A stretch of 64,000 bases of DNA, from assembly GCA_001790515.1 (NCBI GenBank), contig MGCS01000002.1:199243-263242 (forward strand), written 5' to 3'. The stretch is from Candidatus Saccharibacteria bacterium RIFCSPHIGHO2_12_FULL_44_22. GTDB lineage: Bacteria > Patescibacteriota > Saccharimonadia > Saccharimonadales > Saccharimonadaceae. Shown piece by piece: positions 1-64,000 of the stretch (within the stretch, counting starts at the first letter, position 1; each line of letters begins with the position of its first letter). The notes beneath the pieces are model-generated. The model made no database searches and was not told where the DNA came from. It saw only the letters and a program-made list of their open reading frames with translations. Position numbers and translations under genes: made by a program.

Positions 1-149
1 ACCGCGACTATACCAGCAGCTACGTAGACTTGCGTCAGAACGCTCTCTATGCCGGCACCACTTACCTCAGTAGGAGCATTCTGTAGATTGAGATCAGTCT
101 CGGGATTAATTGTGATAGTTTGTGCGAACTTTGATAGATAGTTAAACAT
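1..149 (-). CDS. Partial small membrane/pilin-like protein (N-terminus only)
   Basis: An open frame starts at an ATG at 149 and runs off the left edge. It begins MFNYLSKFAQTITINPET and reaches a hydrophobic stretch (VYVAAGIVA) just before the edge. It starts 3 bases after the stop of the VirB2-like gene at 153-593 and reads the same way, so it is the next gene of that operon. Position and size suggest another small VirB2/TrbC-type membrane protein, but only about 49 residues are visible and no family motif can be confirmed. Confidence 0.6.
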   Translation of the reverse strand, partial: MFNYLSKFAQTITINPETDLNLQNAPTEVSGAGIESVLTQVYVAAGIVA

Positions 150-152
150 ATT

Positions 153-593
153 TTAGATAGCTCCTGCGACAAACTTAACAATCGCAATAGAGAAGATTGA
201 AATGACGAGACCAATGACTGCGTTTAGTATTGTTTTTTTGGCAGCCGACGTACCGTTTGCGTTGTCGCCAGAAATCATGTACTTGAACCCACCAACGATA
301 ATAAATATGAGTGATACGTATCCAACGACGTAAAGGAGCATGGTGACAATATTCATCGCGATAATCGTTACGAATTTTGGAATACCACCAACTTCGTTAG
401 GCGACTTGATGCTATTATCCTCGCAGATACCACCATCATACCAATGAGGGAATATAATACCCGTGTCACACGCCGCCGCAGACACACTCGTTGATTGCGT
501 TGCAGCAACACCGAATGATGCCGTGAATACCATCGCCAGCGTTGCAAATGCTATACCGACCGATTTAAACGTTGTCATCGTTTTTTGAATCAT
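153..593 (-). CDS. VirB2/TrbC-like pilin precursor
   Basis: This 146-residue protein has the architecture of a T4SS major pilin. Residues 12-31 form a signal-like hydrophobic segment, followed by an Ala-rich possible cleavage region near 37-41. Two membrane helices follow (about 74-103 and 122-142), separated by a short polar turn (SGDNANGTSAAKK). Cys42 and Cys57 bracket a short exposed loop. In the VirB2 family such double-helix subunits polymerise into the pilus or line the channel; that role is inferred from architecture here. The start at 593 has a GGAT-type ribosome site. The gene lies 9 bases after the larger Cys-rich pilin-like gene and 3 bases before another partial small gene, so all three probably form one operon. 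Confidence 0.65.
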   Translation of the reverse strand: MIQKTMTTFKSVGIAFATLAMVFTASFGVAATQSTSVSAAACDTGIIFPHWYDGGICEDNSIKSPNEVGGIPKFVTIIAMNIVTMLLYVVGYVSLIFIIVGGFKYMISGDNANGTSAAKKTILNAVIGLVISIFSIAIVKFVAGAI

Positions 594-602
594 ATCTTCA
601 TC

Positions 603-1577
603 CTATCCGAATACGCTACCTGGAATCAACCAGTTAATAATTGCGACCATAAATCCATACAGTAAGATACCAATCAACACGTTACGAATCACTTCAATCG
701 CTTTTTGTGTTTGACCAGAGTTGTCTTGGGCACTTGCATACATAACTGCACCATAAGCAATGCCGCCGACAGCTACAATACCAATCATGACCGTGAGGAT
801 CTGTAGTACCTGTTTAAGGACGTTGCCAAGTGCCGTAATGCCTTCGCCATCGCAGCTGATTAGATTAGTGCGCGCTCCGCCACATGAACCTGTACCTTGA
901 GTAGGTCCACCGCCACCGCCACCCGAAATCGGTGCATTTTTTTGACCATCCTCACAAGCCTCTTTTGCTTTTGGATCTGTAAACGTATCGCAACTCGAGC
1001 CTTCACGTCCAGCTTGACAAGCTGCTTTTTGTGCGGTCATATTTTCAAGTCCGGTACTAACATACTTCTTTTCGCAATAAGCTAGGTTTGCGTTTGCACT
1101 CGTAGCTATCGTAGGATTAGCTCCCTTTGTATAGACATCTTTAGTACATTGCCTTGCGCCAGGTCCTGGTTTCTCGTCGGCTCCGCATGTACCCGCGTTG
1201 CCAAGCGTTCGTGTTTCGGTAGTTTTCGTCCAACACGAATTGTCGGATGCGTGATATTCCTGTCCAGTTGGGCAGGAGAATGAGGCTGGCTGGCCGTCGT
1301 CGTTTGTTGGGGCACTGTTGGTTCTTTCGAGCTTAGTACAGGTCAATGCGCCAGACGCATTGCGCCCAGGCGTCTCACCGGATGCACAGGTGCCGGCATT
1401 ACCTGATTTTGTCGTTGTTGTCTTTTTCCAGCATGAGTTATCAGAGGAGTGAAATTCTTCATCTGCTGCAGGGCACTTATAGGCCAGCGCCGTATCGCTC
1501 AACAGTGCAGAGCCAGCAAAAGAGGATGCTACAAACAGGAATGCAAGAAGTGTATTTTTTATTTGTTTTATGTTCAT
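603..1577 (-). CDS. Cys-rich secreted protein with C-terminal VirB2-like double-helix domain
   Basis: The chosen start at 1577 gives 324 residues opening with a typical signal peptide (residues 1-32, ending TALA); an upstream in-frame start would only add an unlikely leader. The exported part holds two copies of a Cys-rich unit (about 35-80 and 102-144) sharing the core SDNSCW followed by NAGTC. A further Cys cluster at 168-208 contains ACQAGREGSSC. A glycine run (219-224) links this to two membrane helices (about 252-282 and 294-316) arranged as in VirB2/TrbC pilins. It looks like a pilin-type anchor carrying a disulfide-rich ectodomain, perhaps a tip or adhesive subunit; that role is inference. 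The Cys cluster recurs in the hydrolase at 7362-8951. Confidence 0.6.
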   Translation of the reverse strand: MNIKQIKNTLLAFLFVASSFAGSALLSDTALAYKCPAADEEFHSSDNSCWKKTTTTKSGNAGTCASGETPGRNASGALTCTKLERTNSAPTNDDGQPASFSCPTGQEYHASDNSCWTKTTETRTLGNAGTCGADEKPGPGARQCTKDVYTKGANPTIATSANANLAYCEKKYVSTGLENMTAQKAACQAGREGSSCDTFTDPKAKEACEDGQKNAPISGGGGGGPTQGTGSCGGARTNLISCDGEGITALGNVLKQVLQILTVMIGIVAVGGIAYGAVMYASAQDNSGQTQKAIEVIRNVLIGILLYGFMVAIINWLIPGSVFG

Positions 1578-1645
1578 ATCTACTACATAAAATACAATAC
1601 CAGGCATATAAACACAAGTGGATAGGGGATTGTTCAAAACTGTTA

Positions 1646-1674
1646 TTGACAGCATAAGAGGCATAGCCGATACT
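1646..1674 (+). promoter_or_regulatory. Promoter of the VirB6-like gene, near-leaderless
   Basis: A perfect -35 TTGACA (1646-1651) is separated by 17 bases from GATACT (1669-1674). The predicted transcription start falls about 5 bases before the ATG at 1686. No Shine-Dalgarno sequence can fit in that leader. Confidence 0.5.
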
Positions 1675-1685
1675 TTATACTAGTT

Positions 1686-3752
1686 ATGCTAAATGCCCGG
1701 CCATCATATCTGGTCCGATTAGTCCGCTCAATGAGTAAAAAGGTGGGTGTTTTTGCTATTGTTGCGCTACTTTCCATATCGGCAAGTGCTGTTGGACCCC
1801 TTAACGCGACCGTAAACGCACAGCCAACGCTAGGCGGAACATCTGGACTATCGTCGGGCTATGGATCAACATCATCAACTTGCGCAATAGAGACCGTTGG
1901 CTGGGTAATATGTCCGATCATGCGGTCTATTGCACTCCTGGCCGATTACGGCTTTGCATTTATTAATCAGAATTTCTTACGCGTTGAATACGATTTGACC
2001 GGTGGAGATAGCGGTGTCTATAAAGCATGGCAAATGATGCTGACACTCGCAAATATCATATTTGTTATCGCGTTTCTGTGGGTTATCTATACACAGATCA
2101 GCGGCCGTAATTCTGGCGGCTACAGCATCAAGCGGATGTTACCGAGGCTGATCATCGGCGCAATCCTGGTGAATTTATCGTATTCGGTATGTGTCCTTGC
2201 TATCGACGCCTCTAATATCGGTGGCGACGCTATTCTGCAGCTAATGACGGGTGTCAGCGGGTCGATTGGCGATGCCGCAATGACATTGACTAGTGCAGAA
2301 AATGGATTCAGCGATAGCAGGCTAACAGATATCACTACCGCTGTCTTGTCCAAATTTGGAACAGTCTGGATACTCCTTGCGCCCGTCGCTGCTGTAACAG
2401 TATCGATCGCAGTGGTGTGCGCGGCAGGACTGGTACTGCTGATCATGCGTAAGGTAGTTATTTCAATGTTCATTTTGATATCGCCACTAATCTTTGTTGC
2501 ATACCTCTTGCCAAACCTTGAACGAATATTTCAACAATGGGGAAGGCTGTTTTTTCAACTACTACTCATTTATCCGGTTATCGCATTCCTACTGGGTACT
2601 GGGCAGGTAATTAGCGCGACGATAGTCAATGTTGGATCTGGAGGTGCCGACGCTAACTACTCAGTCAAGGACGACAGCTATAATGGGCGCAATGGCGGAT
2701 CGGGTAGTATTACAACCGACCTGGCAGCATCTGGTGCTGCAGTTCTTCCACTTATCGGCGTGTGGTTCATTCTAAAGAACGTGTCGTCAGCCGTCAGTAC
2801 TGCCGGTAGCAAGTTTGCTGCCAACGTCAACAAACGTGGATCGAAGTCACAAGATGAAAAGATGAAAGCAAAATTAGCCAACAGAGAAAGCCAAGGTTCA
2901 AAGGCAGGCGCAGCTGCCGGATTGCCTTCATTTGATCGTCGCCCGGCGTTCAGTCGACTGTCACGGCGCCGTAAAGCTACAAAAGCAGGAAGTGCGCTAC
3001 CAACGGGCGGCGCAGCAGGTAGAGCAGGTGCAAGTGGATCTGGATTAGGCGGCGGACTTCCGGGTGGCGCAAGCACAGACCCAGAATCTGCGTTGAACAA
3101 TTCACTTGCGCAAAATCCAGCATTAGCACAATTTGGTGCTGATCAGTCTGGACAGCCTACCGTAGGCGATGTCGCTGGTGAAGCCGCCAAGAAACTTGAG
3201 CAAACGGCCGTTGCAAAAGATGAAAATGGCAATGGTATCGATATCAATGTCGCAGCAACTGCAACTGACGATAAAAAAGATAAAGGCAAGACAGCTAAAG
3301 ACATCTTTAATAATCTTAATAAGACGCGACCAATGTCCAAGGATCAACAACGAAGCCAGGGTGGTGGACAAGGTGGTGGATCTGGGCAGTCTGGACCAAG
3401 CGCACCAAGTACTCCTGGCCCAGTCACCAATGCACCGATCGCCGCAGCATCGATGGGCGGATCTCAACAAAATAGCGGCGGCGGTTCAGCTCCGCAGATT
3501 ATTGCAGTTCCAGTCCAAGTAGACGCTGCTAGCTTCTTGAATAAAGAACCCCGCGGCGCATCAATGGGCGGCATGGTTCAGCCACCAACAAGCGGTATCG
3601 AAAACAAAGCGAAAGCTCGTGCTCAAAAATATATATTTGACTCTGCGACAGAAGTAAAACAAGCAGAAGAACGCTTGGACATCCTGAATAATCGCGACAC
3701 TAAAAGCGACGAACCGCCGACAACAACGCCGGAGCAAAAAGGTGACAAATAA
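1686..3752 (+). CDS. VirB6/TrbL-like polytopic T4SS membrane protein (copy 1)
   Basis: The 688-residue protein has an N-terminal signal-like segment (about 17-40), an exported Cys pair (C66 and C76), then a run of membrane helices to about residue 370 including the shared motif KRMLPRLII. A long Gly/Ser/Gln-rich, apparently cytoplasmic tail of roughly 300 residues follows. VirB6/TrbL proteins form the inner-membrane channel platform of T4SS; assignment is by topology and by clear similarity to the gene at 10319-12637 (same Cys spacing, same KRMLPRLII). The start at 1686 fits the predicted transcription start; an alternative ATG at 1731 (MSKK) would give a more standard signal peptide. Its stop overlaps the next start by one base (TAATG). 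Confidence 0.65.
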   Translation: MLNARPSYLVRLVRSMSKKVGVFAIVALLSISASAVGPLNATVNAQPTLGGTSGLSSGYGSTSSTCAIETVGWVICPIMRSIALLADYGFAFINQNFLRVEYDLTGGDSGVYKAWQMMLTLANIIFVIAFLWVIYTQISGRNSGGYSIKRMLPRLIIGAILVNLSYSVCVLAIDASNIGGDAILQLMTGVSGSIGDAAMTLTSAENGFSDSRLTDITTAVLSKFGTVWILLAPVAAVTVSIAVVCAAGLVLLIMRKVVISMFILISPLIFVAYLLPNLERIFQQWGRLFFQLLLIYPVIAFLLGTGQVISATIVNVGSGGADANYSVKDDSYNGRNGGSGSITTDLAASGAAVLPLIGVWFILKNVSSAVSTAGSKFAANVNKRGSKSQDEKMKAKLANRESQGSKAGAAAGLPSFDRRPAFSRLSRRRKATKAGSALPTGGAAGRAGASGSGLGGGLPGGASTDPESALNNSLAQNPALAQFGADQSGQPTVGDVAGEAAKKLEQTAVAKDENGNGIDINVAATATDDKKDKGKTAKDIFNNLNKTRPMSKDQQRSQGGGQGGGSGQSGPSAPSTPGPVTNAPIAAASMGGSQQNSGGGSAPQIIAVPVQVDAASFLNKEPRGASMGGMVQPPTSGIENKAKARAQKYIFDSATEVKQAEERLDILNNRDTKSDEPPTTTPEQKGDK

Positions 3753-6526
3753 TGGCTGGCGGAGATACACAACCAGAACAACATGACGCCGCAAACACAG
3801 ACTATGAACGCAAGTTCAACAAAACAGGCAAATCTCTTGAAGAATTAGAAAATGCGTCCGATGACGGCACCAGCAACAATGCAACCGTCAAAGAACGCGA
3901 GGCCGCTGCCGTTGTCTCAAAGGGTCAAGACACGAAAGAGGAAGTAACCGTACCACTAGGTAAACGACTTGCGCTGCAAATCCGCAACAAGTCAGCATTC
4001 ATGTTTGTGATCGGTATTATTATAATGGGCATCGGATACGCGTCTTTGTTTGCGCCGAATATTATCCTTGTGAACATAAAGGATCTATTCGTCAATGACC
4101 TAGCGGACGCCACGACAGCACTCAGTAAATACAGCATCAAGATGATTGACTACAAACTAGGCAAAAGCGACTGTAGCGACAAGGAAACGATTAAATGCAA
4201 ACTGACGACTATGAGTCGCGCGCAGGTGTTGGCATTCAAAAAATTCGGCTTTACCGTCAACGGTGAAAAGGTCGAAGAAGACAATCTTGACGACCGTGAT
4301 TTTGGTAACGACAAGCCAGAAAGTCGTTGGAAAGTGAGTTCAATTGAATTCCCTGACAATGTTGGCACTGCATCAAGCGGTGATCAGTTCAAAAAATTGG
4401 CTGATACGAACGACAAGATTCGCAACCTGACAAATGCCGTTTGGAATCCACGATCCAGTTTTTTTATGGATGCACGATTCCAGCAGCGATTAAAAACAGA
4501 GTTTGATCTTACAAAAAACGCAACGACATCCGGTACAACCTACAAAGAAGTCAACGAATCATTTGATGCATCGATGCAAGGAAGTAGCGAGAAGGTCAAC
4601 GAGGCAGGGCAGGGTGCATATAGTTTAAAAACCCTTACAGAAAATGACTCCAAAGATGCACTTAATAAAACATCTCAAGAAATAGCAAAGCAAGTTAATT
4701 CATACACACAAGGCCAGTGCGCAATGTGGACACAGCAAAAAGTTGTCTACAATGCCGTCCAGGAAGCAAAAACAGTTACGGTTGCGCGATTTGCGATGCA
4801 GTATTTGATTGCGGCAGATCAAATAAAAGCTGGCGGATCATCAGAGATAACAACCAACACACTTGCCAGCAAAGTCGCCTGGAGCCCAGACGGAGGCTAT
4901 AACGGATCAAACGCTACCGACGCATCAATGTATCGACATATTGTTCTCCGCGAAGGAGTCACTGCGTCAGGAACTGGACAAAAATATTATGCATGGGCGT
5001 TTGATACTCCCGGAGTTCTCCTCCCGGCTACCGTGCAGCTACTTACTACTTCGACAGCCACAAAAGGCATTACTGGCGCACCAGGTGGACTAGGTGCACC
5101 GCCAACAGACATCGCATCCGATTCGCGCGAGTATTGCTTGAGCGGTCAGACGAACGCAAACAGGTCAGCCATGAAACCAAGTAACTGTCCAGCGCTCACA
5201 TTTGCAGGGGCTCCTGGACCAACTGTGGGTGCAGTTGGTGGAATTGCTATATTGTCAGACAGAATCTGCCCACCGCCACCAAAAGGTCAGTATCTAATGA
5301 CACCGACCGCCCTGATGACCGTTCAGGTAACGATGCCCTATATATCTGGCGTCCTCAATGGGCTTATGAGCGGACTCGCCGATAGGCTCGCAAAAGACTT
5401 TACCTATGATACGAAGGGTGAGGCAGCCAGTGATGCGATTTTTGCAGGAACCGGTATTATTTTGGGCGATATGGCGATGTCGCGCGGAATGCGACCAGCG
5501 GACAAATCATCATTAACTACATATTTAGCACAAGAAACAACGTCAGACAAAGAGGCAGAGCTTGTGGATCGCTACGCCGCAAAACAGAATCAGTTTGATA
5601 TATATAACGAATTTTCATTCGCCGGGTCGCTCGCTCGATCGCTAGGGGCAACCTCAGCTTCGTCGTCGACAACGCCAATCCTTGCGTCGCTGGCAAACGT
5701 GATGGGGCTTATTCCAACCTCTATCGGCAAACTCAGCACAAATGCCAACGCAATCTATAATTTACAGCCGGACAAATTCGAACCATCACGACTAACGTGT
5801 TCTGACTCTGAATATCTAGAGATAGGCATCGAAGCCGACATGGGCTGTAACATCCGCTACAGTATGAGCAAAGAAGAAATGGACGCTGACGTAGACGATG
5901 TATTGGCCTACATGACAGAAAAGCATCCAGAGGAAACAGATAAAAATATTCAGGAACTTCAACAGCGCCAACAACAAACAGACGGCGAAGGAACGAACGG
6001 ACGCTTTGCAGACAAGGCGATGGTTAGTCGTATGCTCAGCGAAGCGCAAAAGGCTAACGGCGAACCGTTTATCGACAAAAAAACAGGCAAAGCTATCGAA
6101 AACAGTGAATACGACAAATACCTTCGCTACTGCGTTAACCGTGAAGATCCATGGGGGCGAACGGGGCTCGATGTCCGATCAAAAGAACTTGATGATGATG
6201 AAAAAGAAAAACGACGCTTGTCAAAAAGCCCCGACGGCGTACAGATAGGTACCGAAGGTCAGGGAAGTGAGTACGAACGAGTGCAAACAGATATGTATAT
6301 GGCCGTCACAGAAGGTGCGTCAGGAGATCAAGACTGGTACACCGGAAAGAAATGTCTTGAAGACAGTGAGATGCTGACGAATTTTCGTGCATACACGATG
6401 GCATGTTCAGTTGACGGATCGTTTGCGGGCACTATAGATTGTACCCAAAAAGACTACGCAAACTACTGGTCGTATGTTGATGACTTTTATACCAGTAACG
6501 ACATTCACTTCTTATCCTGGCACTAG
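3752..6526 (+). CDS. Large membrane scaffold protein, paralogue 1 (no hydrolase domain)
   Basis: This 924-residue protein has an acidic cytoplasmic N-terminus (1-80), a membrane helix (about 81-105), then a large probably extracytoplasmic region with further hydrophobic stretches in the middle. It is clearly related to the proteins at 16543-19839 and 22987-26007. Shared signatures include a GTGIILGDMA-like segment, FSFAGSLARS (about 620-632), a Cys-containing DSEYLEIG region, YCVNREDPWG (about 792) and DWYTGKKCL (about 860). Unlike the other two it ends shortly after this motif and carries no peptidoglycan hydrolase. I do not recognise a named family. One-base coupling to the VirB6-like gene suggests it is a structural T4SS partner. 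Confidence 0.6.
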   Translation: MAGGDTQPEQHDAANTDYERKFNKTGKSLEELENASDDGTSNNATVKEREAAAVVSKGQDTKEEVTVPLGKRLALQIRNKSAFMFVIGIIIMGIGYASLFAPNIILVNIKDLFVNDLADATTALSKYSIKMIDYKLGKSDCSDKETIKCKLTTMSRAQVLAFKKFGFTVNGEKVEEDNLDDRDFGNDKPESRWKVSSIEFPDNVGTASSGDQFKKLADTNDKIRNLTNAVWNPRSSFFMDARFQQRLKTEFDLTKNATTSGTTYKEVNESFDASMQGSSEKVNEAGQGAYSLKTLTENDSKDALNKTSQEIAKQVNSYTQGQCAMWTQQKVVYNAVQEAKTVTVARFAMQYLIAADQIKAGGSSEITTNTLASKVAWSPDGGYNGSNATDASMYRHIVLREGVTASGTGQKYYAWAFDTPGVLLPATVQLLTTSTATKGITGAPGGLGAPPTDIASDSREYCLSGQTNANRSAMKPSNCPALTFAGAPGPTVGAVGGIAILSDRICPPPPKGQYLMTPTALMTVQVTMPYISGVLNGLMSGLADRLAKDFTYDTKGEAASDAIFAGTGIILGDMAMSRGMRPADKSSLTTYLAQETTSDKEAELVDRYAAKQNQFDIYNEFSFAGSLARSLGATSASSSTTPILASLANVMGLIPTSIGKLSTNANAIYNLQPDKFEPSRLTCSDSEYLEIGIEADMGCNIRYSMSKEEMDADVDDVLAYMTEKHPEETDKNIQELQQRQQQTDGEGTNGRFADKAMVSRMLSEAQKANGEPFIDKKTGKAIENSEYDKYLRYCVNREDPWGRTGLDVRSKELDDDEKEKRRLSKSPDGVQIGTEGQGSEYERVQTDMYMAVTEGASGDQDWYTGKKCLEDSEMLTNFRAYTMACSVDGSFAGTIDCTQKDYANYWSYVDDFYTSNDIHFLSWH

Positions 6527-6537
6527 TGTTGATTAAT

Positions 6538-6576
6538 TATAAATAGAACCTATCATCGCGATAGGTTCTATTTATA
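6538..6576. terminator. Bidirectional hairpin terminator
   Basis: Perfect 17-base inverted repeat (6538-6554 and 6560-6576) with a 5-base loop, A/T-rich at both outer ends. It lies between convergent genes (3752-6526 plus, 6595-7233 minus), so it can stop transcription from both sides. Confidence 0.85.
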
Positions 6577-6594
6577 GCAAAGAAGTATTTATGA

Positions 6595-7233
6595 CTACAG
6601 CTTTGACTGTTCGATGATCTTCTTCATGATGTTCTGTGCTGTCAATTCGTTAATTGTCACACTGTCATTGGGTTGAAGTAGCGCAAATTTGTATGACTTC
6701 AATCCGTTACTAACAAGCAGAGCATACTCTCGCTCCATACTTAGTGTCGCTGCTGGCATGTAGCGAACTTCACGACCGTTTATAGTACCGGCGGCGCCTG
6801 TACTAGCGAATACTGAATCACCGTCGTACGCTGCCTGGCTTTTATAAATAAGCAAGTCAATATATAACGATGCAGTCTTTCCGGATTTTGTTGTAAATTC
6901 ATAGGTAATCTGCTGGCTTTTATTGCCATTTCTATTCAATCCATCAGACACGTCACCATCTTTTACTTCTTTTGCGGTATCGCCAAGTGCAGCAACGACA
7001 GCTTGTTTTGACACGATCGCATCAACGCCTAGTTGCGCGCCTTTTAGTCGACTGACACTAAAACCGTCCGCGCCAACCCCATCACGAGCTCTGTCTGGCA
7101 GTACAAAGATAGTTACCGCAAGCGCACCCAGCGCAACAACTATAACCGCAGGGAGGGCAAACCGGCGCAAATCCGGGCGGGTTGTCTTTTTTCGAGATAT
7201 CCGGTTAGTTTTTTTGGCACTCTTTTTCACCAT
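6595..7233 (-). CDS. Membrane-anchored protein of unknown function
   Basis: The 212-residue protein has a very basic N-terminus (1-26), one membrane helix (about 27-47) and an extracytoplasmic domain of roughly 160 residues without cysteines or recognised motifs. A GINGRE-type turn and repeated beta-like segments suggest a compact alpha/beta domain. It is transcribed away from the T4SS genes on its right and converges on the scaffold gene to its left. The ATG at 7233 is preceded by AAGGAA. I do not recognise the family. An envelope role is inferred only from topology and location. Confidence 0.5.
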   Translation of the reverse strand: MVKKSAKKTNRISRKKTTRPDLRRFALPAVIVVALGALAVTIFVLPDRARDGVGADGFSVSRLKGAQLGVDAIVSKQAVVAALGDTAKEVKDGDVSDGLNRNGNKSQQITYEFTTKSGKTASLYIDLLIYKSQAAYDGDSVFASTGAAGTINGREVRYMPAATLSMEREYALLVSNGLKSYKFALLQPNDSVTINELTAQNIMKKIIEQSKL

Positions 7234-7259
7234 ATCAGGTTAATTCCTTGTTTCTTACG

Positions 7260-7282
7260 GTCTATACTATGCGTCTATACTA
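7260..7282. repeat. Tandem 10-base direct repeat upstream of the 7233 gene
   Basis: GTCTATACTA occurs at 7260-7269 and 7273-7282, a 13-base period. It lies in the promoter-sized gap between divergent genes. On the minus strand it supplies overlapping TATAGA-type -10 candidates, with TTGTGG 16 bases upstream. It may be a duplicated promoter element or an operator. Confidence 0.4.
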
Positions 7283-7323
7283 CCACAAGCGGTATACCAG
7301 GTGAACAGTATAATGTAATGTGC

Positions 7324-7352
7324 TTGTCCTTATTTTCTATCTGCGGTATTCT
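7324..7352 (+). promoter_or_regulatory. Promoter of the secreted hydrolase gene, near-leaderless
   Basis: TTGTCC (7324-7329), 17-base spacer, TATTCT (7347-7352). The predicted transcription start is about 3 bases before the ATG at 7362, which lacks a Shine-Dalgarno sequence. Confidence 0.5.
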
Positions 7353-7361
7353 ATACATATT

Positions 7362-8951
7362 ATGAAAAAACAACAGCAACAGTCGCACACCTTTCAAAAA
7401 AAAGCTATTCGTCTACATAAAAGGCTAGGACTGTTTATATTCGCACTTATGCTGCCGTTTTCACTCATTACTCAAACAGTAGGAGCACAATCATCCGGTC
7501 AATTAACTGCCGCCAAGGTATGTGAAAAATATGCCGATACGAGCGAGAAGTATGCCTGCCAAGATGGCTGGCGAGGTGCAGACTGTTCTGATTACCTGAT
7601 CACGCATGACGAAGGTCACGTGACCATTTGCCAACAGGCGTCGGCTACACGCATGGAATCAGACGCTGCTGGCACAACCGGAGACGACACAGCGACGCCA
7701 GCGCCAAACCCAAAACCAGACCCAGTACCTGGAGAAAACACGTCTAATAGTGGCGGCAAAGACACGCTAGGGCAGATGATCGATCAGGCCAAAGAGACCC
7801 AAGAAAATCAAGACAAAGATTGTGAAGCACGGGGAGCACGTGAACCAGGTGGGGCGTGTTCAGACGAAGGCAAGAAAAACCCAGATGACATCCCAGATAA
7901 CACATACGGCGCGTACATCAACGGCAAAGGTGACAAGCAGGCAATGCGAGTAAGCGCTCGTGAAGGCAAAAATAATCCTGTTATTATATTCTTTAACGGT
8001 GGTGGTTGGCACACAGACGACGGCGTCGGTGACAAAATTAGCGGTGCAGCGCGAGAACGCGGCTACACGACAATCGTCGCGACATACAGACTAGGTTCTA
8101 GCGGCGTCTACTATATGTACGAAGATGTCATGCGTGCTATTCGTCATGTACGAAATAACTCTGACATGTACGGTATTGACCCGTCACGCATTGTGGTTTG
8201 GGGTGATAGCGCTGGTGGAAGTCTTGCTATGCGCGCAGCAGGTAGTGGTCAATCTGGCGCAGCTGCGGCAGTTGGCTGGTCGGCACCTACAAACGCCTAC
8301 ACCGCACTATTCCGCTCACCACAAGCGTTTGCGATTGGCATGGATCATTCAACTTGCATGCCGACGGATCTTAATGGAGTATCAAATGTCATTGACATAC
8401 TAAACGGCGGCGAGGGTAATTCACCAGACGACGGTGGTCTCGCCAACAACGGCATCAACAACATGACCCCACTCGAAACAGTCACCCAAGTACTGACACT
8501 AGCTCAACGTGCACAGCAAACCAGTACAACGGCACAATCGCTACTGTCGAGCGCATCATCTGGAGGATCAGGGGAATCTGCTAGCGAATCAGGGGGAGAA
8601 GGAAGTTCTGGTGACCTCAGTCAGAATGTTCGCCGACTCGCCACCAAAAAAACTCTCGAATGCCTTGATAATTTCAATACTATGTCGCCAGCACTCTTTG
8701 CAAGTCCATTAACACCACCGACATTCCTAGCGGGATACGATTCTGACATACTTGTTGGTCCAGACCAGGCCTACCAGTTGCGAGACAAACTACGATCGAT
8801 GGGTGTTAGCGCATCAACGCTTATCCTACCTGGCGTCGTATCACCAACAACTGTTCCAGGCGAAAACCATCTTGACTACCATGAGAAATTCGTCGAACCA
8901 TCACTCCAGTTCCTTGATGGCATCATTCATCCGGCAAACGAACCAAAGTAG
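7362..8951 (+). CDS. Secreted alpha/beta-hydrolase (HSL/esterase-like) with Cys-rich N-terminal module
   Basis: The 529-residue protein starts with a signal peptide (to about residue 43), then a Cys-rich module (CEKY, ACQDGWRGADC) also found in the pilin-like protein at 603-1577, then a Pro/Asp-rich linker. The hydrolase fold follows: an oxyanion-hole-like NGGGWH (from N212), the nucleophile motif GDSAGG (Ser283), a probable acid in GYDSDIL (about 458-462) and a probable His in ENHLDYH (about 500). A low-complexity Ser/Gly insertion lies at roughly 390-420. This arrangement fits the hormone-sensitive-lipase/acetylesterase group, so an ester in the envelope is the likely substrate; which one is unknown. 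The ATG at 7362 is chosen because the promoter ends just upstream and a signal peptide follows. Confidence 0.75.
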   Translation: MKKQQQQSHTFQKKAIRLHKRLGLFIFALMLPFSLITQTVGAQSSGQLTAAKVCEKYADTSEKYACQDGWRGADCSDYLITHDEGHVTICQQASATRMESDAAGTTGDDTATPAPNPKPDPVPGENTSNSGGKDTLGQMIDQAKETQENQDKDCEARGAREPGGACSDEGKKNPDDIPDNTYGAYINGKGDKQAMRVSAREGKNNPVIIFFNGGGWHTDDGVGDKISGAARERGYTTIVATYRLGSSGVYYMYEDVMRAIRHVRNNSDMYGIDPSRIVVWGDSAGGSLAMRAAGSGQSGAAAAVGWSAPTNAYTALFRSPQAFAIGMDHSTCMPTDLNGVSNVIDILNGGEGNSPDDGGLANNGINNMTPLETVTQVLTLAQRAQQTSTTAQSLLSSASSGGSGESASESGGEGSSGDLSQNVRRLATKKTLECLDNFNTMSPALFASPLTPPTFLAGYDSDILVGPDQAYQLRDKLRSMGVSASTLILPGVVSPTTVPGENHLDYHEKFVEPSLQFLDGIIHPANEPK

Positions 8952-8962
8952 ACCTTCTTAGA

Positions 8963-8998
8963 CCCTTGTAAATCAAAAATATATTTGATTTACAAGGG
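8963..8998 (+). terminator. Hairpin terminator after the hydrolase gene
   Basis: Perfect 15-base inverted repeat (8963-8977 and 8984-8998) with a 6-base A/T loop, 12 bases after the stop. The downstream T tract is weak (CATTTATA), so efficiency is uncertain. Confidence 0.75.
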
Positions 8999-9026
8999 CA
9001 TTTATAACATATTTTGTCAAAAATAG

Positions 9027-9055
9027 TTGCAAACTTTACAAATATAGTGTATAAT
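9027..9055 (+). promoter_or_regulatory. Consensus-like promoter with a conventional leader
   Basis: TTGCAA (9027-9032), 17-base spacer, TATAAT (9050-9055). Predicted start is near 9062, leaving a leader of about 48 bases with AAGGA 9 bases before the ATG at 9110. It contrasts with the near-leaderless promoters elsewhere in the window. Confidence 0.7.
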
Positions 9056-9109
9056 TATATAGTAACTTGAAATTTATGTAACCCTTTATGGGATTAAGGA
9101 CCAAGCGCT

Positions 9110-10270
9110 ATGTCTATTGAGAACACATCTCGACACAAAGCCCAAGCTTCCGAAACTAACAATAATCAGATCGAACGCAGTTTTGCTGAGTTTGATCCTA
9201 CATATGATCCCCAAAACAACACAGAGAGTGTTGAGCAGAAATCACTTTTCCCTGGACATATTACAGTAAGTCCAACCGGCTATGATAAAACACCCATAGG
9301 GCAGGCCATCGAAGATGGGCATATTACCATGGTTAGTTCAGATCAAATCAACGACGACCCTACCGTTCACTTTGATGGTGAACACCGATACTATGAAAAT
9401 CCGACCGCTACTCCAGCATCAGCAACTCCAGAAGTAACGCCTGCGGAAAAAAAGAAATTATCGACCGGTAAAAAAGTCGGCATGGGTGCTGCAGGTATCG
9501 CAGCTTTGAGCGTAGTTATTCCCGTTAGTGACTATGTAGAGAAAAAATTCTTTGAAAAATCAGTAGAGCTTCAATTTGAGGCGATTGCTGGCCAAGACAT
9601 TCCAAGCCTAGATGCGCCAGGTATCGATCTGGACAATAATACTGCAGTCATTGAGCAAGACCCTATTGCCCGATTAGCCGCAATGGGATCTAGCCAGTTT
9701 CTAAACCCTATGGAGGTGACGAGGACACAGCAAGTTGAATACTCAAAAATACAGCTTGATGCGATGAGAGAGGAAAGTTTGGCAGAATTGCGAGAAGATG
9801 GCTATGAATTAAATCCAGTGTTTGAAACAAATGACGCCGACGACAGTCTATCCGACAGTCAAGGTGTGCTCGATAAATTCACTGTTGATGCATATAGCGC
9901 ATGGAAAATAGGACAAACTAATCCAGACGAAGCAATAAAAGTCCTTGCAGGTATCATGAACCCTGAAAACCAAGACGACTGGGATCGATTTGTTGGTACT
10001 TTTACGAATGGTGGAGCTCCCCTTGTCTTTACCGGAGAAGTTACTGATTGGTCTGATAATTTCTACAAAGATAATTTTAGAGACGTCGAATCCAACGGTT
10101 ATGCAATGCGCGTAATGACCGCTAACGTACAGAACGGCAACAGTACGATCCAACAGCAAATAACAATTCGACAAGACGGCGGCGAGTGGACTATCCAGAA
10201 AATCGTTCCATACGAGGATGAGAGTTTCATATTGGATATGTACGAATTCAATCTTAACATAACAGAATAG
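9110..10270 (+). CDS. Single-pass membrane protein of unknown function
   Basis: The 386-residue protein has a long acidic, Asn/Gln-rich N-terminus (1-115), a basic patch (KKKLSTGKK), one membrane helix (about 122-142) and an extracytoplasmic part without cysteines. The last 130 residues look like an alpha/beta domain. The orientation implied by the basic patch puts the N-terminus in the cytoplasm, as in the large scaffold proteins, but no sequence motif is shared with them. It lies alone between its own promoter and the next promoter at 10280. The family is not recognised; proximity suggests a T4SS accessory role. Confidence 0.55.
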   Translation: MSIENTSRHKAQASETNNNQIERSFAEFDPTYDPQNNTESVEQKSLFPGHITVSPTGYDKTPIGQAIEDGHITMVSSDQINDDPTVHFDGEHRYYENPTATPASATPEVTPAEKKKLSTGKKVGMGAAGIAALSVVIPVSDYVEKKFFEKSVELQFEAIAGQDIPSLDAPGIDLDNNTAVIEQDPIARLAAMGSSQFLNPMEVTRTQQVEYSKIQLDAMREESLAELREDGYELNPVFETNDADDSLSDSQGVLDKFTVDAYSAWKIGQTNPDEAIKVLAGIMNPENQDDWDRFVGTFTNGGAPLVFTGEVTDWSDNFYKDNFRDVESNGYAMRVMTANVQNGNSTIQQQITIRQDGGEWTIQKIVPYEDESFILDMYEFNLNITE

Positions 10271-10279
10271 ACCTGCTTA

Positions 10280-10308
10280 TTGTTATAGGATAGCGATTAG
10301 TGTATTCT
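10280..10308 (+). promoter_or_regulatory. Promoter of the T4SS operon starting at 10319, near-leaderless
   Basis: TTGTTA (10280-10285), 17-base spacer, TATTCT (10303-10308). The predicted start is about 4 bases before the ATG at 10319. The TATTCTATA core matches that at 7347 and resembles the one at 22954. Confidence 0.5.
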
Positions 10309-10318
10309 ATATGTAAGC

Positions 10319-12637
10319 ATGGGCGGAATACAAAAATTAAATAAAACCAGAACCTTCTCAGTGATCATTGGGGGGGTTCTTTTGTTTGCATTCTTGGGCA
10401 TTTTTACACCCACTGATATTGCGAAGGCCGTTGGAAATTGTCCGGGTAGCCAAGTCCAGGGCAATGCAACTAACGGCAAAGACACTACAAAATGTTACAA
10501 CGTTACGCAAAATAGAAGTGGTAACAATGTGTACGTTGCAACAGGTGATACGCCCGCCGGTCAGACCCCATCAACACCGAATAGTCCAGCGACGCCATCA
10601 AGCCCACCTGCGCAAAATCCCGTCGATACAACTGCAGACCCCACAGATGGCACAACATGCGCAGTAGAAAAAATCGGCTGGATACTTTGTCCAGTCATAG
10701 AAACGGCGGCAACTATCGCAGATAAGACTTTTAGTCTCCTTGCAAATAACTTTTTACAGGTAGACCCTAGACTGTTGGCAGACCAGGGTGCAAAGCCAGC
10801 ATGGGAGCAAGCTCGAAACCTAGCAAACATCATGTTTGTTGTCGCATTTTTGGCTATCATCTATTCGCAAATTACAGGATCAGGACTTAACAACTACGGC
10901 ATTAAGCGCATGTTGCCACGACTAATAATTGCAGCCATTGCCGTTAACGCATCCTATTATATCTGTCAGATCATGGTAGATTTATCTAATATCATGGGGT
11001 TTGCAATAAAAGCAGGCCTGACAGGAATTGCCAATGATATCGGTCCATCCATTCTAAGCGGATCTGCACAGGGTCTAAATACAGAAACTAGTGGTGGCGT
11101 ACTGGCCTACATTGCAATCGCCGCCCTGGCGCTGGCTGGATTTATATGGCTGATATTGGGTCCATTGGCATTAATAATCACAACAGTTGTCGTCACAGCA
11201 GCGACAATAATTGCGATTTTATTACTACGAAAAGCCATTCTAATCCTATTGGTCGTTATCTCGCCAATTGCATTTGTACTGTATCTATTGCCGAATACAG
11301 AGAAGTTATTCGATAAATGGCTAAAGATGTTTTGGGGACTATTAATGGTATTCCCTGTTGTAGCGCTGCTGTTTGGAAGTGGGCAACTAGCGAGTACTAT
11401 CATATTAATGGCCGGTTCAGCACCCGAACAATACACAGAAACGACCGAAGAGTGTGTCGAGAGGAAAGAACAAGAAGCCGCCGGTTTAACGCAAGCAAAG
11501 AAAGATGAGAACGCTGTAAATGACGGGTTTACTTTGCCTTGCGAAAAAGGCTTCACTGTTACATCAGTTGATAGTCCCGAGACCGCACAGTCTGGTATGA
11601 TGTTAGGTCTTGTTGCCACGGGAATCGCCGTTGCGCCACTATTGGCGGTGTGGGCAGTACTTAAAGGTGCGCTTTCTGCTGCTGGTGCTATTGGTGGGCG
11701 AATTGCCGCGGGAGTACAGAAGGGTACTGGCGGTGCGGGAAGCCTTGGGAACAAAGCATACGAGAAATCAGCATTCGGAAGAGGCCAAGCTATCCGTAAA
11801 GCAGCAAAAGAGAACTATAAGAACCGTAAGTTCGGTGAAAACTTAGCGGATATTGACCAAAGCGATAGTAGATTTAAGAAAATGCGAAAGAGATACACGA
11901 GAGCCGCGGCAGGTGGAATACCAGGTGTACTCAATAATACAGGTGCAGGTGGCGGTGGTGCAGAAGCGCAAGCATCAGCGCTTCGTCGATCAGCAATGTC
12001 GCAGAATATGAAAGCGGAACAGGAAGACATCAGTGGAGCACAGGCTGAGCTGCAGTATTCAACACGCGGTGATATGGGTCAAATTGCCAACAAACTTGCA
12101 GAGGCAATTCGAGATGGGAACGAAATCCAGGCAAAGGCAGCAGAGAATATGCTTATGGGAATGGGCGGTGGCGGCATTGACAAATTTGCAAGCGCTATTA
12201 TAGAAGCCGAGAGACAAACTCAGACTGCAAACTCATCTCACGTATTAACTGAGCTCAAACAGCATACTGGTCAACATCATGGCGGCATCAAAGAGAAGTC
12301 TGGAGATCTTAATGGATGGATGTCAGAGAAATACAGTACATCTGACACAGGGCAAATATCGGGTGGAGGCTTGCAGAGTTTCTCTAGAAGTCCTAATGCA
12401 TTTAGCGGGCTTTCAGATGACCAAATTGCAACGCAGTCTCATGCATCACTCCATGCCGCATTTGCCAGTGATGCACTAAACCATAGTGATGCCACTAGAA
12501 TCTTAGAGTCTACTTCGGCAGCTAAACTCGGTGGTGCACAGCGACAGATGCTTACGGAATTAGCTACAAACCGTGGTCCAAATGCAGCGAGCACTATCGC
12601 TCCGCGCCACGCACCGACAGACACTACGCGAGTCTAG
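10319..12637 (+). CDS. VirB6/TrbL-like polytopic T4SS membrane protein (copy 2)
   Basis: The 772-residue paralogue of the protein at 1686-3752 has the same plan: N-terminal signal-like helix (about 13-30), Thr/Pro-rich linker, a Cys pair (C114 and C124) with the same 10-residue spacing, KRMLPRLII, several membrane helices to about residue 460, then a long Gly/Ala/Gln-rich cytoplasmic tail. An extra Cys-containing, charged loop (TEECVERKEQ) sits between two late helices. VirB6/TrbL proteins organise the inner-membrane channel of T4SS. It precedes prgI, the TraC-like gene and virB4, the expected company for this family. Having two diverged copies suggests two machines or a hetero-oligomeric platform. 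Confidence 0.7.
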   Translation: MGGIQKLNKTRTFSVIIGGVLLFAFLGIFTPTDIAKAVGNCPGSQVQGNATNGKDTTKCYNVTQNRSGNNVYVATGDTPAGQTPSTPNSPATPSSPPAQNPVDTTADPTDGTTCAVEKIGWILCPVIETAATIADKTFSLLANNFLQVDPRLLADQGAKPAWEQARNLANIMFVVAFLAIIYSQITGSGLNNYGIKRMLPRLIIAAIAVNASYYICQIMVDLSNIMGFAIKAGLTGIANDIGPSILSGSAQGLNTETSGGVLAYIAIAALALAGFIWLILGPLALIITTVVVTAATIIAILLLRKAILILLVVISPIAFVLYLLPNTEKLFDKWLKMFWGLLMVFPVVALLFGSGQLASTIILMAGSAPEQYTETTEECVERKEQEAAGLTQAKKDENAVNDGFTLPCEKGFTVTSVDSPETAQSGMMLGLVATGIAVAPLLAVWAVLKGALSAAGAIGGRIAAGVQKGTGGAGSLGNKAYEKSAFGRGQAIRKAAKENYKNRKFGENLADIDQSDSRFKKMRKRYTRAAAGGIPGVLNNTGAGGGGAEAQASALRRSAMSQNMKAEQEDISGAQAELQYSTRGDMGQIANKLAEAIRDGNEIQAKAAENMLMGMGGGGIDKFASAIIEAERQTQTANSSHVLTELKQHTGQHHGGIKEKSGDLNGWMSEKYSTSDTGQISGGGLQSFSRSPNAFSGLSDDQIATQSHASLHAAFASDALNHSDATRILESTSAAKLGGAQRQMLTELATNRGPNAASTIAPRHAPTDTTRV

Positions 12638-12680
12638 CTGTCGCAAAACATTAGCATATAAGATACACTAGAACTAACAT

Positions 12681-13727
12681 ATGGCGGTTTATAAAGTACC
12701 ACAAGACGTCGAGGCGGATGACAAATTAATTGGTCCGTTTAGCTTTCGGCAGTTCATTTATCTGATTGTCGTTGCTATATCTATGGCAGGAGCATGGGGT
12801 CTGTATCAGGTATTTATACCACTGGTTATCGTACCAATCCCGATCATGCTGTTTTTTGCTGCATTAGCGCTACCGCTACGTAAAGACCAACCGATGGAAA
12901 CGTATCTGTCCGCCGTTGTGTCGTTTTACTTTTTGAAATCACGCAAACGTATGTGGCAACCGGATGGTATTGATTCGTTCGTCACCATTATCCCGCCAAA
13001 AGATTCAGAAAAGATCCTGACGAAACAATTCGGCGAAGACGAAGCAACTCGTCGCCTGGGCTATTTGGCAGACCTTGTCGACAGTCACGGCTGGTCCGTG
13101 CGTGGACAAGGCGTACCCACACCAGACACGTCGATCAACACCGATTTGTACTACGAATCACAGGCGACTGGCGACATGATGGATACAAACAACGCAGCTT
13201 CGCAGCGGCTAACCCAAGGACTACAACAATCATCAACTACGGCTCATCAAAACGCCGTAGCACAAATGCAGCAATCGGCCGTAACCGATGACACGTCTAT
13301 GACCACAGTCGCACAGTCAAATCCACTACTCGCAGGTCAGCCGCCAATTAATCCCGCAGCCGATCAATACGATCCTGCGACGCCGTTTAATCCAATGGCA
13401 CACCAGCAACCAGCGCAGATTAAACCAACTACCCAAAGCTATTTGGGGCGCGAACAGCTAGATGCAATCGCATATGCATCTGCACTCGCAGAAGAAGCAT
13501 CAGATGACCGTGCAGCGGGCATACCGCGCAATAATACGACGAAAAGCACTAGCGTAACACCTACGTCCGATGGTACAATAGAACGTGCTAAGAAAAGGGC
13601 GGAAGAACTGGCAAAACGCGACGATCTAAAGGTGTCGACGTTAGCCGAAGAGGCAAATCGCCTCGCTAAAAAAGACCTTGACCAGGGGATGGTCGAAGGC
13701 GACGAAGTAACAATTTCTTTACGGTAA
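12681..13727 (+). CDS. PrgI/VirB3-like T4SS membrane protein with long C-terminal tail
   Basis: Residues 1-115 match the PrgI family: VPQDVEADDKLIGPFSFRQF, two closely spaced helices (about 25-42 and 44-65), then a PLRKDQPME/FLKSRKRMW segment. PrgI is the VirB3 counterpart in Gram-positive-type conjugation systems and is normally little more than 100 residues. Here about 230 extra residues follow, first Gln/Pro/Asn-rich (about 170-260), then a charged helical end rich in Ala/Glu/Lys. The tail may contact VirB4 or the TraC-like protein encoded next; that is inference. The gene sits 43 bases after the VirB6-like gene and 33 bases before the next. Confidence 0.8.
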   Translation: MAVYKVPQDVEADDKLIGPFSFRQFIYLIVVAISMAGAWGLYQVFIPLVIVPIPIMLFFAALALPLRKDQPMETYLSAVVSFYFLKSRKRMWQPDGIDSFVTIIPPKDSEKILTKQFGEDEATRRLGYLADLVDSHGWSVRGQGVPTPDTSINTDLYYESQATGDMMDTNNAASQRLTQGLQQSSTTAHQNAVAQMQQSAVTDDTSMTTVAQSNPLLAGQPPINPAADQYDPATPFNPMAHQQPAQIKPTTQSYLGREQLDAIAYASALAEEASDDRAAGIPRNNTTKSTSVTPTSDGTIERAKKRAEELAKRDDLKVSTLAEEANRLAKKDLDQGMVEGDEVTISLR

Positions 13728-13760
13728 CGACGACAGTAAGAGGGAGTGGAGACAAACACA

Positions 13761-14636
13761 ATGCCACCAAATAATCAGATGCAGCAAGGTCCGCAGATGC
13801 AAGGCGGTCAACCAGGGATGCCAATGCAGCCCGGTCAAGCCATGCCACAGCAACCCGCTGGCGCACCGATTAACCCAACCGACGCCAAAACTCCTCCTTC
13901 TGCGCCTTCCAACCCCAATACCACACAAAACAGCCTGCTGTTCTCTGAGTTGCGTGACAACATGGTCGTTATGAATGATGGTAGTTTTCGTGCTGTCATT
14001 GCCTGCAAATCAATCAACTTTGATCTGATGAGCAGCAAAGAGCGCGAAGGTATTGAATACAGTTATCAAAACTTTTTGAACTCACTGTATTTTCCTGTCC
14101 AGATTCTTATCCGATCGCAACGTGTTGATATCGGCCCATACATCGAACGTCTAACAAACATTCGCCGCGACCAAGAAAACATGCTGCTGAACGTTTTGAC
14201 AGATGACTATATTGACTTTATTGACACCGTTTCACAGGAAGCAAACATTATGGACAAGAGTTTTTATGTTGTTATCCCATACTGGCCACACGGTGATTTG
14301 AACACCGTTAAACGCGGTAGCAAAAGCCTATTCGGAACAATCTTTGGCGGCGGCGCTCCAAAACAACGAGCGATCGTGGTCGATCATGCGCAATACGAAA
14401 AGGCAAAAGACGAAATCAAAAACCATTCCGACGCTGTTATGAGCGGGCTGTTTCAGCTGGGTATTAAATGTGTGCAACTCAATACAAAAGAATTAGGCGA
14501 GCTGTATTATAACTTTTACAACCCAGACACTGCTGTTCGCGAACCACTTGGTAATTTCGAAAGCATCACTGCAATGTATGTTCGAAAAGGCGAGGGTGAT
14601 GCACCGCGACCTCATTTGATTCGGGAGGAGTTATAG
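13761..14636 (+). CDS. TraC/VirB4 N-terminal-domain-like protein
   Basis: The 291-residue protein starts at the ATG at 13761, preceded by GGAG at a good distance; a GTG 15 bases upstream is less likely. Its first 45 residues are Gln/Pro/Met-rich. The rest resembles the ATPase-free N-terminal domain of TraC/VirB4 proteins (SLLFSELRDNMVVMNDGSFR, YQNFLNSLYFPVQILIRSQ). It has no Walker motif. It is encoded directly before the complete VirB4-like ATPase and ends in GGAGG-TTATAG, which also provides the ribosome site of virB4, so the two are probably made together and may interact. Confidence 0.65.
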   Translation: MPPNNQMQQGPQMQGGQPGMPMQPGQAMPQQPAGAPINPTDAKTPPSAPSNPNTTQNSLLFSELRDNMVVMNDGSFRAVIACKSINFDLMSSKEREGIEYSYQNFLNSLYFPVQILIRSQRVDIGPYIERLTNIRRDQENMLLNVLTDDYIDFIDTVSQEANIMDKSFYVVIPYWPHGDLNTVKRGSKSLFGTIFGGGAPKQRAIVVDHAQYEKAKDEIKNHSDAVMSGLFQLGIKCVQLNTKELGELYYNFYNPDTAVREPLGNFESITAMYVRKGEGDAPRPHLIREEL

Positions 14637-14637
14637 A

Positions 14638-16533
14638 ATGGCCAAAAAATTAGACGCAGTCGATATTGCCGCGCAGCAACGCGCACGTGAACAAGTTGAG
14701 GTTGAACAGGCATTCCTAAAAGGCATCACGACACTTCGCGACCTGGTTGCACCCAGCAGCCTAGAAATCCATTCCAGCTATTTCCGCCTGGGAACAAAAT
14801 ACGGTCGTACTATTTATGTCTATGCGTACCCTCGCCAGATCTATACAGGCTGGTTAAGTTCGATTATCAATATCGACGAAGTCCTCGACGTGAGTATGTA
14901 TTTCTATCCTGTAGAAAGCGAAGTTGTCTTGAAAAACCTTCGCAAAAAGGTAACGCAAATGCAGGCTACTATGGCTATCAACGAAGAAAAGGGTCGTACG
15001 CGCGACCCAGGACTAGAAGCGGCGTTAAATGACGCCGAAGAACTTCGTGATGAGATTCAGGTGGGGTCGGAGCGATTCTTCCGCTATGGACTGTACATCA
15101 CGCTCTATGGCGATAGTATGGATGAACTGAACTTTGTGCAGCACAAGATTGAAACAATTTTCGGCCAACAATTAGTGTTTAGCAAGGTTGCATCGTCGCA
15201 GCAAGAACAAGGGTTAAACACGACCGTTCCACAGATGACCGATCAGCTGCAGATTCGTCGTAACATGAACACCGGCGCCATCAGCACCAGCTTTCCGTTC
15301 ACTAGTGCTGACCTGACGCAAGAAAAGGGCATACTGTACGGAATTAACATGCACAACAACGGCCTGGTTATCTTTGACCGGTACACACTAGAAAACGCCA
15401 ATATGGTGGTCTTTGCAAAGTCTGGTTCTGGTAAATCATTCACCGTCAAACTAGAGGCCGTACGAAGTATGATGATGGGTGCCGACGTGCTGATTATCGA
15501 CCCAGAAAACGAGTATCAGAAATTATCTGACGCTGTTGGCGGTAGCTATATTCGTTTATCACTTAACTCTGACGTTCGTATCAACCCATTTGATTTACCG
15601 CGTGTCGTCGATAACGAAGAAGCAGACGATGCACTGCGGGCAAACCTTGTGACGCTTCACGGACTACTACGGCTAATGCTAGGTGGAGCGCACATTGCAA
15701 CTGGCGGCGTGACTGATTCGACAGGCTTGACACCTGCAGAAGAAGCTGACCTTGATCAAGCATTGATTGATACGTATGCACGATCAGGCATTACCAGCGA
15801 CCCGCTGACGCACAACTCACTAGCTCCAACCATGATGGATCTGTATGACACACTCGTTCACATGGAAGGATCTGGTCCTGCGCTGGCACAACGACTGCGC
15901 AAATATACAACAGGTACATTTGCGGGTATCTTTAGCCAGCAGTCAAACATTGATATTAACAACCAAATGGTCGTGTTTAATATTCGCGACCTCGAAGACG
16001 AACTTCGTCCGGTTGCGATGTATATCGTCCTATCACACATTTGGAATGTCACCAGGTCACATCTCAAAAAACGCATGCTGATCGTGGACGAGGCCTGGCA
16101 GCTGATGAAATACGAAGATTCTGCGAACTTCTTGTTCAGCCTGGCGAAACGTGCTCGAAAATACTACCTAGGCGTGACAACGATCAGTCAGGATGTTGAA
16201 GACTTCATGGCCAGCAAGATGGGCCGTGCGATCGTCGCCAACTCGTCTATGCAGTTGTTGTTAAAACAATCCCCAAGTGCGGTCGACGTATTGGCCGATG
16301 TATTCAAATTGACAGACGAAGAGCGCAAACGACTAGCTAACTTTCCGGTTGGTCAGGGGTTGTTCTTCGCTGGTTCAAATCACGTGCATATTCAAGTAGT
16401 TGCGTCTCGTACAGAACATCAATTGGTCACGACCAACCCAGTCCAGCAAATGCAGCAAGAAGAAGAAAAACGAATGCAGGAGATGGCTCGTCAACGAGCA
16501 GCTCAGGAGGCTGCCGCTCAACAGGTGGCATAA
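14638..16533 (+). CDS. virB4: VirB4/TraE-family T4SS ATPase
   Basis: The 631-residue protein carries a Walker A motif SGSGKS (about 262-267), the strand ADVLIIDPENEY and a Walker B MLIVDEAWQLM (about 480-490), diagnostic of VirB4-type hexameric ATPases that power T4SS assembly and transport. The first 230 residues form the usual non-ATPase domain. The C-terminus is Gln/Glu-rich and probably coiled. It overlaps the end of the previous gene's ribosome site and is 9 bases from the scaffold/NlpC gene. No VirD4 coupling protein or VirB11 is encoded in the window, so a complete machine would need genes elsewhere. Confidence 0.9.
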   Translation: MAKKLDAVDIAAQQRAREQVEVEQAFLKGITTLRDLVAPSSLEIHSSYFRLGTKYGRTIYVYAYPRQIYTGWLSSIINIDEVLDVSMYFYPVESEVVLKNLRKKVTQMQATMAINEEKGRTRDPGLEAALNDAEELRDEIQVGSERFFRYGLYITLYGDSMDELNFVQHKIETIFGQQLVFSKVASSQQEQGLNTTVPQMTDQLQIRRNMNTGAISTSFPFTSADLTQEKGILYGINMHNNGLVIFDRYTLENANMVVFAKSGSGKSFTVKLEAVRSMMMGADVLIIDPENEYQKLSDAVGGSYIRLSLNSDVRINPFDLPRVVDNEEADDALRANLVTLHGLLRLMLGGAHIATGGVTDSTGLTPAEEADLDQALIDTYARSGITSDPLTHNSLAPTMMDLYDTLVHMEGSGPALAQRLRKYTTGTFAGIFSQQSNIDINNQMVVFNIRDLEDELRPVAMYIVLSHIWNVTRSHLKKRMLIVDEAWQLMKYEDSANFLFSLAKRARKYYLGVTTISQDVEDFMASKMGRAIVANSSMQLLLKQSPSAVDVLADVFKLTDEERKRLANFPVGQGLFFAGSNHVHIQVVASRTEHQLVTTNPVQQMQQEEEKRMQEMARQRAAQEAAAQQVA

Positions 16534-16542
16534 ACCACAACT

Positions 16543-19500
16543 ATGTCCGGTACTGATTTATTAGAACGCGAGCAGCAAGCTGGTAATGAGGCCGACAATC
16601 TAAATCCTGGCGACAGAGCATATCACAATCAAGTCGATGGAAGTCACGAGGCTATTGAGGGTCACGACCGAGATGGCGATGGCTTTGATGACATAGTAAA
16701 TCACCTTGATTTTGGACATCGAGGCTCTACTCATGTCGATTCACACGGAGATACCGTTCAAAACAATCCCAATAGCAACCCCGACCCAAACGAAAATATA
16801 GCAAGTACCCGCGACAAAGAAAATAATCCCGCAGAAGCAGGCTGGAATACCACGGTCGGCAAAGAATCTACCGATGGCAGCCCTGCAAAAGGCCTAGGCT
16901 CGATGCAAATCAACGTCAAAGGCAAAAAAGGCCCGACCGGGTCAGTTGTCGGGATGTTGCTTGGTGGTGGCGCGGTTGTGACGGTTACACTATCCCCGGG
17001 AATGCTACTAGTCCAAATGAAAGAAGTTTTTCATAACGACCAAGCATCAGCAACTCGTACTAGCCTGTTGATGACCAGAGCAATGTTGGCCGTTGCATTC
17101 AAGGCAAACCATATTAATGATCCTTGCAACGGTAAGTCAAAAATTAGCTGCCAACTAGGAAGTGCGTCAAAATCACTTATCCAAAAGTACAAAGAAGCAG
17201 GGTTCAAAGTCGACGCAGTCGAAGTCGACGCTGACGGCAAGGAGACTGGCAAAAACGCAACTGACATGGATCCTGCTGATCCTGCTACGGATCAAAATCG
17301 ATACAAGGTAAATACCCTGGAGTTTCCGGATGGGCATGTGTCATCTGATGGTGCCGACTTTAGTAGGTATACAGATTCCAATCCATCCGCTAGACGTGTC
17401 GCCGTAAATGCCGACAACGGTAGATCGGGGAACTATTTAACACAACAATTCAGAAGCACTCTTGTTGAGCGTCTAAAGATTGCAAGCGGCAAGCAAGCAA
17501 CAAACTATACAGAAGGTGAGACAGACGAAGCTAAGGCAGAGCGTGCGCGTCAGTTTAACGCCACAACTGGCGGAAGCAGCGAGGCCGATGCCGAGGCAAA
17601 TGCACGGCGGGTATCTGATGAAGTTCGAAGCGAAACAGAAGAGCGAGCAAATAGAGGGGGAGCTGCCGCCAAAGTAGGCGGCGTCACTTCGTTTATACAA
17701 ACGGTCTGCGCTGGATACAAAGGCACAACGATTGGCCTGGCTGCCGTTAAATCAAAACATATGCTGCGCTTAGCTAATTTCGCTATGGAGTTCTTGAAAG
17801 TTGCCGATATGATAAAAGCGGGTGTAGCGACCGCTACGGCAGTAAGCTATTTATCGGATAGATTGACATACGTTGAACGAAACGAATACCTTGAAAACGG
17901 AGAGAAGAATCCGAAATATAATCTCAGTGCAACAGATTCTCAAGGCTATAGGATTGCGGCACACGGTGACATGACAGGATTAGCTTTATTCGCTGAAAAA
18001 TACGTCCTGGGATATGACGGAGAGGGTGGCTTGAGTCTTTCAACAAAAGCCTTATTAGGTGCTACCGCTGCTACTACTGCACTCGAGGCTGCGACCGGCG
18101 TCTTTGTTAACGCCGTCACCCCGGGACCTGGCATCGATGGTAAAGATGCATTAAAAAATGTATGTCGTACAGCGGGCAGTCTAGCAGCTATAGCAGCACA
18201 ATGTACATTACTCGCTACTCAATCATTGGCTGCAATAGGTACGACAGGACCCTTCGGTGCCGCAACAACTGTAATAGGCCTCAAGATGTGCCAGTGTGCT
18301 GTTATGAGTAATCAGGTTATTGATACTATTCTACAGAGCGCGGCAGGAGTACCTACATGTGAAGATATACAGGGTCTAATCGGCCTGCTAAAGAAGGGGC
18401 TTATTGCCGCGACCGCGGGAGCTGTAGCTGCTGCTGCCGAAAGCGTTATTCGTAACTGGAATATAGGGTCAGACACAAAAGGAGTAGATGCGGGGAATGC
18501 CATCGCCGCGGGTGCGGGAATAATATTAACTTCAGCTGCAACATCCTACGCGTTAAAACCGACCACGAAATCAAACTACAAATCCTATATAACCTACACT
18601 GATCCATACGTAGAAAAAATAGCCGAGCTAGACAAAGAAGACGCGAAATCAACACCTTTTGATACATCAAATAAATATAGCTTCGTAAGCTCGTTAATTA
18701 GATCAGTGAAGATTGAGGATACATCTAGCAGTACAGCGTTTGGTGGAGTGTTTAATTTGTTAAATGTCGTACCAACGGCGTTATCCACACAAGCAAACGC
18801 TCTTTATACCAACCCAGTTCAAGAACAAGAGCAGCGATATGACTGCAATACCGAAGATAAAATCAAAGACGAAGGATTAGACTATCTAGGAGTCGATGGC
18901 GACAAGTTCTGTACAATACTACCAGATACGCCGCAAAAAGAACTGAAAGGTATTTCCACTCAAGAAAAAGAAGTAAAAAGCACTTATTTTCAGGATACTC
19001 GACAATGGATGGAAGATGAACAAAATAAAAGCGAAGATGACGGCGGAACGGCAGATGACGGCGATGGCTGCGAAAAAGGGTGCGATGGAGAACCGTCTAT
19101 AGATGGTGATGGTAAGCCAAATCCAGATAGTCAGTATCAAAAATGGATCACGTATTGCAGCGAGAAGCGAGAAGATCCATGGGGATTCTCTTCGCATCCG
19201 TTCGAAGAAGGAAGTGATCGTGATCAAGACTGGTTTACCGGCAAACAATGTCTAAAAGAGAGTGACATGTTGGTCAATTTTAGGACATGGCACAAAATAT
19301 GTGCGGAAATTGCAAAAGGCAAAGGCACGCTGAATTGCTGGGATAGCGCAGAAGCAGCAGCTGTACCATCCAGTACCTGTGCTGGTGGTGGCCCCACGGC
19401 AATTTATACTTGCGCACTGAAGTACGACAACTATCAGTACAAATGGGGCGGTGGACATGGTGATGTTCCCGATGCAAAAAAATGGATCGACGAATTCAAT

Positions 19501-19839
19501 GCAGGGAAAGTTCCTGAATGGGAGTCGATCTTGGACTGCTCGGGCATAGTACGCATGGCGTACGTTGAAGCTATGGGGGTCGAGGATCAGGCATATGTAG
19601 CCGAACCAGAATACGAAACAAGTAAACATTGGCAAAAAATATCGCTCGAAGAGGCCACTCAAGGTGATATCGTTACATCGTCTGGTCATGTCGCGATCGT
19701 TCAATCAAACGATCCCGCAGCAAAGACATTCAAAATTTTCCATTCATCAACTCCAGGTAGCCCTAAAGAAGACAACATACTTCACGGTACCCAAAGTTAT
19801 GGTTCGACAGTTTCAGCATTTAGGGCGACGAAGGGGTAA
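16543..19839 (+). CDS. Large membrane scaffold, paralogue 2, with C-terminal NlpC/P60 peptidase
   Basis: The 1098-residue protein has an acidic N-terminal region (1-130), a membrane helix (about 136-157), a scaffold region homologous to those at 3752 and 22987 (KYSFVSSLIRS about 710, REDPWGF about 872, DWFTGKQCL about 895), and then a NlpC/P60-type cysteine peptidase domain (about 950-1098). Catalytic residues are visible: Cys999 in LDCSGIV and His1049 in SGHVAIVQ. NlpC/P60 enzymes cut peptide stems of peptidoglycan. In Gram-positive-type T4SS such enzymes open the wall for the channel. It follows virB4 by 9 bases and heads a cassette repeated at 22987-28516. No Shine-Dalgarno is evident, so translation may be coupled to virB4. 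Confidence 0.75.
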   Translation: MSGTDLLEREQQAGNEADNLNPGDRAYHNQVDGSHEAIEGHDRDGDGFDDIVNHLDFGHRGSTHVDSHGDTVQNNPNSNPDPNENIASTRDKENNPAEAGWNTTVGKESTDGSPAKGLGSMQINVKGKKGPTGSVVGMLLGGGAVVTVTLSPGMLLVQMKEVFHNDQASATRTSLLMTRAMLAVAFKANHINDPCNGKSKISCQLGSASKSLIQKYKEAGFKVDAVEVDADGKETGKNATDMDPADPATDQNRYKVNTLEFPDGHVSSDGADFSRYTDSNPSARRVAVNADNGRSGNYLTQQFRSTLVERLKIASGKQATNYTEGETDEAKAERARQFNATTGGSSEADAEANARRVSDEVRSETEERANRGGAAAKVGGVTSFIQTVCAGYKGTTIGLAAVKSKHMLRLANFAMEFLKVADMIKAGVATATAVSYLSDRLTYVERNEYLENGEKNPKYNLSATDSQGYRIAAHGDMTGLALFAEKYVLGYDGEGGLSLSTKALLGATAATTALEAATGVFVNAVTPGPGIDGKDALKNVCRTAGSLAAIAAQCTLLATQSLAAIGTTGPFGAATTVIGLKMCQCAVMSNQVIDTILQSAAGVPTCEDIQGLIGLLKKGLIAATAGAVAAAAESVIRNWNIGSDTKGVDAGNAIAAGAGIILTSAATSYALKPTTKSNYKSYITYTDPYVEKIAELDKEDAKSTPFDTSNKYSFVSSLIRSVKIEDTSSSTAFGGVFNLLNVVPTALSTQANALYTNPVQEQEQRYDCNTEDKIKDEGLDYLGVDGDKFCTILPDTPQKELKGISTQEKEVKSTYFQDTRQWMEDEQNKSEDDGGTADDGDGCEKGCDGEPSIDGDGKPNPDSQYQKWITYCSEKREDPWGFSSHPFEEGSDRDQDWFTGKQCLKESDMLVNFRTWHKICAEIAKGKGTLNCWDSAEAAAVPSSTCAGGGPTAIYTCALKYDNYQYKWGGGHGDVPDAKKWIDEFNAGKVPEWESILDCSGIVRMAYVEAMGVEDQAYVAEPEYETSKHWQKISLEEATQGDIVTSSGHVAIVQSNDPAAKTFKIFHSSTPGSPKEDNILHGTQSYGSTVSAFRATKG

Positions 19840-19841
19840 TC

Positions 19842-20333
19842 ATGCAGACAAAGAAAAAGATCATCACTATAGTCAGCATCCTTTTTGTCGTTTCATTGAT
19901 CGGCGTTGGCATCTGGATAGTGCTAAGCGTAGTAAAAGAACAACCTCAGCCAAACGATGGAATAACCGAACCCGGTAGTTCATCTGATAACTCGCAAGAT
20001 ACGCCGACCAATAATGATGGTGCGGCAAACCAGGGAAGTGAGCCTTATGTTGCTCAAAGAACCCAAGAGGATTTGAATACATTTGTTTTAGAAAATAACC
20101 CTGGTTTGGTAGATAGTACGACAAATTTACCTATTTATACGATTGTACGCAAGCAAAATCCGCTAGAGAACTGGTATATTCTAAGAATCCGCAATAGCCA
20201 GCAAGATACAAGCGACGCTGACGTCATAATACAAGATATAAATGGCACATTAACGATCGTGGCTGGTCCAGGAACGGGATTATTTTTAAATAAAAATCTG
20301 CCAGAAGCCGTTAAAAAGGCACTGTCGGAGTGA
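19842..20333 (+). CDS. Small single-pass membrane protein
   Basis: The 163-residue protein has one N-terminal helix (about 7-29), a Pro/Asn/Gly-rich linker (about 35-68) and a compact extracytoplasmic domain. The domain contains WYILRIRN, then DINGTLTIV and a short helix at the end. That pattern (Trp-Tyr strand, INGxLT strand, hydrophobic strand, terminal helix) resembles the small proteins at 22241-22915 and 28016-28516, so the three may share a fold. Its ATG lies 2 bases after the scaffold stop and its stop precedes the M23/lysozyme start by 2 bases. Function is unknown; it is absent from the second cassette. Confidence 0.5.
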   Translation: MQTKKKIITIVSILFVVSLIGVGIWIVLSVVKEQPQPNDGITEPGSSSDNSQDTPTNNDGAANQGSEPYVAQRTQEDLNTFVLENNPGLVDSTTNLPIYTIVRKQNPLENWYILRIRNSQQDTSDADVIIQDINGTLTIVAGPGTGLFLNKNLPEAVKKALSE

Positions 20334-20335
20334 TT

Positions 20336-21604
20336 ATGGAATTCACAAAGCGTACAACACCCCTAAGCATCACATACTTCATTGCGGCTATTGTGTTTAC
20401 TCTTACTTTTTTTACAAGTACAGCCCTCGCCATTACTGAAGCGAATCCAAGCGAAAAAGAAAAGGGTAGTTTTGATATTTTGTATTGGGAGAAGTGTGGC
20501 GTGACTGGATCTAGCGGCACAGGTACTCCATCAACCACAGAAGAACCAACAAGCACTGGTGCGGTAGATGAGAGTGGCTGGGCGTTCCCTACTGTTGCCG
20601 GCACACCGATATCGAGTGACTATCGTGCTCCTAATCGACCCGGACACCAGGGTGTCGATTTAGCGGGTCCTGGGATATTGGGGCAGCCGATCTACGCATC
20701 TCGCGACGGTACAGTGACTCACTCCGGAACGGCATCTGGATTTGGTTATTGGATTGTCATCGAACATGATGTTGACGGGCAAATAATTAGCAGCGTTTAT
20801 GGACATATGTCGGGTGATGATCTTATGGTGCCTGTTGGAGCTAAAGTAAAAACTGGTCAGCAAATATCCAGAGTTGGCAATCAAGGACAAAGCACTGGCC
20901 CACATCTTCACTACGAGGAGCGTGTCGGTGGTGTAAACGGAGGAGATCGAAAACCCGTTGCAGTATATGGTCAGACAGGCAACACAACACCCGCTGACCC
21001 TGCCGATCCCGCGGATCAGCAGGCATCTACACAGCCCGCAGATACGAGCGCAGCCGATCAGACCAGCTCTTGTAAAGGTGAAAGTGGCAGCAAAACTCCA
21101 GTAACGCCTGTAAATTGTGCCGAAGCGAACAAATCAGAAGATAAGTCCAAGTTCGTGTGGGACTATTTGCGCGGGCAAGGTCTATCCGAAGAGCAGACGG
21201 CTGGAGTAATGGGAAACCTAGCACATGAATCTGGCGATCCTACATTCAAAAAATCGACGGATGTATACGAAGTAGGTGGCGCAAATGCAGGATACGGTCT
21301 AGCACAGTGGTCGTTTGGTCGACAAACTAGTTTACGTGACGCCGCAGCAAAAGATCCGCGAGGTCTGACTGACCTGTGCTTTCAGCTTGACTATCTTGTC
21401 GAAGAAAGTAAGGCACGCGAACGAAGAGATGGTGGTGGAAATGAGTGGGATGGCATCAAAGAACAAAAAACGATTGAAGATGCAACGTATTACTTTGAGT
21501 ATAACTACGAACGACCACAACCTGGCAGTACTGGTGCTCGTGTAAAATATGCGAACGAATATATGAATAAATATGGATCAGGTGGAGGAAATCGCAATGT
21601 ATAA
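20336..21604 (+). CDS. Secreted bifunctional peptidoglycan hydrolase: M23 endopeptidase plus phage-type lysozyme
   Basis: The 422-residue protein has a signal peptide (about 1-31) and an M23/LytM zinc endopeptidase domain (about 80-215) with H104, D108 and H190/H192 (GPHLH). A Pro/Asp/Thr-rich linker leads to a phage-tail-lysozyme-like domain (about 280-422) whose probable catalytic Glu298 is in GNLAHESG. One arm would cut peptide bridges, the other the glycan chain. The ATG at 20336 follows GGAG at 5 bases; an upstream GTG at 20330 is rejected. The M23 domain is closely related to that at the end of the scaffold protein at 22987-26007. Its stop overlaps the PEGA gene start by 8 bases. Confidence 0.8.
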   Translation: MEFTKRTTPLSITYFIAAIVFTLTFFTSTALAITEANPSEKEKGSFDILYWEKCGVTGSSGTGTPSTTEEPTSTGAVDESGWAFPTVAGTPISSDYRAPNRPGHQGVDLAGPGILGQPIYASRDGTVTHSGTASGFGYWIVIEHDVDGQIISSVYGHMSGDDLMVPVGAKVKTGQQISRVGNQGQSTGPHLHYEERVGGVNGGDRKPVAVYGQTGNTTPADPADPADQQASTQPADTSAADQTSSCKGESGSKTPVTPVNCAEANKSEDKSKFVWDYLRGQGLSEEQTAGVMGNLAHESGDPTFKKSTDVYEVGGANAGYGLAQWSFGRQTSLRDAAAKDPRGLTDLCFQLDYLVEESKARERRDGGGNEWDGIKEQKTIEDATYYFEYNYERPQPGSTGARVKYANEYMNKYGSGGGNRNV

Positions 21605-22244
21605 TACAGCTATAGACATACTCAAGCAATATCGAGGTGTATTATTTTTTATTCTTTTTGCTGTAATCTTCGTCTTTTCGATTGTTACCGGTTTTACTCT
21701 ATATCAACGATCAGGGAAGTTACCATACAACCTGGCTGTAGCACCAAAAGACAGTATTGTACGGCTAAATAATGTGGAGGTTAAACCTGGGACACAATAT
21801 CTACAACCCGGAGTATATAAAATCTCAGTAACACGCGAAGGGTATACAAACTACACCAAAACAGTCACGCTAGACGAGAAATCAAACGAAACTGGTCTTG
21901 CGGTTCCATTAGTCCCTGTGTCGGACGAAGCTATCAAATGGGTACAAGACCATAAAAAAGAATATGAAGCCGTGCTTTCAGCGGCAAAGTCAGAAGAAGA
22001 CAGGCAATTAGCGCTACTAAAAGCCGCCAACCCAATAACAGAGAATATGCCATTCAAAAACCTGCTATATGGGATCAATTACCGCGCCGAGCCTAAAGAT
22101 ACAACCGGAACAAGAATACAAATTGAAATAACTTCGACAGAGAGCTATCGAGCTGCTGCGTTGTACCAACTGCGTAAATGGGGTTATGATCCGACAGATT
22201 ACAGAATCACATTTACTAACTATACGAGTCCGTTTTCATCATGA
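21597..22244 (+). CDS. Membrane-anchored PEGA-domain protein (cassette A)
   Basis: The 215-residue protein has one membrane helix (about 15-37) followed by a PEGA-like beta domain (about 45-100) with the typical order: an N-terminal strand, LNNVEVKPGTQ, then LQPGVYKISVTREGYT. A helical, charged region and a second small alpha/beta domain end the protein. PEGA domains are common in bacterial surface proteins and are thought to mediate envelope interactions. The ATG at 21597 overlaps the previous gene, and ATGA overlap joins it to the next gene. It is paralogous to 27385-28023 at the matching place in the second cassette. Confidence 0.7.
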   Translation: MYNTAIDILKQYRGVLFFILFAVIFVFSIVTGFTLYQRSGKLPYNLAVAPKDSIVRLNNVEVKPGTQYLQPGVYKISVTREGYTNYTKTVTLDEKSNETGLAVPLVPVSDEAIKWVQDHKKEYEAVLSAAKSEEDRQLALLKAANPITENMPFKNLLYGINYRAEPKDTTGTRIQIEITSTESYRAAALYQLRKWGYDPTDYRITFTNYTSPFSS

Positions 22245-22915
22245 AAAAAATAATCATCATATCAGCCGCTATCTTGTCTATCATTATTATTGGAATAGCT
22301 ATTACAATCCGCGTCATCACACCCGAGCAAAACCCGACTTCAAATGTCACATTCAGATTCAGTCAAAGCGACATATCAGTCAAACTTTTCAAGAACCTCC
22401 CCGATAATCAGTCATCAGAGATAACAACAATGGAAGAAACGACAACCTTAGTACTTGATAATGGATCTTATTACTACATTCCATCCGGAATTAAACTTGC
22501 CGGTGGCGCTGTAAACTTTGACATTACAAATGATACTCAATTCGTCGTCGATCCAACATACAGTCGAGAAGTATTAAACACTGAATTAAATCTCCAACAA
22601 ACTGCAATTCACAACACTATCAAACAAACGTATTCATTAATCGATCAGAACTATACTATTCAACAAGGGAAGCTGTACAACCACGGTCAATGGTACATAA
22701 CAACTTTGACCGACAAACGAGCAACGAACAGAAATCCTTTTGACACCTACAGAATTGTCGCATTGAACGAGAATGGTGTATGGCAGACTGTCACAAAACC
22801 AGAGCTTGTCTTATCTGCGATTGACTACCCGGGAATCCCTAAAAATATTTTAACCGCCATAAATGCAGCAACTACTGATACTATGACTAATACAACCTTT
22901 ATCGACTACGAGTAA
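22241..22915 (+). CDS. Small membrane-anchored protein (cassette A)
   Basis: The 224-residue protein has an N-terminal helix (about 4-25) and an extracytoplasmic domain. The C-terminal 95 residues contain QQGKLYNHGQWYITTL followed by a strand ending NGVWQTVT, then PELVLS and a terminal helix. The same pattern appears in 28016-28516 (DQGRLYKQGQWYGTTL), so these are paralogues at the ends of the two cassettes. Translation is coupled to the PEGA gene by an ATGA overlap. No named family is recognised; it may be a periplasmic or wall-zone partner of the PEGA and hydrolase proteins. Confidence 0.55.
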   Translation: MKKIIIISAAILSIIIIGIAITIRVITPEQNPTSNVTFRFSQSDISVKLFKNLPDNQSSEITTMEETTTLVLDNGSYYYIPSGIKLAGGAVNFDITNDTQFVVDPTYSREVLNTELNLQQTAIHNTIKQTYSLIDQNYTIQQGKLYNHGQWYITTLTDKRATNRNPFDTYRIVALNENGVWQTVTKPELVLSAIDYPGIPKNILTAINAATTDTMTNTTFIDYE

Positions 22916-22930
22916 GTCTATCTAATACCC

Positions 22931-22959
22931 TGTACTAATACTCAAATTTGTGGTATTCT
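22931..22959 (+). promoter_or_regulatory. Possible promoter of cassette B
   Basis: TATTCT (22954-22959) has the same core as the -10 boxes at 7347 and 10303, with a poor -35 (TGTACT, 22931-22936) 17 bases upstream. Predicted start near 22966 leaves about 21 bases of leader including GGGAAG before the ATG at 22987. Confidence 0.35.
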
Positions 22960-22986
22960 ATGTAACGATAGAAGTGATCCGGGAAG

Positions 22987-25900
22987 ATGAGTAAATTAGA
23001 CACACGAAAACCGTCATCTGACACTGATGGCCAGCGCTATAACGCCGGTCAGAATTCGTATAACCCTTCGCAAACGGATTACGAGAACAGATTTGACAAG
23101 ATAAAAGCAGCCGAAGAAGAACTAGGCAGCCTCGATAACAGCTGGAATGCTGAATATCAGGGTAAAAACGGCTCGAATATAACCCTTCAGGGCGACAATG
23201 TAAAAAGTAATTACAACGCCGACGATCCAAACGCAAACATAGATAAAATCAAAGAAAAAGAGCAGACCGACCTTGCGCCAAGAATTGGTCGCACTGCGCC
23301 AGCCAATAGCAAACCAAAGAAACGCTGGCAGCTATTTACCAGCAAAAAACTACGAGGTAAATCGTCGCTTATTACGGTCACGCTGGTATTGTTTGGTGGT
23401 GGTGGCATTATGACACTGGTTTCGTCACCCACACTCGTTATTGCGCAGTTAAAAGAAGTGTTGACACAAGATTTGAATGATCAAGTGAAGGCACTCGATA
23501 CACGGTCGTCGATGATGATCCGAGCCAAGTTAAAAACCGCCACTAGTGGATCATGCGGGGTCGTAAAGGTTGCCTGTAAATGGAGCCATATGACCATCGA
23601 GCAAGCAAATTCACTTCGTGCTGCTGGCGCTCAAATTGATCTTGATACGACTGACAGTCCTGAGGGTCGAGGGAAACCGAAAAAAATAACCTTCTACGAT
23701 GAGAGTACAAAACAAACCATCAACATTACATCAGCAGAAGATTTTGCAAAACATTCTGCAAACAATCCTTCATTTCGTAAGATTATGATCAAAGCCTATA
23801 ACCCAGCGTATGTCGGCACCAGTGATCGTATCGCATTGGGCGTATATAGGCTGTATAAAATCGCAAAAAATACTGGTATCAAAGGCGATACTGATGAAGA
23901 ACGGCGTAAATCTCTGAACGAATCTATCAAAAACGGGTCTGATGAGGTAACGACAAATCGACTCCGTCCAGAAACCGATTCAGAGGGTAGGCCAACGGGT
24001 GATTATTTGGACGAGAACGACCAAAAAGTGACCGCAGCGGAACGCGCAGTTATCGAAGATACCGCTCGTGTCGGTCAAGAAGCGTCCAGGCTTGGCACTG
24101 CCAATATAGCAACAACTGTTGGGAATGGATTGAAGATAACAGCAACCGCAGAGAATGCCTGTACGGCTTGGATTGCAATGCGTGCTGTCCAAGGTGCAGC
24201 AAAGACAAAAATGCTGTATGATGCTGGGCGCGCAGCACAATTAGGACTACTGGGACCGGCCGATAAATCAAAGGCTGGCGATGCCGACGAAGGAGAGATG
24301 ACAACAGTCGGTGATATGATCACCAAAACGGACGCCCGAAAAGAAGTAGCCGACGAGTCTAAATTAGAACAGACGAGCGCGTCTACATCACCACCAATGG
24401 TCGCCAATCCCGACTACGGCAAAGATGCGACCGATGCGCCAGGACCAAGCGTCGCCATGCACGGCGGCGCGCCAGAACTAGACATTCGTGCATCGCAGTT
24501 TATGTTGAGTGGCGGATTTGTCGGTACGATGTCTGCGATGACTCAGTTGATCGCCAAAGCAGTTCCGGGTGCGAACTCACCGCAAGACATTACTCGCGCC
24601 TGCAAAACACTCCGCAATCCTATTGTCCAAGCAGGGACATTAGCAGCTGGCGTCGCTGTTGGCGCAGGGTCGTTCGGGTTGTACACCGCAGCAGGTATTG
24701 GTGCCTCACTACTCATCAGCATGGCAACTCCGTATATGTTGTCGCGAACAGTCGACATAATGTCAGGCGATGTATTTCAAAATCTGTCAGGCCTTAATTA
24801 TGGCGACGCAATGTTTGTCGGTACTTCGGCACTGCTAGGCACAATGGCGATGAAACGCGGTATGAAGCCGCTTAGTTCGAAACAGGCGATTACCTACACC
24901 GATGCAACAAAACAGACAAACGATCAGTACGCAGCAACAGAGCGTGACATCGCAAAATCAACACCATTTGATGTAGCAAATCAGTATTCATTCCTTGGTT
25001 CATTGACACGGACGGTACTGCCGTATGCAAACCAATCAAAAAAGAGTATTGGCAGCGCTGCACTGAATCTTGCAAGCCTTGTGCCGGCAAGTCTTAGTTT
25101 TTCATCATCTACGACAAAAGCAGCTGCAACGACCGAACGATTCGAAAAATGCCCTGATAGCGAGTACCAACGATTAAATATCGGCGCTGATATATTTTGC
25201 AATGTCCGCTACGGGCTTGATGAAGAAGAGCTAGCAATTGACCCAATCGAAAACGCCAACTGGATGGCTAGTACTGGAAATATCGACACAGAAAGTGACG
25301 ACGGTGCATCAAAGGAAAACGGCCAAAAATGGAATCTGGCAAAATTTGAAAAAGAATGCGTTGAACGCGAAGACGGCTGGGGTGAAGATAGTGCCGATGA
25401 TGGTGTTGGTGATGGAACTGACTGTTTGAGCGCCGAGAACGAAGCAGTCAATAAACGGTTCCGCGTCTATAAATTTGATCAAACAGTCAGCGATTCGCTT
25501 GATAGCAAAAAAGTCGACACAACACCAGGCACGACCGGGTTTAGCACTGGCGAAAAAGGTCCAGTATCAAGCGACGGTTGGGCGTATCCGACAGTCGTGA
25601 ACACTACGACACTTACTCAAGGATGGAAATCGCCGACACACAAAGGTGTCGACATCGCTGGCCCACTAAACACCGCACTATTTGCTGCTCGTGACGGCAA
25701 AGTTATTCAGTCGGGTCCAGCATCTGGATTTGGTAACTGGATTATCATTCAGCACGATATCAATGGACAGCGGGTCGATACGGTTTATGGCCACATGTAC
25801 AACGACGGACTGCTGGTAAAGGTTGGCGATCAGGTTAAAGCCGGGCAACAGATAGGCAAGATGGGCAACAATGGCCAAAGTACAGGATCACACCTGCACT

Positions 25901-26007
25901 TTGAAATATGGAATGGTGGTCGTTTCGGTGGAAAAGATGTCGATCCGCAGCCTATCATCGAAAAAGCCAAAAATGCAACGCCGAGTGATGCGGCGAGGGA
26001 TGTGTAA
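22987..26007 (+). CDS. Large membrane scaffold, paralogue 3, with C-terminal M23 endopeptidase
   Basis: The 1006-residue protein has a charged cytoplasmic N-terminus (1-120), a membrane helix (about 126-150), the scaffold region shared with 3752 and 16543 (NQYSFLGSLTRT about 665, CPDSEYQRLNIGAD, VEREDGWGED about 792), and an M23/LytM zinc endopeptidase domain (about 855-990). Metal ligands are visible: H885, D889 and H969/H971 (GSHLH). M23 enzymes cut peptidoglycan cross-bridges. In contrast to paralogue 2 the final peptidase is M23 rather than NlpC/P60, and the M23 domain resembles that of the separate enzyme at 20336-21604. It heads the second cassette and overlaps the next gene by one base. 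Confidence 0.75.
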   Translation: MSKLDTRKPSSDTDGQRYNAGQNSYNPSQTDYENRFDKIKAAEEELGSLDNSWNAEYQGKNGSNITLQGDNVKSNYNADDPNANIDKIKEKEQTDLAPRIGRTAPANSKPKKRWQLFTSKKLRGKSSLITVTLVLFGGGGIMTLVSSPTLVIAQLKEVLTQDLNDQVKALDTRSSMMIRAKLKTATSGSCGVVKVACKWSHMTIEQANSLRAAGAQIDLDTTDSPEGRGKPKKITFYDESTKQTINITSAEDFAKHSANNPSFRKIMIKAYNPAYVGTSDRIALGVYRLYKIAKNTGIKGDTDEERRKSLNESIKNGSDEVTTNRLRPETDSEGRPTGDYLDENDQKVTAAERAVIEDTARVGQEASRLGTANIATTVGNGLKITATAENACTAWIAMRAVQGAAKTKMLYDAGRAAQLGLLGPADKSKAGDADEGEMTTVGDMITKTDARKEVADESKLEQTSASTSPPMVANPDYGKDATDAPGPSVAMHGGAPELDIRASQFMLSGGFVGTMSAMTQLIAKAVPGANSPQDITRACKTLRNPIVQAGTLAAGVAVGAGSFGLYTAAGIGASLLISMATPYMLSRTVDIMSGDVFQNLSGLNYGDAMFVGTSALLGTMAMKRGMKPLSSKQAITYTDATKQTNDQYAATERDIAKSTPFDVANQYSFLGSLTRTVLPYANQSKKSIGSAALNLASLVPASLSFSSSTTKAAATTERFEKCPDSEYQRLNIGADIFCNVRYGLDEEELAIDPIENANWMASTGNIDTESDDGASKENGQKWNLAKFEKECVEREDGWGEDSADDGVGDGTDCLSAENEAVNKRFRVYKFDQTVSDSLDSKKVDTTPGTTGFSTGEKGPVSSDGWAYPTVVNTTTLTQGWKSPTHKGVDIAGPLNTALFAARDGKVIQSGPASGFGNWIIIQHDINGQRVDTVYGHMYNDGLLVKVGDQVKAGQQIGKMGNNGQSTGSHLHFEIWNGGRFGGKDVDPQPIIEKAKNATPSDAARDV

Positions 26008-27383
26008 TGAAAAAAGCACGTTTTCCGTTTCGATCATTCTTTGCCGGCATTATGGCTATCGTCATGCTGTTGTCGTTATCCGTGCAGACAGCCCAAGCGA
26101 TTGAACTAAATCCAAACTTTGACGCAACGTTCTATTCAGATAATAACGTACAATTCTACGACCCACGTTGTCTAAATACATCATCAGAATCGGGTGAAAT
26201 TATGCAGTTAGCTGGCAATAATAATACAGAACAGATCCTCAATTTCTATATGCGAAAAGGACTTAAGCTGCATCAGGCAGCCGGGATCATAGGTAATATG
26301 GTACAAGAATCGGGGTTAAATCCAGCAATCATTGAGGGTGGGCGTATCGCTCCTGATGATTACGTATTACAAAGTGGCGTCGGGTTTGGACTCGTCCAAT
26401 GGACAAGTGCAGATCGTCAAAAAAACTTCATGAATTTCATGCGAGCGAGCGGGGCACATGTCACTAATCTTGCCGGACAACTTGAGTTCACATGGAAAGA
26501 GATGAACGAAGGATTCCCAGGAATGCTTCGCGCCCTTAAAACAGCAAAGACAGCGTCGGTGGCGGCAGTTATCGTGCATGGTAAATCTGATGTTGGCAGT
26601 TCTCATCCTGACTATAAAGAAGCGATGACCGCTCTCGCTGGTGCACGGGGCTATGAATCGTCAGCTGACAATGGAGATTTTGTCGTCCGTGTTCGTGGCG
26701 GTACAGCAACCAAGGTGTACGAACAATACAACGATAGATCGGCGCTTGCTGGCGAAACAGCACCTGACGAGATGAAACCTGCCGGCGAAGGAACCGATGC
26801 TGATATTCTAGCCCTAAAGAATAATTCAAACGGTACGATGGATGGTCAAAAAAAAGAGTCATGTAAAGGTGATGGGGAGATGAATAAGAACGGTGGGGCA
26901 GGCGCGCTGCAAAACAAGGCGGCGACCTATGCACACAAAAAATATCATTCGGAAAACCTCACAGAACAGCGACCTGAATATGCCGATGCTGTCGTCAAAG
27001 CCCGAACCGACGGGCGTTACGTTGGTGGCAACAACGGCAACGACTGTGGCGGGTTCGTAACGACGCTTATTCACGATAGCGGGTATGATCGAAAATATAA
27101 TAACAGTGACCAAAAAGGCAGAGGTGGGTATACCGTCAAGCAAGAAGAGTGGTTAAAAGACCTAGAGAATAACTGGCACGAAGTAGAAGCCGGTGAACCA
27201 AGAGAAGTTGGCGACGTCGCTATCAACGAAGATCATACGTATATTTATGTAGGAAAGTTTGATGACTGGCAGCAATACGATATCGCCTCAGCATCATTAG
27301 CAGGTCCACAGCGCGCGCCGATGGCTGGTCAGGAAAGCCCTAAAGACCCAAGTTTTCGATGGTATAGAATAGGAAAAGCGTGA
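26007..27383 (+). CDS. Secreted bifunctional peptidoglycan hydrolase: phage-type lysozyme plus NlpC/P60-like peptidase
   Basis: The 458-residue protein has a signal peptide (about 1-32) and a phage-tail-lysozyme-like domain (about 70-225) with probable catalytic Glu101 in GNMVQESG. A linker leads to a cysteine-peptidase domain (about 305-458) with Cys347 in NDCGGFV and His410 in EDHTYIYVG, fitting NlpC/P60 or the related CHAP fold. It would cut both glycan and peptide parts of peptidoglycan. It is the cassette B counterpart of the M23-lysozyme protein at 20336-21604, but the peptidase type and its side of the lysozyme differ. It starts within the stop of the scaffold gene (TAATG) and is 1 base from the PEGA gene. 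Confidence 0.8.
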   Translation: MKKARFPFRSFFAGIMAIVMLLSLSVQTAQAIELNPNFDATFYSDNNVQFYDPRCLNTSSESGEIMQLAGNNNTEQILNFYMRKGLKLHQAAGIIGNMVQESGLNPAIIEGGRIAPDDYVLQSGVGFGLVQWTSADRQKNFMNFMRASGAHVTNLAGQLEFTWKEMNEGFPGMLRALKTAKTASVAAVIVHGKSDVGSSHPDYKEAMTALAGARGYESSADNGDFVVRVRGGTATKVYEQYNDRSALAGETAPDEMKPAGEGTDADILALKNNSNGTMDGQKKESCKGDGEMNKNGGAGALQNKAATYAHKKYHSENLTEQRPEYADAVVKARTDGRYVGGNNGNDCGGFVTTLIHDSGYDRKYNNSDQKGRGGYTVKQEEWLKDLENNWHEVEAGEPREVGDVAINEDHTYIYVGKFDDWQQYDIASASLAGPQRAPMAGQESPKDPSFRWYRIGKA

Positions 27384-27384
27384 T

Positions 27385-28023
27385 ATGTATTACGAATGGT
27401 ATCATGCAAATCGTCGTCGCGTCGTCGTCATAGGATCGATTTTGTTCGCACTTATCATCATATGGAGCGTATACACCTATGTCTCCCGTATAGGAAAAAC
27501 CGCCGTCACGATTAACGCCGTTCCGTCAAATAGTACCGTGCTTGCAAACAACACATCGGTCGGATCGGGTACTGTTTGGCTGACTCCTGGCGAATACACA
27601 GTCAAAGGCAGCAAAGATGGTTTTTCGACTCGCGAAAAAAAGATAACGGTGGATGAAGAGAAGAGAGATAACGTCGTCGCGCTAGCACTTACTCCAGAGT
27701 CAGATGAAGCAAAAAGATGGGCAGAGAAAAATCAACGACAGTACAAAGATAACGAAGAATTTGGCGCGATCGAGGCGCAAGCTAACGGTGAGCAGTTTCG
27801 ACAAAACAACCCAGTCGTCGCAAAATTACCATACGACGACCCCTACTATCAAATTAACTATATTACCGAAAACGACGATGTTATTATTACCATCACCACA
27901 CCGTCGCCTCGCTATCGATACTATGCTGTGCAAAAATTCCGTGAACTCGGGTTTGATCCTGCTCGTTTCATTATGCGATTCACAGATTTTAAAAACCCAT
28001 TAGGAGGTGTATCAAATGAATAA
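27385..28023 (+). CDS. Membrane-anchored PEGA-domain protein (cassette B)
   Basis: The 212-residue paralogue of 21597-22244 has a membrane helix (about 13-33), a PEGA-like domain (about 38-95; LTPGEYTVKGSKDGF), a charged helical stretch with SDEAKRWAEKN (compare SDEAIKWVQDH in cassette A), and a final alpha/beta domain (YYAVQKFRELGFDP; compare ALYQLRKWGYDP). Position after the lysozyme gene and before the small anchored protein is the same in both cassettes. The final 8 bases overlap the next gene. Confidence 0.7.
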   Translation: MYYEWYHANRRRVVVIGSILFALIIIWSVYTYVSRIGKTAVTINAVPSNSTVLANNTSVGSGTVWLTPGEYTVKGSKDGFSTREKKITVDEEKRDNVVALALTPESDEAKRWAEKNQRQYKDNEEFGAIEAQANGEQFRQNNPVVAKLPYDDPYYQINYITENDDVIITITTPSPRYRYYAVQKFRELGFDPARFIMRFTDFKNPLGGVSNE

Positions 28024-28516
28024 CCGATCGACCTATATACTTGCTAGTATCACTGGCGTTATTTTAACTGTTGCCGTTATCGTCGGGGTAATCAGCGCTC
28101 AAACACCTGCAACACCCATACAACCCCAACAATCAACCCCACAGCCAGTAAACGAACAAGCACTGACAGCTGCCGAACTATCAACGTTGCTTGAAGTAGA
28201 ACTACCCGCAATTACATCTGTGTTTACTCAAACGTTCCCAGCAGCAAGCGAACTATATACGATTGATCAAGGTCGACTATATAAACAAGGGCAGTGGTAC
28301 GGCACGACGCTAACATACAAAGGAAGTGACGAGGCAAATCGCGACACACTTCGTGTACTTATGCAAAAAAAGGATGGTGCATGGATCGTCAGAACAAACC
28401 CGCCACAGCTACTACTTAGCACCAAAGACCTCGGTGATGTGCCAGTTGATGTCATCCAGTCATTAAACCAGCCTGCACCACTCCCAGGCACCGCTACGTC
28501 GCCGGCGATCAATTAA
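28016..28516 (+). CDS. Small membrane-anchored protein (cassette B)
   Basis: The ATG at 28016 follows AGGAGG at 8 bases, so it is preferred over an in-frame GTG 9 bases upstream. The 166-residue protein has an N-terminal helix (about 7-27), a Gln/Pro-rich linker and a domain with DQGRLYKQGQWYGTTL and KKDGAWIVRTNPPQLLLS, paralogous to the end of 22241-22915. It is the last gene of cassette B and converges on recF with 1 base between the stops. Function is unknown. Confidence 0.55.
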   Translation: MNNRSTYILASITGVILTVAVIVGVISAQTPATPIQPQQSTPQPVNEQALTAAELSTLLEVELPAITSVFTQTFPAASELYTIDQGRLYKQGQWYGTTLTYKGSDEANRDTLRVLMQKKDGAWIVRTNPPQLLLSTKDLGDVPVDVIQSLNQPAPLPGTATSPAIN

Positions 28517-28517
28517 A

Positions 28518-29558
28518 TTATTCGAGTGTAATCGTCATAGCGTCATCAATCGTTGCAGCACTGCTTGCGCTTGTCATGATGATCTGTCGACCTTGAAATT
28601 TTGTCGTTAAATGCGTTTGACGGTCACTGTCAAGTTCGCCAAATACATCATCAAGAAGAATCAACGGCTGTCGACCGGTGCTTTCGGCGATAATATCAAC
28701 TTCCAAAAACTTCATCGCAAGAACGACACTTCGCACTTCACCACGTGAAGCAACCGACAAAGCAGGCATTGCATTAAAGACAAACACGATATCATGTCGG
28801 TGTGGCCCAACACTCGTGTAACCCATCAGTCGATCTCGTTCGATTCGCGTATGCAATTCACTCATCAGGCGCTGTTTGATGTCGCCTATGACCGTATGGG
28901 AATAGTGAATACTAACAGTATCGGTTGATTGCGCGATCGTGTTGTACGTGGCGTTTAGTTGCGAGTTAAGCTGTTCGATGTAGACAATTCGCTTCTCAAT
29001 AATGACAGCACCGTATTCACTTATCGCCACATCCCATACGAACAAATCATCAGTATTAACCGTTTGATGCTTTAGTAGATTATTACGTTGTTTTAGTGCT
29101 CGATCATATTTACGTAACGCCTGTGCATATGTTGGATCAATTTGGCTGATAAATCGGTCGATAAACTGTCGTCGTCTGGTCGGTGAACCGCTCAGTAACC
29201 GTAGATCGTCCGGCTCGAACAATACTACTGGGTATTTATGCGCAGGCGATAGGCGATAGGAGTGTTTTTCGTCAACCGAGAATTGTTTGCGTCCAGTTGC
29301 TTTACTGGGATCAAACTTTACAACACGCTGATCCTCATCGTTTGCTATATCGATCCGCCACCAATCAGCTTCGTATTTAAGTAGTTCGGTGTCAGATCCT
29401 TTGAACGAGGTTCCCTGGAGTGCTACCGTAATCGCTTCGATAATTGATGTTTTGCCACTGCCGTTCCTGCCGAGTATTAATGTGACGTGCGGAGAGAGGG
29501 TGTGGCTAAAATCAGTGTGCGTACGCAGATTTTGAATACGAATCGACGATATAATCAC
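28518..29558 (-). CDS. recF: DNA replication and repair protein RecF
   Basis: The 346-residue protein has the RecF N-terminus (SSIRIQNLRTHTDFS), Walker A GRNGSGKT (30-37), the RecF-type DDLRLLSGSPTRRR segment, an ABC-like signature (SRGEVRSVVLAMKFLE) and Walker B LILLDDVFGELD. RecF binds gapped DNA and, with RecO and RecR, helps load RecA. Length is close to the usual 360. It lies 4 bases downstream of dnaN in the classic dnaA-dnaN-recF order. Confidence 0.95.
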   Translation of the reverse strand: MIISSIRIQNLRTHTDFSHTLSPHVTLILGRNGSGKTSIIEAITVALQGTSFKGSDTELLKYEADWWRIDIANDEDQRVVKFDPSKATGRKQFSVDEKHSYRLSPAHKYPVVLFEPDDLRLLSGSPTRRRQFIDRFISQIDPTYAQALRKYDRALKQRNNLLKHQTVNTDDLFVWDVAISEYGAVIIEKRIVYIEQLNSQLNATYNTIAQSTDTVSIHYSHTVIGDIKQRLMSELHTRIERDRLMGYTSVGPHRHDIVFVFNAMPALSVASRGEVRSVVLAMKFLEVDIIAESTGRQPLILLDDVFGELDSDRQTHLTTKFQGRQIIMTSASSAATIDDAMTITLE

Positions 29559-29562
29559 GCGG

Positions 29563-30663
29563 CTAGCTCTTTAATGGCATAATAATGTGAACGTAATTAC
29601 CTTTACCACCGGCAACGGATAATACCGTTGCTGCCAACCTGCCGCTAAATCGGAATTCAATACTGTTTCCTGTTATCACGCTCAAAGCATCCGCCAAATA
29701 CCGCGAATTGAGCGTCACCTGACCGTCAGCACTCACTTCCGCTGTTGATTCTGAGGTGTTTTCCCCAAGTTGCGAGGCAATGGAGTGAATCGCAAGGGTA
29801 CTATTCGCAGCGTCGGCGTTAAGTGTGACGCTTCCGCCGGATTCACGCGCAAACAATCCAGCAATTTTTGTAATACGAACAAATTCTGCTTTATCGATAA
29901 TAATCGACGTTTCCGAGCTAGCCGGAATAAGCTGACGGTAGTCGGGGAAATTGCCGTCGATGAGTCGGCTTGTTACTTCTGAATCACCAGCCCGGAATCG
30001 GACTTGGCTTTCGTCAAACAATAGTTCAACTTCTGGCGTGTCGTCTGATAATGTTCGAAGCACTTCCTGCAATGTAGAGGTGGGGATAATGGCTGCAACT
30101 TCGCTCTTCGTTTCCACAAGTTTACGTTCGCTTAGTCGATAGCCATCCGTCGCAGCTAAATAAAGTGCACCGTCATGAGAGTGCCAGTATACACCGGTTA
30201 GCACTGGGCGAGTTGCATCGCTACTTGCCGTCAAGATCGTTTGCGTTACCGCTTGTTTAAAATCATCACTACTAATCGAATACTGCACTGATGATGTTTC
30301 GTCTATCGTTGGCAGTTCGGGGAAGTCGTCTGATGCAATGCCGTTTATAACAGATTTGAACCCACCGGCTGCGATATGAAGATGGTCGTTTTTTACGGTG
30401 AGTTCAACCGTTCCTTTAGGTAGACTTGCGACAAATTCCGCAACTAGTTTTGCCGGTATAGTGATCGATCCTGGTTTTGCAATCTTTGCACCGATAAGTT
30501 GCGTTGTGGCTATTTCTAGGTTTGTCGCGGCAACAAGTAATCGGTTGCCGTCTGTTCGCAACAGGATATTGCTAAGAATAGGCAATTGTGTCTTTGTACT
30601 AGCAACTCGAGACGCTGCAGACAGTGCTTTGGATAGATTTTCCTGAGTAACCGATAGTTCCAT
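29563..30663 (-). CDS. dnaN: DNA polymerase III beta subunit (sliding clamp)
   Basis: The 366-residue protein matches the beta clamp throughout: MELSVTQENLSKAL, KTQLPILSNILL, the central PVLTGVYW and ATDGYRLS motifs, and the C-terminal ending VHIIMPLKS. The homodimer rings DNA and tethers the replicative polymerase. The ATG at 30663 is preceded by AAGGAA. It is followed by recF after 4 bases and separated from dnaA by 277 bases that contain DnaA-box-like sites. Confidence 0.97.
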   Translation of the reverse strand: MELSVTQENLSKALSAASRVASTKTQLPILSNILLRTDGNRLLVAATNLEIATTQLIGAKIAKPGSITIPAKLVAEFVASLPKGTVELTVKNDHLHIAAGGFKSVINGIASDDFPELPTIDETSSVQYSISSDDFKQAVTQTILTASSDATRPVLTGVYWHSHDGALYLAATDGYRLSERKLVETKSEVAAIIPTSTLQEVLRTLSDDTPEVELLFDESQVRFRAGDSEVTSRLIDGNFPDYRQLIPASSETSIIIDKAEFVRITKIAGLFARESGGSVTLNADAANSTLAIHSIASQLGENTSESTAEVSADGQVTLNSRYLADALSVITGNSIEFRFSGRLAATVLSVAGGKGNYVHIIMPLKS

Positions 30664-30940
30664 TATTAGTTCCTTTTTTTAAATTTCATTCGGTTGAGGT
30701 AATAGTAGGGGGTGTGGAAAGTGTGTATAACTTAGCTGCAACAGATAGGGATATGATCTTTTGGGTGTGGAATGGGGTAGTGGAATTGTGTGGAGGAGTG
30801 TGCGTATAAGTCGATGATGTGCACACAAGCTTTGCGCTACTGCTACTAACTGTGAGCATACTGTGGACGAATATTGACAAGTTGTACCAACACCTTTCCG
30901 CAGGTTATACACATACTGTCCACAGACATACCAGACCATA
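30664..30940. other. dnaA-dnaN intergenic region with DnaA-box-like sites
   Basis: This 277-base gap has two 9-base sites matching TTATACACA, at 30905-30913 (plus) and 30722-30730 (minus). They differ by one base from the consensus DnaA box TTATCCACA. An 8-base inverted pair CTGTGGAC/GTCCACAG lies at 30861-30868 and 30918-30925. Many further TGTGGA-type partial boxes and a G/T-rich plus strand are visible. It probably contains the dnaN promoter and may belong to a bipartite origin, as in bacteria where boxes flank dnaA on both sides. Confidence 0.5.
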
Positions 30941-32335
30941 TTATGCATATAGTTTCTCCCTGATTTCGGCCACTTGTTCACGAATTGTAAAATCTAGTTT
31001 GATTGATTTCTCGATTTTCTCGACAGAGTGAATAGCTGTCGTGTGATCCTTGCGGCCAAGTTCGTTGGCAATTTTTGGAAAACTAAGGTGTAGCTCGCTA
31101 CGCAAAAGATACATAGCGATTTGGCGAGGCGTTACGATGTGCTTATCACGACGCGAACTGCACATTTCTGGAGTAGATAACTGGAAGTGCTTGGCTGTCT
31201 TATCGATAATCTGCTTTGCTGTGATGTGCTGTGGTCGAGAATGGCGAACATTACCAACCAAACCTTCAGCGGTGGCAATATCGGGCTCGACACCGCGCAT
31301 CTCTGCGTAGGCAAGTAGCTGGTTGAGTGCGCCTTCGAGTTCTCGGATGTTAGTTTTGATGTTTTTAGCAAGGTACTCAGATGTCTCACGACTTAGCTCG
31401 ACGCCAGAAAGCGAAGCTTTTGCCTCTAGAATAGCGCAACGTGTTTCAAAATCTGGCATTTGTACATCGATTGTCATGCCCATTTCGAAACGGCTTCGGA
31501 GACGCTCGGTGAGAGTAGGAATACTTTTTGGTGGTTTGTCGCTACTGATGATAATCTGTTTGTTGTTTTGATGAAGAGCATTGAATGTATGAAAAAACTC
31601 TTCCTGAGTCTTTTCTTTACCCGCAATAAATTGCATGTCGTCAATAATTAATACGTCGACGTTGCGGTATTTGTCGGAAAACCCTTTTTTCTTGAACCGA
31701 ATGCTATCAAGGAATTCTTTGACGAATGTTTCGGAACTAACATAGAGAATGCGCGATTCGGGTTGGTGTTTAATAATCTGATTACCAACAGCCTGCATAA
31801 GGTGTGTTTTACCAAGTCCTACACCGCCATAGAGGTATAATGGGTTGTATTTGACTCCAGGGAATTGTGCGACCGCCTGACACGCAGTGTAGGCAAGGTC
31901 ATTACTTGACCCAACGATAAAAGAATCGAATGTGTAGCGAGGATTTAGTCCACCTCCAGCACTTCCGTTTCCTCCTCCGGAGCCACTTGGCCGTGACGAA
32001 GTAGGGCGGGGGGCGATAAGTTCGTCGACGGCTGACGACTGATCATAAGACGCAGAGTTAGTCGTTTCGCGACTCACTACCGTTTTTCGACCACTAGTTT
32101 TGACCGTGTAGGCAATCTTTTTGGGTTTGACGCCGTTTTTTTCAAGTACAGTTTTGATTTGATCGTTGAACTTTACTTCAAACTGCCTGATTGCAAAGAT
32201 ATTCGGGACGGCGATAGTCACCAGCTCGTCAGATGACTGCAACAGCTCGGTATTTTTAAACCACGTGACGAATGTCGCATGAGACACAGAAAGTTCTATT
32301 TCTCCTAAGACACTTTGCCATAACGAATGTTGCAC
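30941..32335 (-). CDS. dnaA: Chromosomal replication initiator DnaA
   Basis: The 464-residue protein has all four DnaA domains: the N-terminal interaction domain (1-80), a Gly/Ser-rich linker (about 112-130), the AAA+ core with Walker A GGVGLGKTH (170-178) and Walker B VLIIDDMQF, and the DNA-binding helix-turn-helix with the signature GRKDHTTAIHSV near residue 437. DnaA-ATP binds DnaA boxes and opens the origin. The start is a GTG at 32335 with AAGGGGA 8 bases upstream. Its promoter overlaps a DnaA-box-like site, which suggests autoregulation. Confidence 0.97.
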   Translation of the reverse strand: MQHSLWQSVLGEIELSVSHATFVTWFKNTELLQSSDELVTIAVPNIFAIRQFEVKFNDQIKTVLEKNGVKPKKIAYTVKTSGRKTVVSRETTNSASYDQSSAVDELIAPRPTSSRPSGSGGGNGSAGGGLNPRYTFDSFIVGSSNDLAYTACQAVAQFPGVKYNPLYLYGGVGLGKTHLMQAVGNQIIKHQPESRILYVSSETFVKEFLDSIRFKKKGFSDKYRNVDVLIIDDMQFIAGKEKTQEEFFHTFNALHQNNKQIIISSDKPPKSIPTLTERLRSRFEMGMTIDVQMPDFETRCAILEAKASLSGVELSRETSEYLAKNIKTNIRELEGALNQLLAYAEMRGVEPDIATAEGLVGNVRHSRPQHITAKQIIDKTAKHFQLSTPEMCSSRRDKHIVTPRQIAMYLLRSELHLSFPKIANELGRKDHTTAIHSVEKIEKSIKLDFTIREQVAEIREKLYA

Positions 32336-32396
32336 GTATAATTCCCCTTATCCTCAATTGATGCCGTCTGCTTGCTGCAGACAGAGACTGTCTATA

Positions 32397-32425
32397 ACTA
32401 TACGGTACGTAAAAGTTTTCCACAA
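32397..32425 (-). promoter_or_regulatory. Probable dnaA promoter overlapping a DnaA-box-like site
   Basis: On the minus strand TTGTGG (-35, 32420-32425), 17-base spacer and TATAGT (-10, 32397-32402). The -35 lies inside the DnaA-box-like TTTTCCACA site (32416-32424), so DnaA bound there would block RNA polymerase. Confidence 0.5.
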
Positions 32426-32588
32426 CTGGTAATCGGTTATTGCAGAGTAAGTGAAATAGAGAGGTGACTTGTCCACAATCATGATGTCTATCTGTTAATC
32501 TGTGGATAAGTCATTGTAAAAAGGGGATAAGTTTTATATACTATGAAACGACACCATAATAAATTCAAGTAATACGAGAGCATACACC

Positions 32589-32617
32589 TTGAAAATTACC
32601 TCTGATTCTAGTAGTAT
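32589..32617 (+). promoter_or_regulatory. Probable rpmH promoter
   Basis: TTGAAA (32589-32594), 17-base spacer, TAGTAT (32612-32617). The predicted start is about 3 bases before the rpmH ATG at 32627. A GGAAAG just upstream of the ATG would not be fully transcribed from this start, so a second start is possible. Confidence 0.4.
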
Positions 32618-32626
32618 AGGAAAGAT

Positions 32627-32764
32627 ATGCCAAAGCGAACCCACCAACCACACACCCGTCACCGTGCGCGTACGCACGGCTTTCGTGCACGTGTGTCAAC
32701 AAAAGCTGGCCGTGCTGTTATTAAGCGACGACGAATCAAAGGTCGCGCGAAACTAACAGTCTAA
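32627..32764 (+). CDS. rpmH: Large ribosomal subunit protein bL34
   Basis: A 45-codon gene encodes [20 protein letters not shown] followed by [20 protein letters not shown], the hallmark sequence of bL34: highly basic, with the conserved HGFRARxxTxxGRxVxxxRRxKGR pattern. It belongs to the 50S subunit. The gene stands divergent from dnaA and starts the rpmH-rnpA-yidC-jag series, conserved across bacteria near the origin. Confidence 0.97.
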
Positions 32765-32778
32765 CCCAGACCAAAAAG

Positions 32779-32816
32779 CCACTTCGAAACCATCTTTTGG
32801 AACGAGGTGGTTTTTT
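32779..32816 (+). terminator. Intrinsic terminator between rpmH and rnpA
   Basis: An 8-base stem (CCACTTCG at 32779-32786 with CGAGGTGG at 32803-32810, one G-T pair) is followed by six T residues. It starts 15 bases after the rpmH stop and could lower read-through into rnpA, matching the much greater demand for bL34. Confidence 0.7.
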
Positions 32817-32835
32817 CGTTATACTACTAATAACT

Positions 32836-33192
32836 ATGCTGGCATTCAAATATCGATTTCATGGTCATAACAGTCTCCGGTTTGTCTATAAAAATGGACA
32901 AGCAGAGCGTACTCGTTTGATTACATTGAAATCAATTACAAATCCGCATCGAAAAGAAAGCCGAGTTGCCGTTGTTATCAGTAAAAAAGTACTCAAGAGC
33001 GCAGTTGGCCGTAACCGTGTGCGACGACGACTGTATGAACTGATCCGTGTGCGACTCGAAAGATTTGACCAACCAACGGATTTGGTGTTTTTGGTGTTTT
33101 CGGCTGAGGTTCGCACAATGTCAGCCGAAGATCTAGAACTGCTCGTCGACCAACTATTATCGTCTGTCGAACACTATAAAAATGCCGCCTAA
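32836..33192 (+). CDS. rnpA: Ribonuclease P protein component
   Basis: The 118-residue protein starts at the ATG at 32836; an upstream in-frame start lies inside the terminator. It has the FVYKNGQAERTRL N-terminal region, VVISKKVLKSAVGRNRVRRR (the RNR basic helix that contacts RNase P RNA) and the usual C-terminal helix. The protein assists the catalytic RNA in tRNA 5' maturation. Order rpmH-rnpA-yidC is standard. Confidence 0.95.
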   Translation: MLAFKYRFHGHNSLRFVYKNGQAERTRLITLKSITNPHRKESRVAVVISKKVLKSAVGRNRVRRRLYELIRVRLERFDQPTDLVFLVFSAEVRTMSAEDLELLVDQLLSSVEHYKNAA

Positions 33193-33242
33193 AGTGGTAT
33201 ACTAAGCGAAGTTATTTATTAATTCATTGTTGGAGTACTCTT

Positions 33243-34190
33243 TTGAATATTTTTGATCTTTTGATCGTGCAGCCTATCTTTAACCTGCTGATTGGTTTGT
33301 ATGCGGTTATCCCTGGTGGTGATTTTGGTGTTTCGATAATTATCTTTACGATTCTTTTGCGATTTGCCCTGTATCCGCTTGTAAAACGCCAGTTACATCA
33401 AGTAAAGGCGATGCGTCGGCTGCAGCCAGAGCTTGAGAAAATCAAGAAACTAACGAAGGGTGACAAAAAGCGCGAAGGCGTGTTGATGATGGAGCTGTAC
33501 AAAAAACACGGCGTCAATCCATTCCGCTCTATCGGTATTCTGATTATCCAGCTGCCTATTTTTATTGCGCTGTATAGTGTCATCCAAATTTTGACGTTAA
33601 AACGCGATGAGGTTGGTAGGTTTACATACGACTTCTTAGAGGGTGTGCCGGCGATTGAGCAAATCATCAAACACCCAGAACAGTTTAATGAAAAACTCTT
33701 CGGTATCGTCGATTTGACAAAACATGCACTTAGTAACGGTGGACTTGATATATTCCTACTGGTGCTTGCAGTCGTTGCGGCTGTCACGCAGTTTATTATG
33801 TCACGTCAAACAATGCCACAGGCGCCAAGTAAAAAGAAGCTCCGTGATATCCTGAAAGATGCGTCAGAAGGAAAAGATGCGGATCAGTCAGAGATTAACA
33901 ATATCGTTATGACAAAGATGATGTACGTATTGCCATTCTTCATGTTCTTCTTGATGATTAATCTGCCTGGTGCGATTGCACTCTACTACGCTGTGTCAAA
34001 CATTGTTGCAACTATTCAGCAACACTTTATACTGAAACAAGACGAGCAAGAACTGGAGGATATTGCCGACGAACACGACAAGCAGCCAGGTAAGAAGGCG
34101 ACAGCCAAAGCTCGCGCGAAACAAGCCGGGGAGGGTAGCGTTGTTCGGATCGTTGCCAAAGATAGCCAGGGCAAAAAATCTAAGAAATAA
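33243..34190 (+). CDS. yidC: Membrane protein insertase YidC/Oxa1
   Basis: The 315-residue protein fits the YidC/Oxa1 insertase: an N-terminal helix, the YidC core beginning DFGVSIIIFTILLRFALYPL, the cytoplasmic hairpin (LQPELEKIKKL), further membrane helices at about 108-125, 170-190, 220-240 and 240-265, and a basic tail that can contact ribosomes (KKATAKARAKQ). It inserts membrane proteins on its own or with SecYEG. The start is a TTG at 33243 with GGAG 7 bases upstream; no nearby in-frame ATG would preserve the first helix. It lacks the large periplasmic domain of Gram-negative YidC. Confidence 0.93.
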   Translation: MNIFDLLIVQPIFNLLIGLYAVIPGGDFGVSIIIFTILLRFALYPLVKRQLHQVKAMRRLQPELEKIKKLTKGDKKREGVLMMELYKKHGVNPFRSIGILIIQLPIFIALYSVIQILTLKRDEVGRFTYDFLEGVPAIEQIIKHPEQFNEKLFGIVDLTKHALSNGGLDIFLLVLAVVAAVTQFIMSRQTMPQAPSKKKLRDILKDASEGKDADQSEINNIVMTKMMYVLPFFMFFLMINLPGAIALYYAVSNIVATIQQHFILKQDEQELEDIADEHDKQPGKKATAKARAKQAGEGSVVRIVAKDSQGKKSKK

Positions 34191-34201
34191 GGAGTCTCAC
34201 T

Positions 34202-34663
34202 GTGAACCAGGATGAATCAATACAATTCGCTGAAAAGTATCTCGCCGATATCCTCTCGTTTTTTGGCATCAACGCTGCCATTGTATGTGAATTTACAGAC
34301 GATGTTATTGAACTATCCGTTCCCATGACCGACAGCAATAGCCTCCTTATCGGTCGCAATGCCGAAACACTCCGCAGTATTCAGTATCTTTTGTCGACAA
34401 CGCTTCGCAATCGTGATGCTGCGATTACTCGAGTAAATGTTGACATTGGTGATTACAAAAAACAGCGTGCCGACAAGGTTGCAAAGCAAGCTCGTGAATG
34501 GATCGAAGAAGTACTGCGTACGGGTGATTCGTTCGTTGGTGATCTGAATGCTGCCGACCGCCGAATCGTTCACCGAGTTGCTGACGAATATCCAAACATT
34601 AAAACATTTTCAGAAGGCGAAGGTCGCGATCGTCGTATTATTATCGCTCAGCAGAGCTCGTAA
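34202..34663 (+). CDS. Jag/KhpB-type KH-R3H RNA-binding protein
   Basis: The 153-residue protein has a KH-like domain (about 1-80, with GRNAETLRSIQYL) followed by an R3H domain (about 90-150, with DRRIVHRVADEYPNIKTFSEG). This is the core of Jag/KhpB, an RNA-binding protein normally encoded after yidC. The separate Jag_N domain is absent, as in other short versions. The start is a GTG at 34202 with GGAG upstream. Its last 23 bases overlap the convergent glycosyltransferase gene. Confidence 0.88.
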   Translation: MNQDESIQFAEKYLADILSFFGINAAIVCEFTDDVIELSVPMTDSNSLLIGRNAETLRSIQYLLSTTLRNRDAAITRVNVDIGDYKKQRADKVAKQAREWIEEVLRTGDSFVGDLNAADRRIVHRVADEYPNIKTFSEGEGRDRRIIIAQQSS

Positions 34664-35744
34664 GGGCTTGCTGGTAGAGCTCGTAAGTCTGTTCGGCCAT
34701 ACGTTTCCAGGAATATTTCGCAACTTGAAGTGTTCCTTTTTTGATAAGCTCGGTGCGTAACGGTACTTCACGCAAAATATCATCAATGGCACGAGCCATG
34801 TCGTCGACGCTTTTTGGATTGAAGTAGTGAGCTGCATCGCCATACACCTCTGGAAGACACGTCGCATTACTACTGGCAACAGGTGCGCCGTAGCTCATAG
34901 CCTCTAGTCCTGGCAAACCAAACCCCTCCATAAGTGACGGAAACACGTAGGTAGCGGTGTTCTGATACAACCATGCTAGCTGCGCATCATCAACAAATCC
35001 AGTGAAATGAATGTTATTGTATTGTTTTTTAGTAAAGTACCGTTGGTTTTTTTGTGCCGATGCGTTGAGTTTGCCGACAAGAATAAGTCCGAGATCAGGG
35101 TATTTTGCGAGTAACTGTTGGTGTGCGCTACCGAGTCGTTTGATGTTTTTATAGTCGCTTTGCTGGCCAACATACATAATATACCGTTTAAATGGAGTGT
35201 CGTATGGTTTGACGGTAGTTTGAGCCGGGTCAGCAGATTCATAGGTCAGGGTTACTTTGCTGGTCGGAATATTGGCAAACCGCACCAGTTCCTGAGCGGT
35301 GAACTTGGTCGGCACAATAATCTGCGCGCTAGAATGAGCAACTCGCCAAAAAACAAATCGTCCAACGAGCTGTTTGAAATGGAACATCAGCCAGTTTTTG
35401 TCAGAGTTGTACGTTTTAAGTAATGTCAAATCATGGACGGTGGTGACGTGCCTGCCCGTATAGGTAATTGGCTGTTGCGGCATGCAAAAATGAACAAGAT
35501 CTGGTTTTAGTTCGTCGAGCAGCGCCTTGAGTTTTATTTGCTCAGCTAGCGAATAGTCAGCATAATCAGCGATACGAATCGTAAAGTTGGGATTGTGAGG
35601 TTTCCAGTAATCAATATCTTTTTGACGAACCAAGATAGTGTAGGTATTTGTTGTATCGATATCTTGGAGATAGGTCAAAAGTCGCTCTACATACCGCCCC
35701 GTCGTGGTGCTGATGATTCGGGCGTCGATTGCGATATGACTCAT
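34641..35744 (-). CDS. Glycosyltransferase family 4 (GT-B) enzyme
   Basis: The 367-residue protein has two Rossmann halves. The C-terminal half shows the GT4 signature: YVGQQSDYKNIKRL, the HFTGFVDDAQLAWLY segment, and EGFGLPGLEAMSYGAPV, the E-x7-E nucleotide-sugar site. It resembles mannosyl- and rhamnosyl-type cytoplasmic transferases; donor and acceptor are unknown. Its 3' end overlaps jag convergently. The GT2 gene at 35774 lies upstream in the same direction, and a TATACT lies 6 bases before the ATG. Confidence 0.85.
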   Translation of the reverse strand: MSHIAIDARIISTTTGRYVERLLTYLQDIDTTNTYTILVRQKDIDYWKPHNPNFTIRIADYADYSLAEQIKLKALLDELKPDLVHFCMPQQPITYTGRHVTTVHDLTLLKTYNSDKNWLMFHFKQLVGRFVFWRVAHSSAQIIVPTKFTAQELVRFANIPTSKVTLTYESADPAQTTVKPYDTPFKRYIMYVGQQSDYKNIKRLGSAHQQLLAKYPDLGLILVGKLNASAQKNQRYFTKKQYNNIHFTGFVDDAQLAWLYQNTATYVFPSLMEGFGLPGLEAMSYGAPVASSNATCLPEVYGDAAHYFNPKSVDDMARAIDDILREVPLRTELIKKGTLQVAKYSWKRMAEQTYELYQQALTSSAER

Positions 35745-35773
35745 ACTACCAGTATACCTAACTGCGCACGTTA

Positions 35774-36742
35774 TTAGCGTGTGGTTTTGTCTTGAAACTC
35801 CGGAATGACAGGTGATGTTGCGTGATATTCCTCGATTAAATAGAGTGGACGCTGTTTTGTTTCGTTAAAAATTCTACCTATGTATTCACCGATAATGCCA
35901 AGCGAGAGGAGTTGAACACCACCCAAAAAGAGGATAACTGCCATCATTGAAGGGTAGCCAGCAAGATCGACACCATAAAATAATGTTCGAGCGATAACTA
36001 TCAAAATATAGAAAAATGCAAAAAATGATATAGCGATACCTAAAATTGTCGAGATACGAAGTGGAGCTGTTGTAAAAGATACAATACCATCGATGGCAAG
36101 ATTGAAGAGTTTAAAGTAATTCCATTTTGTTTCACCAGCTGCACGAGGGTCACGAATGTAGTTAATTTCTTTTTTGTTGAACCCGATCCAACTAAAGAAC
36201 CCTTTAGTATAGCGTTCACTTTCACGAATACGCTTGAGGGCATCGATACAACGACGATCAAGTAACCGAAAGTCACCAGTATCGCGCTGGATTGGGATGG
36301 TTGTGGAACGTTGCAGTACTTTGTAGAATGATTGTGATGTGAATTTCTTGAACCACGATTCTCCTAGACGGCTAGAGCGACGAGCAAAAACATCGTCGTA
36401 ACCTTCTTCCCAAAGCTTGATCATGTCAGGAATAAGTTCTGGTGGATCTTGAAGGTCGGCGTCAATGATTACCAGTGCGTCACTGTCAACATGATCGATT
36501 CCTGCAATCATGGCAATTTCTTTGCCGAAGTTTCTGGTGAGGTTGATGTATGATACACGCTCGTCTTTTTGTGCATATTGTTTGATAATTGCGAGTGTGT
36601 CGTCGCGACTACCATCATTCACAAACAAGAATTCCAAATTGTACTTCTTGATAGTTTTGCCAAGCGTCTCTAGACGATCAAATAATTTTGGCAGAACAGG
36701 CGCTTCGTTATAGGCGGGAATCAGGACGGTGATTGTTTTCAT
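35774..36742 (-). CDS. GT2 polyprenyl-phosphate sugar transferase (GtrB/DPM1-like)
   Basis: The 322-residue protein has the GT2 catalytic domain (VLIPAYNEAPVLPKL, FVNDGSRDDT, the metal-binding DADLQDPPE) and two C-terminal membrane helices (about 232-255 and 268-292). That is the plan of GtrB-type enzymes that load a sugar onto undecaprenyl phosphate. A close relative lies at 60739-61677 with the same DADLQDPP motif. No flippase sits beside this copy. An extended -10 promoter lies directly upstream. Confidence 0.88.
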   Translation of the reverse strand: MKTITVLIPAYNEAPVLPKLFDRLETLGKTIKKYNLEFLFVNDGSRDDTLAIIKQYAQKDERVSYINLTRNFGKEIAMIAGIDHVDSDALVIIDADLQDPPELIPDMIKLWEEGYDDVFARRSSRLGESWFKKFTSQSFYKVLQRSTTIPIQRDTGDFRLLDRRCIDALKRIRESERYTKGFFSWIGFNKKEINYIRDPRAAGETKWNYFKLFNLAIDGIVSFTTAPLRISTILGIAISFFAFFYILIVIARTLFYGVDLAGYPSMMAVILFLGGVQLLSLGIIGEYIGRIFNETKQRPLYLIEEYHATSPVIPEFQDKTTR

Positions 36743-36752
36743 GGATAGGGTT

Positions 36753-36761
36753 ATTATATCA
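36753..36761 (-). promoter_or_regulatory. Extended -10 promoter of the GtrB-like gene
   Basis: On the minus strand TGATATAAT (36753-36761), a full extended -10, lies 10 bases before the ATG at 36742, giving a leader of about 3 bases. No good -35 is seen, as expected for an extended -10. The rest of the 36743-36950 gap shows no further recognisable element apart from AAGGAG before tatA. Confidence 0.55.
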
Positions 36762-36950
36762 GATTTTACCGGGGTGCGGATGTTAATTATATTACCAGCG
36801 GTGGTGTCTGCGATCGCCGCTACACTACACTAGGCAGGGTAGGTGCAGACTCCCTTTGTGTTTTAGTTAATGAACTCGTGCTATATTATTGCAGTCGACG
36901 CACAAACGTTATATCATAGATATACAGGACAAGCATAAGGAGATACAAAC

Positions 36951-37133
36951 ATGGGACTTGGAACAATGGAGATAGTATTGATTGCTGCGGTAATCATACT
37001 TTTATTTGGTGCAAAGAAATTGCCAGAATTGGCACGAAGCCTTGGTGATTCTGCAAAAGAATTACGCAAAGGGTTGAACGACGACCCAGCACCTACGAAA
37101 GTAGCTGTACAAAAAGCCGACACTACTGAATAG
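36951..37133 (+). CDS. tatA: Twin-arginine translocase subunit TatA/E
   Basis: The 60-residue protein has a short N-terminal membrane helix (about 6-20), the FGAKKLPELARSLG hinge and amphipathic helix, then a charged tail, exactly the TatA/E pattern. TatA forms the pore for folded proteins exported by the Tat pathway. AAGGAG lies 8 bases upstream of the ATG. tatC and tatB are not in the window. It has its own terminator. Confidence 0.93.
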   Translation: MGLGTMEIVLIAAVIILLFGAKKLPELARSLGDSAKELRKGLNDDPAPTKVAVQKADTTE

Positions 37134-37153
37134 TTGATAGCCGAAATATACTT

Positions 37154-37184
37154 TATAAAACGACTCATTACGAGTCGTTTTATA
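37154..37184. terminator. Hairpin terminator after tatA
   Basis: Perfect 13-base inverted repeat (37154-37166 and 37172-37184) with a 5-base loop and T/A-rich flanks on both sides. It lies between tatA and the convergent GH18 gene and can serve both. Confidence 0.85.
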
Positions 37185-37226
37185 ATAATATGCAGAAACA
37201 GGTGGTACGCGACGGTATGTGTGCTG

Positions 37227-38795
37227 TTATTGAATTAACGTATTAATCTCGGCTTGCGTGAGCGGTGTCCATGGTGACGTGTTGGCATTTGAAGAACTGG
37301 CGGCCGGGCTTTGTCCTTGATTCCACCATTTTGCTTTATAGGGAATTCCTTTAAACATAACACGCTGATCGGTGTCGTATATGTCTGACCCTGACCAAGC
37401 AGGGTATGTTCCTTCGGCAACGGTGGGCTGCTCGACTGGTTTTTCACCTGGAAGAACCGGGCCAACAAGTTCCCAGGGTGTCTGATATGACTGAAGTACA
37501 GGATCATCAGGCATATTATTCTGCGTCCACCATTTTGCACGATATACGTTGTGATGCCATACGACTTTTGTTCCTTCAAGATAGGCGCCAGATTCAGACC
37601 AGATCTGATACGGACTAGTTGCTGGATCGTCGGCTTTTTGAGCTGTCACACCTGTTTCGGATGTTGTCTCGACGCCAGCACTAAATCTTAGACTCCCGCT
37701 AAAGCTTTCGCTGAGTGCGACTGCGTAGCTGCCCTTAGGTTCCTTTACTCCACTGCAAGAGTCTGAGACCACCTTGAGATCAACATAATTACTCCCACAG
37801 GGCACATCACGATTAGCGGACCACATCGACATACGGCCTATATTGTGTGCGATTGCAAATTTATTAAATCCTTTGGCGTCGTCAAGACTGAATACCTCGT
37901 CCTTGACGTCGTTTTGACCAATCATTGGTGTTGCGCCAATTTTTGACCATAATGTCGAATTGCTAAGCTCGATGTTGTGTTGTCTGTAGATAATGCCTAG
38001 TTGTCGAACGGTTTGAGTCAACGCACTTTCTGCGGCGGATTGCATCGACATATCTTCAGACTTGCTATTGCCGAAGTCCATCGTCATAACATTTACACCA
38101 GCAAGATCAACCTTTTTTGCAAGGAGCCGTGAAACACCGTTCGTTCCATCTTCGGTAAGTCCTTGAGGCGCAACGGGAAGGGTGACCCATACGGCGAGTG
38201 GCTTTCCGGCTTCTTTTCGTTCTTGCTGAAGCGCCGCGATAGCGGTTGCTCGTCGCGCACTAGCGGCAACATCTTTTAATCCTTCGTTTTCTAGGTCAAG
38301 ATCAATTGTGTTGATATTGTAGCGATCGACGACACTGCGATAAGCAGCAAGTAGTTTTGTAGGATCAGAGCAATCTAGCGCTAATTCGCGGTTATTCAAT
38401 CCACCGAACGAGACTGCAACACTACCACCTTGTTGTTGCAAACGAGCAATGCGTCGGTCAAGGTCAAGCGAACCGCTTGCTTGATCAAGCGTGTATGCTG
38501 TTCCCCACGTTGGTGTGCAACCATCTGTTGGCGAGCTAACAATGAATGAAAGTACCGCGTCGCGGCTGTTTGTGGCGCCCATTTGATCAAAGGCAAAGGT
38601 TGGTGTTGAGGTGACATCAACATAGCTTGCAAACCATGGTTCGCTTGATACGTTGGTCGCTTCTGTACGCCACTGCTGCAGGTTCATGACGCCAAACGCT
38701 GCGAGTACTGAGACGATGATTACGGCGAGCGTCACACGCCAAGGAGAAAGTCGGCGCGTTTTCAATGGCTGCGAGAGAGGGGTGGTTGGGGTCAT
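37227..38795 (-). CDS. Secreted or anchored GH18 (chitinase-type) hydrolase with two CBM5/12-like domains
   Basis: The 522-residue protein has an N-terminal membrane or signal helix (about 19-38). The GH18 barrel (about 53-370) has the SFGG strand (129-132) and catalytic DLDLE (D165, D167, E169), where the Glu is the acid/base. Two Trp-rich carbohydrate-binding modules (about 396-447 and 460-515) share VYRAKWW/PYKAKWW, typical of CBM5/12. Members act on beta-1,4-GlcNAc polymers such as chitin. The start overlaps the end of the GT2 synthase gene by ATGA, so the two are translated together, arguing for a shared polymer. Confidence 0.85.
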   Translation of the reverse strand: MTPTTPLSQPLKTRRLSPWRVTLAVIIVSVLAAFGVMNLQQWRTEATNVSSEPWFASYVDVTSTPTFAFDQMGATNSRDAVLSFIVSSPTDGCTPTWGTAYTLDQASGSLDLDRRIARLQQQGGSVAVSFGGLNNRELALDCSDPTKLLAAYRSVVDRYNINTIDLDLENEGLKDVAASARRATAIAALQQERKEAGKPLAVWVTLPVAPQGLTEDGTNGVSRLLAKKVDLAGVNVMTMDFGNSKSEDMSMQSAAESALTQTVRQLGIIYRQHNIELSNSTLWSKIGATPMIGQNDVKDEVFSLDDAKGFNKFAIAHNIGRMSMWSANRDVPCGSNYVDLKVVSDSCSGVKEPKGSYAVALSESFSGSLRFSAGVETTSETGVTAQKADDPATSPYQIWSESGAYLEGTKVVWHHNVYRAKWWTQNNMPDDPVLQSYQTPWELVGPVLPGEKPVEQPTVAEGTYPAWSGSDIYDTDQRVMFKGIPYKAKWWNQGQSPAASSSNANTSPWTPLTQAEINTLIQ

Positions 38796-41107
38796 GATGC
38801 GAGTTCCTTTTCGAGTGCGGTTGGTATGCGGGCTGGGATTGGTTCAGGGTGACTATCGTCTTCGGTTAGTGGTATAGTGCCGTGTTCTTCGCCATGGTAA
38901 AGAACTGCTCGCCAATCAAGAGTAGGCGCATTCGTTTCTATCGTAGGTGCTGTCTTTGGAACTACGTCAACGTAAAGCCAGCTTGTTAATCCTAGCCATG
39001 TGTCGACAATCGTATTCCAAATGCCTATGTAGGCAACGATTGCCCAGGTTGCCGCGAACGCGTTAAAAGCGGCAAAGAACGCATTACCCCAGTTTTCTGC
39101 CGCTATGTCGCGTTGGAGTGTAAACAGCGAAAATGCAACAATAAGAAGCGGTGTAATGACATACAACATTGGTGATGCGGTGCGATTCTTTACTTTTGGT
39201 GTACGCGCAAACGGAATCTTTTTGCCACTAAGTGCTTGTTGAAGAGACTTAAGGACGCCGGCAAGATTCACTGGTAATAAAATCAAGTTGAACCCATAAA
39301 TACGAAAAACATCAGTCCGTTTGTAACCGTTATAATGGAGATCACTTGCCATCGCAAGGAAATAAGGAACGGCAGCCAAGAGGACGAGTGGGCTGAGTAG
39401 CCGTCCGTCGTAAGGAAAAGCAAGAAGAAAGATGAGTCCAAAACTTGCCCATGAAATCGAGGCCATGTAGTTGAGTCGGAGGAAGATTTCCGTCAAAGCA
39501 ACATGTTCATTACGTCGTTTTCGATCGCGGATTTGTGCAAATAGTTTCGGTAAAATCAGTAACCCTCCGTTCGCCCAACGACGACGCTGTACAATGAGCG
39601 AGCCAAAGTCAGGCGGTGTTGCACTATAACTAAGCCGTTCTGGGTAATTAATCAGTTTCCAGCCATGTAGTCCAAGGTCGATGCTTGATTCAGTGTCTTC
39701 GATAACCGTGCGATCTTGAACGTAGCGACGAACTTCAAATCCGCCAACCCATTCCTTCTCGACGATATCTTCGATCGCGCGCTTACGAATAATAGCGTTT
39801 GCGCCAACCCAGAATGTTGCACCGTAAAAACTCATCCCCTGGTGAAGAATGTGTTGAATGTCGGTCGTCGCTCCAGACAATCGTTCAATTCGTGATGCGG
39901 CACCCCGAAACGATGAGTAAGGAGTTTGCGTGACTGCAACTCGAGCGTTGTCTGGTTGTTGAAGGAAATAGACGAGCCGCAAACAGTAGTCGCGTAAAAG
40001 GATAGAGTCGGCATCGAGTGTCAAAAGAAATTCGCTATCTGGAATAGTGGTATCGGTTGCGCGCGGACGCTTTGTGACAGCGACAAGCGCCGGACCATCC
40101 GGGGTTTGCATTGTACGATAGGTGCCGCCCATCAGTCCTATGTAGGCGTTCAAGTTCATTGCTTTGTTTGCTTCATGAGAGAGTGATACATATTGCTTTC
40201 GTTCGAACACTTGGATCTTTGCATCAAATATCCATGATAATCTTCGGTACAGCTGAGCAGCTCGATCAGACGGGATAGAGACCTTTTCATCACAAGAAGC
40301 GGTAAGCGCCTCACCGACAAGCCGTAGTTCGTCCGCGAGTCCTCGCAGAACTTGCTCGCTAAAGAATATGTCAACATGATCTTCTAATATTTCTTTGTCG
40401 GCTAGGTCATTTAACCATTTTGCAGCCCATGCGTAGTGGGCGGCAAGTGTCTTGGTTGTGGCAATGCTTGCCATTGGTGACCATTGGCGTGAATCAAATG
40501 CATCCTTGGCAGCAGAAAAGCGTATCCGAGGGATTTCAAATAGTTTCGTAATTTCTTGACCAAGGGCGCGAGTTGCCTCTAGCTGCGCAGCGGCAATTGG
40601 ATTACTTGGATGAGGGTTATCGTCAAGCAAAAGGACAATGTTCATATTTGGATATTCTTGCAACGCGGCAGAGAGTAGTGTTTTGCGAACGACTTGAGTT
40701 TCTTCACTATATGATGGAACAAGCACGGTGATAGAAGGTTGGTTGTCGCTGAAATGACGATCCAATTCTGCTCGCGGTACACGAACATGTTTGCTGAATC
40801 GCTGCAATGCGCCTTGACGAGCAACAAGGTAGAGTAGGGCGGAGAACGTCAAAAACGTAACGACGATCAGGTAACTGATAGCTTCAAGTGTAAAGACAAA
40901 ACTTTTCGGCCCATCAAAAAATTGTCGAATAATTGTTGAGATGACATATAGTACCCACATTATAATCGTCACGACAACAGCAAGTCGGCTTAATGCGATT
41001 GTTCTTGTTGATGGTCGTGCATGGACTGACGGAAGCGGCGTTAGTCGACGTTCAGCTCCCCATTGTTGTTTGCGGGTAAATGCAGCAAGTTGTTTTTTGT
41101 TTCCCAT
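38792..41107 (-). CDS. Processive membrane GT2 glycosyltransferase (BcsA/NodC/PgaC-like)
   Basis: The ATG at 41107 gives 771 residues. A TTG at 41149 would add 14 residues but lies against the terminator T-tract. Two N-terminal helices precede a GT2 domain with LVPSYSEE, the DxD motif LTLDADS, the base-carrying EDTE and the product-site QRRRW, all marks of processive beta-glycan synthases (cellulose, chitin or poly-GlcNAc type). At least four helices and an acidic tail follow. A long helical insertion sits between the first motifs. It would polymerise and extrude a polysaccharide; the sugar is unknown, although the coupled GH18 gene hints at a GlcNAc polymer. It is preceded by an operator-like repeat and leader terminator. 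Confidence 0.82.
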   Translation of the reverse strand: MGNKKQLAAFTRKQQWGAERRLTPLPSVHARPSTRTIALSRLAVVVTIIMWVLYVISTIIRQFFDGPKSFVFTLEAISYLIVVTFLTFSALLYLVARQGALQRFSKHVRVPRAELDRHFSDNQPSITVLVPSYSEETQVVRKTLLSAALQEYPNMNIVLLLDDNPHPSNPIAAAQLEATRALGQEITKLFEIPRIRFSAAKDAFDSRQWSPMASIATTKTLAAHYAWAAKWLNDLADKEILEDHVDIFFSEQVLRGLADELRLVGEALTASCDEKVSIPSDRAAQLYRRLSWIFDAKIQVFERKQYVSLSHEANKAMNLNAYIGLMGGTYRTMQTPDGPALVAVTKRPRATDTTIPDSEFLLTLDADSILLRDYCLRLVYFLQQPDNARVAVTQTPYSSFRGAASRIERLSGATTDIQHILHQGMSFYGATFWVGANAIIRKRAIEDIVEKEWVGGFEVRRYVQDRTVIEDTESSIDLGLHGWKLINYPERLSYSATPPDFGSLIVQRRRWANGGLLILPKLFAQIRDRKRRNEHVALTEIFLRLNYMASISWASFGLIFLLAFPYDGRLLSPLVLLAAVPYFLAMASDLHYNGYKRTDVFRIYGFNLILLPVNLAGVLKSLQQALSGKKIPFARTPKVKNRTASPMLYVITPLLIVAFSLFTLQRDIAAENWGNAFFAAFNAFAATWAIVAYIGIWNTIVDTWLGLTSWLYVDVVPKTAPTIETNAPTLDWRAVLYHGEEHGTIPLTEDDSHPEPIPARIPTALEKELAS

Positions 41108-41147
41108 AATGATTGGGTATGTTCCTTTCGAAGTGGTATCGTTTGCC

Positions 41148-41173
41148 AAAAAAAAGAGGCCTCATGGCCCTCT
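41148..41173 (-). terminator. Leader terminator or attenuator before the GT2-GH18 operon
   Basis: On the minus strand a hairpin AGAGGGCC-ATGA-GGCCTCT (one bulged base) is followed by eight T residues, a strong intrinsic terminator. It lies between the predicted promoter (41189-41217) and the ATG at 41107, so transcripts must pass it to express the synthase. It could alternatively end transcripts arriving from sucD. Confidence 0.75.
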
Positions 41174-41198
41174 GTTACTATCCAATGTATAGTAACAG
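41172..41198. repeat. Perfect 10-base inverted repeat over the promoter (operator-like)
   Basis: CTGTTACTAT (41172-41181) and ATAGTAACAG (41189-41198) form a perfect inverted repeat with a 7-base spacer. One arm covers the predicted -10 box and the start region falls in the spacer, so it looks like a repressor site rather than an RNA hairpin. Confidence 0.55.
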
Positions 41199-41217
41199 TT
41201 TGTTGTTGCTAGTGCAA
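41189..41217 (-). promoter_or_regulatory. Promoter of the GT2-GH18 operon
   Basis: On the minus strand TTGCAC (-35, 41212-41217), 17-base spacer, TACTAT (-10, 41189-41194). The predicted start is near 41182, leaving a leader of about 75 bases that contains the terminator hairpin. Confidence 0.5.
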
Positions 41218-41314
41218 CTACAACGTCTTATGAATGAAAAAGGGTAGAGAAGGATCGTAAGATACGGCAGTGTTTATATTTATGATTACGCAACAGAATA
41301 ATGAAAAAGCAAGC

Positions 41315-41334
41315 TGTGGAAAACATGTGGATAG
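41315..41334 (-). other. Pair of DnaA-box-like sites
   Basis: TGTGGAAAA (41315-41323) and TGTGGATAG (41326-41334) each differ by one base from the DnaA box on the minus strand and lie 11 bases apart, about one helical turn, in the same orientation. The first is identical to the site over the dnaA promoter. They sit in the 220-base gap between sucD and the GT2 promoter. Confidence 0.4.
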
Positions 41335-41369
41335 AGAATAACTATATCAAAATACTTTTCACGAAAAAA

Positions 41370-42227
41370 TCAAATCATGTGAATTAGGTGAGTGATGCTG
41401 GTTGCGGTATGGACGCCATTCTCAGCTAAGTACTCAGTTTTGGCTGCAGCCGATTCGTCTGCGCTACCAAGAATCGCGCCAGCGTGACCAAGTTGCACGC
41501 CAGCTGGTGCGTGATGGCCAGTGACATACGCATACACGGGCTTCGTGACATGCTGCTTGATATACTTTGCGGCATCCAACTCCCCCGTTCCACCAATCTC
41601 ACCTATCATGACAATTTTATCGACATCCGGATCATTTTCAAATAGTCGCAGGCAATCGATAAACGACGTTCCAGCAATCCGGTCGCCACCGATCCCTATA
41701 ATATACTTTTGTCCAATACCACGGCGCGTCAGACCGTCCATCGCTTCGTAGGTCAACGTGCCTGAACGACTGACGACACCCACAGAACCCGCTAGTGATA
41801 AATGTGCGGGAATGATTCCCAGCTTGTTGCCTCCAGGCAGGAGGATGCCGGGGCAGTTTGGACCGATTAATTGACTTCTACCCTTTTCCTTCAAGGCCTT
41901 TGTCACGGCCAACATATCATGCAGGGGAATGCCCTCGGTGATACAAACGATCAATGGCACCTCTGCGGTAATTGCTTCGATAAGTGCACCTTTGGCGAAA
42001 CGTGCTGGAACAAAAACGACACTTATATCGACCGCGTGTGCAGCCTGAATATCCTTTATCGAACCGTAGACCGGGATTCCGTCGATGGTATCGCCAATTT
42101 TGCTTGGTGACGTTCCGGCAACGACATTTGTGCCACTCGCCTTCATGGCGCTGGCATGAAATGCACCGTGTGCGCCGGTAATACCTTGGACGATCACGTT
42201 CTTGGCGGAAAGTAGATCTTCAGTCAT
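41370..42227 (-). CDS. sucD: Succinyl-CoA synthetase alpha subunit
   Basis: The 285-residue protein has the CoA-binding Rossmann start (VIVQGITGAHGAFH), the SRSGTLTYEA phosphate-loop region, and the active-site His248 in QLGHAGAIL that is phosphorylated during catalysis. With SucC it interconverts succinate, CoA and a nucleoside triphosphate with succinyl-CoA. Length equals the typical family size. AGGAGG lies just upstream of the ATG. An unrelated gene separates it from sucC, with a 25-base direct repeat in the gap. Confidence 0.95.
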   Translation of the reverse strand: MTEDLLSAKNVIVQGITGAHGAFHASAMKASGTNVVAGTSPSKIGDTIDGIPVYGSIKDIQAAHAVDISVVFVPARFAKGALIEAITAEVPLIVCITEGIPLHDMLAVTKALKEKGRSQLIGPNCPGILLPGGNKLGIIPAHLSLAGSVGVVSRSGTLTYEAMDGLTRRGIGQKYIIGIGGDRIAGTSFIDCLRLFENDPDVDKIVMIGEIGGTGELDAAKYIKQHVTKPVYAYVTGHHAPAGVQLGHAGAILGSADESAAAKTEYLAENGVHTATSITHLIHMI

Positions 42228-42236
42228 TGTGCCTCC

Positions 42237-42305
42237 TTTTGTGTTGATAGAATGTCGATAGCCGCTTCTAACAGTGGTAATTTTGTGTTGATAGAATGTC
42301 GATAG
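42237..42305. repeat. 25-base direct repeat upstream of sucD
   Basis: Two identical 25-base copies (42237-42261 and 42281-42305) begin TTTTGTGTTGATAG and are 44 bases apart start to start. The first reaches into the sucD ribosome-binding region (complement of AAAAGG). It looks like a recent small tandem duplication between the AlbA/HATPase-type gene and sucD. Confidence 0.7.
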
Positions 42306-42317
42306 GTCACAACCTTG

Positions 42318-43787
42318 TTAATCCGCATAGCTGTTATGAATAAAATAGCGGCGATGTCGGTTTTGCCCCGATGCGATGACGAGCCCCTTTTTTTTCAGTG
42401 CCATAAGGTCGTACGCTGCTCGTCTATCATCGCCGACACTGTTCATATTGTTTATGTCACGATATTCACTATTGTTGATTCCTCCACCCGCATTCCTGAG
42501 ATGCGTTAGCGCTGTCAACTGGTGCTCATTCAACTGGAATTGTTTAAATCGTTTCAGCCAAACCTGGTCACCACTCGATATGAACGCTGAACTGTAAAGA
42601 ACTGCCCGAAATGAAGTGCTACTGTTGGTAAATTCGGGCTCATGAAGGCCTGCTGCGCGTAACGATTGCCGTATAGTTTTGATGCCACGAGCGCGTTGCT
42701 CGGTGTATCCATAATCTTTCAAAAAGCTCATCAAAAGAGGGTTTCGCGAGACTGAGGGTGCAGATTCCAACTCTTCGATAGGCACCAAACTTGCGCCAGG
42801 ATTGATAATTTCAATTCGGTCGGAATAAATATCAACTTGGATACGGGAAGAATATGTTGAATAATCGCGGTGGGCGATGGCATTTGCTAGCGCTTCGCGA
42901 AGCGCGACCTCAGGGATAACGAGATAGTCTCGACGCTGACCAGACGGATCGACAGAGCCGCTAATAGGTAGCTTTGATTTTATAAAGTTGAACGCTTCAG
43001 AGAATTGCGCGATGACATTACCATTAAATTCTCGATTATCAAGATGCGTTTTTTGCGGATCATCACTAAGAACCTTCGAGTCTCCTGGATAGTGAGTCAC
43101 GGCTATATTCGTGGTTGGGGCGGAAACATCTTGTAGGATATCCGCTTTGCCAAACGCTAACAGTCCGAATAATGTAACGGAATGTGTTTTACTCAATGCC
43201 CTTAGTTTTACGAGAACCTCATCGGTAGTACTGTTTTTGTAAATATCATTACGAACTGAGTTCACTAAATTGATGTATGTCATGACAAGATCTGTGTCTA
43301 AACAATCTTGATACGAGTATTCTGGATACTCAATCAACTCTGCGCCACCTCGTGCTGCAACTGCGAATTGATTGCGCACCTCATCGCTCATAAGTATACT
43401 CGATGAACCTATGCGGATATAAGATCCTACTGTGATGCCGCGTTTAATCGAATAGATAGGGCGGACAGCAGCAGGGGCGGGTGGAATAGTGACGACAACG
43501 ATAGACCCCACGACTTGGATATCGGGTAATACGGGGTAATTAAATGCACTTTGGCAAAGTGACAATATATCTTGTTCAATCTTGTCTATATGGTCAACAG
43601 CTAACCCAGTCAATTCTCCATCAGGCTTAGCGCCCAGGACTATTCGACCACCCTCTGTATTTGCAAAAGCAGAAATTGTCTTCCATATATCATCCGGCAA
43701 ATTACCATTTGAGCATGTCTTAAGTTCTGTTCTTGAATCCTCGGGTTCTAGATGAGGGAAAAGCTGAGACTGCTGAGGACGTGTCAT
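42318..43787 (-). CDS. AlbA_2/Schlafen-type and HATPase_4-type (RecG-like annotated) putative regulator
   Basis: The 489-residue protein has an N-terminal AlbA_2/AAA_4-type domain (about 13-125; ISAFANTEGGRIVLGAKPDG), a middle region, and an ATP-binding HATPase_4-like domain (about 290-380; REALANAIAHRDYS, YSDRIEIINPG), then a winged-helix-like end. Such proteins are often labelled putative transcriptional regulators or wrongly RecG helicases; no helicase motifs are present. It lies between sucC (30 bases upstream) and sucD, so it splits a subunit pair that is normally adjacent. A TAAAAT lies 6 bases before its ATG and could be its own -10. Function here is unknown. Confidence 0.75.
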   Translation of the reverse strand: MTRPQQSQLFPHLEPEDSRTELKTCSNGNLPDDIWKTISAFANTEGGRIVLGAKPDGELTGLAVDHIDKIEQDILSLCQSAFNYPVLPDIQVVGSIVVVTIPPAPAAVRPIYSIKRGITVGSYIRIGSSSILMSDEVRNQFAVAARGGAELIEYPEYSYQDCLDTDLVMTYINLVNSVRNDIYKNSTTDEVLVKLRALSKTHSVTLFGLLAFGKADILQDVSAPTTNIAVTHYPGDSKVLSDDPQKTHLDNREFNGNVIAQFSEAFNFIKSKLPISGSVDPSGQRRDYLVIPEVALREALANAIAHRDYSTYSSRIQVDIYSDRIEIINPGASLVPIEELESAPSVSRNPLLMSFLKDYGYTEQRARGIKTIRQSLRAAGLHEPEFTNSSTSFRAVLYSSAFISSGDQVWLKRFKQFQLNEHQLTALTHLRNAGGGINNSEYRDINNMNSVGDDRRAAYDLMALKKKGLVIASGQNRHRRYFIHNSYAD

Positions 43788-43817
43788 GTCTCTATTTTAC
43801 CATTATCCGCATGTCGT

Positions 43818-44882
43818 TCATGACTGACTCTCCTTTGCGGCCGCAATACACTCGTCCAACGCGCCTAGTGTCGGAATAGCTTCAGCCGATAACAGTGTGG
43901 CAGCTTGCTCAAAATTCGTTCCTGCCAGACGAATAAAGAGGGGCGGCAGGTGAGGAATTTGTTTCTTGGCGCCAATAATCGCCCGGGCAACTTCGTCGCA
44001 ACGGGTAATACCAGCGAATATATTGACAATAATAACATTCACGTTTGGGTAACGCATGATACGCTCAAACGCCGCTAGGACACTAGCTTCGTTGGCACCA
44101 CCACCGATATCCAAAAAGTTTGCCGGAACCATGCCAGCGTCGGCTACGGCATCGACGGTGGCCATTGCTAGGCCGGCGCCGTTAGCAATCGTTGCAACTG
44201 TGCCAAGTTCATTCAGCGTTACAAAGTTTACTTCAGCTGATTTTTCTTCGAAGTTCCAATCGGTGTGACGAAATGCCGCCGCATCGTCCAGCTCCATCTT
44301 GCAGTCGCCTGCAATCAATTTGCCGTCGGTTGTCAGGACAAGAGGGTTAATTTCAAGGAGGGTAGCATCGTTGTTGATAAAACAAGTATAAAGATTCTCA
44401 ACGATGTCTTGGAGGACGAACGATGTATCAGGAAGGTCATAGTACTCCGCCAATTGCTCGCCAACAGTGTCGGCATCAAAACCACTAAGGGGAAGTTGTA
44501 AAAACTCATCTGCCCTATTTTCTTCAACCTCAACTCCCCCGTTTGTGTGCGCCATCAGGACGATTTGTGCCGCTGTCTTGTCTATCAGTAGAGAGAGGTA
44601 AAGTTCGCGTTTGATCAAAAGCAATTCTTCTGCCAGGAGTGTTTTCGGCAGGAAGCCTTTGATCGGCAGTTCGCTGATCTTGTTACTCGACGCTGCAAAT
44701 TCAGCAGGTGACTGCACAATAGCAATTCCACCAGCTTTGCCGCGACCACCTGTTGGCACTTGTGACTTTACGACGCATGGCAAAAATTCTGGTTTTGTCT
44801 TCGGAGATACAATGAAAGAAGCTGGTGTTGGAATGCCACTGCCTGCTAGTATTTTTTTCGCTTCGTATTCTAGGAGTTTCAT
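43818..44882 (-). CDS. sucC: Succinyl-CoA synthetase beta subunit
   Basis: The 354-residue protein starts MKLLEYEAKKILAGSGIP, has the ATP-grasp region (VKSQVPTGGRGKAGGI), the metal-binding LEINPLVLT, and the C-terminal CoA-ligase domain with the phosphate loop GGGANEASVL and NIFAGITRCDEVA. It is somewhat shorter than the common 380-390 residues. With SucD it would form succinyl-CoA from succinate. Its ATG overlaps the stop of the OpgC-like gene by four bases, a strong sign of coupled expression with an acyltransferase rather than with respiratory genes. Confidence 0.95.
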   Translation of the reverse strand: MKLLEYEAKKILAGSGIPTPASFIVSPKTKPEFLPCVVKSQVPTGGRGKAGGIAIVQSPAEFAASSNKISELPIKGFLPKTLLAEELLLIKRELYLSLLIDKTAAQIVLMAHTNGGVEVEENRADEFLQLPLSGFDADTVGEQLAEYYDLPDTSFVLQDIVENLYTCFINNDATLLEINPLVLTTDGKLIAGDCKMELDDAAAFRHTDWNFEEKSAEVNFVTLNELGTVATIANGAGLAMATVDAVADAGMVPANFLDIGGGANEASVLAAFERIMRYPNVNVIIVNIFAGITRCDEVARAIIGAKKQIPHLPPLFIRLAGTNFEQAATLLSAEAIPTLGALDECIAAAKESQS

Positions 44883-46030
44883 AATCGCAATAATCGTTTC
44901 CGCAAGCCTCGAATATTTGTTCGATGCTTTGTTAATAAGTATACAAAATAGACGGCGTTTGCGATAACAAGTGTTTTTAATATCACCGAGGCACCTTCTG
45001 GTGGCTTCAGGAAAATATCCATCATAAACAGAATAAAGGACTGCAATCCATACACATATAATGAGTTTTGACCAAGCAGGAGCAAGGATCCTTTACTGGT
45101 CCGATCGATGGCTTTTTCATATCTGCGATACCATATATATAAGGTGCTAAACCAGACCGTCCCTATGATTAAACGACCGAGTGCCATTGAATCTCGGTCA
45201 AAGATTGAATAGTCGAGTCCGGTACGGAAATCAATGACATCTAGGATGGATTGATGAAGCGACGAAGAGACAAGATACCGATAATCACCTGCGATTATCG
45301 GTAGAAGTACTGTCAGAATAATACTTATAACAAATGTCACAACACTGATACTTGTTATTGCTGCTAGTGAATATTTACGCACTCGGTGAGACAATGACAT
45401 GATTGATGTTTCTATTCTTGGCAAGTAGCATCCAATAATAATTCCACCGATAAAGATTATCTGCCAAGCGGTGTAGTTGGCTAATGCTGAATTACCTAAC
45501 AGAAACCATATAGCAAATGATAAAAAGAATACAATCCAGACTTTACCCTTTGCAATCAGCCACAAAGCAAAAGGGGCGAATAGCATTAATATGGCATACC
45601 TAGAGAGGAAGTCTGCCCATCCATAGTTAAGTTGCAGGGTTAATGTACTGAATATGAAATCAAAAAGGCTTGGTGAGAGGTATTGATTGCGTACTGTGCC
45701 GGGTGGTAGAAACAAGGTGATAAATGTATAAAGTGTTGTAAATCCAATAGATAATAAATACAACCAACCAGCTCGCTTGAAGAGTCGTAAAAACGTATCC
45801 TTTGTTTTGACCAGAATTCTAGGTCCGTAAATATAGCCGAGTAAGATACCAGAAATTGCAAAGAAACCTTCAGCTGCCGACGCAAATAAGTGACTTTGGC
45901 CTGTAATAAAATCGAAAAGTGACGGTGACCATGCGATATGATTAACGAAAATGACAAGAAGAAAAGTGCCCCTGAGTAGATCAAGTGCAATTATTCTCTC
46001 TCTCTTTCTTTTTTCCCCGCTTAAAAACAC
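44879..46030 (-). CDS. OpgC-type membrane acyltransferase (probable succinyltransferase)
   Basis: The 383-residue protein has about ten membrane helices and the OpgC-like N-terminal signature: ALDLLRGTFLLVIFVNH, then SAAEGFFAISGILLGYIYG. In Rhodobacter sphaeroides, OpgC is required to add succinyl groups to periplasmic glucans. Here the acceptor would be another envelope glycan, since no glucan-synthesis genes are visible. The start is a GTG at 46030, right at the predicted transcription start. Translational overlap with sucC, which makes the matching acyl donor, supports a succinyl substrate. It could instead transfer acetyl groups. Confidence 0.75.
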   Translation of the reverse strand: MFLSGEKRKRERIIALDLLRGTFLLVIFVNHIAWSPSLFDFITGQSHLFASAAEGFFAISGILLGYIYGPRILVKTKDTFLRLFKRAGWLYLLSIGFTTLYTFITLFLPPGTVRNQYLSPSLFDFIFSTLTLQLNYGWADFLSRYAILMLFAPFALWLIAKGKVWIVFFLSFAIWFLLGNSALANYTAWQIIFIGGIIIGCYLPRIETSIMSLSHRVRKYSLAAITSISVVTFVISIILTVLLPIIAGDYRYLVSSSLHQSILDVIDFRTGLDYSIFDRDSMALGRLIIGTVWFSTLYIWYRRYEKAIDRTSKGSLLLLGQNSLYVYGLQSFILFMMDIFLKPPEGASVILKTLVIANAVYFVYLLTKHRTNIRGLRKRLLRL

Positions 46031-46037
46031 TCACTAC

Positions 46038-46046
46038 ATTATAGCA
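46038..46046 (-). promoter_or_regulatory. Extended -10 promoter of the acyltransferase-sucC operon
   Basis: On the minus strand TGCTATAAT (46038-46046), a perfect extended -10, predicts a start at about 46031, essentially at the GTG start codon of the acyltransferase. It separates this operon from the upstream glycosyltransferase gene. Confidence 0.6.
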
Positions 46047-46058
46047 AGTAATCTTGAG

Positions 46059-47072
46059 CTATTTTTTAGAAAAGAACTTTCTCAGCTTTCGTATACCTGT
46101 TTGATCAGGCGGTAAGTCGTAAATAAGAATCGATTTGATATAGCTTGTTGATACGCGTTTCGTTTTTTGAGTCTGACGACGACTAAGGATAGTATGTGGA
46201 ATTAACCAAAGTGACCCCAACAACCCCTTGAGCGCGGGCACGGTATTACCATGCACGACGGCATTACCTAACATTAATAAATATGCAAACCAAAATCGAA
46301 TACCGGTAGAGATAAGAAGACCAAATGGAACGTTTTTGGCGTAGAGTACAGGAAGATTCTTAAATGTTTGAGTGACGGTAAATCCTCTAGCCATTTTCTT
46401 ACTTGTTTCTCCTTGCCGATGGTTTACGATTGCATTTGGCTCAAACATAACCTTCCAGTCAGCAAGTTGAGCGCGAAAACTAACGTCGGTGTCTTCGTAA
46501 TACGCAAAGAATTTTTCGTCAAATAGTCCTATATCTTTAAACAAAGATGACCGATAGAGGCTAGCACCACCGCTAGCACCGAATATGTACTCATTTTTGT
46601 TGTGTAGATCTACCGGCAATCCTCGCCCTCGTGGGTATGGAAGTCCCCATGAAGTATAGAACTCACCAGTACTATCAAGTGTCTTACCGTCCGCGAGCTG
46701 AATTTTACTTGTTACTATGCCCACTTCCGGATGAGCGTTCATGCAGCTAGTTAGACTCTCAATCCAGTTTGGTTGAGCGATTGCGTCGTTATTGAAAAGT
46801 GCAATAAGATCGAAGTCATGTTCAAGCGCGTATGCTATACCCGTATTTACGCCACCGGCAAAACCTTTGTTGGTGGCATTATGGATGATGTGGATTTTAT
46901 CTTGGTAGTTATCAAGGATTTTTTTCGAATCATCCGTGGAAGCGTTCTCGACGACAATTATCCTTATGGCGATGGTCTGCTTCAAGAGAGAGTCAATCGC
47001 GAGAGGTAAATACATCTCTCCATTTAGATTTGGAATAACCACTGCTATCTTATCTATCGACTTATGGTTCAT
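46059..47072 (-). CDS. GT2 glycosyltransferase (WbbL/rhamnosyltransferase-like)
   Basis: The 337-residue protein has a soluble GT2 domain with VVIPNLNGEMYLPLAI, VENASTDDSK, the metal-binding NND in LFNNDAIAQP, and YYEDTDVSFRAQ, the pattern of WbbL-like rhamnosyltransferases acting in O-antigen and arabinogalactan-linker synthesis. A hydrophobic segment near 255-275 suggests membrane association. It stands divergent from the ABC exporter, 23 bases away, so regulation may be shared. Rhamnose use fits rmlA and rmlD at the end of the window. Confidence 0.85.
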   Translation of the reverse strand: MNHKSIDKIAVVIPNLNGEMYLPLAIDSLLKQTIAIRIIVVENASTDDSKKILDNYQDKIHIIHNATNKGFAGGVNTGIAYALEHDFDLIALFNNDAIAQPNWIESLTSCMNAHPEVGIVTSKIQLADGKTLDSTGEFYTSWGLPYPRGRGLPVDLHNKNEYIFGASGGASLYRSSLFKDIGLFDEKFFAYYEDTDVSFRAQLADWKVMFEPNAIVNHRQGETSKKMARGFTVTQTFKNLPVLYAKNVPFGLLISTGIRFWFAYLLMLGNAVVHGNTVPALKGLLGSLWLIPHTILSRRQTQKTKRVSTSYIKSILIYDLPPDQTGIRKLRKFFSKK

Positions 47073-47085
47073 ATTTACTTATAAT
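47057..47085 (+). promoter_or_regulatory. Promoter of the ABC exporter operon, near-leaderless
   Basis: TCGACT (47057-47062, weak), 17-base spacer, TATAAT (47080-47085). Predicted start is about 4 bases before the ATG at 47096. The -35 lies inside the start of the divergent glycosyltransferase gene. Confidence 0.5.
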
Positions 47086-47095
47086 ACAGTAAAAG

Positions 47096-47896
47096 ATGAA
47101 ACAATTTATCTCCAAACCAAACAGGGCACTCTTGTCTGAACTTGTCCGTACTGACTTTAAGTTACGATATCAAGGTTCATTGCTGGGCTATGCATGGTCA
47201 TTGCTGAAGCCTTTGCTTCTTTTTGTAATTCTATATGTTGTATTCGTTTATTTTCTCAAAATTGGCAAAGATATTCCGCATTTCCCAGTTTACTTACTTT
47301 TGGGGATTGTACTTTGGAATTTCTTTACTGAGATGACTGTTCAGAGTTTAGGTTCGATTGTTGGAAGAGGGGACTTGATACGTAAAATTCGTATACCAAG
47401 ATGGATGATAGTTTTCAGTAGTAGTATCTCTGCAGTAATTAATGTATTACTAAGTTTGGTGGTTGTTGGAGTCTTTTTGGTAATAAACCAAGTTCCATTA
47501 ACAGCGGGAATTTTACTTCTTCCCTTCTATCTATTGATGATTTACTTCTTAGCTCTCGGTCTATCCCTCTTTTTAGCTGCTGCTTATGTGAAGTTTCGAG
47601 ATTTAAGCTATATCTGGGAGATTATATTACAAGCAGGTTTTTACGCAACGCCAATTATCTATCCAATTCAGATGATTGATAATTCGATTGTTGAGAAAAT
47701 TTTACTATTAAACCCGATGGCGCAGGCAATACAAGGAGCACGATACGATGTCGTTACTCATGCAACAAAGACAACATATAGTGCATGGGATGGCTCTTGG
47801 TATGTACTTATACCAATTGTCTTGACGGCGCTTATATTCGTAGGCGGCTTACTTTATTTCAAGAGTCAAGCTAAAGATTTTGCGGAGAATATATAA
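47096..47896 (+). CDS. ABC-2 polysaccharide export permease (Wzm/TagG-like)
   Basis: The 266-residue protein has six membrane helices and the ABC-2 permease start TDFKLRYQGSLLGYAWSLLKPL, typical of Wzm, RfbA and TagG permeases that export O-polysaccharide or teichoic acid. LNPMAQAIQGAR near the end is a further family hallmark. It forms the membrane half of the exporter with the next gene, whose ATG follows its stop directly. Confidence 0.92.
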   Translation: MKQFISKPNRALLSELVRTDFKLRYQGSLLGYAWSLLKPLLLFVILYVVFVYFLKIGKDIPHFPVYLLLGIVLWNFFTEMTVQSLGSIVGRGDLIRKIRIPRWMIVFSSSISAVINVLLSLVVVGVFLVINQVPLTAGILLLPFYLLMIYFLALGLSLFLAAAYVKFRDLSYIWEIILQAGFYATPIIYPIQMIDNSIVEKILLLNPMAQAIQGARYDVVTHATKTTYSAWDGSWYVLIPIVLTALIFVGGLLYFKSQAKDFAENI

Positions 47897-49084
47897 ATGT
47901 CATTAAATGATAATATTGCTATAAAAGTTTCTCACGTTAGTAAAAGTTTTCACTTGCCGCACGAATCTCAGAATTCAATCAAAGGAAAACTAATTAATTT
48001 TAATAAGCGTGGCTATGAAGTTCAAGAAGCTTTAAAAGATATTAGTTTCGAAGTACACAAAGGTGACTTCTTCGGCATCGTAGGTAGGAATGGAAGTGGC
48101 AAGAGTACGCTTTTAAAAATGATCTCCGGAATTTATAGTGCAGACGAGGGAAGTATCCAAATAAACGGCAAGCTTGTACCTTTTATCGAACTCGGTGTAG
48201 GTTTTAATCCGGAGCTTTCCGGACGTGACAATGTATTTCTCAATGGTGCGCTACTTGGCTTTAATCGCAAAGAAATGACTGAAATGTACGAAGATATTGT
48301 TGCATTTGCAGAGCTTGAGCGATTCATGGATCAAAAACTAAAAAACTATTCTTCAGGCATGCAAGTTCGTCTTGCCTTTTCAATCGCAATTCGTGCAAAT
48401 ACTGACATTTTAGTATTAGATGAAGTACTTGCGGTCGGCGATGAAGCATTCCAAAAGAAATGTATCGCGATCTTTGAACAATATAAGGCTAGAAAACAGA
48501 CTATTGTGCTTGTGACTCACGATATGAATTTCGTTGAGAAGTTCTGTAATAAAGCAATATTTATTGAAGACGGTAAAATTAAAAGCACCGGCTCGCCGAC
48601 TGAAATTGCATTGGAATATAGTGATAGTAACAATCTCTCGTATGCTAAAGGAAAGAATGAGGCTGAGCTTAAAAAACTCGAAAAAATAAAACGAGATATA
48701 GATATTGAGATACTTACGGATAAAGGTATTAAGCAAAATCGCTTTGCTTTTGGAGAGACTATGACTGTAAGGATGAAGTGGGACGACGCAGCTATCAAAT
48801 CGGCTGGCATTGCAATACTTAAGCAGAGCGGTGAGAACATTTTTGCCCCGAACACTTATCAAGACAAGATAAAGTTTAACGAAAATACTAGAACTGTCGA
48901 TTACGAAGTTGAGCTGAATATGTCTGAAGGTGATTATTATATAAAAGCTGGATTATTCGGTAAAACTGACAAAAAGATCATAGCGTTTGATGACGAAGGA
49001 CCTTCGTTTATTGTTGAAGCGAAAGATGGTCGTCAACGTTGGGGCGGAGTTACTAAACTCAAGCATGTATGGAAAATTAAATAG
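47897..49084 (+). CDS. ABC exporter ATPase with C-terminal carbohydrate-binding-type domain (Wzt/TagH-like)
   Basis: The 395-residue protein has Walker A GRNGSGKST (about 62-70), an ABC signature (YSSGMQVRL), Walker B VLDEVLAVGD and a switch His in VTHDMNF. After the ATPase (about 1-245) comes a 140-residue beta-rich domain like the Wzt C-terminal domain, which in O9a-type systems recognises the finished end of the glycan. Its presence suggests export is tied to a terminal modification of the polymer. Confidence 0.92.
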   Translation: MSLNDNIAIKVSHVSKSFHLPHESQNSIKGKLINFNKRGYEVQEALKDISFEVHKGDFFGIVGRNGSGKSTLLKMISGIYSADEGSIQINGKLVPFIELGVGFNPELSGRDNVFLNGALLGFNRKEMTEMYEDIVAFAELERFMDQKLKNYSSGMQVRLAFSIAIRANTDILVLDEVLAVGDEAFQKKCIAIFEQYKARKQTIVLVTHDMNFVEKFCNKAIFIEDGKIKSTGSPTEIALEYSDSNNLSYAKGKNEAELKKLEKIKRDIDIEILTDKGIKQNRFAFGETMTVRMKWDDAAIKSAGIAILKQSGENIFAPNTYQDKIKFNENTRTVDYEVELNMSEGDYYIKAGLFGKTDKKIIAFDDEGPSFIVEAKDGRQRWGGVTKLKHVWKIK

Positions 49085-49137
49085 CTAGCCATTTAATTTT
49101 TGAGCTCTAGTTTCATCAATATCACATGTATCAGGCT

Positions 49138-49166
49138 TTGGTTTATATCCGTAAATCAAGTATAAT
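49138..49166 (+). promoter_or_regulatory. Promoter of the WsaF-like operon, leaderless
   Basis: TTGGTT (49138-49143), 17-base spacer, TATAAT (49161-49166). Predicted start is near 49173 and the ATG is at 49175, so the mRNA would begin almost at the start codon. Confidence 0.65.
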
Positions 49167-49174
49167 GTAAACTA

Positions 49175-50404
49175 ATGAGCAATGTCTACAAATTTTATCG
49201 TTACACAAAGAAGCAGGGTATAGGAAAGGCATTTCGAAAAACCGTTTTGTATGCTGCTAAGAAGGCAAGAATTGCTAAGCGGACGATTGATGTCATGGTA
49301 GATATTGATGATATAGTTGCGGCAGATTTTCACAATCATCCTTATATACGACCAATGGCGATCAAGAAAGGCCATCTCACGATTGCATGGGTATTATCAC
49401 CAGTTTCTCCTGGCAGTGGCGGCATCAACACGATTACAAGATTTGCCAATTTTCTACAAAAACAAGGTCATTTGGTGACAATTTATATATATGAGGGAGT
49501 GCACCCTCAGTCAGCGAGTGAAGCTAAAAAAATATTACTCAATCACTTCAACCTTGACGTAGTTGTAAGGGAGATTGCTGAGTATACATCGTCGGATGTT
49601 ATTATTGCAACAGGCTGGGAGACTGCATATCCTGTTTTCAACTTACAGACTTCTGCGCATAAATTCTATTTTGTTCAAGATTACGAACCATTTTTTTATG
49701 GAGTTGGATCAAAAACTGTTCTCGCGGAGAATACTTATAAAATGGGCTTTTATGGTATTACTGCCGGGAAATGGCTTGCGCATAAATTGAATACGGAATA
49801 TTCAATGAAAACAGATTATTTTGATTTTGGTGTAGACGTAGATGTATATCGTCCTAAAGACATACTCAATATTCAAAAGCAAAAGAAGATTATATTCTAC
49901 GCGAGACCCGTTACCGAGCGGCGTGCGTTCGAGCTCGGTATAATATCTCTCGAGGTATTTCACCGTAAGCACCCTGAGTATATAATTGAACTGTTTGGAT
50001 GGGACGTAGGGGATTACAATATTCCATTTCCATATGTCAATCGTGGGATACTTCCTCAAGGTGAACTTGCAATACTATATCAACAATCGGTCGCTTGTCT
50101 TGTGTTGTCGCTGACGAACGTTTCACTATTACCGCTAGAACTGCTCGCTTCTGGGTGCATCCCAGTAATTAACGAGGGCGATAACAATGAGATGGTGCTC
50201 GGTAGTAATGATCATATTCGATATTCTCCCGCTTCCCCTGTGCAGCTAGCAGATGAACTGGTATCTGCAGTTACGAATACTAATCTTCTAGTAGAGGCAA
50301 GAAATGCATCTAAAAGTGTCCATAGTATTACTTGGGAATCATCATACGCTAAAGTTGAAACTATCTTGAAGCGTGAAGTAGCAAAGGTTGAGGCGACAAC
50401 CTAA
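49175..50404 (+). CDS. WsaF-like GT-B rhamnosyltransferase, copy 1
   Basis: The 409-residue protein has the WsaF-type pattern: WVLSPVSPGSGGINTITRF near residue 69, ATGWETAY, YFVQDYEPFFYGVGS, AENTYKMGFYGITAGKWL, then YARPVTERRAFELG and a C-terminal SLTNVSLLPLELLASG donor-site region. WsaF of Geobacillus is a rhamnosyltransferase for an S-layer glycan. It is a tandem duplicate of the next gene, joined by TAATG overlap. Confidence 0.85.
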   Translation: MSNVYKFYRYTKKQGIGKAFRKTVLYAAKKARIAKRTIDVMVDIDDIVAADFHNHPYIRPMAIKKGHLTIAWVLSPVSPGSGGINTITRFANFLQKQGHLVTIYIYEGVHPQSASEAKKILLNHFNLDVVVREIAEYTSSDVIIATGWETAYPVFNLQTSAHKFYFVQDYEPFFYGVGSKTVLAENTYKMGFYGITAGKWLAHKLNTEYSMKTDYFDFGVDVDVYRPKDILNIQKQKKIIFYARPVTERRAFELGIISLEVFHRKHPEYIIELFGWDVGDYNIPFPYVNRGILPQGELAILYQQSVACLVLSLTNVSLLPLELLASGCIPVINEGDNNEMVLGSNDHIRYSPASPVQLADELVSAVTNTNLLVEARNASKSVHSITWESSYAKVETILKREVAKVEATT

Positions 50405-51663
50405 TGCCCGACATCAATACTCCTAAAAAGTATTTTCTCGCAAGTGTCGATGTGCTTCGTAAGGATGGTGCTCGTGTATTTATCGCAAAGAGTCTTCGTA
50501 AAGTAGCTAAGTCAGTAGATAATCTCGAGGGTGAAAAAAAGAATCATAAAAAGATAAAGTTCAGTTCCATTGTGGATCGTCGAGATGTAATGTTAGCCGA
50601 TTGGTCATTAAAAAAAGAAACTGATGGTTACAAAAAAAACACGAATCCACTCAAGGTTATTAATTGGATCATCTCCCCGCCTAGTAATGGCGGTGGCCAT
50701 CAGAATATGTTTCGTTTTATTGAATACCTAGACATGAATGGTTATCAAAATAATGTCTATCTTTACACAACTTTGGATCGAATGCATATCGAAGAAGCCG
50801 AGGCTAACGTTGCAGGTTATGCAAAGCTTGCTAATACTCATTTTTATCACTATGAACGTAATACTCCCTTAGCGGAGTGTGATGCTCTGTTTGCTACGGG
50901 ATGGGAGACGGCTTATGCCGTATATAATGAACAGACACCTGCAAAGAAATTCTACTTTGTTCAAGATTTTGAGCCATACTTCTATTCAATTGGCACGGAA
51001 TATATACTTGCAGAAAATACCTATAAATTTGGCTTTCATGGTGTTACCGCAGGAGGGTGGCTATCAGATAAATTAAGGAGTGATTATGGGATGCATTGCG
51101 ACTCTTATGACTTTGGTGCTAACAGGGAATTGTATCGCTTAACAAACCTATCGCAGCGTAAAGAAGTGTTTTTTTACGCGAGACCTGTTACCGAACGACG
51201 CGCTTTCGATCTCGGAATAATGGTACTAGAGTTATTCCATAAGCAGCATCCTGAATATGTTATTAACTTGGCTGGTTGGGATGTGTCTGACTATGAAATT
51301 CCATTTCCATATGTCAATCATAAATCCCTTAACCTTGAAGACTTATCTGAATTATATAACAGGTGTGCAATTGGCTTGGTGCTTTCATTGACGAACATGT
51401 CACTACTGCCACTCGAACTACTTTTATGTGGGGTAATTCCAGTAGTAAACGACGGTGACAACAATCGACTTGTTAGCGACAGTCCTTACATTGCTTACTC
51501 CGATTCATCACCCGCAGATCTAGCTCGGAATATGTCGAATATTGTTGAGCGCGAAAACTTGACGGAGTATGCAAAGAAAGCGGCCGACGGTACGGTTAGC
51601 GCATCCTGGGATACGGCGAAGGATACATTTGGCGCTGTGTTGAATCGAGAATTATATGGTTAA
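50404..51663 (+). CDS. WsaF-like GT-B rhamnosyltransferase, copy 2
   Basis: The 419-residue paralogue of the preceding gene keeps all its motifs (WIISPPSNGGGHQN, ATGWETAY, YFVQDFEPYFYSIG, ARPVTERRAFDLG, SLTNMSLLPLELL) but has diverged clearly, more at the N-terminus. Two such enzymes in a row suggest alternating linkages in a rhamnose-containing repeat. Translation is coupled at both ends: TAATG before, and an 8-base overlap with the epimerase gene after. Confidence 0.85.
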   Translation: MPDINTPKKYFLASVDVLRKDGARVFIAKSLRKVAKSVDNLEGEKKNHKKIKFSSIVDRRDVMLADWSLKKETDGYKKNTNPLKVINWIISPPSNGGGHQNMFRFIEYLDMNGYQNNVYLYTTLDRMHIEEAEANVAGYAKLANTHFYHYERNTPLAECDALFATGWETAYAVYNEQTPAKKFYFVQDFEPYFYSIGTEYILAENTYKFGFHGVTAGGWLSDKLRSDYGMHCDSYDFGANRELYRLTNLSQRKEVFFYARPVTERRAFDLGIMVLELFHKQHPEYVINLAGWDVSDYEIPFPYVNHKSLNLEDLSELYNRCAIGLVLSLTNMSLLPLELLLCGVIPVVNDGDNNRLVSDSPYIAYSDSSPADLARNMSNIVERENLTEYAKKAADGTVSASWDTAKDTFGAVLNRELYG

Positions 51664-52597
51664 GTGTCTCGTGTTGGGTGCGAACGGATTTATAGGTAGC
51701 CATCTTGTAGATAGCCTTGTGGCAGATGGGCATAAAGTACGTGCTTTTGATAGGTTTAGTTCTGGTGTTACTAAATTCAATACACATTCTTCAATTGAGA
51801 TTATGGCAGGTGATTATTTGAATCGAGCAGATCTAAAAGATGCATTGAAAAATATTGAATACGTCTTTCATTTTATATCGACAACTACGCCTGTTACTGC
51901 TGAGAACGATCCAGTAATTGATATCGAAACAAATATTCGCATGAGTGTTGTACTTTTTCAACTCTGCGTGGAAGCAAAAGTCAAGCGTGTACTATTTGCG
52001 TCTTCGGGAGGTGCAATTTATGGAGCTTCACAACACTCCGTCTCTCACGGTGAGAATGACCCTACATTTCCCGTATCGCCGTATGCAATCGGAAAACTGA
52101 CGATTGAAAATTATCTTCGTTACTTCTCAACCAAATTTAAACTTGACTACACTGTGTTCAGAATCGCCAATCCTTACGGTGAACGTCAGCCGCTTCGACG
52201 TAAACAGGGTGTTATCCCAATATTTCTTGAAAGAGTACACGACAATCAGCCTATCGTGATCTACGGTGATGGAGGCATGGTTAGGGACTATGTCTATGTT
52301 AAGGATGTTGCGAATATGATATGTGCGATGTTTAGGAGATCACACGAATACAGTACATATAACATTGGATCGGGTAAAGGTAATACACTCAATGAAGTCG
52401 TACAGAGTATTACTGAAGTGACTGGAAAAAACGTAAAAGTTCAGTACGAGCCAGCGCCTTCAACATTTGTTGACAGGGTAGTGCTTGATGTAAGTAGATT
52501 TGAGACAGAATTCAACCAAATGCCACCTACTTCGCTACATGATGGTATTCGGGCGACGTATGAGCATATAATAGAGACTGAAAAAGAGGAAGTATGA
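51656..52597 (+). CDS. NAD-dependent nucleotide-sugar epimerase/dehydratase (SDR)
   Basis: The 313-residue extended short-chain dehydrogenase has the NAD motif LGANGFIGSH (GxxGxxG), the SSGGAIYG strand, catalytic YAIGK (Tyr-x3-Lys) and RIANPYGERQ. It resembles UDP-glucose 4-epimerases and related dehydratases and would provide a sugar donor for the neighbouring transferases. The exact substrate cannot be read from sequence. It overlaps both neighbours. Confidence 0.88.
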   Translation: MVKCLVLGANGFIGSHLVDSLVADGHKVRAFDRFSSGVTKFNTHSSIEIMAGDYLNRADLKDALKNIEYVFHFISTTTPVTAENDPVIDIETNIRMSVVLFQLCVEAKVKRVLFASSGGAIYGASQHSVSHGENDPTFPVSPYAIGKLTIENYLRYFSTKFKLDYTVFRIANPYGERQPLRRKQGVIPIFLERVHDNQPIVIYGDGGMVRDYVYVKDVANMICAMFRRSHEYSTYNIGSGKGNTLNEVVQSITEVTGKNVKVQYEPAPSTFVDRVVLDVSRFETEFNQMPPTSLHDGIRATYEHIIETEKEEV

Positions 52598-53586
52598 CAA
52601 AACAGGATATAAAGGCAACCATATTTATTCCAACATGGTTCGGAGAGCAGTATTTAGATGAAGTACTTACAAGTATCTTTCGCCAGAAAGTACCGTATAA
52701 CTTTGAAGTCCTTATCTATGACACAAGTTCAAAAGATAGTACACCAGCTATTATTGAAAAACACGCTAAAAAACACAAAAATCTTCGTCATAAGACTATT
52801 GCAAAGTCAGAATTTGGCCATGGAAAAACTCGCGATGCCGCCGCGCATGACGCAAAGGGTGAAATTGTTGTGTATATTAGTCAAGACGTAACGCCTGCGC
52901 ATGATCGTTGGCTTTATGAAATTGTTCGACCGTTCGAAATAAGTGATTCAATAGTTGGAGTAACCGGCAAACAGGATCCCCGCCCACATTGTATACCACT
53001 GCTGAAAAGTGAGATACGAGCAGTATTCCGTGGTTTTGGGCCAGATTTTGGCACTACAGTTTTCTATAAAGATGATTTCGTGAAAGATCAAGGAACGTAT
53101 GACGCAATTAGCTTCTATTCGGATGTTAATTCAGCAGCTCGTCGAAGCTTCTTGACGAGCACTATTCCTTATCAGGATGTCCCGTATGCCGAAGACCAGC
53201 TTATGGGTCGCGACATCATCGATGCGGGGTATAAGAAAGTGTATGCGCCTCGAGCCAACGTAGTGCATTCAAATGATATGACCCTGGGTGAATATAAGAG
53301 TCGAATGTTTGATGAAACGATGGGACTACGTAAAATTGGTATTCCTGTAAATATTCCATCAAAAAAATTGATCACTAGAATGATTATCAGAGGTGCACTA
53401 AAAGATTGTATCCATATTATACGCGATCGTGACTACTCATTTAAGAGAAAGTTATACTGGCTTGTAATGAATCCATTCTTCCATGTTGAAAAATGGCGCG
53501 GAGTGCGCTTAGCGGCTCAGGTTGATATGCAAGATAGTGCACGCATTAATCGCTATTCGCTGGAAAGTATTCGAGAGCAGCGGTAG
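52594..53586 (+). CDS. GT2 glycosyltransferase (rhamnosyltransferase-like)
   Basis: The 330-residue GT2 protein has IFIPTWFGEQYLDEVL, YDTSSKDST and SQDVTPAHDRW, the last matching the metal-site variant of dTDP-rhamnosyltransferases (family rule: T/S-Q-D). YAEDQLMGRDIIDAGYK supplies the acid residues. It ends the exporter-distal transcription unit that starts at 49175, with an ATGA overlap to the epimerase gene. Confidence 0.85.
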   Translation: MTKQDIKATIFIPTWFGEQYLDEVLTSIFRQKVPYNFEVLIYDTSSKDSTPAIIEKHAKKHKNLRHKTIAKSEFGHGKTRDAAAHDAKGEIVVYISQDVTPAHDRWLYEIVRPFEISDSIVGVTGKQDPRPHCIPLLKSEIRAVFRGFGPDFGTTVFYKDDFVKDQGTYDAISFYSDVNSAARRSFLTSTIPYQDVPYAEDQLMGRDIIDAGYKKVYAPRANVVHSNDMTLGEYKSRMFDETMGLRKIGIPVNIPSKKLITRMIIRGALKDCIHIIRDRDYSFKRKLYWLVMNPFFHVEKWRGVRLAAQVDMQDSARINRYSLESIREQR

Positions 53587-53617
53587 GTTTTTAACTAAGA
53601 AACCCCAGTTTTTATCC

Positions 53618-55936
53618 TCACATCGATGAACCAATAGGGTAACGACGCATCGTGTCTTCTGACAAGGATACTATTGTTGCAGCGTTACCTCCAAGTTGCA
53701 GGAAAAGATCCCATGAATAGATTGGGCGGCGAATACCCTGTTCTAGATAGTAAAGCTGTGGGGATGAGCTTGATTTTAAAAACTTTGTCGCAGTTGCGAC
53801 TAGCGGAGTGACACTAGCAACTCCAGTGCTGTATGTTGCTACTGATTGCATGCCGTAGTCTGCAATCAGCCCGGGAGGGACAAGGTAACGCTTGCCTTGA
53901 TCAACTATGTAAACGTTACCGTCTATCTTGAAGACATTCGCCAATGATGAACTTTCAGCAACATACATTGCACTAGTATCAGGTGTCATCTGATGTATGT
54001 CTTGTACTCTAAATCCGTAAGCATAGAATGTCTCCATGTTGGTAATATACATTTTTTTGTCATTATTCATAACATACAGTTGACCGCTCGTACTGTTGCG
54101 TATTGTTCGTCCGCTTGCGATTCTATCGGCACCGGTTGGCAGTAACGATGCGACACTAGACGATAATGGAAGAATAGATTGCGGAGTTTGTCCAATTTCT
54201 TGAAGTATGTTCATATCTGATACGTACCGCTTTTTACCCTGCTCGAGAGTGTACAATGCACTTGTTACTGTATCCTTAAAGACGCTTAATGCAGATGCAT
54301 TTTGTGTAGCTTGACGAGAAAGTAACGATGGATCGATTGCAGGGGTTGTGGCAGCGATACCCCATTCTGGCTCAATTCGGTACTTTACTGTGCCATTTAA
54401 TAGATATGTCGTACTAGTTGCTGGGTCTATTACAAAGCAGCTTGCATTACCAGTTACGTTACCTACTAAGGCAACGTCATTATTAAAGCTAGGGATATTA
54501 GCGCTGTTAATGCCGTTGCAATCGAGTACCTGCATTGAAGAAATATACTGCCACGCGGATGACGAAGCGAGCCATAGTCTACCATCTTCACCTTTAAGAG
54601 GTATGTAGCCGTTTATGATTGGCGTGGATGTGGCGAGTCTGACGAGCGCGATATTACTCAGGCGGCTTGGCGCTGAATTGCCAGATAGCTGGTTGTAATA
54701 ATCCAGTTGAAAAATCGCAGATTTTTTTGCATCCGTCACCCTATATAATGCACCGTCATCACGCTGGACAAAGTCAGAAAGATTACCTGCCATAGGCATA
54801 CGGACTAGCGAAAAATAAGGGAGATAGGTAATATCTGATCCAGAGTACCCAAATCGCCCCAACTGATCCATTGAGGTAATACGATATCGTTTTCCGCCAG
54901 TCACGAGATATAAATCCCCGCCATCATCATCACTATCACTGTTAGACTTTAAGACATAACTTAACACGGGAGACGCTGTAGATGTGGGAATTGAGTCGAT
55001 AGAAGACTGACTAACAAACCCGACATCATTGTTGGTTAATCCATACTCACTAACAATATCCATTGATGGAACAATATACTTATTTGTCCCATCAATATAG
55101 TACAAGACGCCAGATGATACTGTACGGAGGAGTGACTTGTTATCTATTCCAAACCAGTCTGAGAAAGTGCGCCAGAAGTTTCGATTGCCATATGCGCTAC
55201 AGCTATCACCGAGACCATATAGATTATTTAGAGCTGCTGTATTTGGTCGGTAGGGTGTGTAGACATACAAACCCGCAGTCACTTGATTTTCAATATATAC
55301 ATCAGATCTTCCGCAGCTTGTAGGAACGTTCCATAAGATTGAATTTGTCCGTCCTGCTCGATAGCTATAGGTGTTTTCATATTTCTGATAATAGCGATAT
55401 TGCCATGCGGCCTTATAAACCTGGTTAAAAAATCCGTAATATTGAGCATCACACGGCGCACTATCGGGACATCCATAGCCTGTCGCACTTCGATACTTGA
55501 CATCGGTGGGGTTCGTACTTGTGACGAGACCCTGTTCTTTTTGAAGCAAAGTTATCAATACGCGTGGACTAATTCCGCAAACTTGCGCAACGTCGTAGAT
55601 GATTTGAGCGGCAACTTTATTGCCAGCTGGATAAGTGCGACACAGACCTAGACCATCATCTCGTTGCGGGGTATCTTGTCTGTATGCTTTAAGGCAGGTA
55701 TAGCCCGACTGACACGATGGTACTTTAGAGTTTAAAAACGCTTGAATTTCTGCAGGATTCATAGAATCCTTATCGTAGAATGTTGCATCTCCAATTATAT
55801 TACCTGCTTTGAAATCATTGCCAGACACTGCTTGAGTGTTGGGCGCATAAAAAATGTGAAATCCGGCGACAACAAGAGCTGTACTGAGAGTACATCCGAT
55901 ATAGATACTGAGTTTCTTGAAGAGAAGCATGTTCAT
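53618..55936 (-). CDS. Secreted repeat protein: actinobacterial-type lysozyme-like N-terminus plus about nine beta repeats
   Basis: The 772-residue protein has a signal helix (about 9-33), a Cys-rich domain (about 40-275) with KVPSCQSGYTCL, LLQKEQGLV and YGNRNFWRTFSDWFGI, then repeats of about 50-60 residues to the end. Each repeat follows the pattern LYxxxxGKKRYIxxMxxxxxYG (for example GKKRYVSDMNIL, DKKMYITNMETF, GKRYLVPPGLIA, GKRYRITSMDQL). I recall the N-terminal module from secreted proteins of Actinobacteria; its Glu in KEQGL resembles a lysozyme-type catalytic Glu, but activity is unproven. The repeats look like a beta-propeller or wall-binding array. It is probably co-transcribed with the small gene at 55948. 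Confidence 0.7.
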   Translation of the reverse strand: MNMLLFKKLSIYIGCTLSTALVVAGFHIFYAPNTQAVSGNDFKAGNIIGDATFYDKDSMNPAEIQAFLNSKVPSCQSGYTCLKAYRQDTPQRDDGLGLCRTYPAGNKVAAQIIYDVAQVCGISPRVLITLLQKEQGLVTSTNPTDVKYRSATGYGCPDSAPCDAQYYGFFNQVYKAAWQYRYYQKYENTYSYRAGRTNSILWNVPTSCGRSDVYIENQVTAGLYVYTPYRPNTAALNNLYGLGDSCSAYGNRNFWRTFSDWFGIDNKSLLRTVSSGVLYYIDGTNKYIVPSMDIVSEYGLTNNDVGFVSQSSIDSIPTSTASPVLSYVLKSNSDSDDDGGDLYLVTGGKRYRITSMDQLGRFGYSGSDITYLPYFSLVRMPMAGNLSDFVQRDDGALYRVTDAKKSAIFQLDYYNQLSGNSAPSRLSNIALVRLATSTPIINGYIPLKGEDGRLWLASSSAWQYISSMQVLDCNGINSANIPSFNNDVALVGNVTGNASCFVIDPATSTTYLLNGTVKYRIEPEWGIAATTPAIDPSLLSRQATQNASALSVFKDTVTSALYTLEQGKKRYVSDMNILQEIGQTPQSILPLSSSVASLLPTGADRIASGRTIRNSTSGQLYVMNNDKKMYITNMETFYAYGFRVQDIHQMTPDTSAMYVAESSSLANVFKIDGNVYIVDQGKRYLVPPGLIADYGMQSVATYSTGVASVTPLVATATKFLKSSSSPQLYYLEQGIRRPIYSWDLFLQLGGNAATIVSLSEDTMRRYPIGSSM

Positions 55937-55947
55937 GTTCTTTGTTC

Positions 55948-56514
55948 CTATTTTACCACTACTGTTTGTGAGTCACTGCTTCCAGATGCTTTCGGAGAAC
56001 TGTAGGTGATCTGGAGTGACCAATTTCCAGCTGCTGGAAATTGGTCACGAGCTATATCGAGAATGCCACATTGAATTGATTTTGCATCGGGAATTGCAGA
56101 TGATGTGATACTAACGGGTTGTTCGCCGGCCTTTGTGTACGTTGCTGTACACTTGCCGCCAGATTCATATAGATTATTGATATACGCCCGTGCTTCAACA
56201 GTCTTTTCAAATTGTGCCGCGTTGGTAATTATGATTATAGCGTTTGTAGCTATTGGTTGCTTGTCTAGTTCGGCGCGCTCGGCATCCTTTTGTTCTTGTA
56301 GTTTATTATCTTCTAGATCAGCGGAAGACGGTCCAGAGAAATCAACCCCATTACTTATTGGCTTGTTGATGTACTCGGATGGATCGGTTGTTGTAGTGTC
56401 ATCACCTCGTTGCGTAAAATAGATGACCGCAGGAATCCCAATAGCGAGAAGAACCCCACCGGCTATAAGCGGGATTATTAGTTGTTTAGGGTATTTTTTA
56501 TTTTTGATCTTCAT
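55948..56514 (-). CDS. Small membrane-anchored protein, possibly with an Ig-like domain
   Basis: The 188-residue protein has a basic start, one membrane helix (about 12-34), an Asp/Glu/Lys-rich stalk (about 38-80), and a beta-rich end with two cysteines (GGKCTATYTKAG and SIQCGILD) that could form the disulfide of an Ig-like fold. It starts 8 bases from a predicted -10 and lies 11 bases before the repeat-protein gene, so the two are probably expressed together. Function is unknown; surface adhesion is possible. Confidence 0.55.
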   Translation of the reverse strand: MKIKNKKYPKQLIIPLIAGGVLLAIGIPAVIYFTQRGDDTTTTDPSEYINKPISNGVDFSGPSSADLEDNKLQEQKDAERAELDKQPIATNAIIIITNAAQFEKTVEARAYINNLYESGGKCTATYTKAGEQPVSITSSAIPDAKSIQCGILDIARDQFPAAGNWSLQITYSSPKASGSSDSQTVVVK

Positions 56515-56522
56515 TAATTATT

Positions 56523-56551
56523 ATTATGCACTAATGCGTTAGCATTTTCAA
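56523..56551 (-). promoter_or_regulatory. Promoter of the 56514-53618 operon, leaderless
   Basis: On the minus strand TTGAAA (-35, 56546-56551), 17-base spacer, CATAAT (-10, 56523-56528). The ATG at 56514 lies 8 bases after the -10, so the leader is about 2 bases. Confidence 0.6.
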
Positions 56552-56616
56552 GATATTTCGCCAGCGGTCTATTAAGTTGCCTTGTGATTTTATGCGATGA
56601 CACAAACAGGCTAGTG

Positions 56617-56622
56617 TATACT
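56617..56622 (+). promoter_or_regulatory. -10 element before the GT-C-like gene
   Basis: TATACT (56617-56622) preceded by TG lies 10 bases before the ATG at 56633, giving a leader of about 4 bases. No convincing -35 is present. Confidence 0.4.
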
Positions 56623-56632
56623 ATATGCAGAT

Positions 56633-58717
56633 ATGACAATTTATAAAAAAATACCCTTTTATCTGCTTCAATTTGCTAAGCAAAACTTCCATGGTGTAAC
56701 AAGAAGAGATCTGTGGCTATGGGCAGGAATTCTATTTAGCCTAACGACTATTGGCACTGCTATTGCTTATTTCTCGTTTCGAGAGTCTTTCAGCGTAGGG
56801 GACGCTTCGACTTTTTTTAGATTTGCGCATAACTTAGCCGCGGGAGAAGTAATTTATAAGGATTTTATTCATTTCCGTACCCCAGGCTCCTATTTTAATG
56901 AGGCTTTATTTATCAAAATATTCGGCGATCAGATGAGTAGCGTAATGTTTGCAATTCAATTTGAAGCACATGCACTATATACCCTAGTGTTCGGTTTTGG
57001 GGTTGCTATATTTCTGCGTTTCAAAAAACCCTTCATTGGTCTCGTTGCTCTGTCTCCAATTCTTGTTTTGCCCGCATACCTCCAATTGCGCACCGCGTTG
57101 GCATTTTTAGCGATTACTCTATATATTCAGGCAAGACGAAATGAGCGATATCGACATGTTTGGCTGATACTCAGCGGACTCGTCACGGGGTGGACATTCA
57201 TCTATGGTCAAGAAGCGGCGGTTATGGTTGCAATGACCATCTTTGTTACTGAATTATATCTTTTTGATATAAAAAAATGGCGAGTACAACTTAGGAATAT
57301 CGGACTTCTGGCTACCGGAGTGTTTATGGGGTTATTGCCTTTGCTTGCGTATGTTGTATTTATGTCGGACCTATCGACATTCAGTTACTACACTCTATAT
57401 TACGCATTCATTCTCCAGCCTAAAGGCATGGATCTACCGTATCCAGCCCTATCGTATGAGAACATACTATACTACATCGTCCCTATACTAATAGTATTTT
57501 GTTTTTATATTTTTTACTCATTGAAAGAGGCGAGTTTACCGTATGCAATACTCATAGCATTCACTATAGCTAGGCTAGTTACCCTATTCGGTAGATCTGA
57601 CTTGGGACACCTTATATTTGTTCTTCCTGAAATATTTTTGATTGCTACGCTTGCGATAGTTGTGATACCAAAATCCGATTTTAATAAAAAGCAATTTATC
57701 AGATTCCTTCCTTATTTGTTCGTTTTAATCACTTCGTTTGTAATGGCTAAAATGATTAGTAGTGGCTTCGTAGCTATTGGTGCACTTGCTGTGTTGATGG
57801 CATTCCGTTTCCGTAAAGTTCCAAAGATTCCGAACAGAACCAAGTCGGTTCACTTGGTAGTGCTTTCAATTATGATTGCTACAATAGCAGTTTTTGGATA
57901 CACCTTGTATCCATCGGCGTATAATACACTTACTACGATGTCTAAACGAGGAGTTACAGCCCAGAATGTAGGTGGAGTAAATACCGATCTCGACACTTAT
58001 AATCAAATTACTGCTGTAGAAAAGGCAGTCGCTAAACATGCACCCATAACGATGTTTTCATATCCAATTCAGGCATATTATTATACTTTCGCTCCAAAAC
58101 ATGCAACTCGGTTTATGACATTTGAGCCTCAAACCACAATTGCTGAGCAAGATATTGCTATAAATGATTTAGAATCGTCAAAACCCGAAGTTGTTGTATT
58201 TGATCCACTTCAGGCCGCTAGTTTATCAAAGTCTTTATGGAAGATAAATAATTACATAACTTCAAATTACATCGTGAGTGAAACGGTTGTGAGTAAAGAG
58301 ATTTTATGGATCATGATACCTCGCAGTGGTGAAAAGAAACAGCTTAATTATCTGGCTTTCAGTCTTCGGAAAGATGGATTAAACTCTACAGTACAGCAGC
58401 AGGCACAGGATGTACAGAGTCCCGAGAAAGGTATCAATAGTGGCGTTATGCAAAATGCACATTCGGAACTTGAGTTCAAGCCGGCCATACAACGCCCCAC
58501 TTCAGTATCGTTGTCTGTATTTTACGATGAAATTCAGCCTACTGCTATGTGTGGTGAAGTGCATCTCCGCTATCGCGGATCCAGTGAGGCTATTACAAAA
58601 ATATGCGCCCAAGATGGCAAGGTTACGATTCCTGTAGCTGATAATCTTGAAGAGGTAGAACTAGTCAATCAAAGCGCTTCAACTCTTGTCTGGAACGAGC
58701 CGGTTTTATTAGACTAA
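56633..58717 (+). CDS. Multi-pass GT-C-type membrane glycosyltransferase or related protein
   Basis: The 694-residue protein has about ten to twelve membrane helices in residues 25-430, then a soluble extracytoplasmic domain (about 450-694). After the first helix a loop holds SVGDASTFFRFAHNL and FRTPGSYFNEAL, resembling the acidic first loop of GT-C enzymes that use polyprenyl-phosphate sugars. No named family is certain. It probably decorates envelope glycans or proteins with sugars flipped by the GtrA/GtrB system nearby. Confidence 0.65.
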   Translation: MTIYKKIPFYLLQFAKQNFHGVTRRDLWLWAGILFSLTTIGTAIAYFSFRESFSVGDASTFFRFAHNLAAGEVIYKDFIHFRTPGSYFNEALFIKIFGDQMSSVMFAIQFEAHALYTLVFGFGVAIFLRFKKPFIGLVALSPILVLPAYLQLRTALAFLAITLYIQARRNERYRHVWLILSGLVTGWTFIYGQEAAVMVAMTIFVTELYLFDIKKWRVQLRNIGLLATGVFMGLLPLLAYVVFMSDLSTFSYYTLYYAFILQPKGMDLPYPALSYENILYYIVPILIVFCFYIFYSLKEASLPYAILIAFTIARLVTLFGRSDLGHLIFVLPEIFLIATLAIVVIPKSDFNKKQFIRFLPYLFVLITSFVMAKMISSGFVAIGALAVLMAFRFRKVPKIPNRTKSVHLVVLSIMIATIAVFGYTLYPSAYNTLTTMSKRGVTAQNVGGVNTDLDTYNQITAVEKAVAKHAPITMFSYPIQAYYYTFAPKHATRFMTFEPQTTIAEQDIAINDLESSKPEVVVFDPLQAASLSKSLWKINNYITSNYIVSETVVSKEILWIMIPRSGEKKQLNYLAFSLRKDGLNSTVQQQAQDVQSPEKGINSGVMQNAHSELEFKPAIQRPTSVSLSVFYDEIQPTAMCGEVHLRYRGSSEAITKICAQDGKVTIPVADNLEEVELVNQSASTLVWNEPVLLD

Positions 58718-58796
58718 CCCTACGGATGGGGATAGTCAGTTCACTAGAGTAAGCTGGCTCGAGCGTAAGGTTAAAGGTATAGTAAGTAGTGAAGGT

Positions 58797-60548
58797 TTAG
58801 CCCGCATATGTAACTAGGTAATTACGCATCACGAGGTCTAATGAGTTAAACGAGCAAAAGAGTATAATAAATAATAAAATAAGTAATATGAAATTCACTC
58901 TTTTGTCCTTTAGGTATGCGAGCGCAAGTAGACCTGCAAGTGGCGCTAGGATAGGGTATAAATATCTACCCTGTGGCTGGAAATTATAGTGTACTGAATT
59001 AAAAAGTACTAATGCGATTGCGAACACGAGTATTACTAAGAAAGTCAACAAGTATCCAAGTAAATGAATTTTGGTCTTTAGATTTTTTGCAGTGTAGATG
59101 ATACAGCCGTATCCAGCCAGTGCTGTTAGCAAGAGGAGCTGAAGAACTGCATACTGTCCATCTGTTAAATAATGAGCCATAGAGCCGTATGCTACGAAGA
59201 AAGAGCGGTATAGCGTTTCGAAAAAGTTCATTTGTGTCACCATTTCAAGAGTCGCCATGTTAAGAGGAGCCGCATGACCAAGTGGAGCGTACTTTGCCAT
59301 TTCTGAAACAACAAAGTTTTGCCCAGTTATATCACCATAAAGTACTACATTTCTTATGAACCAAAAGGATGAAAAGATAATAAATGCGATTATTGAACCG
59401 ACCAACACTTTCGTAATTAATCTGAAAGTAAGTTGCTTCGCGACGCCTAATCCAATCAACACGATACCAATAAACGGAACAAGTATGAAGTAATTGTATT
59501 TTGCGAGAGGTAAGAGTGCTCCAAATGCCAGTGAGGCAAGAATAATACTAGCTTTATTCCTATCTTGAAAAAGCCGAATGAGCGAATATATACATAGAGC
59601 GCTTATTGCCATTGAATGAGCGTCTTGGTTGGTGTAAGAAAAGGTAAAGATCACCTGAGGAATGAGCGCCAGCGATGCAATTAGCCAGCTTATATCTCTA
59701 CGTTTAGTCAGTCGAAAAGCAATTATGTAAAGTAGATTTAGGAAAAGAATGCCCCAAACTACGGCAGCAAGTCGTGCTCCGGTTACAGGCGAGATATTTG
59801 ATACGCTGGTAGCAATAGTTGATATAACGGCACTGAATATATAATTAGCCGCAGGAAATACTTGATATGAATAAGTGCAAGTTACAAGACCGAATTCACG
59901 TACTCCACACGCTTTGTATAGTGGAATGTCATCTTCGCCAGACACGGGTAATCGATGTTTTTCAAGCAAAAATCCTGTATTGTAGCGGTAATGAACACTC
60001 TCATCAGGACCTGAATCATAAGGATTAAGGCCAGTCTCGAAAGGAATCATTTTGACAAAAAATAGTGCCGAGACGATAAAGATTAGGTTTATAAGTATAA
60101 GTCCCCAGTTCTTCATTGAAATTTTGCGGGCAATACCAACGAGCGTCGTCTTGGGGTCGATCTCTTTGAACGAAACTGACTTATTGAGGAAGTATTGATA
60201 GACGACAATCACTGGTAGTGAAGCCAATTTCATTAAATTGACGTCTAGTGCAAAAACCTGACCAAATGCAAGTATGAACATGCTAATTAGTAGTCCACTT
60301 AGCCCGACTATTAAGAATGAAAGGTATCTCAATAATAGCTTGTCGGTTTTTTTGAAGTTATAGCGTGTATTCAGGATGAAATTATTTGTTATGCCAATTA
60401 ACACAGAGATGCAAGTTGCAACGACTGGGTTAACGCCCAAGACGTTATACAGTACCAGAAACGCAATAAAATCGAGAATGACACCCGATACTCCTATAAT
60501 TCCGTAATGTATGAACTGGCTATACTTTTTGTATATTTTCTTTAGCAT
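58797..60548 (-). CDS. GtrA-like flippase domain fused to a GT-C/DUF2142-like membrane protein
   Basis: Residues 1-125 are a four-helix GtrA-like domain (YGIIGVSGVILDFIAFLVLY, NNFILNTRYNFKK), a family proposed to flip undecaprenyl-phosphate sugars. Residues 140-583 form about ten further helices with a first loop containing GPDESVHYRYNTGFL, an Asp-Glu motif like that of GT-C transferases and the DUF2142 family. The fusion joins translocation and transfer. A GtrB-type enzyme, which makes the lipid-linked sugar, is encoded divergently at 60739. Total length 583 residues; no frameshift is evident. Confidence 0.78.
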   Translation of the reverse strand: MLKKIYKKYSQFIHYGIIGVSGVILDFIAFLVLYNVLGVNPVVATCISVLIGITNNFILNTRYNFKKTDKLLLRYLSFLIVGLSGLLISMFILAFGQVFALDVNLMKLASLPVIVVYQYFLNKSVSFKEIDPKTTLVGIARKISMKNWGLILINLIFIVSALFFVKMIPFETGLNPYDSGPDESVHYRYNTGFLLEKHRLPVSGEDDIPLYKACGVREFGLVTCTYSYQVFPAANYIFSAVISTIATSVSNISPVTGARLAAVVWGILFLNLLYIIAFRLTKRRDISWLIASLALIPQVIFTFSYTNQDAHSMAISALCIYSLIRLFQDRNKASIILASLAFGALLPLAKYNYFILVPFIGIVLIGLGVAKQLTFRLITKVLVGSIIAFIIFSSFWFIRNVVLYGDITGQNFVVSEMAKYAPLGHAAPLNMATLEMVTQMNFFETLYRSFFVAYGSMAHYLTDGQYAVLQLLLLTALAGYGCIIYTAKNLKTKIHLLGYLLTFLVILVFAIALVLFNSVHYNFQPQGRYLYPILAPLAGLLALAYLKDKRVNFILLILLFIILFCSFNSLDLVMRNYLVTYAG

Positions 60549-60700
60549 CTAGACGTACTCCTCATGAAACCCTACACTTGTGTCAATTTATTATCTCCAT
60601 CATAACACGTCTATAAACGATTATTAGGAGTGTCTTCCGGATGTTATGTCTAGTACAGAAATACTTATGTTAATATTCTTAATTTTATGGCATATTATTA

Positions 60701-60729
60701 TTCCTAATCGACACACAATCATCTACAAT
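60701..60729 (+). promoter_or_regulatory. Possible promoter of the GtrB-like gene
   Basis: TACAAT (60724-60729) lies 9 bases before the ATG at 60739; the -35 is weak (TTCCTA, 60701-60706) at 17 bases. The rest of the 60549-60738 divergent gap shows only A/T-rich sequence. Confidence 0.35.
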
Positions 60730-60738
60730 AGAAAGTAG

Positions 60739-61677
60739 ATGGCGAAGAAGCAAAAGGTAGTGAGTTTTATTTTCCCTGTATATAATAATGCTGGTAGTCT
60801 TAAGTTATTGTGCGACGAAGTTAAGAAGATTATGTCACCTCTGAACTACGACTACGAATTCATGTTCATTAATGATGGAAGCAAAGATAATTCACTTGAT
60901 ATACTCCAGAGGCTGGCAAGGCACGACAAAAAAATCAAAGTTATTAATTTATCACGAAACTTTGGACATCAAGCAGCGGTTACTGCAGGATTAGACAAGG
61001 TTGGCGGTGAAGCAATCATTATCATGGATGCTGATCTGCAAGATCCACCGAGTGTGTGTGTTGAGCTAATCAAGAAATGGGAGGAGGGTTTTGACGTAGC
61101 ATATGCTCAGCGGCGTTCACGACAAGATACCTTTTATAAAAAGACTGTGGCAAATGTATACTATCGCGTACTTGCCTCAATGTCATCTGTTGATATTCCT
61201 CGTAATACGGGTGATTTTCGGTTAGTATCAAAACGAGTTGTAGACGTTATTAAAGAAATGGGTGAGCATGACAGGTTCCTTCGGGGGATGTTTAGCTTTG
61301 TTGGATTTGAGCAAGTTGCAGTGCCATTTGATCGCGATCAACGACATGATGGTAAATCTGAGTACACATTCAAGAAGCAGATGAAGTTGGCGAAGGCGGG
61401 TGTGTTCGGATTCTCAGATGTACCGCTTCGCTTCGTCTCTCATATCGGATTTCTTGTGTCATTCTTGAGTATTATAGGCATTATTTATGCGCTATTTGTG
61501 CGAATTTTTATTCCGGAGATTGCAGTGAGCGGATGGACAATGACGATTGTTTCGATATTTTTTGTAGGTGGAGTGCAACTATCTATGCTCGGTGTTATAG
61601 GCGAGTATATCGCTAGAATTTATAATGAAAGTCTGAATAGACCTACATATATTATTGAAAAAGAAATTAATACTTAA
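60739..61677 (+). CDS. GT2 polyprenyl-phosphate sugar transferase (GtrB-like)
   Basis: The 312-residue protein has FIFPVYNNAGSLKLL, FINDGSKDNS, DADLQDPPS and two C-terminal membrane helices (about 232-256 and 262-288), the GtrB/DPM1 plan. It would transfer a sugar to undecaprenyl phosphate on the inner face. The GtrA-GT-C fusion gene opposite would flip and use it. It differs clearly from the related enzyme at 35774-36742. Confidence 0.9.
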   Translation: MAKKQKVVSFIFPVYNNAGSLKLLCDEVKKIMSPLNYDYEFMFINDGSKDNSLDILQRLARHDKKIKVINLSRNFGHQAAVTAGLDKVGGEAIIIMDADLQDPPSVCVELIKKWEEGFDVAYAQRRSRQDTFYKKTVANVYYRVLASMSSVDIPRNTGDFRLVSKRVVDVIKEMGEHDRFLRGMFSFVGFEQVAVPFDRDQRHDGKSEYTFKKQMKLAKAGVFGFSDVPLRFVSHIGFLVSFLSIIGIIYALFVRIFIPEIAVSGWTMTIVSIFFVGGVQLSMLGVIGEYIARIYNESLNRPTYIIEKEINT

Positions 61678-61691
61678 AAGAAGGATAAATT

Positions 61692-62969
61692 ATGACCATA
61701 AAAAAGAAAGTATTAATAGTGGGTGGTGGAGCAACAGGTCTACTCGCAGCCTATGAGCTTCAAAAAGAAAACATTGATGTTATCATCGTTGAGCGATCGG
61801 ATGTTCTTGGTGGATTAGCTGGTAACTTCTACGTACAAGGCACGTCGTTGGAGAAATTTTATCACCATTTATTTACTACAGATAAGTATGCTCTCGATGT
61901 TATCAAAGAGGTTGGATTAGGTGAAAAACTGAAGGTCTATCCTTCAAATAATGGGATATATTATGAAAATGAGATCCATGCATTTAGCTCTCCACTAGAT
62001 ATGTTGAGGTTTAAGCCCGTAGACTTCATTGGTCGAGTACGCTTTGGAGCGTCAAGTGCATTTTTAAAGGCCACTAAGAACTGGAAGCCACTCGAAAAAC
62101 AGCTTGCGTTAAAATGGATGAATAAGTGGGCTGGCAAACGAGCAACTGAAGTGATTTGGAAGCCACTCATAGAAGGAAAATTTGGCGATAGGGCTGATGA
62201 AATCGCGATGTCTTGGCTATGGGCGCGAATACATAATCGTAGTTTTAATCTAGCCTATCTTGATGGAGGTTTCCAGCAAATATACGAGAAGCTCGCCGAG
62301 AGCATTCAGAAGAAAGAGGGAGAAATTATCTTTGGCGAAAGCGTGGAAGCTTTGAATAAGGTTGAATCTGGTGTTAGCGCTACTCTTGGGAGCGGTGAAG
62401 TGATCCTTGCGGATGCTGCGATTGTGACGGTACCAGAGCCTGTATTCGCAAAGATGGCTGGCTATGAGCTTGACACCAGTAGGACGCATGGACATTTAGG
62501 TGCTACATGTTTTATTTTAGAGCTTAACCGCTCACTCATACCGTATTACTGGCTCAATATCAACGACAAAAGCTTTCCATTTCTTGCAGTTGTTGAACAT
62601 ACTAAAATGGTTGACAAGAAAGCCTATGGAGATAAAAACATTGTCTATGTTGGTAATTACGTTCCGCATGATGACTGGAGATTTACAACAGACCCAGACG
62701 TTCTTTTAAAGAAGTATATCCCATATCTTCAAAAATTAAATCCAGATTTTGAAGAGAGTTGGATTGAGAAAAGTCATTTCTTTAAGGCGCCGTACACGCA
62801 GCCGATTGTTACTCGAGATTACGGTACACAAATCCCACCGCATAAGACGGTTGTTCCTCATGTTTGGCTAGCTACTATGGCTCAGATATATCCAGAGGAT
62901 CGAGGGCAAAATTATGCATTTCGTATGGCAAAACAAATAACTAAAGAAGTGATGGAAGACTTGAAGTAA
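61692..62969 (+). CDS. FAD-dependent amine-oxidase-fold protein (UDP-galactopyranose-mutase-like)
   Basis: The 425-residue flavoprotein starts with the FAD dinucleotide motif VLIVGGGATGLLAAYEL and VERSDVLGGLAGNF. It keeps the amine-oxidase-fold C-terminal region (ATMAQIYPEDRGQNYAFRMA). It resembles UDP-galactopyranose mutases and protoporphyrinogen-oxidase-like proteins often found in glycan loci. The exact reaction is unknown. It follows the GtrB gene by 14 bases with AAGGAT upstream of the ATG. Confidence 0.8.
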   Translation: MTIKKKVLIVGGGATGLLAAYELQKENIDVIIVERSDVLGGLAGNFYVQGTSLEKFYHHLFTTDKYALDVIKEVGLGEKLKVYPSNNGIYYENEIHAFSSPLDMLRFKPVDFIGRVRFGASSAFLKATKNWKPLEKQLALKWMNKWAGKRATEVIWKPLIEGKFGDRADEIAMSWLWARIHNRSFNLAYLDGGFQQIYEKLAESIQKKEGEIIFGESVEALNKVESGVSATLGSGEVILADAAIVTVPEPVFAKMAGYELDTSRTHGHLGATCFILELNRSLIPYYWLNINDKSFPFLAVVEHTKMVDKKAYGDKNIVYVGNYVPHDDWRFTTDPDVLLKKYIPYLQKLNPDFEESWIEKSHFFKAPYTQPIVTRDYGTQIPPHKTVVPHVWLATMAQIYPEDRGQNYAFRMAKQITKEVMEDLK

Positions 62970-62981
62970 TAGGATTTGCTG

Positions 62982-63042
62982 AATAATATAAACACTAATG
63001 AGGACGACACAGATGATCGTCCTCATTAGTGTTTATATTATT
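62982..63042. terminator. Large bidirectional hairpin terminator
   Basis: Perfect 26-base inverted repeat (62982-63007 and 63017-63042) with a 9-base loop, A/T-rich at both outer ends, between the convergent flavoprotein gene and rmlA. Confidence 0.9.
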
Positions 63043-63048
63043 GTCTAA

Positions 63049-63897
63049 TTAAATGAGGTAGGAGCCGTATCCGGATTTTATAAGCGAGGAAGCCAGTTCG
63101 TACATTTTAGTATCTGAAATGTAACCCTCGATATGAGCGACATGCTCAGGACTCCCGATGATTTGCCCTGTTCTCTTTTGTAGAACCTTAACATAATCAG
63201 CCGCGTCAGTCATGCTGTCTATTGTTCCTGTGTCGAGCCAGACATCACCATCATCAAGTGTCGTAACTTTGAGTTTGCCTCGACGTAGGTATTCTTCGTT
63301 TACAGCGGTAATCTCTAGTTCACCGCGTTCGCTTGGTTGAACATTTTTGGCAATTTCGACAACATCGTTGTCATAGAAATAAAGCCCAACAACTGCATAG
63401 TTAGATTTTGCAACTTTTGGCTTTTCTTCGATTGAAACTGCTTGACGATTTTCGTCAAACTCGACTACGCCGTACCGCTCTGGATCAGACACCTGATATG
63501 CAAACACAATACCACCGTCTGGATCACTGCATTTTTTGAGTGACTCGCTGAGGCGACGACCCTGGAAGATATTATCACCAAGTACAAGAGCTACCTTGTC
63601 GTTACCAATGAATTCCTCGCCGATAATAAACGCTTGCGCCAGGCCATCTGGAGACGGCTGAACGGCATATTTCAAATTAATACCCCACTGTGTCCCATCG
63701 CCAAGGAGCCGCTGAAATTGCGACTGATCTTCGGGTGTGGTGATAATCAGGATATCCCTGATACCAGCAGACATTAATGTTGTCAACGGATAGTAAATCA
63801 TCGGCTTGTCGTAAATCGGCATGAGCTGCTTACTAATACCCTTTGTGATCGGCCACAGCCGCGAACCGGATCCACCTGCTAAAATAATACCCTTCAT
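63049..63897 (-). CDS. rmlA: Glucose-1-phosphate thymidylyltransferase
   Basis: The 282-residue protein begins [20 protein letters not shown], the nucleotidyltransferase signature, and carries [33 protein letters not shown] and WLDTGTIDS, all typical of RmlA. It makes dTDP-glucose, the first step to dTDP-L-rhamnose. AAGGAG lies 10 bases before the ATG. It follows a gene ending at 63936 that looks like rmlD. Confidence 0.95.
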
Positions 63898-63935
63898 AAT
63901 ACTAAGTCTCCTTGGGATTTATTGCTCTACTATTC

Positions 63936-64000
63936 TCAATTAACAAGATACTCTCGCAGTGCTTCTTTCCAATTGCGTGGATTGAAGCCTGTAGCCTTTA
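63936..64000 (-). CDS. rmlD: Partial gene, C-terminus of probable dTDP-4-dehydrorhamnose reductase
   Basis: An open frame from the right edge ends with TGA at 63936. The last residues read NPRNWKEALREYLVN, typical of the RmlD end, where a Trp-containing EALREYL helix closes the protein. RmlD reduces the keto-sugar to dTDP-L-rhamnose. Position 38 bases upstream of rmlA in the same direction supports it. Only about 21 residues are visible. Confidence 0.6.
   Translation of the reverse strand, partial: KATGFNPRNWKEALREYLVN

Follow-up and report, generated by a model that had tools for sequence, protein, structure and literature searches.

Three large proteins encoded in the window (the whole 64,000-nucleotide stretch of DNA analysed here) are best explained as paralogues of one Saccharimonadia-specific, T4SS-associated membrane anchor, a single family that unites genes annotated as unrelated 'M23 peptidase', 'NlpC/P60' and 'hypothetical protein'. 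The reading frames and coordinates of P0001, P0002 and P0003 (Table 1) are correct open frames when checked against the window. The proteins align with one another over nearly their full length outside the tails at ~25% pairwise identity (blastp; E = 2e-50 for P0001/P0002, 2e-36 for P0001/P0003 and 1e-33 for P0002/P0003), and this likeness is not due to chance given such E-values over nearly the full length, in agreement with the family of three described in an earlier note on this DNA. Two motifs listed in that note also occur in all three proteins: a GTGIIL-like segment (GTGIIL at aa 566 of P0001, GAGIIL at aa 657 of P0002 and GTSALL at aa 612 of P0003) and N-x-[YF]SF-x2-SL-x-R (starting at aa 619, 710 and 665, respectively). 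RED-x-WG (aa 797, 876 and 794) and DW[YF]TGKxCL, limited to P0001 (aa 861) and P0002 (aa 896), are present where described but do not hold as a family signature, this wording being local to a handful of closely related members (7/100 and 5/100); the family-wide features are instead a cysteine framework and a [YF]SF-x-G region. The C-termini differ as the note reported. P0001 stops ~55 aa past DWYTGKKCL, with neither NlpC/P60 nor M23 detected by Pfam, P0002 ends in an NlpC/P60-like region (20.9 bits, just below the Pfam cut-off of 23) that keeps the DCSG catalytic-cysteine motif, and P0003 ends in a Peptidase_M23 domain (7e-29) with HxxxD and HLH.

Table 1. Features of the three core-family proteins and the surrounding T4SS locus (positions in the window; aa, residue numbers of the protein named).
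Feature	Position	Strand	Basis or remark
Two T4SS pilin-like genes, divergent	153..1664	-	PF18895 7e-7; second weak, 0.096
VirB6/TrbL-like 'VirB6a', directly before P0001	1686..3752	+	TrbL E 0.009
P0001, core-family protein, 924 aa, no enzyme tail	3752..6526	+	After VirB6-like gene; blastp
P0001 TM1, aa 79-109	3986..4078	+	Hydropathy peak 2.26
P0001 REDPWG (aa 797) to DWYTGKKCL (aa 861)	6140..6358	+	Motif search
VirB6/TrbL-like 'VirB6b'	10319..12637	+	TrbL E 0.001
PrgI/VirB3-like	12681..13727	+	PF12666 2e-13
TrsD-like (VirB4 N-terminal-like) gene	13746..14636	+	Named by position and literature gene set (PMC12102498)
VirB4 ATPase	14638..16533	+	TraG P-loop 5e-29
P0002, core-family protein, 1098 aa, NlpC/P60 tail	16543..19839	+	Next after virB4, gap 9 bp
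P0002 TM1, aa 132-157	16936..17013	+	Hydropathy
P0002 REDPWG (aa 876) and DWFTGKQCL (aa 896)	19168..19254	+	Motif search
P0002 NlpC/P60-like tail, aa 965-1054, DCSG Cys 999	19435..19704	+	20.9 bits, cut-off 23
M23 + phage-tail-lysozyme protein, module copy 1	20330..21604	+	Pfam
PEGA protein + small TM protein, module copy 1	21573..22915	+	Homologous to copy 2
P0003, core-family protein, 1006 aa, M23 tail; heads second module copy	22987..26007	+	Blastp
P0003 TM1, aa 126-147	23362..23427	+	Hydropathy
P0003 second hydrophobic stretch, possible hairpin, aa 546-600	24622..24786	+	Between conserved Cys 539 and 722
P0003 NQYSFLGSLTR motif, aa 665-675	24979..25011	+	Motif search
P0003 REDGWG, aa 794-799	25366..25383	+	Motif search
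P0003 Peptidase_M23 domain, aa 884-984	25636..25938	+	Pfam E = 7.2e-29
Phage-tail-lysozyme protein, NlpC-like C-terminal motif, module copy 2	26007..27383	+	Resembles phi29 gp13, 2e-6
PEGA protein + small TM protein, module copy 2	27385..28516	+	Homologous to copy 1

The T4SS of the window lies beside recF-like-dnaN-dnaA and includes two VirB6-like proteins that are 36% identical (E 6e-69). Its TrsD-like gene had no Pfam match and falls between PrgI and VirB4 in all loci compared. A whole module of core protein, lysozyme, PEGA protein and small TM protein is duplicated in tandem (16543-22915 and 22987-28516), with detectable homology between the PEGA pair (6e-33), the small TM pair (2e-18) and the lysozymes (4e-7). 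These phage-tail lysozymes (PF18013) are secreted, and most genomes keep them downstream of the core gene. The third core copy, P0001, sits behind the first VirB6 gene near the divergent pilin pair, and its orthologues (L041, L042, L075 and L076) are behind VirB6a in 4/4 cases. A secreted, esterase-like BD-FAE/alpha-beta hydrolase (7320-8951; 4e-21) follows P0001, after a small gene on the opposite strand, and is kept in 5/5 P0001-type loci. Between the hydrolase and VirB6b genes, positions 9110-10270 encode a single-TM protein with a weak DUF3828 match (0.006); this is a possible candidate for VirB8, which other authors had failed to locate.

Among the genomes sampled, the core is confined to Saccharimonadia and is common there. 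An initial three-row profile with enzymes included (A1) gave many phylum-wide matches, all of them just the M23 domain, and was replaced by core-only profiles for family searches. Profile A6, a core-only profile built from 50 members, detected the core in 200/294 sampled Saccharimonadia genomes and 168/179 genomes of the window's own family; a core-only search of a phylum-wide sample of 193 genomes, covering other CPR classes, found it in no genome outside Saccharimonadia. The ~650-residue core had no Pfam match above noise among 50 members, no NCBIfam family match and no sequence relative in the PDB, bearing out the statement that no named family is recognizable, and these searches matched no known family of unrelated function. 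In Pfam, 50 cores matched no VirB8 (NTF2-like) or TrbI/VirB10 domain, and no such sequence match was found in the PDB. Weak matches to Isochorismatase, MurB_C and IPK were rejected as single-member noise. Scans of viral contigs matched M23 endolysins only, with none for the core alone, and PHROGs matched only the M23 domain, leaving the core without a phage counterpart.

This protein co-occurs and co-localises with VirB4 in Saccharimonadia, with exceptions in genus g2. VirB4 was detected in 277 of the same 294 genomes. Within the window's own family (n = 179), 164 genomes encode both proteins, 4 have the core without VirB4, 8 have VirB4 without the core and 3 have neither (Fisher p = 0.005), so the predicted co-occurrence is present, although the near-universal presence of VirB4 leaves the test modest and not very informative. 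Gene position is stronger evidence for the tie to the T4SS. Among loci fetched around core genes that also hold virB4, the window included, the core gene is the very next same-strand gene after virB4 in 33/33, with gaps of 3-369 bp (mostly <30 bp), and the order VirB6-PrgI-TrsD-VirB4-core-lysozyme-PEGA-small-(recF-like, dnaN, dnaA) is found across many genera. In profile-negative genomes, and likewise in other families and orders, the gene after virB4 nearly always codes for ~840-1480 aa on the same strand. Aligned by group and compared profile to profile, these post-virB4 proteins match the core in the f18 group (E 5e-22), in profile-negative members of the window's own family (1.5e-16) and in a group mostly of other class orders (6e-11), and six control profiles from this locus (VirB6, PrgI, TrsD, PEGA, small-TM and lysozyme proteins) each gave <2% probability against the core. 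A match of the lysozyme-set profile to the core (98.6%) was spurious: core-family genes had been sorted into that set through their M23 tail, and the value fell to 0.3% once these were removed. Position and profile-profile matches together suggest a family that probably extends across the whole class and evolves fast in sequence; the earlier note's 'lineage-specific T4SS component' thus stands as to lineage and to its link with T4SS genes by position and occurrence, but is class-wide rather than local.

The exceptions include g2, an oral-like genus in which virB4 often lacks a core gene next to it and core copies lie elsewhere; virB4 and core are separated in g2 loci L202-L205 and in L209. In two g2 loci (L098 and L112), the core gene lies beside pheS-pheT-ftsE-ftsX-EnvC-like-ctpA and its tail is non-enzymatic, ending ..DVRNR... 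In locus L208 (genome G415), which lies apart from virB4, one core gene directly follows another (749 and 1062 aa), and virB4 matches in G252, G316, G415 and other g2 genomes show in-frame stops (TGA/TAG/TAA) within the match or at its edge.

Across 99 family proteins, TM1 has a mean hydropathy of 2.1 and is preceded by 5.7 K+R in 20 residues versus 1.2 after it (97/99 proteins), a positive-inside pattern. Cysteines are all but missing ahead of TM1, with 7 in 10,875 aa, against ~7.3 per core after it, and the family-wide framework comprises eight conserved cysteines (190, 197, 392, 539, 722, 738, 791 and 813 in P0003 numbering), all predicted to lie outside. The single membrane helix described previously is clear as TM1 but is not the whole picture: core proteins hold 1-3 hydrophobic segments, and a second hydrophobic peak (≥1.6) is present in 84/99 members near P0003 546-600, for which the window copies are borderline (1.4-1.6). 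The sequences strongly support a short N-terminal head in the cytoplasm, a TM1 whose inner flank is positively charged and, often, a hydrophobic hairpin outside. The predicted topology that fits these patterns is N-in, C-out with disulphides outside, the extracytoplasmic part comprising ~600 residues in which four conserved cysteine pairs likely form disulphides. AlphaFold, run with five input sequences, gave low-confidence models of P0001 (pLDDT 33) and of its first outer domain (pLDDT 51), and Foldseek of this domain model gave no match with E <0.7. Homology of the core to VirB6 was rejected (hhalign against the local VirB6 family, 0.7% probability), and the TrbL profile had no match in 50 cores. 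Like VirB6/TrbL and extended VirB6, the family combines membrane insertion in a T4SS setting with a large, hydrophilic part outside the cytoplasm; unlike these, it is not polytopic, its 1-3 hydrophobic segments falling short of the five or more membrane helices of VirB6/TrbL, and VirB6 is encoded separately.

The last ~200 residues of family proteins form a separate module that some copies lack altogether. Whole-tail typing was contaminated by a shared linker, and final typing used domain-only seeds. Pfam domains in 95 tails were M23 (29), VanY (11), Exo_endo_phos (6), NlpC/P60 (3), CHAP (2) and one each of Amidase_2, M15_4 and BSP; most enzyme tails are therefore M23 or VanY, NlpC/P60 or CHAP tails account for 5/95, and many tails have no detected enzyme. 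Nuclease/phosphatase-like Exo_endo_phos tails, one or more per protein, occur in cores of 1220-1610 aa (L085, L083, L095, L100, L229 and L261) and are mostly followed by M23, which five of these tails carry. The tails are mostly wall-cutting, as the note proposed, chiefly hydrolases of peptidoglycan peptide or amide bonds, with the exception of the nuclease-like tails and the enzyme-free copies. No SLT or lysozyme domain was found in any core-family tail, the lysozyme being a neighbouring gene. One tail without a Pfam match (L251) appears double-psi-barrel-like by eye. On a FastTree core tree of divergent rows, with imperfect tail labels and a 'none' class that includes undetected types, tail types need 39 changes (minimum 10), and supported branches force at least 9 changes for M23 and at least 8 for VanY. 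For example, L077 (Amidase_2) groups with L248 and L250 (M23) of the same genus. Given the tree method and these labels, the sequences indicate that tail exchange is repeated.

That the core is a structural channel component, or places enzymes at the channel, is plausible. We favour, with somewhat better than even confidence, a T4SS-associated membrane anchor that presents wall-cutting enzymes, probably against the host wall. The core would be made with VirB4 and VirB6, assemble with VirB3, VirB4 and VirB6, and hold its enzyme outside the cell at the outer mouth of the T4SS; the separate lysozyme would cut glycan strands and the fused tail peptide bridges, together opening the wall for a channel or pilus where the T4SS meets it. 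Copies that lack an enzyme, P0001 among them, would have a structural role only, and Exo_endo_phos tails may serve the breakdown of host nucleic acid or lipid. The wall of the host actinobacterium would be a more likely target than that of the epibiont itself because tail type changes repeatedly between related species. The family offers a possible sequence marker of host range. Against a wall-opening anchor, virB4 of g2 often lacks a core gene behind it, some copies lie beside pheST-ftsEX, and Exo_endo_phos tails are not wall enzymes. A bolder form, which we regard as unlikely, makes the core a new T4SS subunit that replaces missing outer channel parts, braced by disulphides, with its hairpin inserted into the membrane of the host and its tip bearing an enzyme specific to that host; the T4SS would then be a penetration device and tail exchange would track host wall chemistry.

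The same enzymes could instead act at home, the core being a long anchored stalk of large VirB1/CwlT-like hydrolases that thin the cell's own peptidoglycan for T4SS assembly. Gram-positive VirB1-like proteins are wall hydrolases aiding channel assembly (PMC12102498), and M23, NlpC and lysozyme domains are all present here. Like VirB1-like/CwlT/TrsG hydrolases of Gram-positive conjugative T4SS, the core family is membrane-anchored and encoded in the T4SS operon, and some members have a C-terminal NlpC/P60 or CHAP-type peptidase; unlike them, it has no transglycosylase domain, the lysozyme is a separate gene, and a ~600-residue cysteine-rich core carries a tail drawn from one of at least six families, or no tail. 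We rate an own-wall role as possible but rather improbable: the core is kept without an enzyme in P0001-type and g2-type copies, repeated swaps are unexpected for enzymes aimed at the cell's own wall, which is fairly constant, and Exo_endo_phos tails fit poorly. These last tails, which could attack host nucleic acid or lipids, speak rather for polymorphic effectors, with the core as a delivery vehicle and the C-terminal enzymes as cargo that works on the host cell or inside it. The family has the defining feature of polymorphic toxins, an exchangeable C-terminal enzyme, here repeatedly exchanged, behind a conserved N-terminal part, and genes beside the T4SS of TM7x have been put forward as putative T4SS effectors (PMC10768705). 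Unlike such effectors, however, its members carry mostly wall hydrolases and include conserved enzyme-free copies, and the stable TM1 with its positive-inside signal argues for an anchored rather than a released protein; we consider this explanation doubtful. The genes downstream of the core, in the loci compared, encode lysozyme, PEGA and small TM proteins. Very improbable, in our judgement, is a peptidoglycan remodelling or division scaffold sitting by chance in an origin-proximal T4SS operon: g2 copies do have ftsE-ftsX, ctpA and a gene for an EnvC-like coiled-coil protein as neighbours, but nearly all other genomes have the gene between virB4 and the T4SS lysozyme/PEGA genes, and P0001 orthologues lie behind a second VirB6 with pilins.

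The favoured enzyme-presenting anchor bears on a system whose role in Saccharibacteria is, according to one paper (PMC11665869), completely unknown. S. epibionticum cannot do without its T4SS cluster, SEML1_0006-0019 (PMC10633639), and its genes essential for epibiotic growth include those for a peptidase and a lysozyme immediately after virB4 (PMC12102498). The 'peptidase' of strain ML1, known in the literature description by its enzyme domain only, occupies the same place behind virB4 as the core gene, with a lysozyme adjoining, a match by position, as for the TM7x genes. So far as tested, in a single species, the T4SS is essential for living on a host. The anchor family makes the job of this system testable, and a constant anchor with exchangeable enzymes yields a testable idea of that job, which would be the opening of the host wall. 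No description of a conserved core with tail exchange was found in the literature searched; overlap with the TM7x effector proposals (2020) is possible. A further parallel lies in the tail-tip wall-degrading enzyme of phage phi29, gp13 (morphogenesis protein 1), the closest solved relative of the lysozyme at 26007-27383, although the anchor core itself is without a phage counterpart. Phi29 gp13 pairs a lysozyme with M23, and the same pairing is found in the gene at 20330-21604.

What the first reader, a model, noticed from the sequence alone, without database searches (positions are those of the whole stretch)
16543..28516. Duplicated T4SS-linked cassette in which three peptidoglycan hydrolase modules have changed places
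Seen: two head-to-tail cassettes share the order large scaffold, lysozyme protein, PEGA protein, small anchored protein. In cassette A the scaffold ends in NlpC/P60 (C999, H1049) and the next secreted enzyme is M23 then lysozyme (E298). In cassette B the scaffold ends in M23 (H885, D889, H971) and the next enzyme is lysozyme (E101) then NlpC/P60-like peptidase (C347, H410). The same three activities are thus kept, but the M23 and cysteine-peptidase modules have swapped sides. Known: T4SS of Gram-positive type carry wall hydrolases. Inference: a modular wall-penetration device, possibly one copy for the own wall and one for a host cell.
Basis: partly seen in the sequence, partly recalled or inferred. 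Interest (0 to 1): 0.88.

Follow-up and report, generated by a model that had tools for sequence, protein, structure and literature searches.

The report
Mix-and-match wall-cutting cassettes beside T4SS
A tiny host-dependent bacterium (Saccharibacteria) carries, beside its secretion machine, two old gene cassettes that each pair a large anchor protein with wall-cutting enzymes, and comparison with about 100 relatives shows that the enzyme parts are exchanged like tool bits, which could tune the machine to different host walls.

Summary
Cassette A (16543-22915) and cassette B (22987-28516) both read scaffold, lysozyme protein, PEGA protein, small anchored protein. Each has a PF18013 lysozyme, an M23 peptidase and an NlpC/P60-type cysteine peptidase, with the two peptidases on opposite proteins.

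Three things change the picture. (1) The copies are not a recent local duplication: distal scaffolds of ten genomes form one clade, proximal ones largely another. A third scaffold without hydrolase lies at 3752-6526. (2) It was not a reciprocal swap: A's M23 probably derives from B-type scaffolds (borderline, p-AU 0.0497), but A's NlpC not from B's cysteine module. (3) Module shuffling is general: 102 distinct cassettes show 57 architectures, beside a VirB4 mostly 70-90% identical while scaffold cores share about 27%. The usual layout is Zn-peptidase on the scaffold, lysozyme plus cysteine-peptidase on the enzyme; window cassette A is the only complete reversed case.

Best reading: a T4SS-associated wall-penetration complex with interchangeable catalytic tips, a conserved distal and a variable proximal set. 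Own-wall versus host-wall roles are untested.

The parts
12681..16533 (+). T4SS core: PrgI/VirB3-like (12681-13727), VirB4 N-terminal part (13746-14636), VirB4 ATPase (14638-16533)
   Evidence: Pfam PrgI E 2e-13, TraG P-loop E 5e-29; VirB4 found in 55 of 61 genomes searched, at up to 89% identity in relatives
10319..12637 (+). VirB6-like membrane protein, second copy
   Evidence: weak TrbL/VirB6 Pfam match E 1e-3; 36% identical to 1686-3752; multiple hydrophobic segments
1686..3752 (+). VirB6-like membrane protein, first copy
   Evidence: 36% identity over 360 aa to the second copy, E 6e-68
3752..6526 (+). third scaffold paralogue (C), no C-terminal hydrolase
   Evidence: 25% identity to A scaffold over 891 aa, E 1e-49; core reaches the C-terminus (tail 37 aa); sister of the G024 upstream scaffold, support 100
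16543..19839 (+). cassette A scaffold: N-terminal part, TM 139-157, long conserved-cysteine core, C-terminal NlpC/P60 (C999, H1049, H1067)
19842..20333 (+). cassette A extra small anchored protein (163 aa, one TM); a counterpart follows the NlpC scaffolds of G008 and G170
20330..21604 (+). cassette A secreted enzyme: signal/TM, M23 (105-201), PF18013 lysozyme (274-415, E300)
   Evidence: phi29 gp13 3csq E 1e-7
21573..22244 (+). cassette A PEGA protein, one N-terminal TM
   Evidence: Pfam PEGA E 3e-5; nearest G004 single-cassette PEGA 90/84
22241..22915 (+). cassette A small anchored protein
   Evidence: 38% identity to 28007-28516, E 9e-17; tree
22987..26007 (+). cassette B scaffold: TM 128-146, conserved-cysteine core, C-terminal M23 (H885, D889, H971)
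26007..27383 (+). cassette B secreted enzyme: signal/TM, PF18013 lysozyme (E101), NlpC/P60-type cysteine peptidase (C347, H410)
   Evidence: (phi29 gp13 3csr E 4e-5)
27385..28023 (+). cassette B PEGA protein
   Evidence: Pfam PEGA E 3e-6; in the B clade 99/97
28007..28516 (+). cassette B small anchored protein
   Evidence: B clade 100/99

Best explanation
The locus encodes a cell-wall penetration complex of the Saccharibacterial chromosomal T4SS. Each cassette makes a large scaffold with one membrane anchor near the N-terminus, a long outside domain with conserved cysteines, and a C-terminal peptidoglycan-cutting module, plus a secreted enzyme that pairs a phage-tail-type lysozyme with a second peptidase, plus a PEGA protein and a small anchored protein. 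Shown by computation: domains, order, conservation, and extensive exchange of catalytic modules between scaffold and enzyme across the group while the T4SS ATPase stays conserved. Inferred: the scaffold holds to the T4SS in the envelope and presents the hydrolase at the contact zone; glycan and peptide cutters open the wall for the T4SS; module turnover follows the wall chemistry that must be opened, most likely that of the host, with the conserved distal cassette doing a constant job and the proximal one a changeable job.
For: T4SS linkage and wide conservation. Hydrolase domains with intact motifs. 102 distinct cassettes with 57 architectures; scaffold tails M23 29, VanY 18, LAS 16, EEP-M23 8, none 10, unknown 13, others; Pfam finds M23, NlpC, Amidase_2, VanY, CHAP, M14, BSP, GH3, GH43, C39, GDSL, SLT and EEP in a sample. 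VirB4 pairs at 82% median identity have scaffold cores at 27% and share the scaffold module in only 12% of cases. Distal cassettes: 10 of 10 scaffold-M23 with lysozyme-Cys enzyme; proximal ones of the same genomes show at least six layouts. Literature: this T4SS locus is needed for epibiotic growth in Southlakia epibionticum (PMC10633639), including the peptidase and lysozyme genes next to virB4 (PMC12102498).
Against: No evidence on the target wall: hosts of nearly all these genomes are unknown, so no link between module type and host wall could be tested. Many catalytic assignments rest on motifs and profiles, not assays; in PrgK of pCF10 the LytM and CHAP domains seem regulatory rather than active (PMC12857230). 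Membership of the scaffold in the T4SS is by gene neighbourhood only. Proximal scaffolds are not one clade (G102 and G123 fall elsewhere).
Confidence: 0.55

Rival explanations
1. The hydrolases are ordinary VirB1-like assembly enzymes that open only the epibiont's own wall for T4SS assembly; variety reflects easy functional replacement, not host adaptation.
For: Other Gram-positive T4SS carry muramidase or SLT plus CHAP (and LytM) in VirB1-like proteins such as PrgK and TraG (PMC12857230). The usual combination glycosidase + Zn peptidase + Cys peptidase is kept in most cassettes.
Against: Own-wall chemistry should be fairly stable within a family, yet modules change between close relatives and include GDSL, GH43, GH3, EEP and BSP domains not needed for a standard own wall.
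Confidence: 0.25
2. The modules are polymorphic wall-lytic toxins used for killing the host or competitors, with the small anchored proteins acting as protective partners.
For: Polymorphic C-terminal modules on a conserved carrier resemble polymorphic toxin organisation; small anchored proteins sit directly next to the enzymes.
Against: The small proteins do not change family with the module (one family follows different enzymes); the T4SS locus is needed for growth on the host, not only for killing (PMC10633639).
Confidence: 0.1
3. Mostly neutral domain shuffling at a recombination-prone site next to the replication origin.
For: The site is fixed beside recF-dnaN-dnaA; scaffolds diverge fast even in the non-catalytic core.
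Against: Recognisable catalytic modules and open frames are kept in about 100 cassettes, and the distal cassette keeps one layout in ten genomes.
Confidence: 0.1

Closest known systems
PrgK (VirB1-like) of pCF10 and TraG of pIP501, MPF-FATA T4SS
   Same: T4SS-linked wall hydrolases combining a glycan cutter with CHAP and, in PrgK, LytM/M23 domains (PMC12857230)
   Different: Here the three modules are split over a secreted enzyme and a large scaffold, the lysozyme is of the phage-tail type (PF18013), modules vary among relatives, and the cassette can be doubled
Saccharibacterial T4SS locus SEML1_0006-0019 of Southlakia epibionticum
   Same: Chromosomal T4SS with peptidase and lysozyme genes directly after virB4, needed for epibiotic growth (PMC10633639, PMC12102498)
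   Different: I found no description of the scaffold family, tandem cassettes or module exchange in the passages of those papers that I read
phi29 gp13 tail lysin
   Same: Lysozyme structure match 3csr/3csq; gp13 also pairs lysozyme with an M23 domain (own knowledge)
   Different: Bacterial T4SS-linked gene; M23 stands before the lysozyme in cassette A and on the scaffold in cassette B
Polymorphic toxins / modular phage endolysins (own knowledge)
   Same: Conserved carrier with exchangeable catalytic ends
   Different: The carrier is a T4SS-linked anchored scaffold; modules are wall hydrolases; the partner enzyme changes as well

Membership tests
MPF-FATA-type (Gram-positive) T4SS of Patescibacteria | VirB4 ATPase with PrgI/VirB3 and VirB6 neighbours | tested here: met
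MPF-FATA-type (Gram-positive) T4SS of Patescibacteria | VirB1-like wall hydrolase near virB4 | tested here: met
   PF18013 + M23 + NlpC/P60 domains directly downstream; not tested with the published VirB1 profiles themselves
PrgK (VirB1 of pCF10) | LytM, muramidase and CHAP in one polypeptide | tested here: not met
   modules lie on two proteins per cassette; cysteine modules are NlpC/P60-type
PF18013 phage tail lysozyme | profile match above cut-off and catalytic Glu | tested here: met
   86.7 and 87 bits against cut-off 28.2; E300 / E101
NlpC/P60 | Cys-His-His triad and profile match over cut-off | tested here: inconclusive
   A: triad C999/H1049/H1067 but 20.9 bits against cut-off 23; B: Cys and His invariant, only weak profile link to MepS
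Peptidase M23 | HxxxD and HxH zinc motifs, profile match | tested here: met
VirB6 (TrbL) for the scaffold | polytopic membrane core with TrbL match | tested here: not met
   one clear TM plus weak segments, no Pfam or NCBIfam match for the core; no solved fold for the core
Conjugation system | relaxase and DNA transfer | not tested
   relaxase not searched here; absent in most Patescibacteria T4SS clusters according to PMC12102498

The most novel reading that the evidence does not exclude
The scaffold and its partner enzyme form a tool-holder with exchangeable wall-cutting tips that decides which host wall a Saccharibacterium can open; lineages with two cassettes keep one constant set and one set that changes with the host.
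Probability: 0.3. Interest if true: 0.82.

Novelty: new variant of a known kind. Interest (0 to 1): 0.64.

Why it matters
How Saccharibacteria breach particular host bacteria is an open question. Here a locus that is needed for epibiotic growth in the strain tested (PMC10633639) turns out to combine a conserved motor with fast-changing, exchangeable wall-cutting modules. That makes a concrete, testable candidate for host-wall matching, supplies a natural library of wall hydrolases, and defines a large scaffold family for which I found no counterpart in Pfam, NCBIfam or the PDB.

Tried and rejected
Recent local duplication of a cassette: rejected, since distal scaffolds group with distal scaffolds of other genera; only G012 shows a recent within-genome pair. 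Reciprocal module swap: not supported (NlpC of A is remote from B's cysteine domain). Scaffold as VirB6: no TrbL match. Assembly artefact: rejected, the tandem layout recurs in other assemblies, among them single-contig genomes (G035; CP011211.1 = L115). Solved fold for the scaffold core: Foldseek matched only its M23 domain; the one long hit listed (cyanophage pre-ejectosome 9k2v) has TM 0.11 and means nothing. Cysteine domain of B by Foldseek: no match in the whole-protein model. A rule 'one Zn and one Cys peptidase per cassette' is only a tendency (55 Zn/Cys, 17 Zn/Zn, 2 Cys/Cys, 1 Cys/Zn).

Full report
Setting. The window lies in a 1.23 Mb genome; VirB4 matches place it in Saccharibacteria. 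The cassettes stand between a T4SS core (VirB6, PrgI, VirB4) and recF-dnaN-dnaA on the other strand (dnaA by Pfam; recF and dnaN by eye), a position near the origin also described for this T4SS by PMC12102498. VirB4 was found in 55 of 61 genomes searched.

Observation. All named proteins and their domains were confirmed, with the residue E298 corrected to E300 and a small anchored protein added in cassette A. The two cysteine-peptidase domains are remote relatives in the NlpC/P60 group (hhalign 94%, E 1e-7; weak match of B's profile to MepS/Spr). The lysozymes match phi29 gp13. A third scaffold paralogue without hydrolase lies upstream at 3752-6526 next to a second VirB6.

Anatomy of the scaffold. 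One clear TM near residues 130-155, then about 700 residues with invariant or nearly invariant cysteines (C190, C197, C392, C539, C722, C791, C813 in B numbering), then the catalytic module. The conserved cysteines fit an outside location (inference). The AlphaFold model of B (pLDDT 69, pTM 0.63) matched solved structures only in its M23 domain. No Pfam or NCBIfam family covers the core; its profile finds members in 124 of 151 family genomes.

Neighbourhood comparison. I fetched the region downstream of VirB4 or around the lysozyme gene from about 60 genomes and 80 more named loci. Most genomes have one cassette. Two complete tandem cassettes were annotated in nine genomes (window, G035, G012, G102, G067, G081, G063, G162, G123), and further ones are cut by contig or fetch ends. 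One double-cassette locus is in the complete genome CP011211.1 (L115), so the tandem is not an assembly artefact.

History. In the scaffold tree (quick IQ-TREE, SH-aLRT supports only) the distal scaffolds of ten genomes form a clade (99). Most proximal scaffolds, the upstream third scaffold and G013 form another (99). The duplication is therefore older than these genera. G102 and G123 proximal scaffolds fall elsewhere, so the proximal slot seems to have been refilled at least once. In the window, the cassette A enzyme, PEGA and small protein do not group with the proximal counterparts of relatives (lysozyme + LAS enzyme and a protein of about 530 aa) but lie nearer single-cassette lineages such as G004 and G013, with weak to moderate support. 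The M23 of the A enzyme is 49% identical to that of the B scaffold over 163 aa, against 24% for the scaffolds. It falls inside the B-scaffold M23 group (93/96); holding the ten B modules together without it costs 12 log units, p-AU 0.0497, which is borderline and was tested after seeing the tree. So A was probably rebuilt from parts, one of them from a B-type scaffold, not produced by a reciprocal swap.

Module exchange in the group. With profiles seeded from domains of these loci I classed 102 distinct cassettes (scaffolds under 90% identical) and found 57 architectures. Scaffold ends carry M23, VanY, LAS-type zinc peptidase, EEP plus M23, NlpC, CHAP, amidase, M14, M23 plus BSP, or nothing; enzymes carry PF18013 lysozyme (sometimes SLT) with NlpC-type, C39, CHAP, LAS, M23, GDSL, GH3 or GH43. 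A sample was checked with Pfam. LAS assignments rest on the H-x6-D / HxH motif and, for the enzyme type, on a PDB match to a LysM-domain protein chain, 9flh; that this chain is an M15-type peptidase was not checked. The usual layout is Zn peptidase on the scaffold and lysozyme plus cysteine peptidase on the enzyme (55 of 75 cassettes classed on both sides). The reversed layout occurs once, in window cassette A. NlpC on a scaffold was seen in only 3 of 295 family genomes: the window, G008 (with a C39 partner), and G170, which is cut by a contig end and paired with an odd domain that may be a degenerate M23.

Rates. For pairs of genomes with VirB4 at 80-85% identity, scaffold cores share 27% (median) and the same scaffold module is found in 12% of pairs. 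Among double-cassette genomes the distal slot is always scaffold-M23 with lysozyme-cysteine enzyme (10 of 10; one of them, G136, with an added GDSL, and one, G067, cut by a contig end), while the proximal slot shows NlpC|M23-LYS, LAS|LYS-LAS, M23|LYS-LAS, LAS|SLT-M23, LAS|GDSL-GH3-LYS, LAS|LYS-Cys and others. Core identities are only slightly lower in the proximal set (33% against 38% median), enzyme identities much lower (27% against 49%).

Interpretation. The data support a T4SS-linked wall-penetration device with exchangeable catalytic parts. Work on Southlakia epibionticum shows that the locus is needed for epibiotic growth (PMC10633639), and PMC12102498 notes essential peptidase and lysozyme genes after virB4. 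In the passages I read and in my literature searches (open-access full text only) I found no description of the module exchange or the tandem cassettes. Whether the modules act on host or own wall is not known; the constant/variable contrast suggests a division of labour but is not proof.

Limits. Many genomes are metagenome assemblies; 13 scaffold tails remain unassigned; module classes depend on session-made profiles; class counts are not corrected for relatedness; the sample of 80 named loci is biased to close VirB4 relatives.

Noticed in passing
window 3752-6526: Third scaffold paralogue without hydrolase next to a second VirB6; relatives carry it too, and in G135 and G097 a similar frame is broken by stops.
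   Followed up: partly
own genome contigs C11:4973-6631 and C6:23451-25130 (M23 loci L002, L003): Two further, distant VirB4 genes (38-39% identical), each with a small M23 protein nearby but no scaffold; possibly T4SS of mobile elements.
   Followed up: no
L065, L114, L122, L139 and others: Scaffolds with an endonuclease/exonuclease/phosphatase (EEP) domain before M23; substrate unclear (DNA, phospholipid or teichoic acid).
   Followed up: no
window 7320-8951: Esterase-like protein (BD-FAE, E 4e-21) with one N-terminal hydrophobic segment, inside the T4SS region; a relative also follows the third scaffold in G024 (L075).
   Followed up: no
upstream loci L076-L094: Arrays of small 120-150 aa ORFs on the opposite strand upstream of virB6, possibly the VirB2-like pilins described for this T4SS; not seen in the window at that place.
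   Followed up: no
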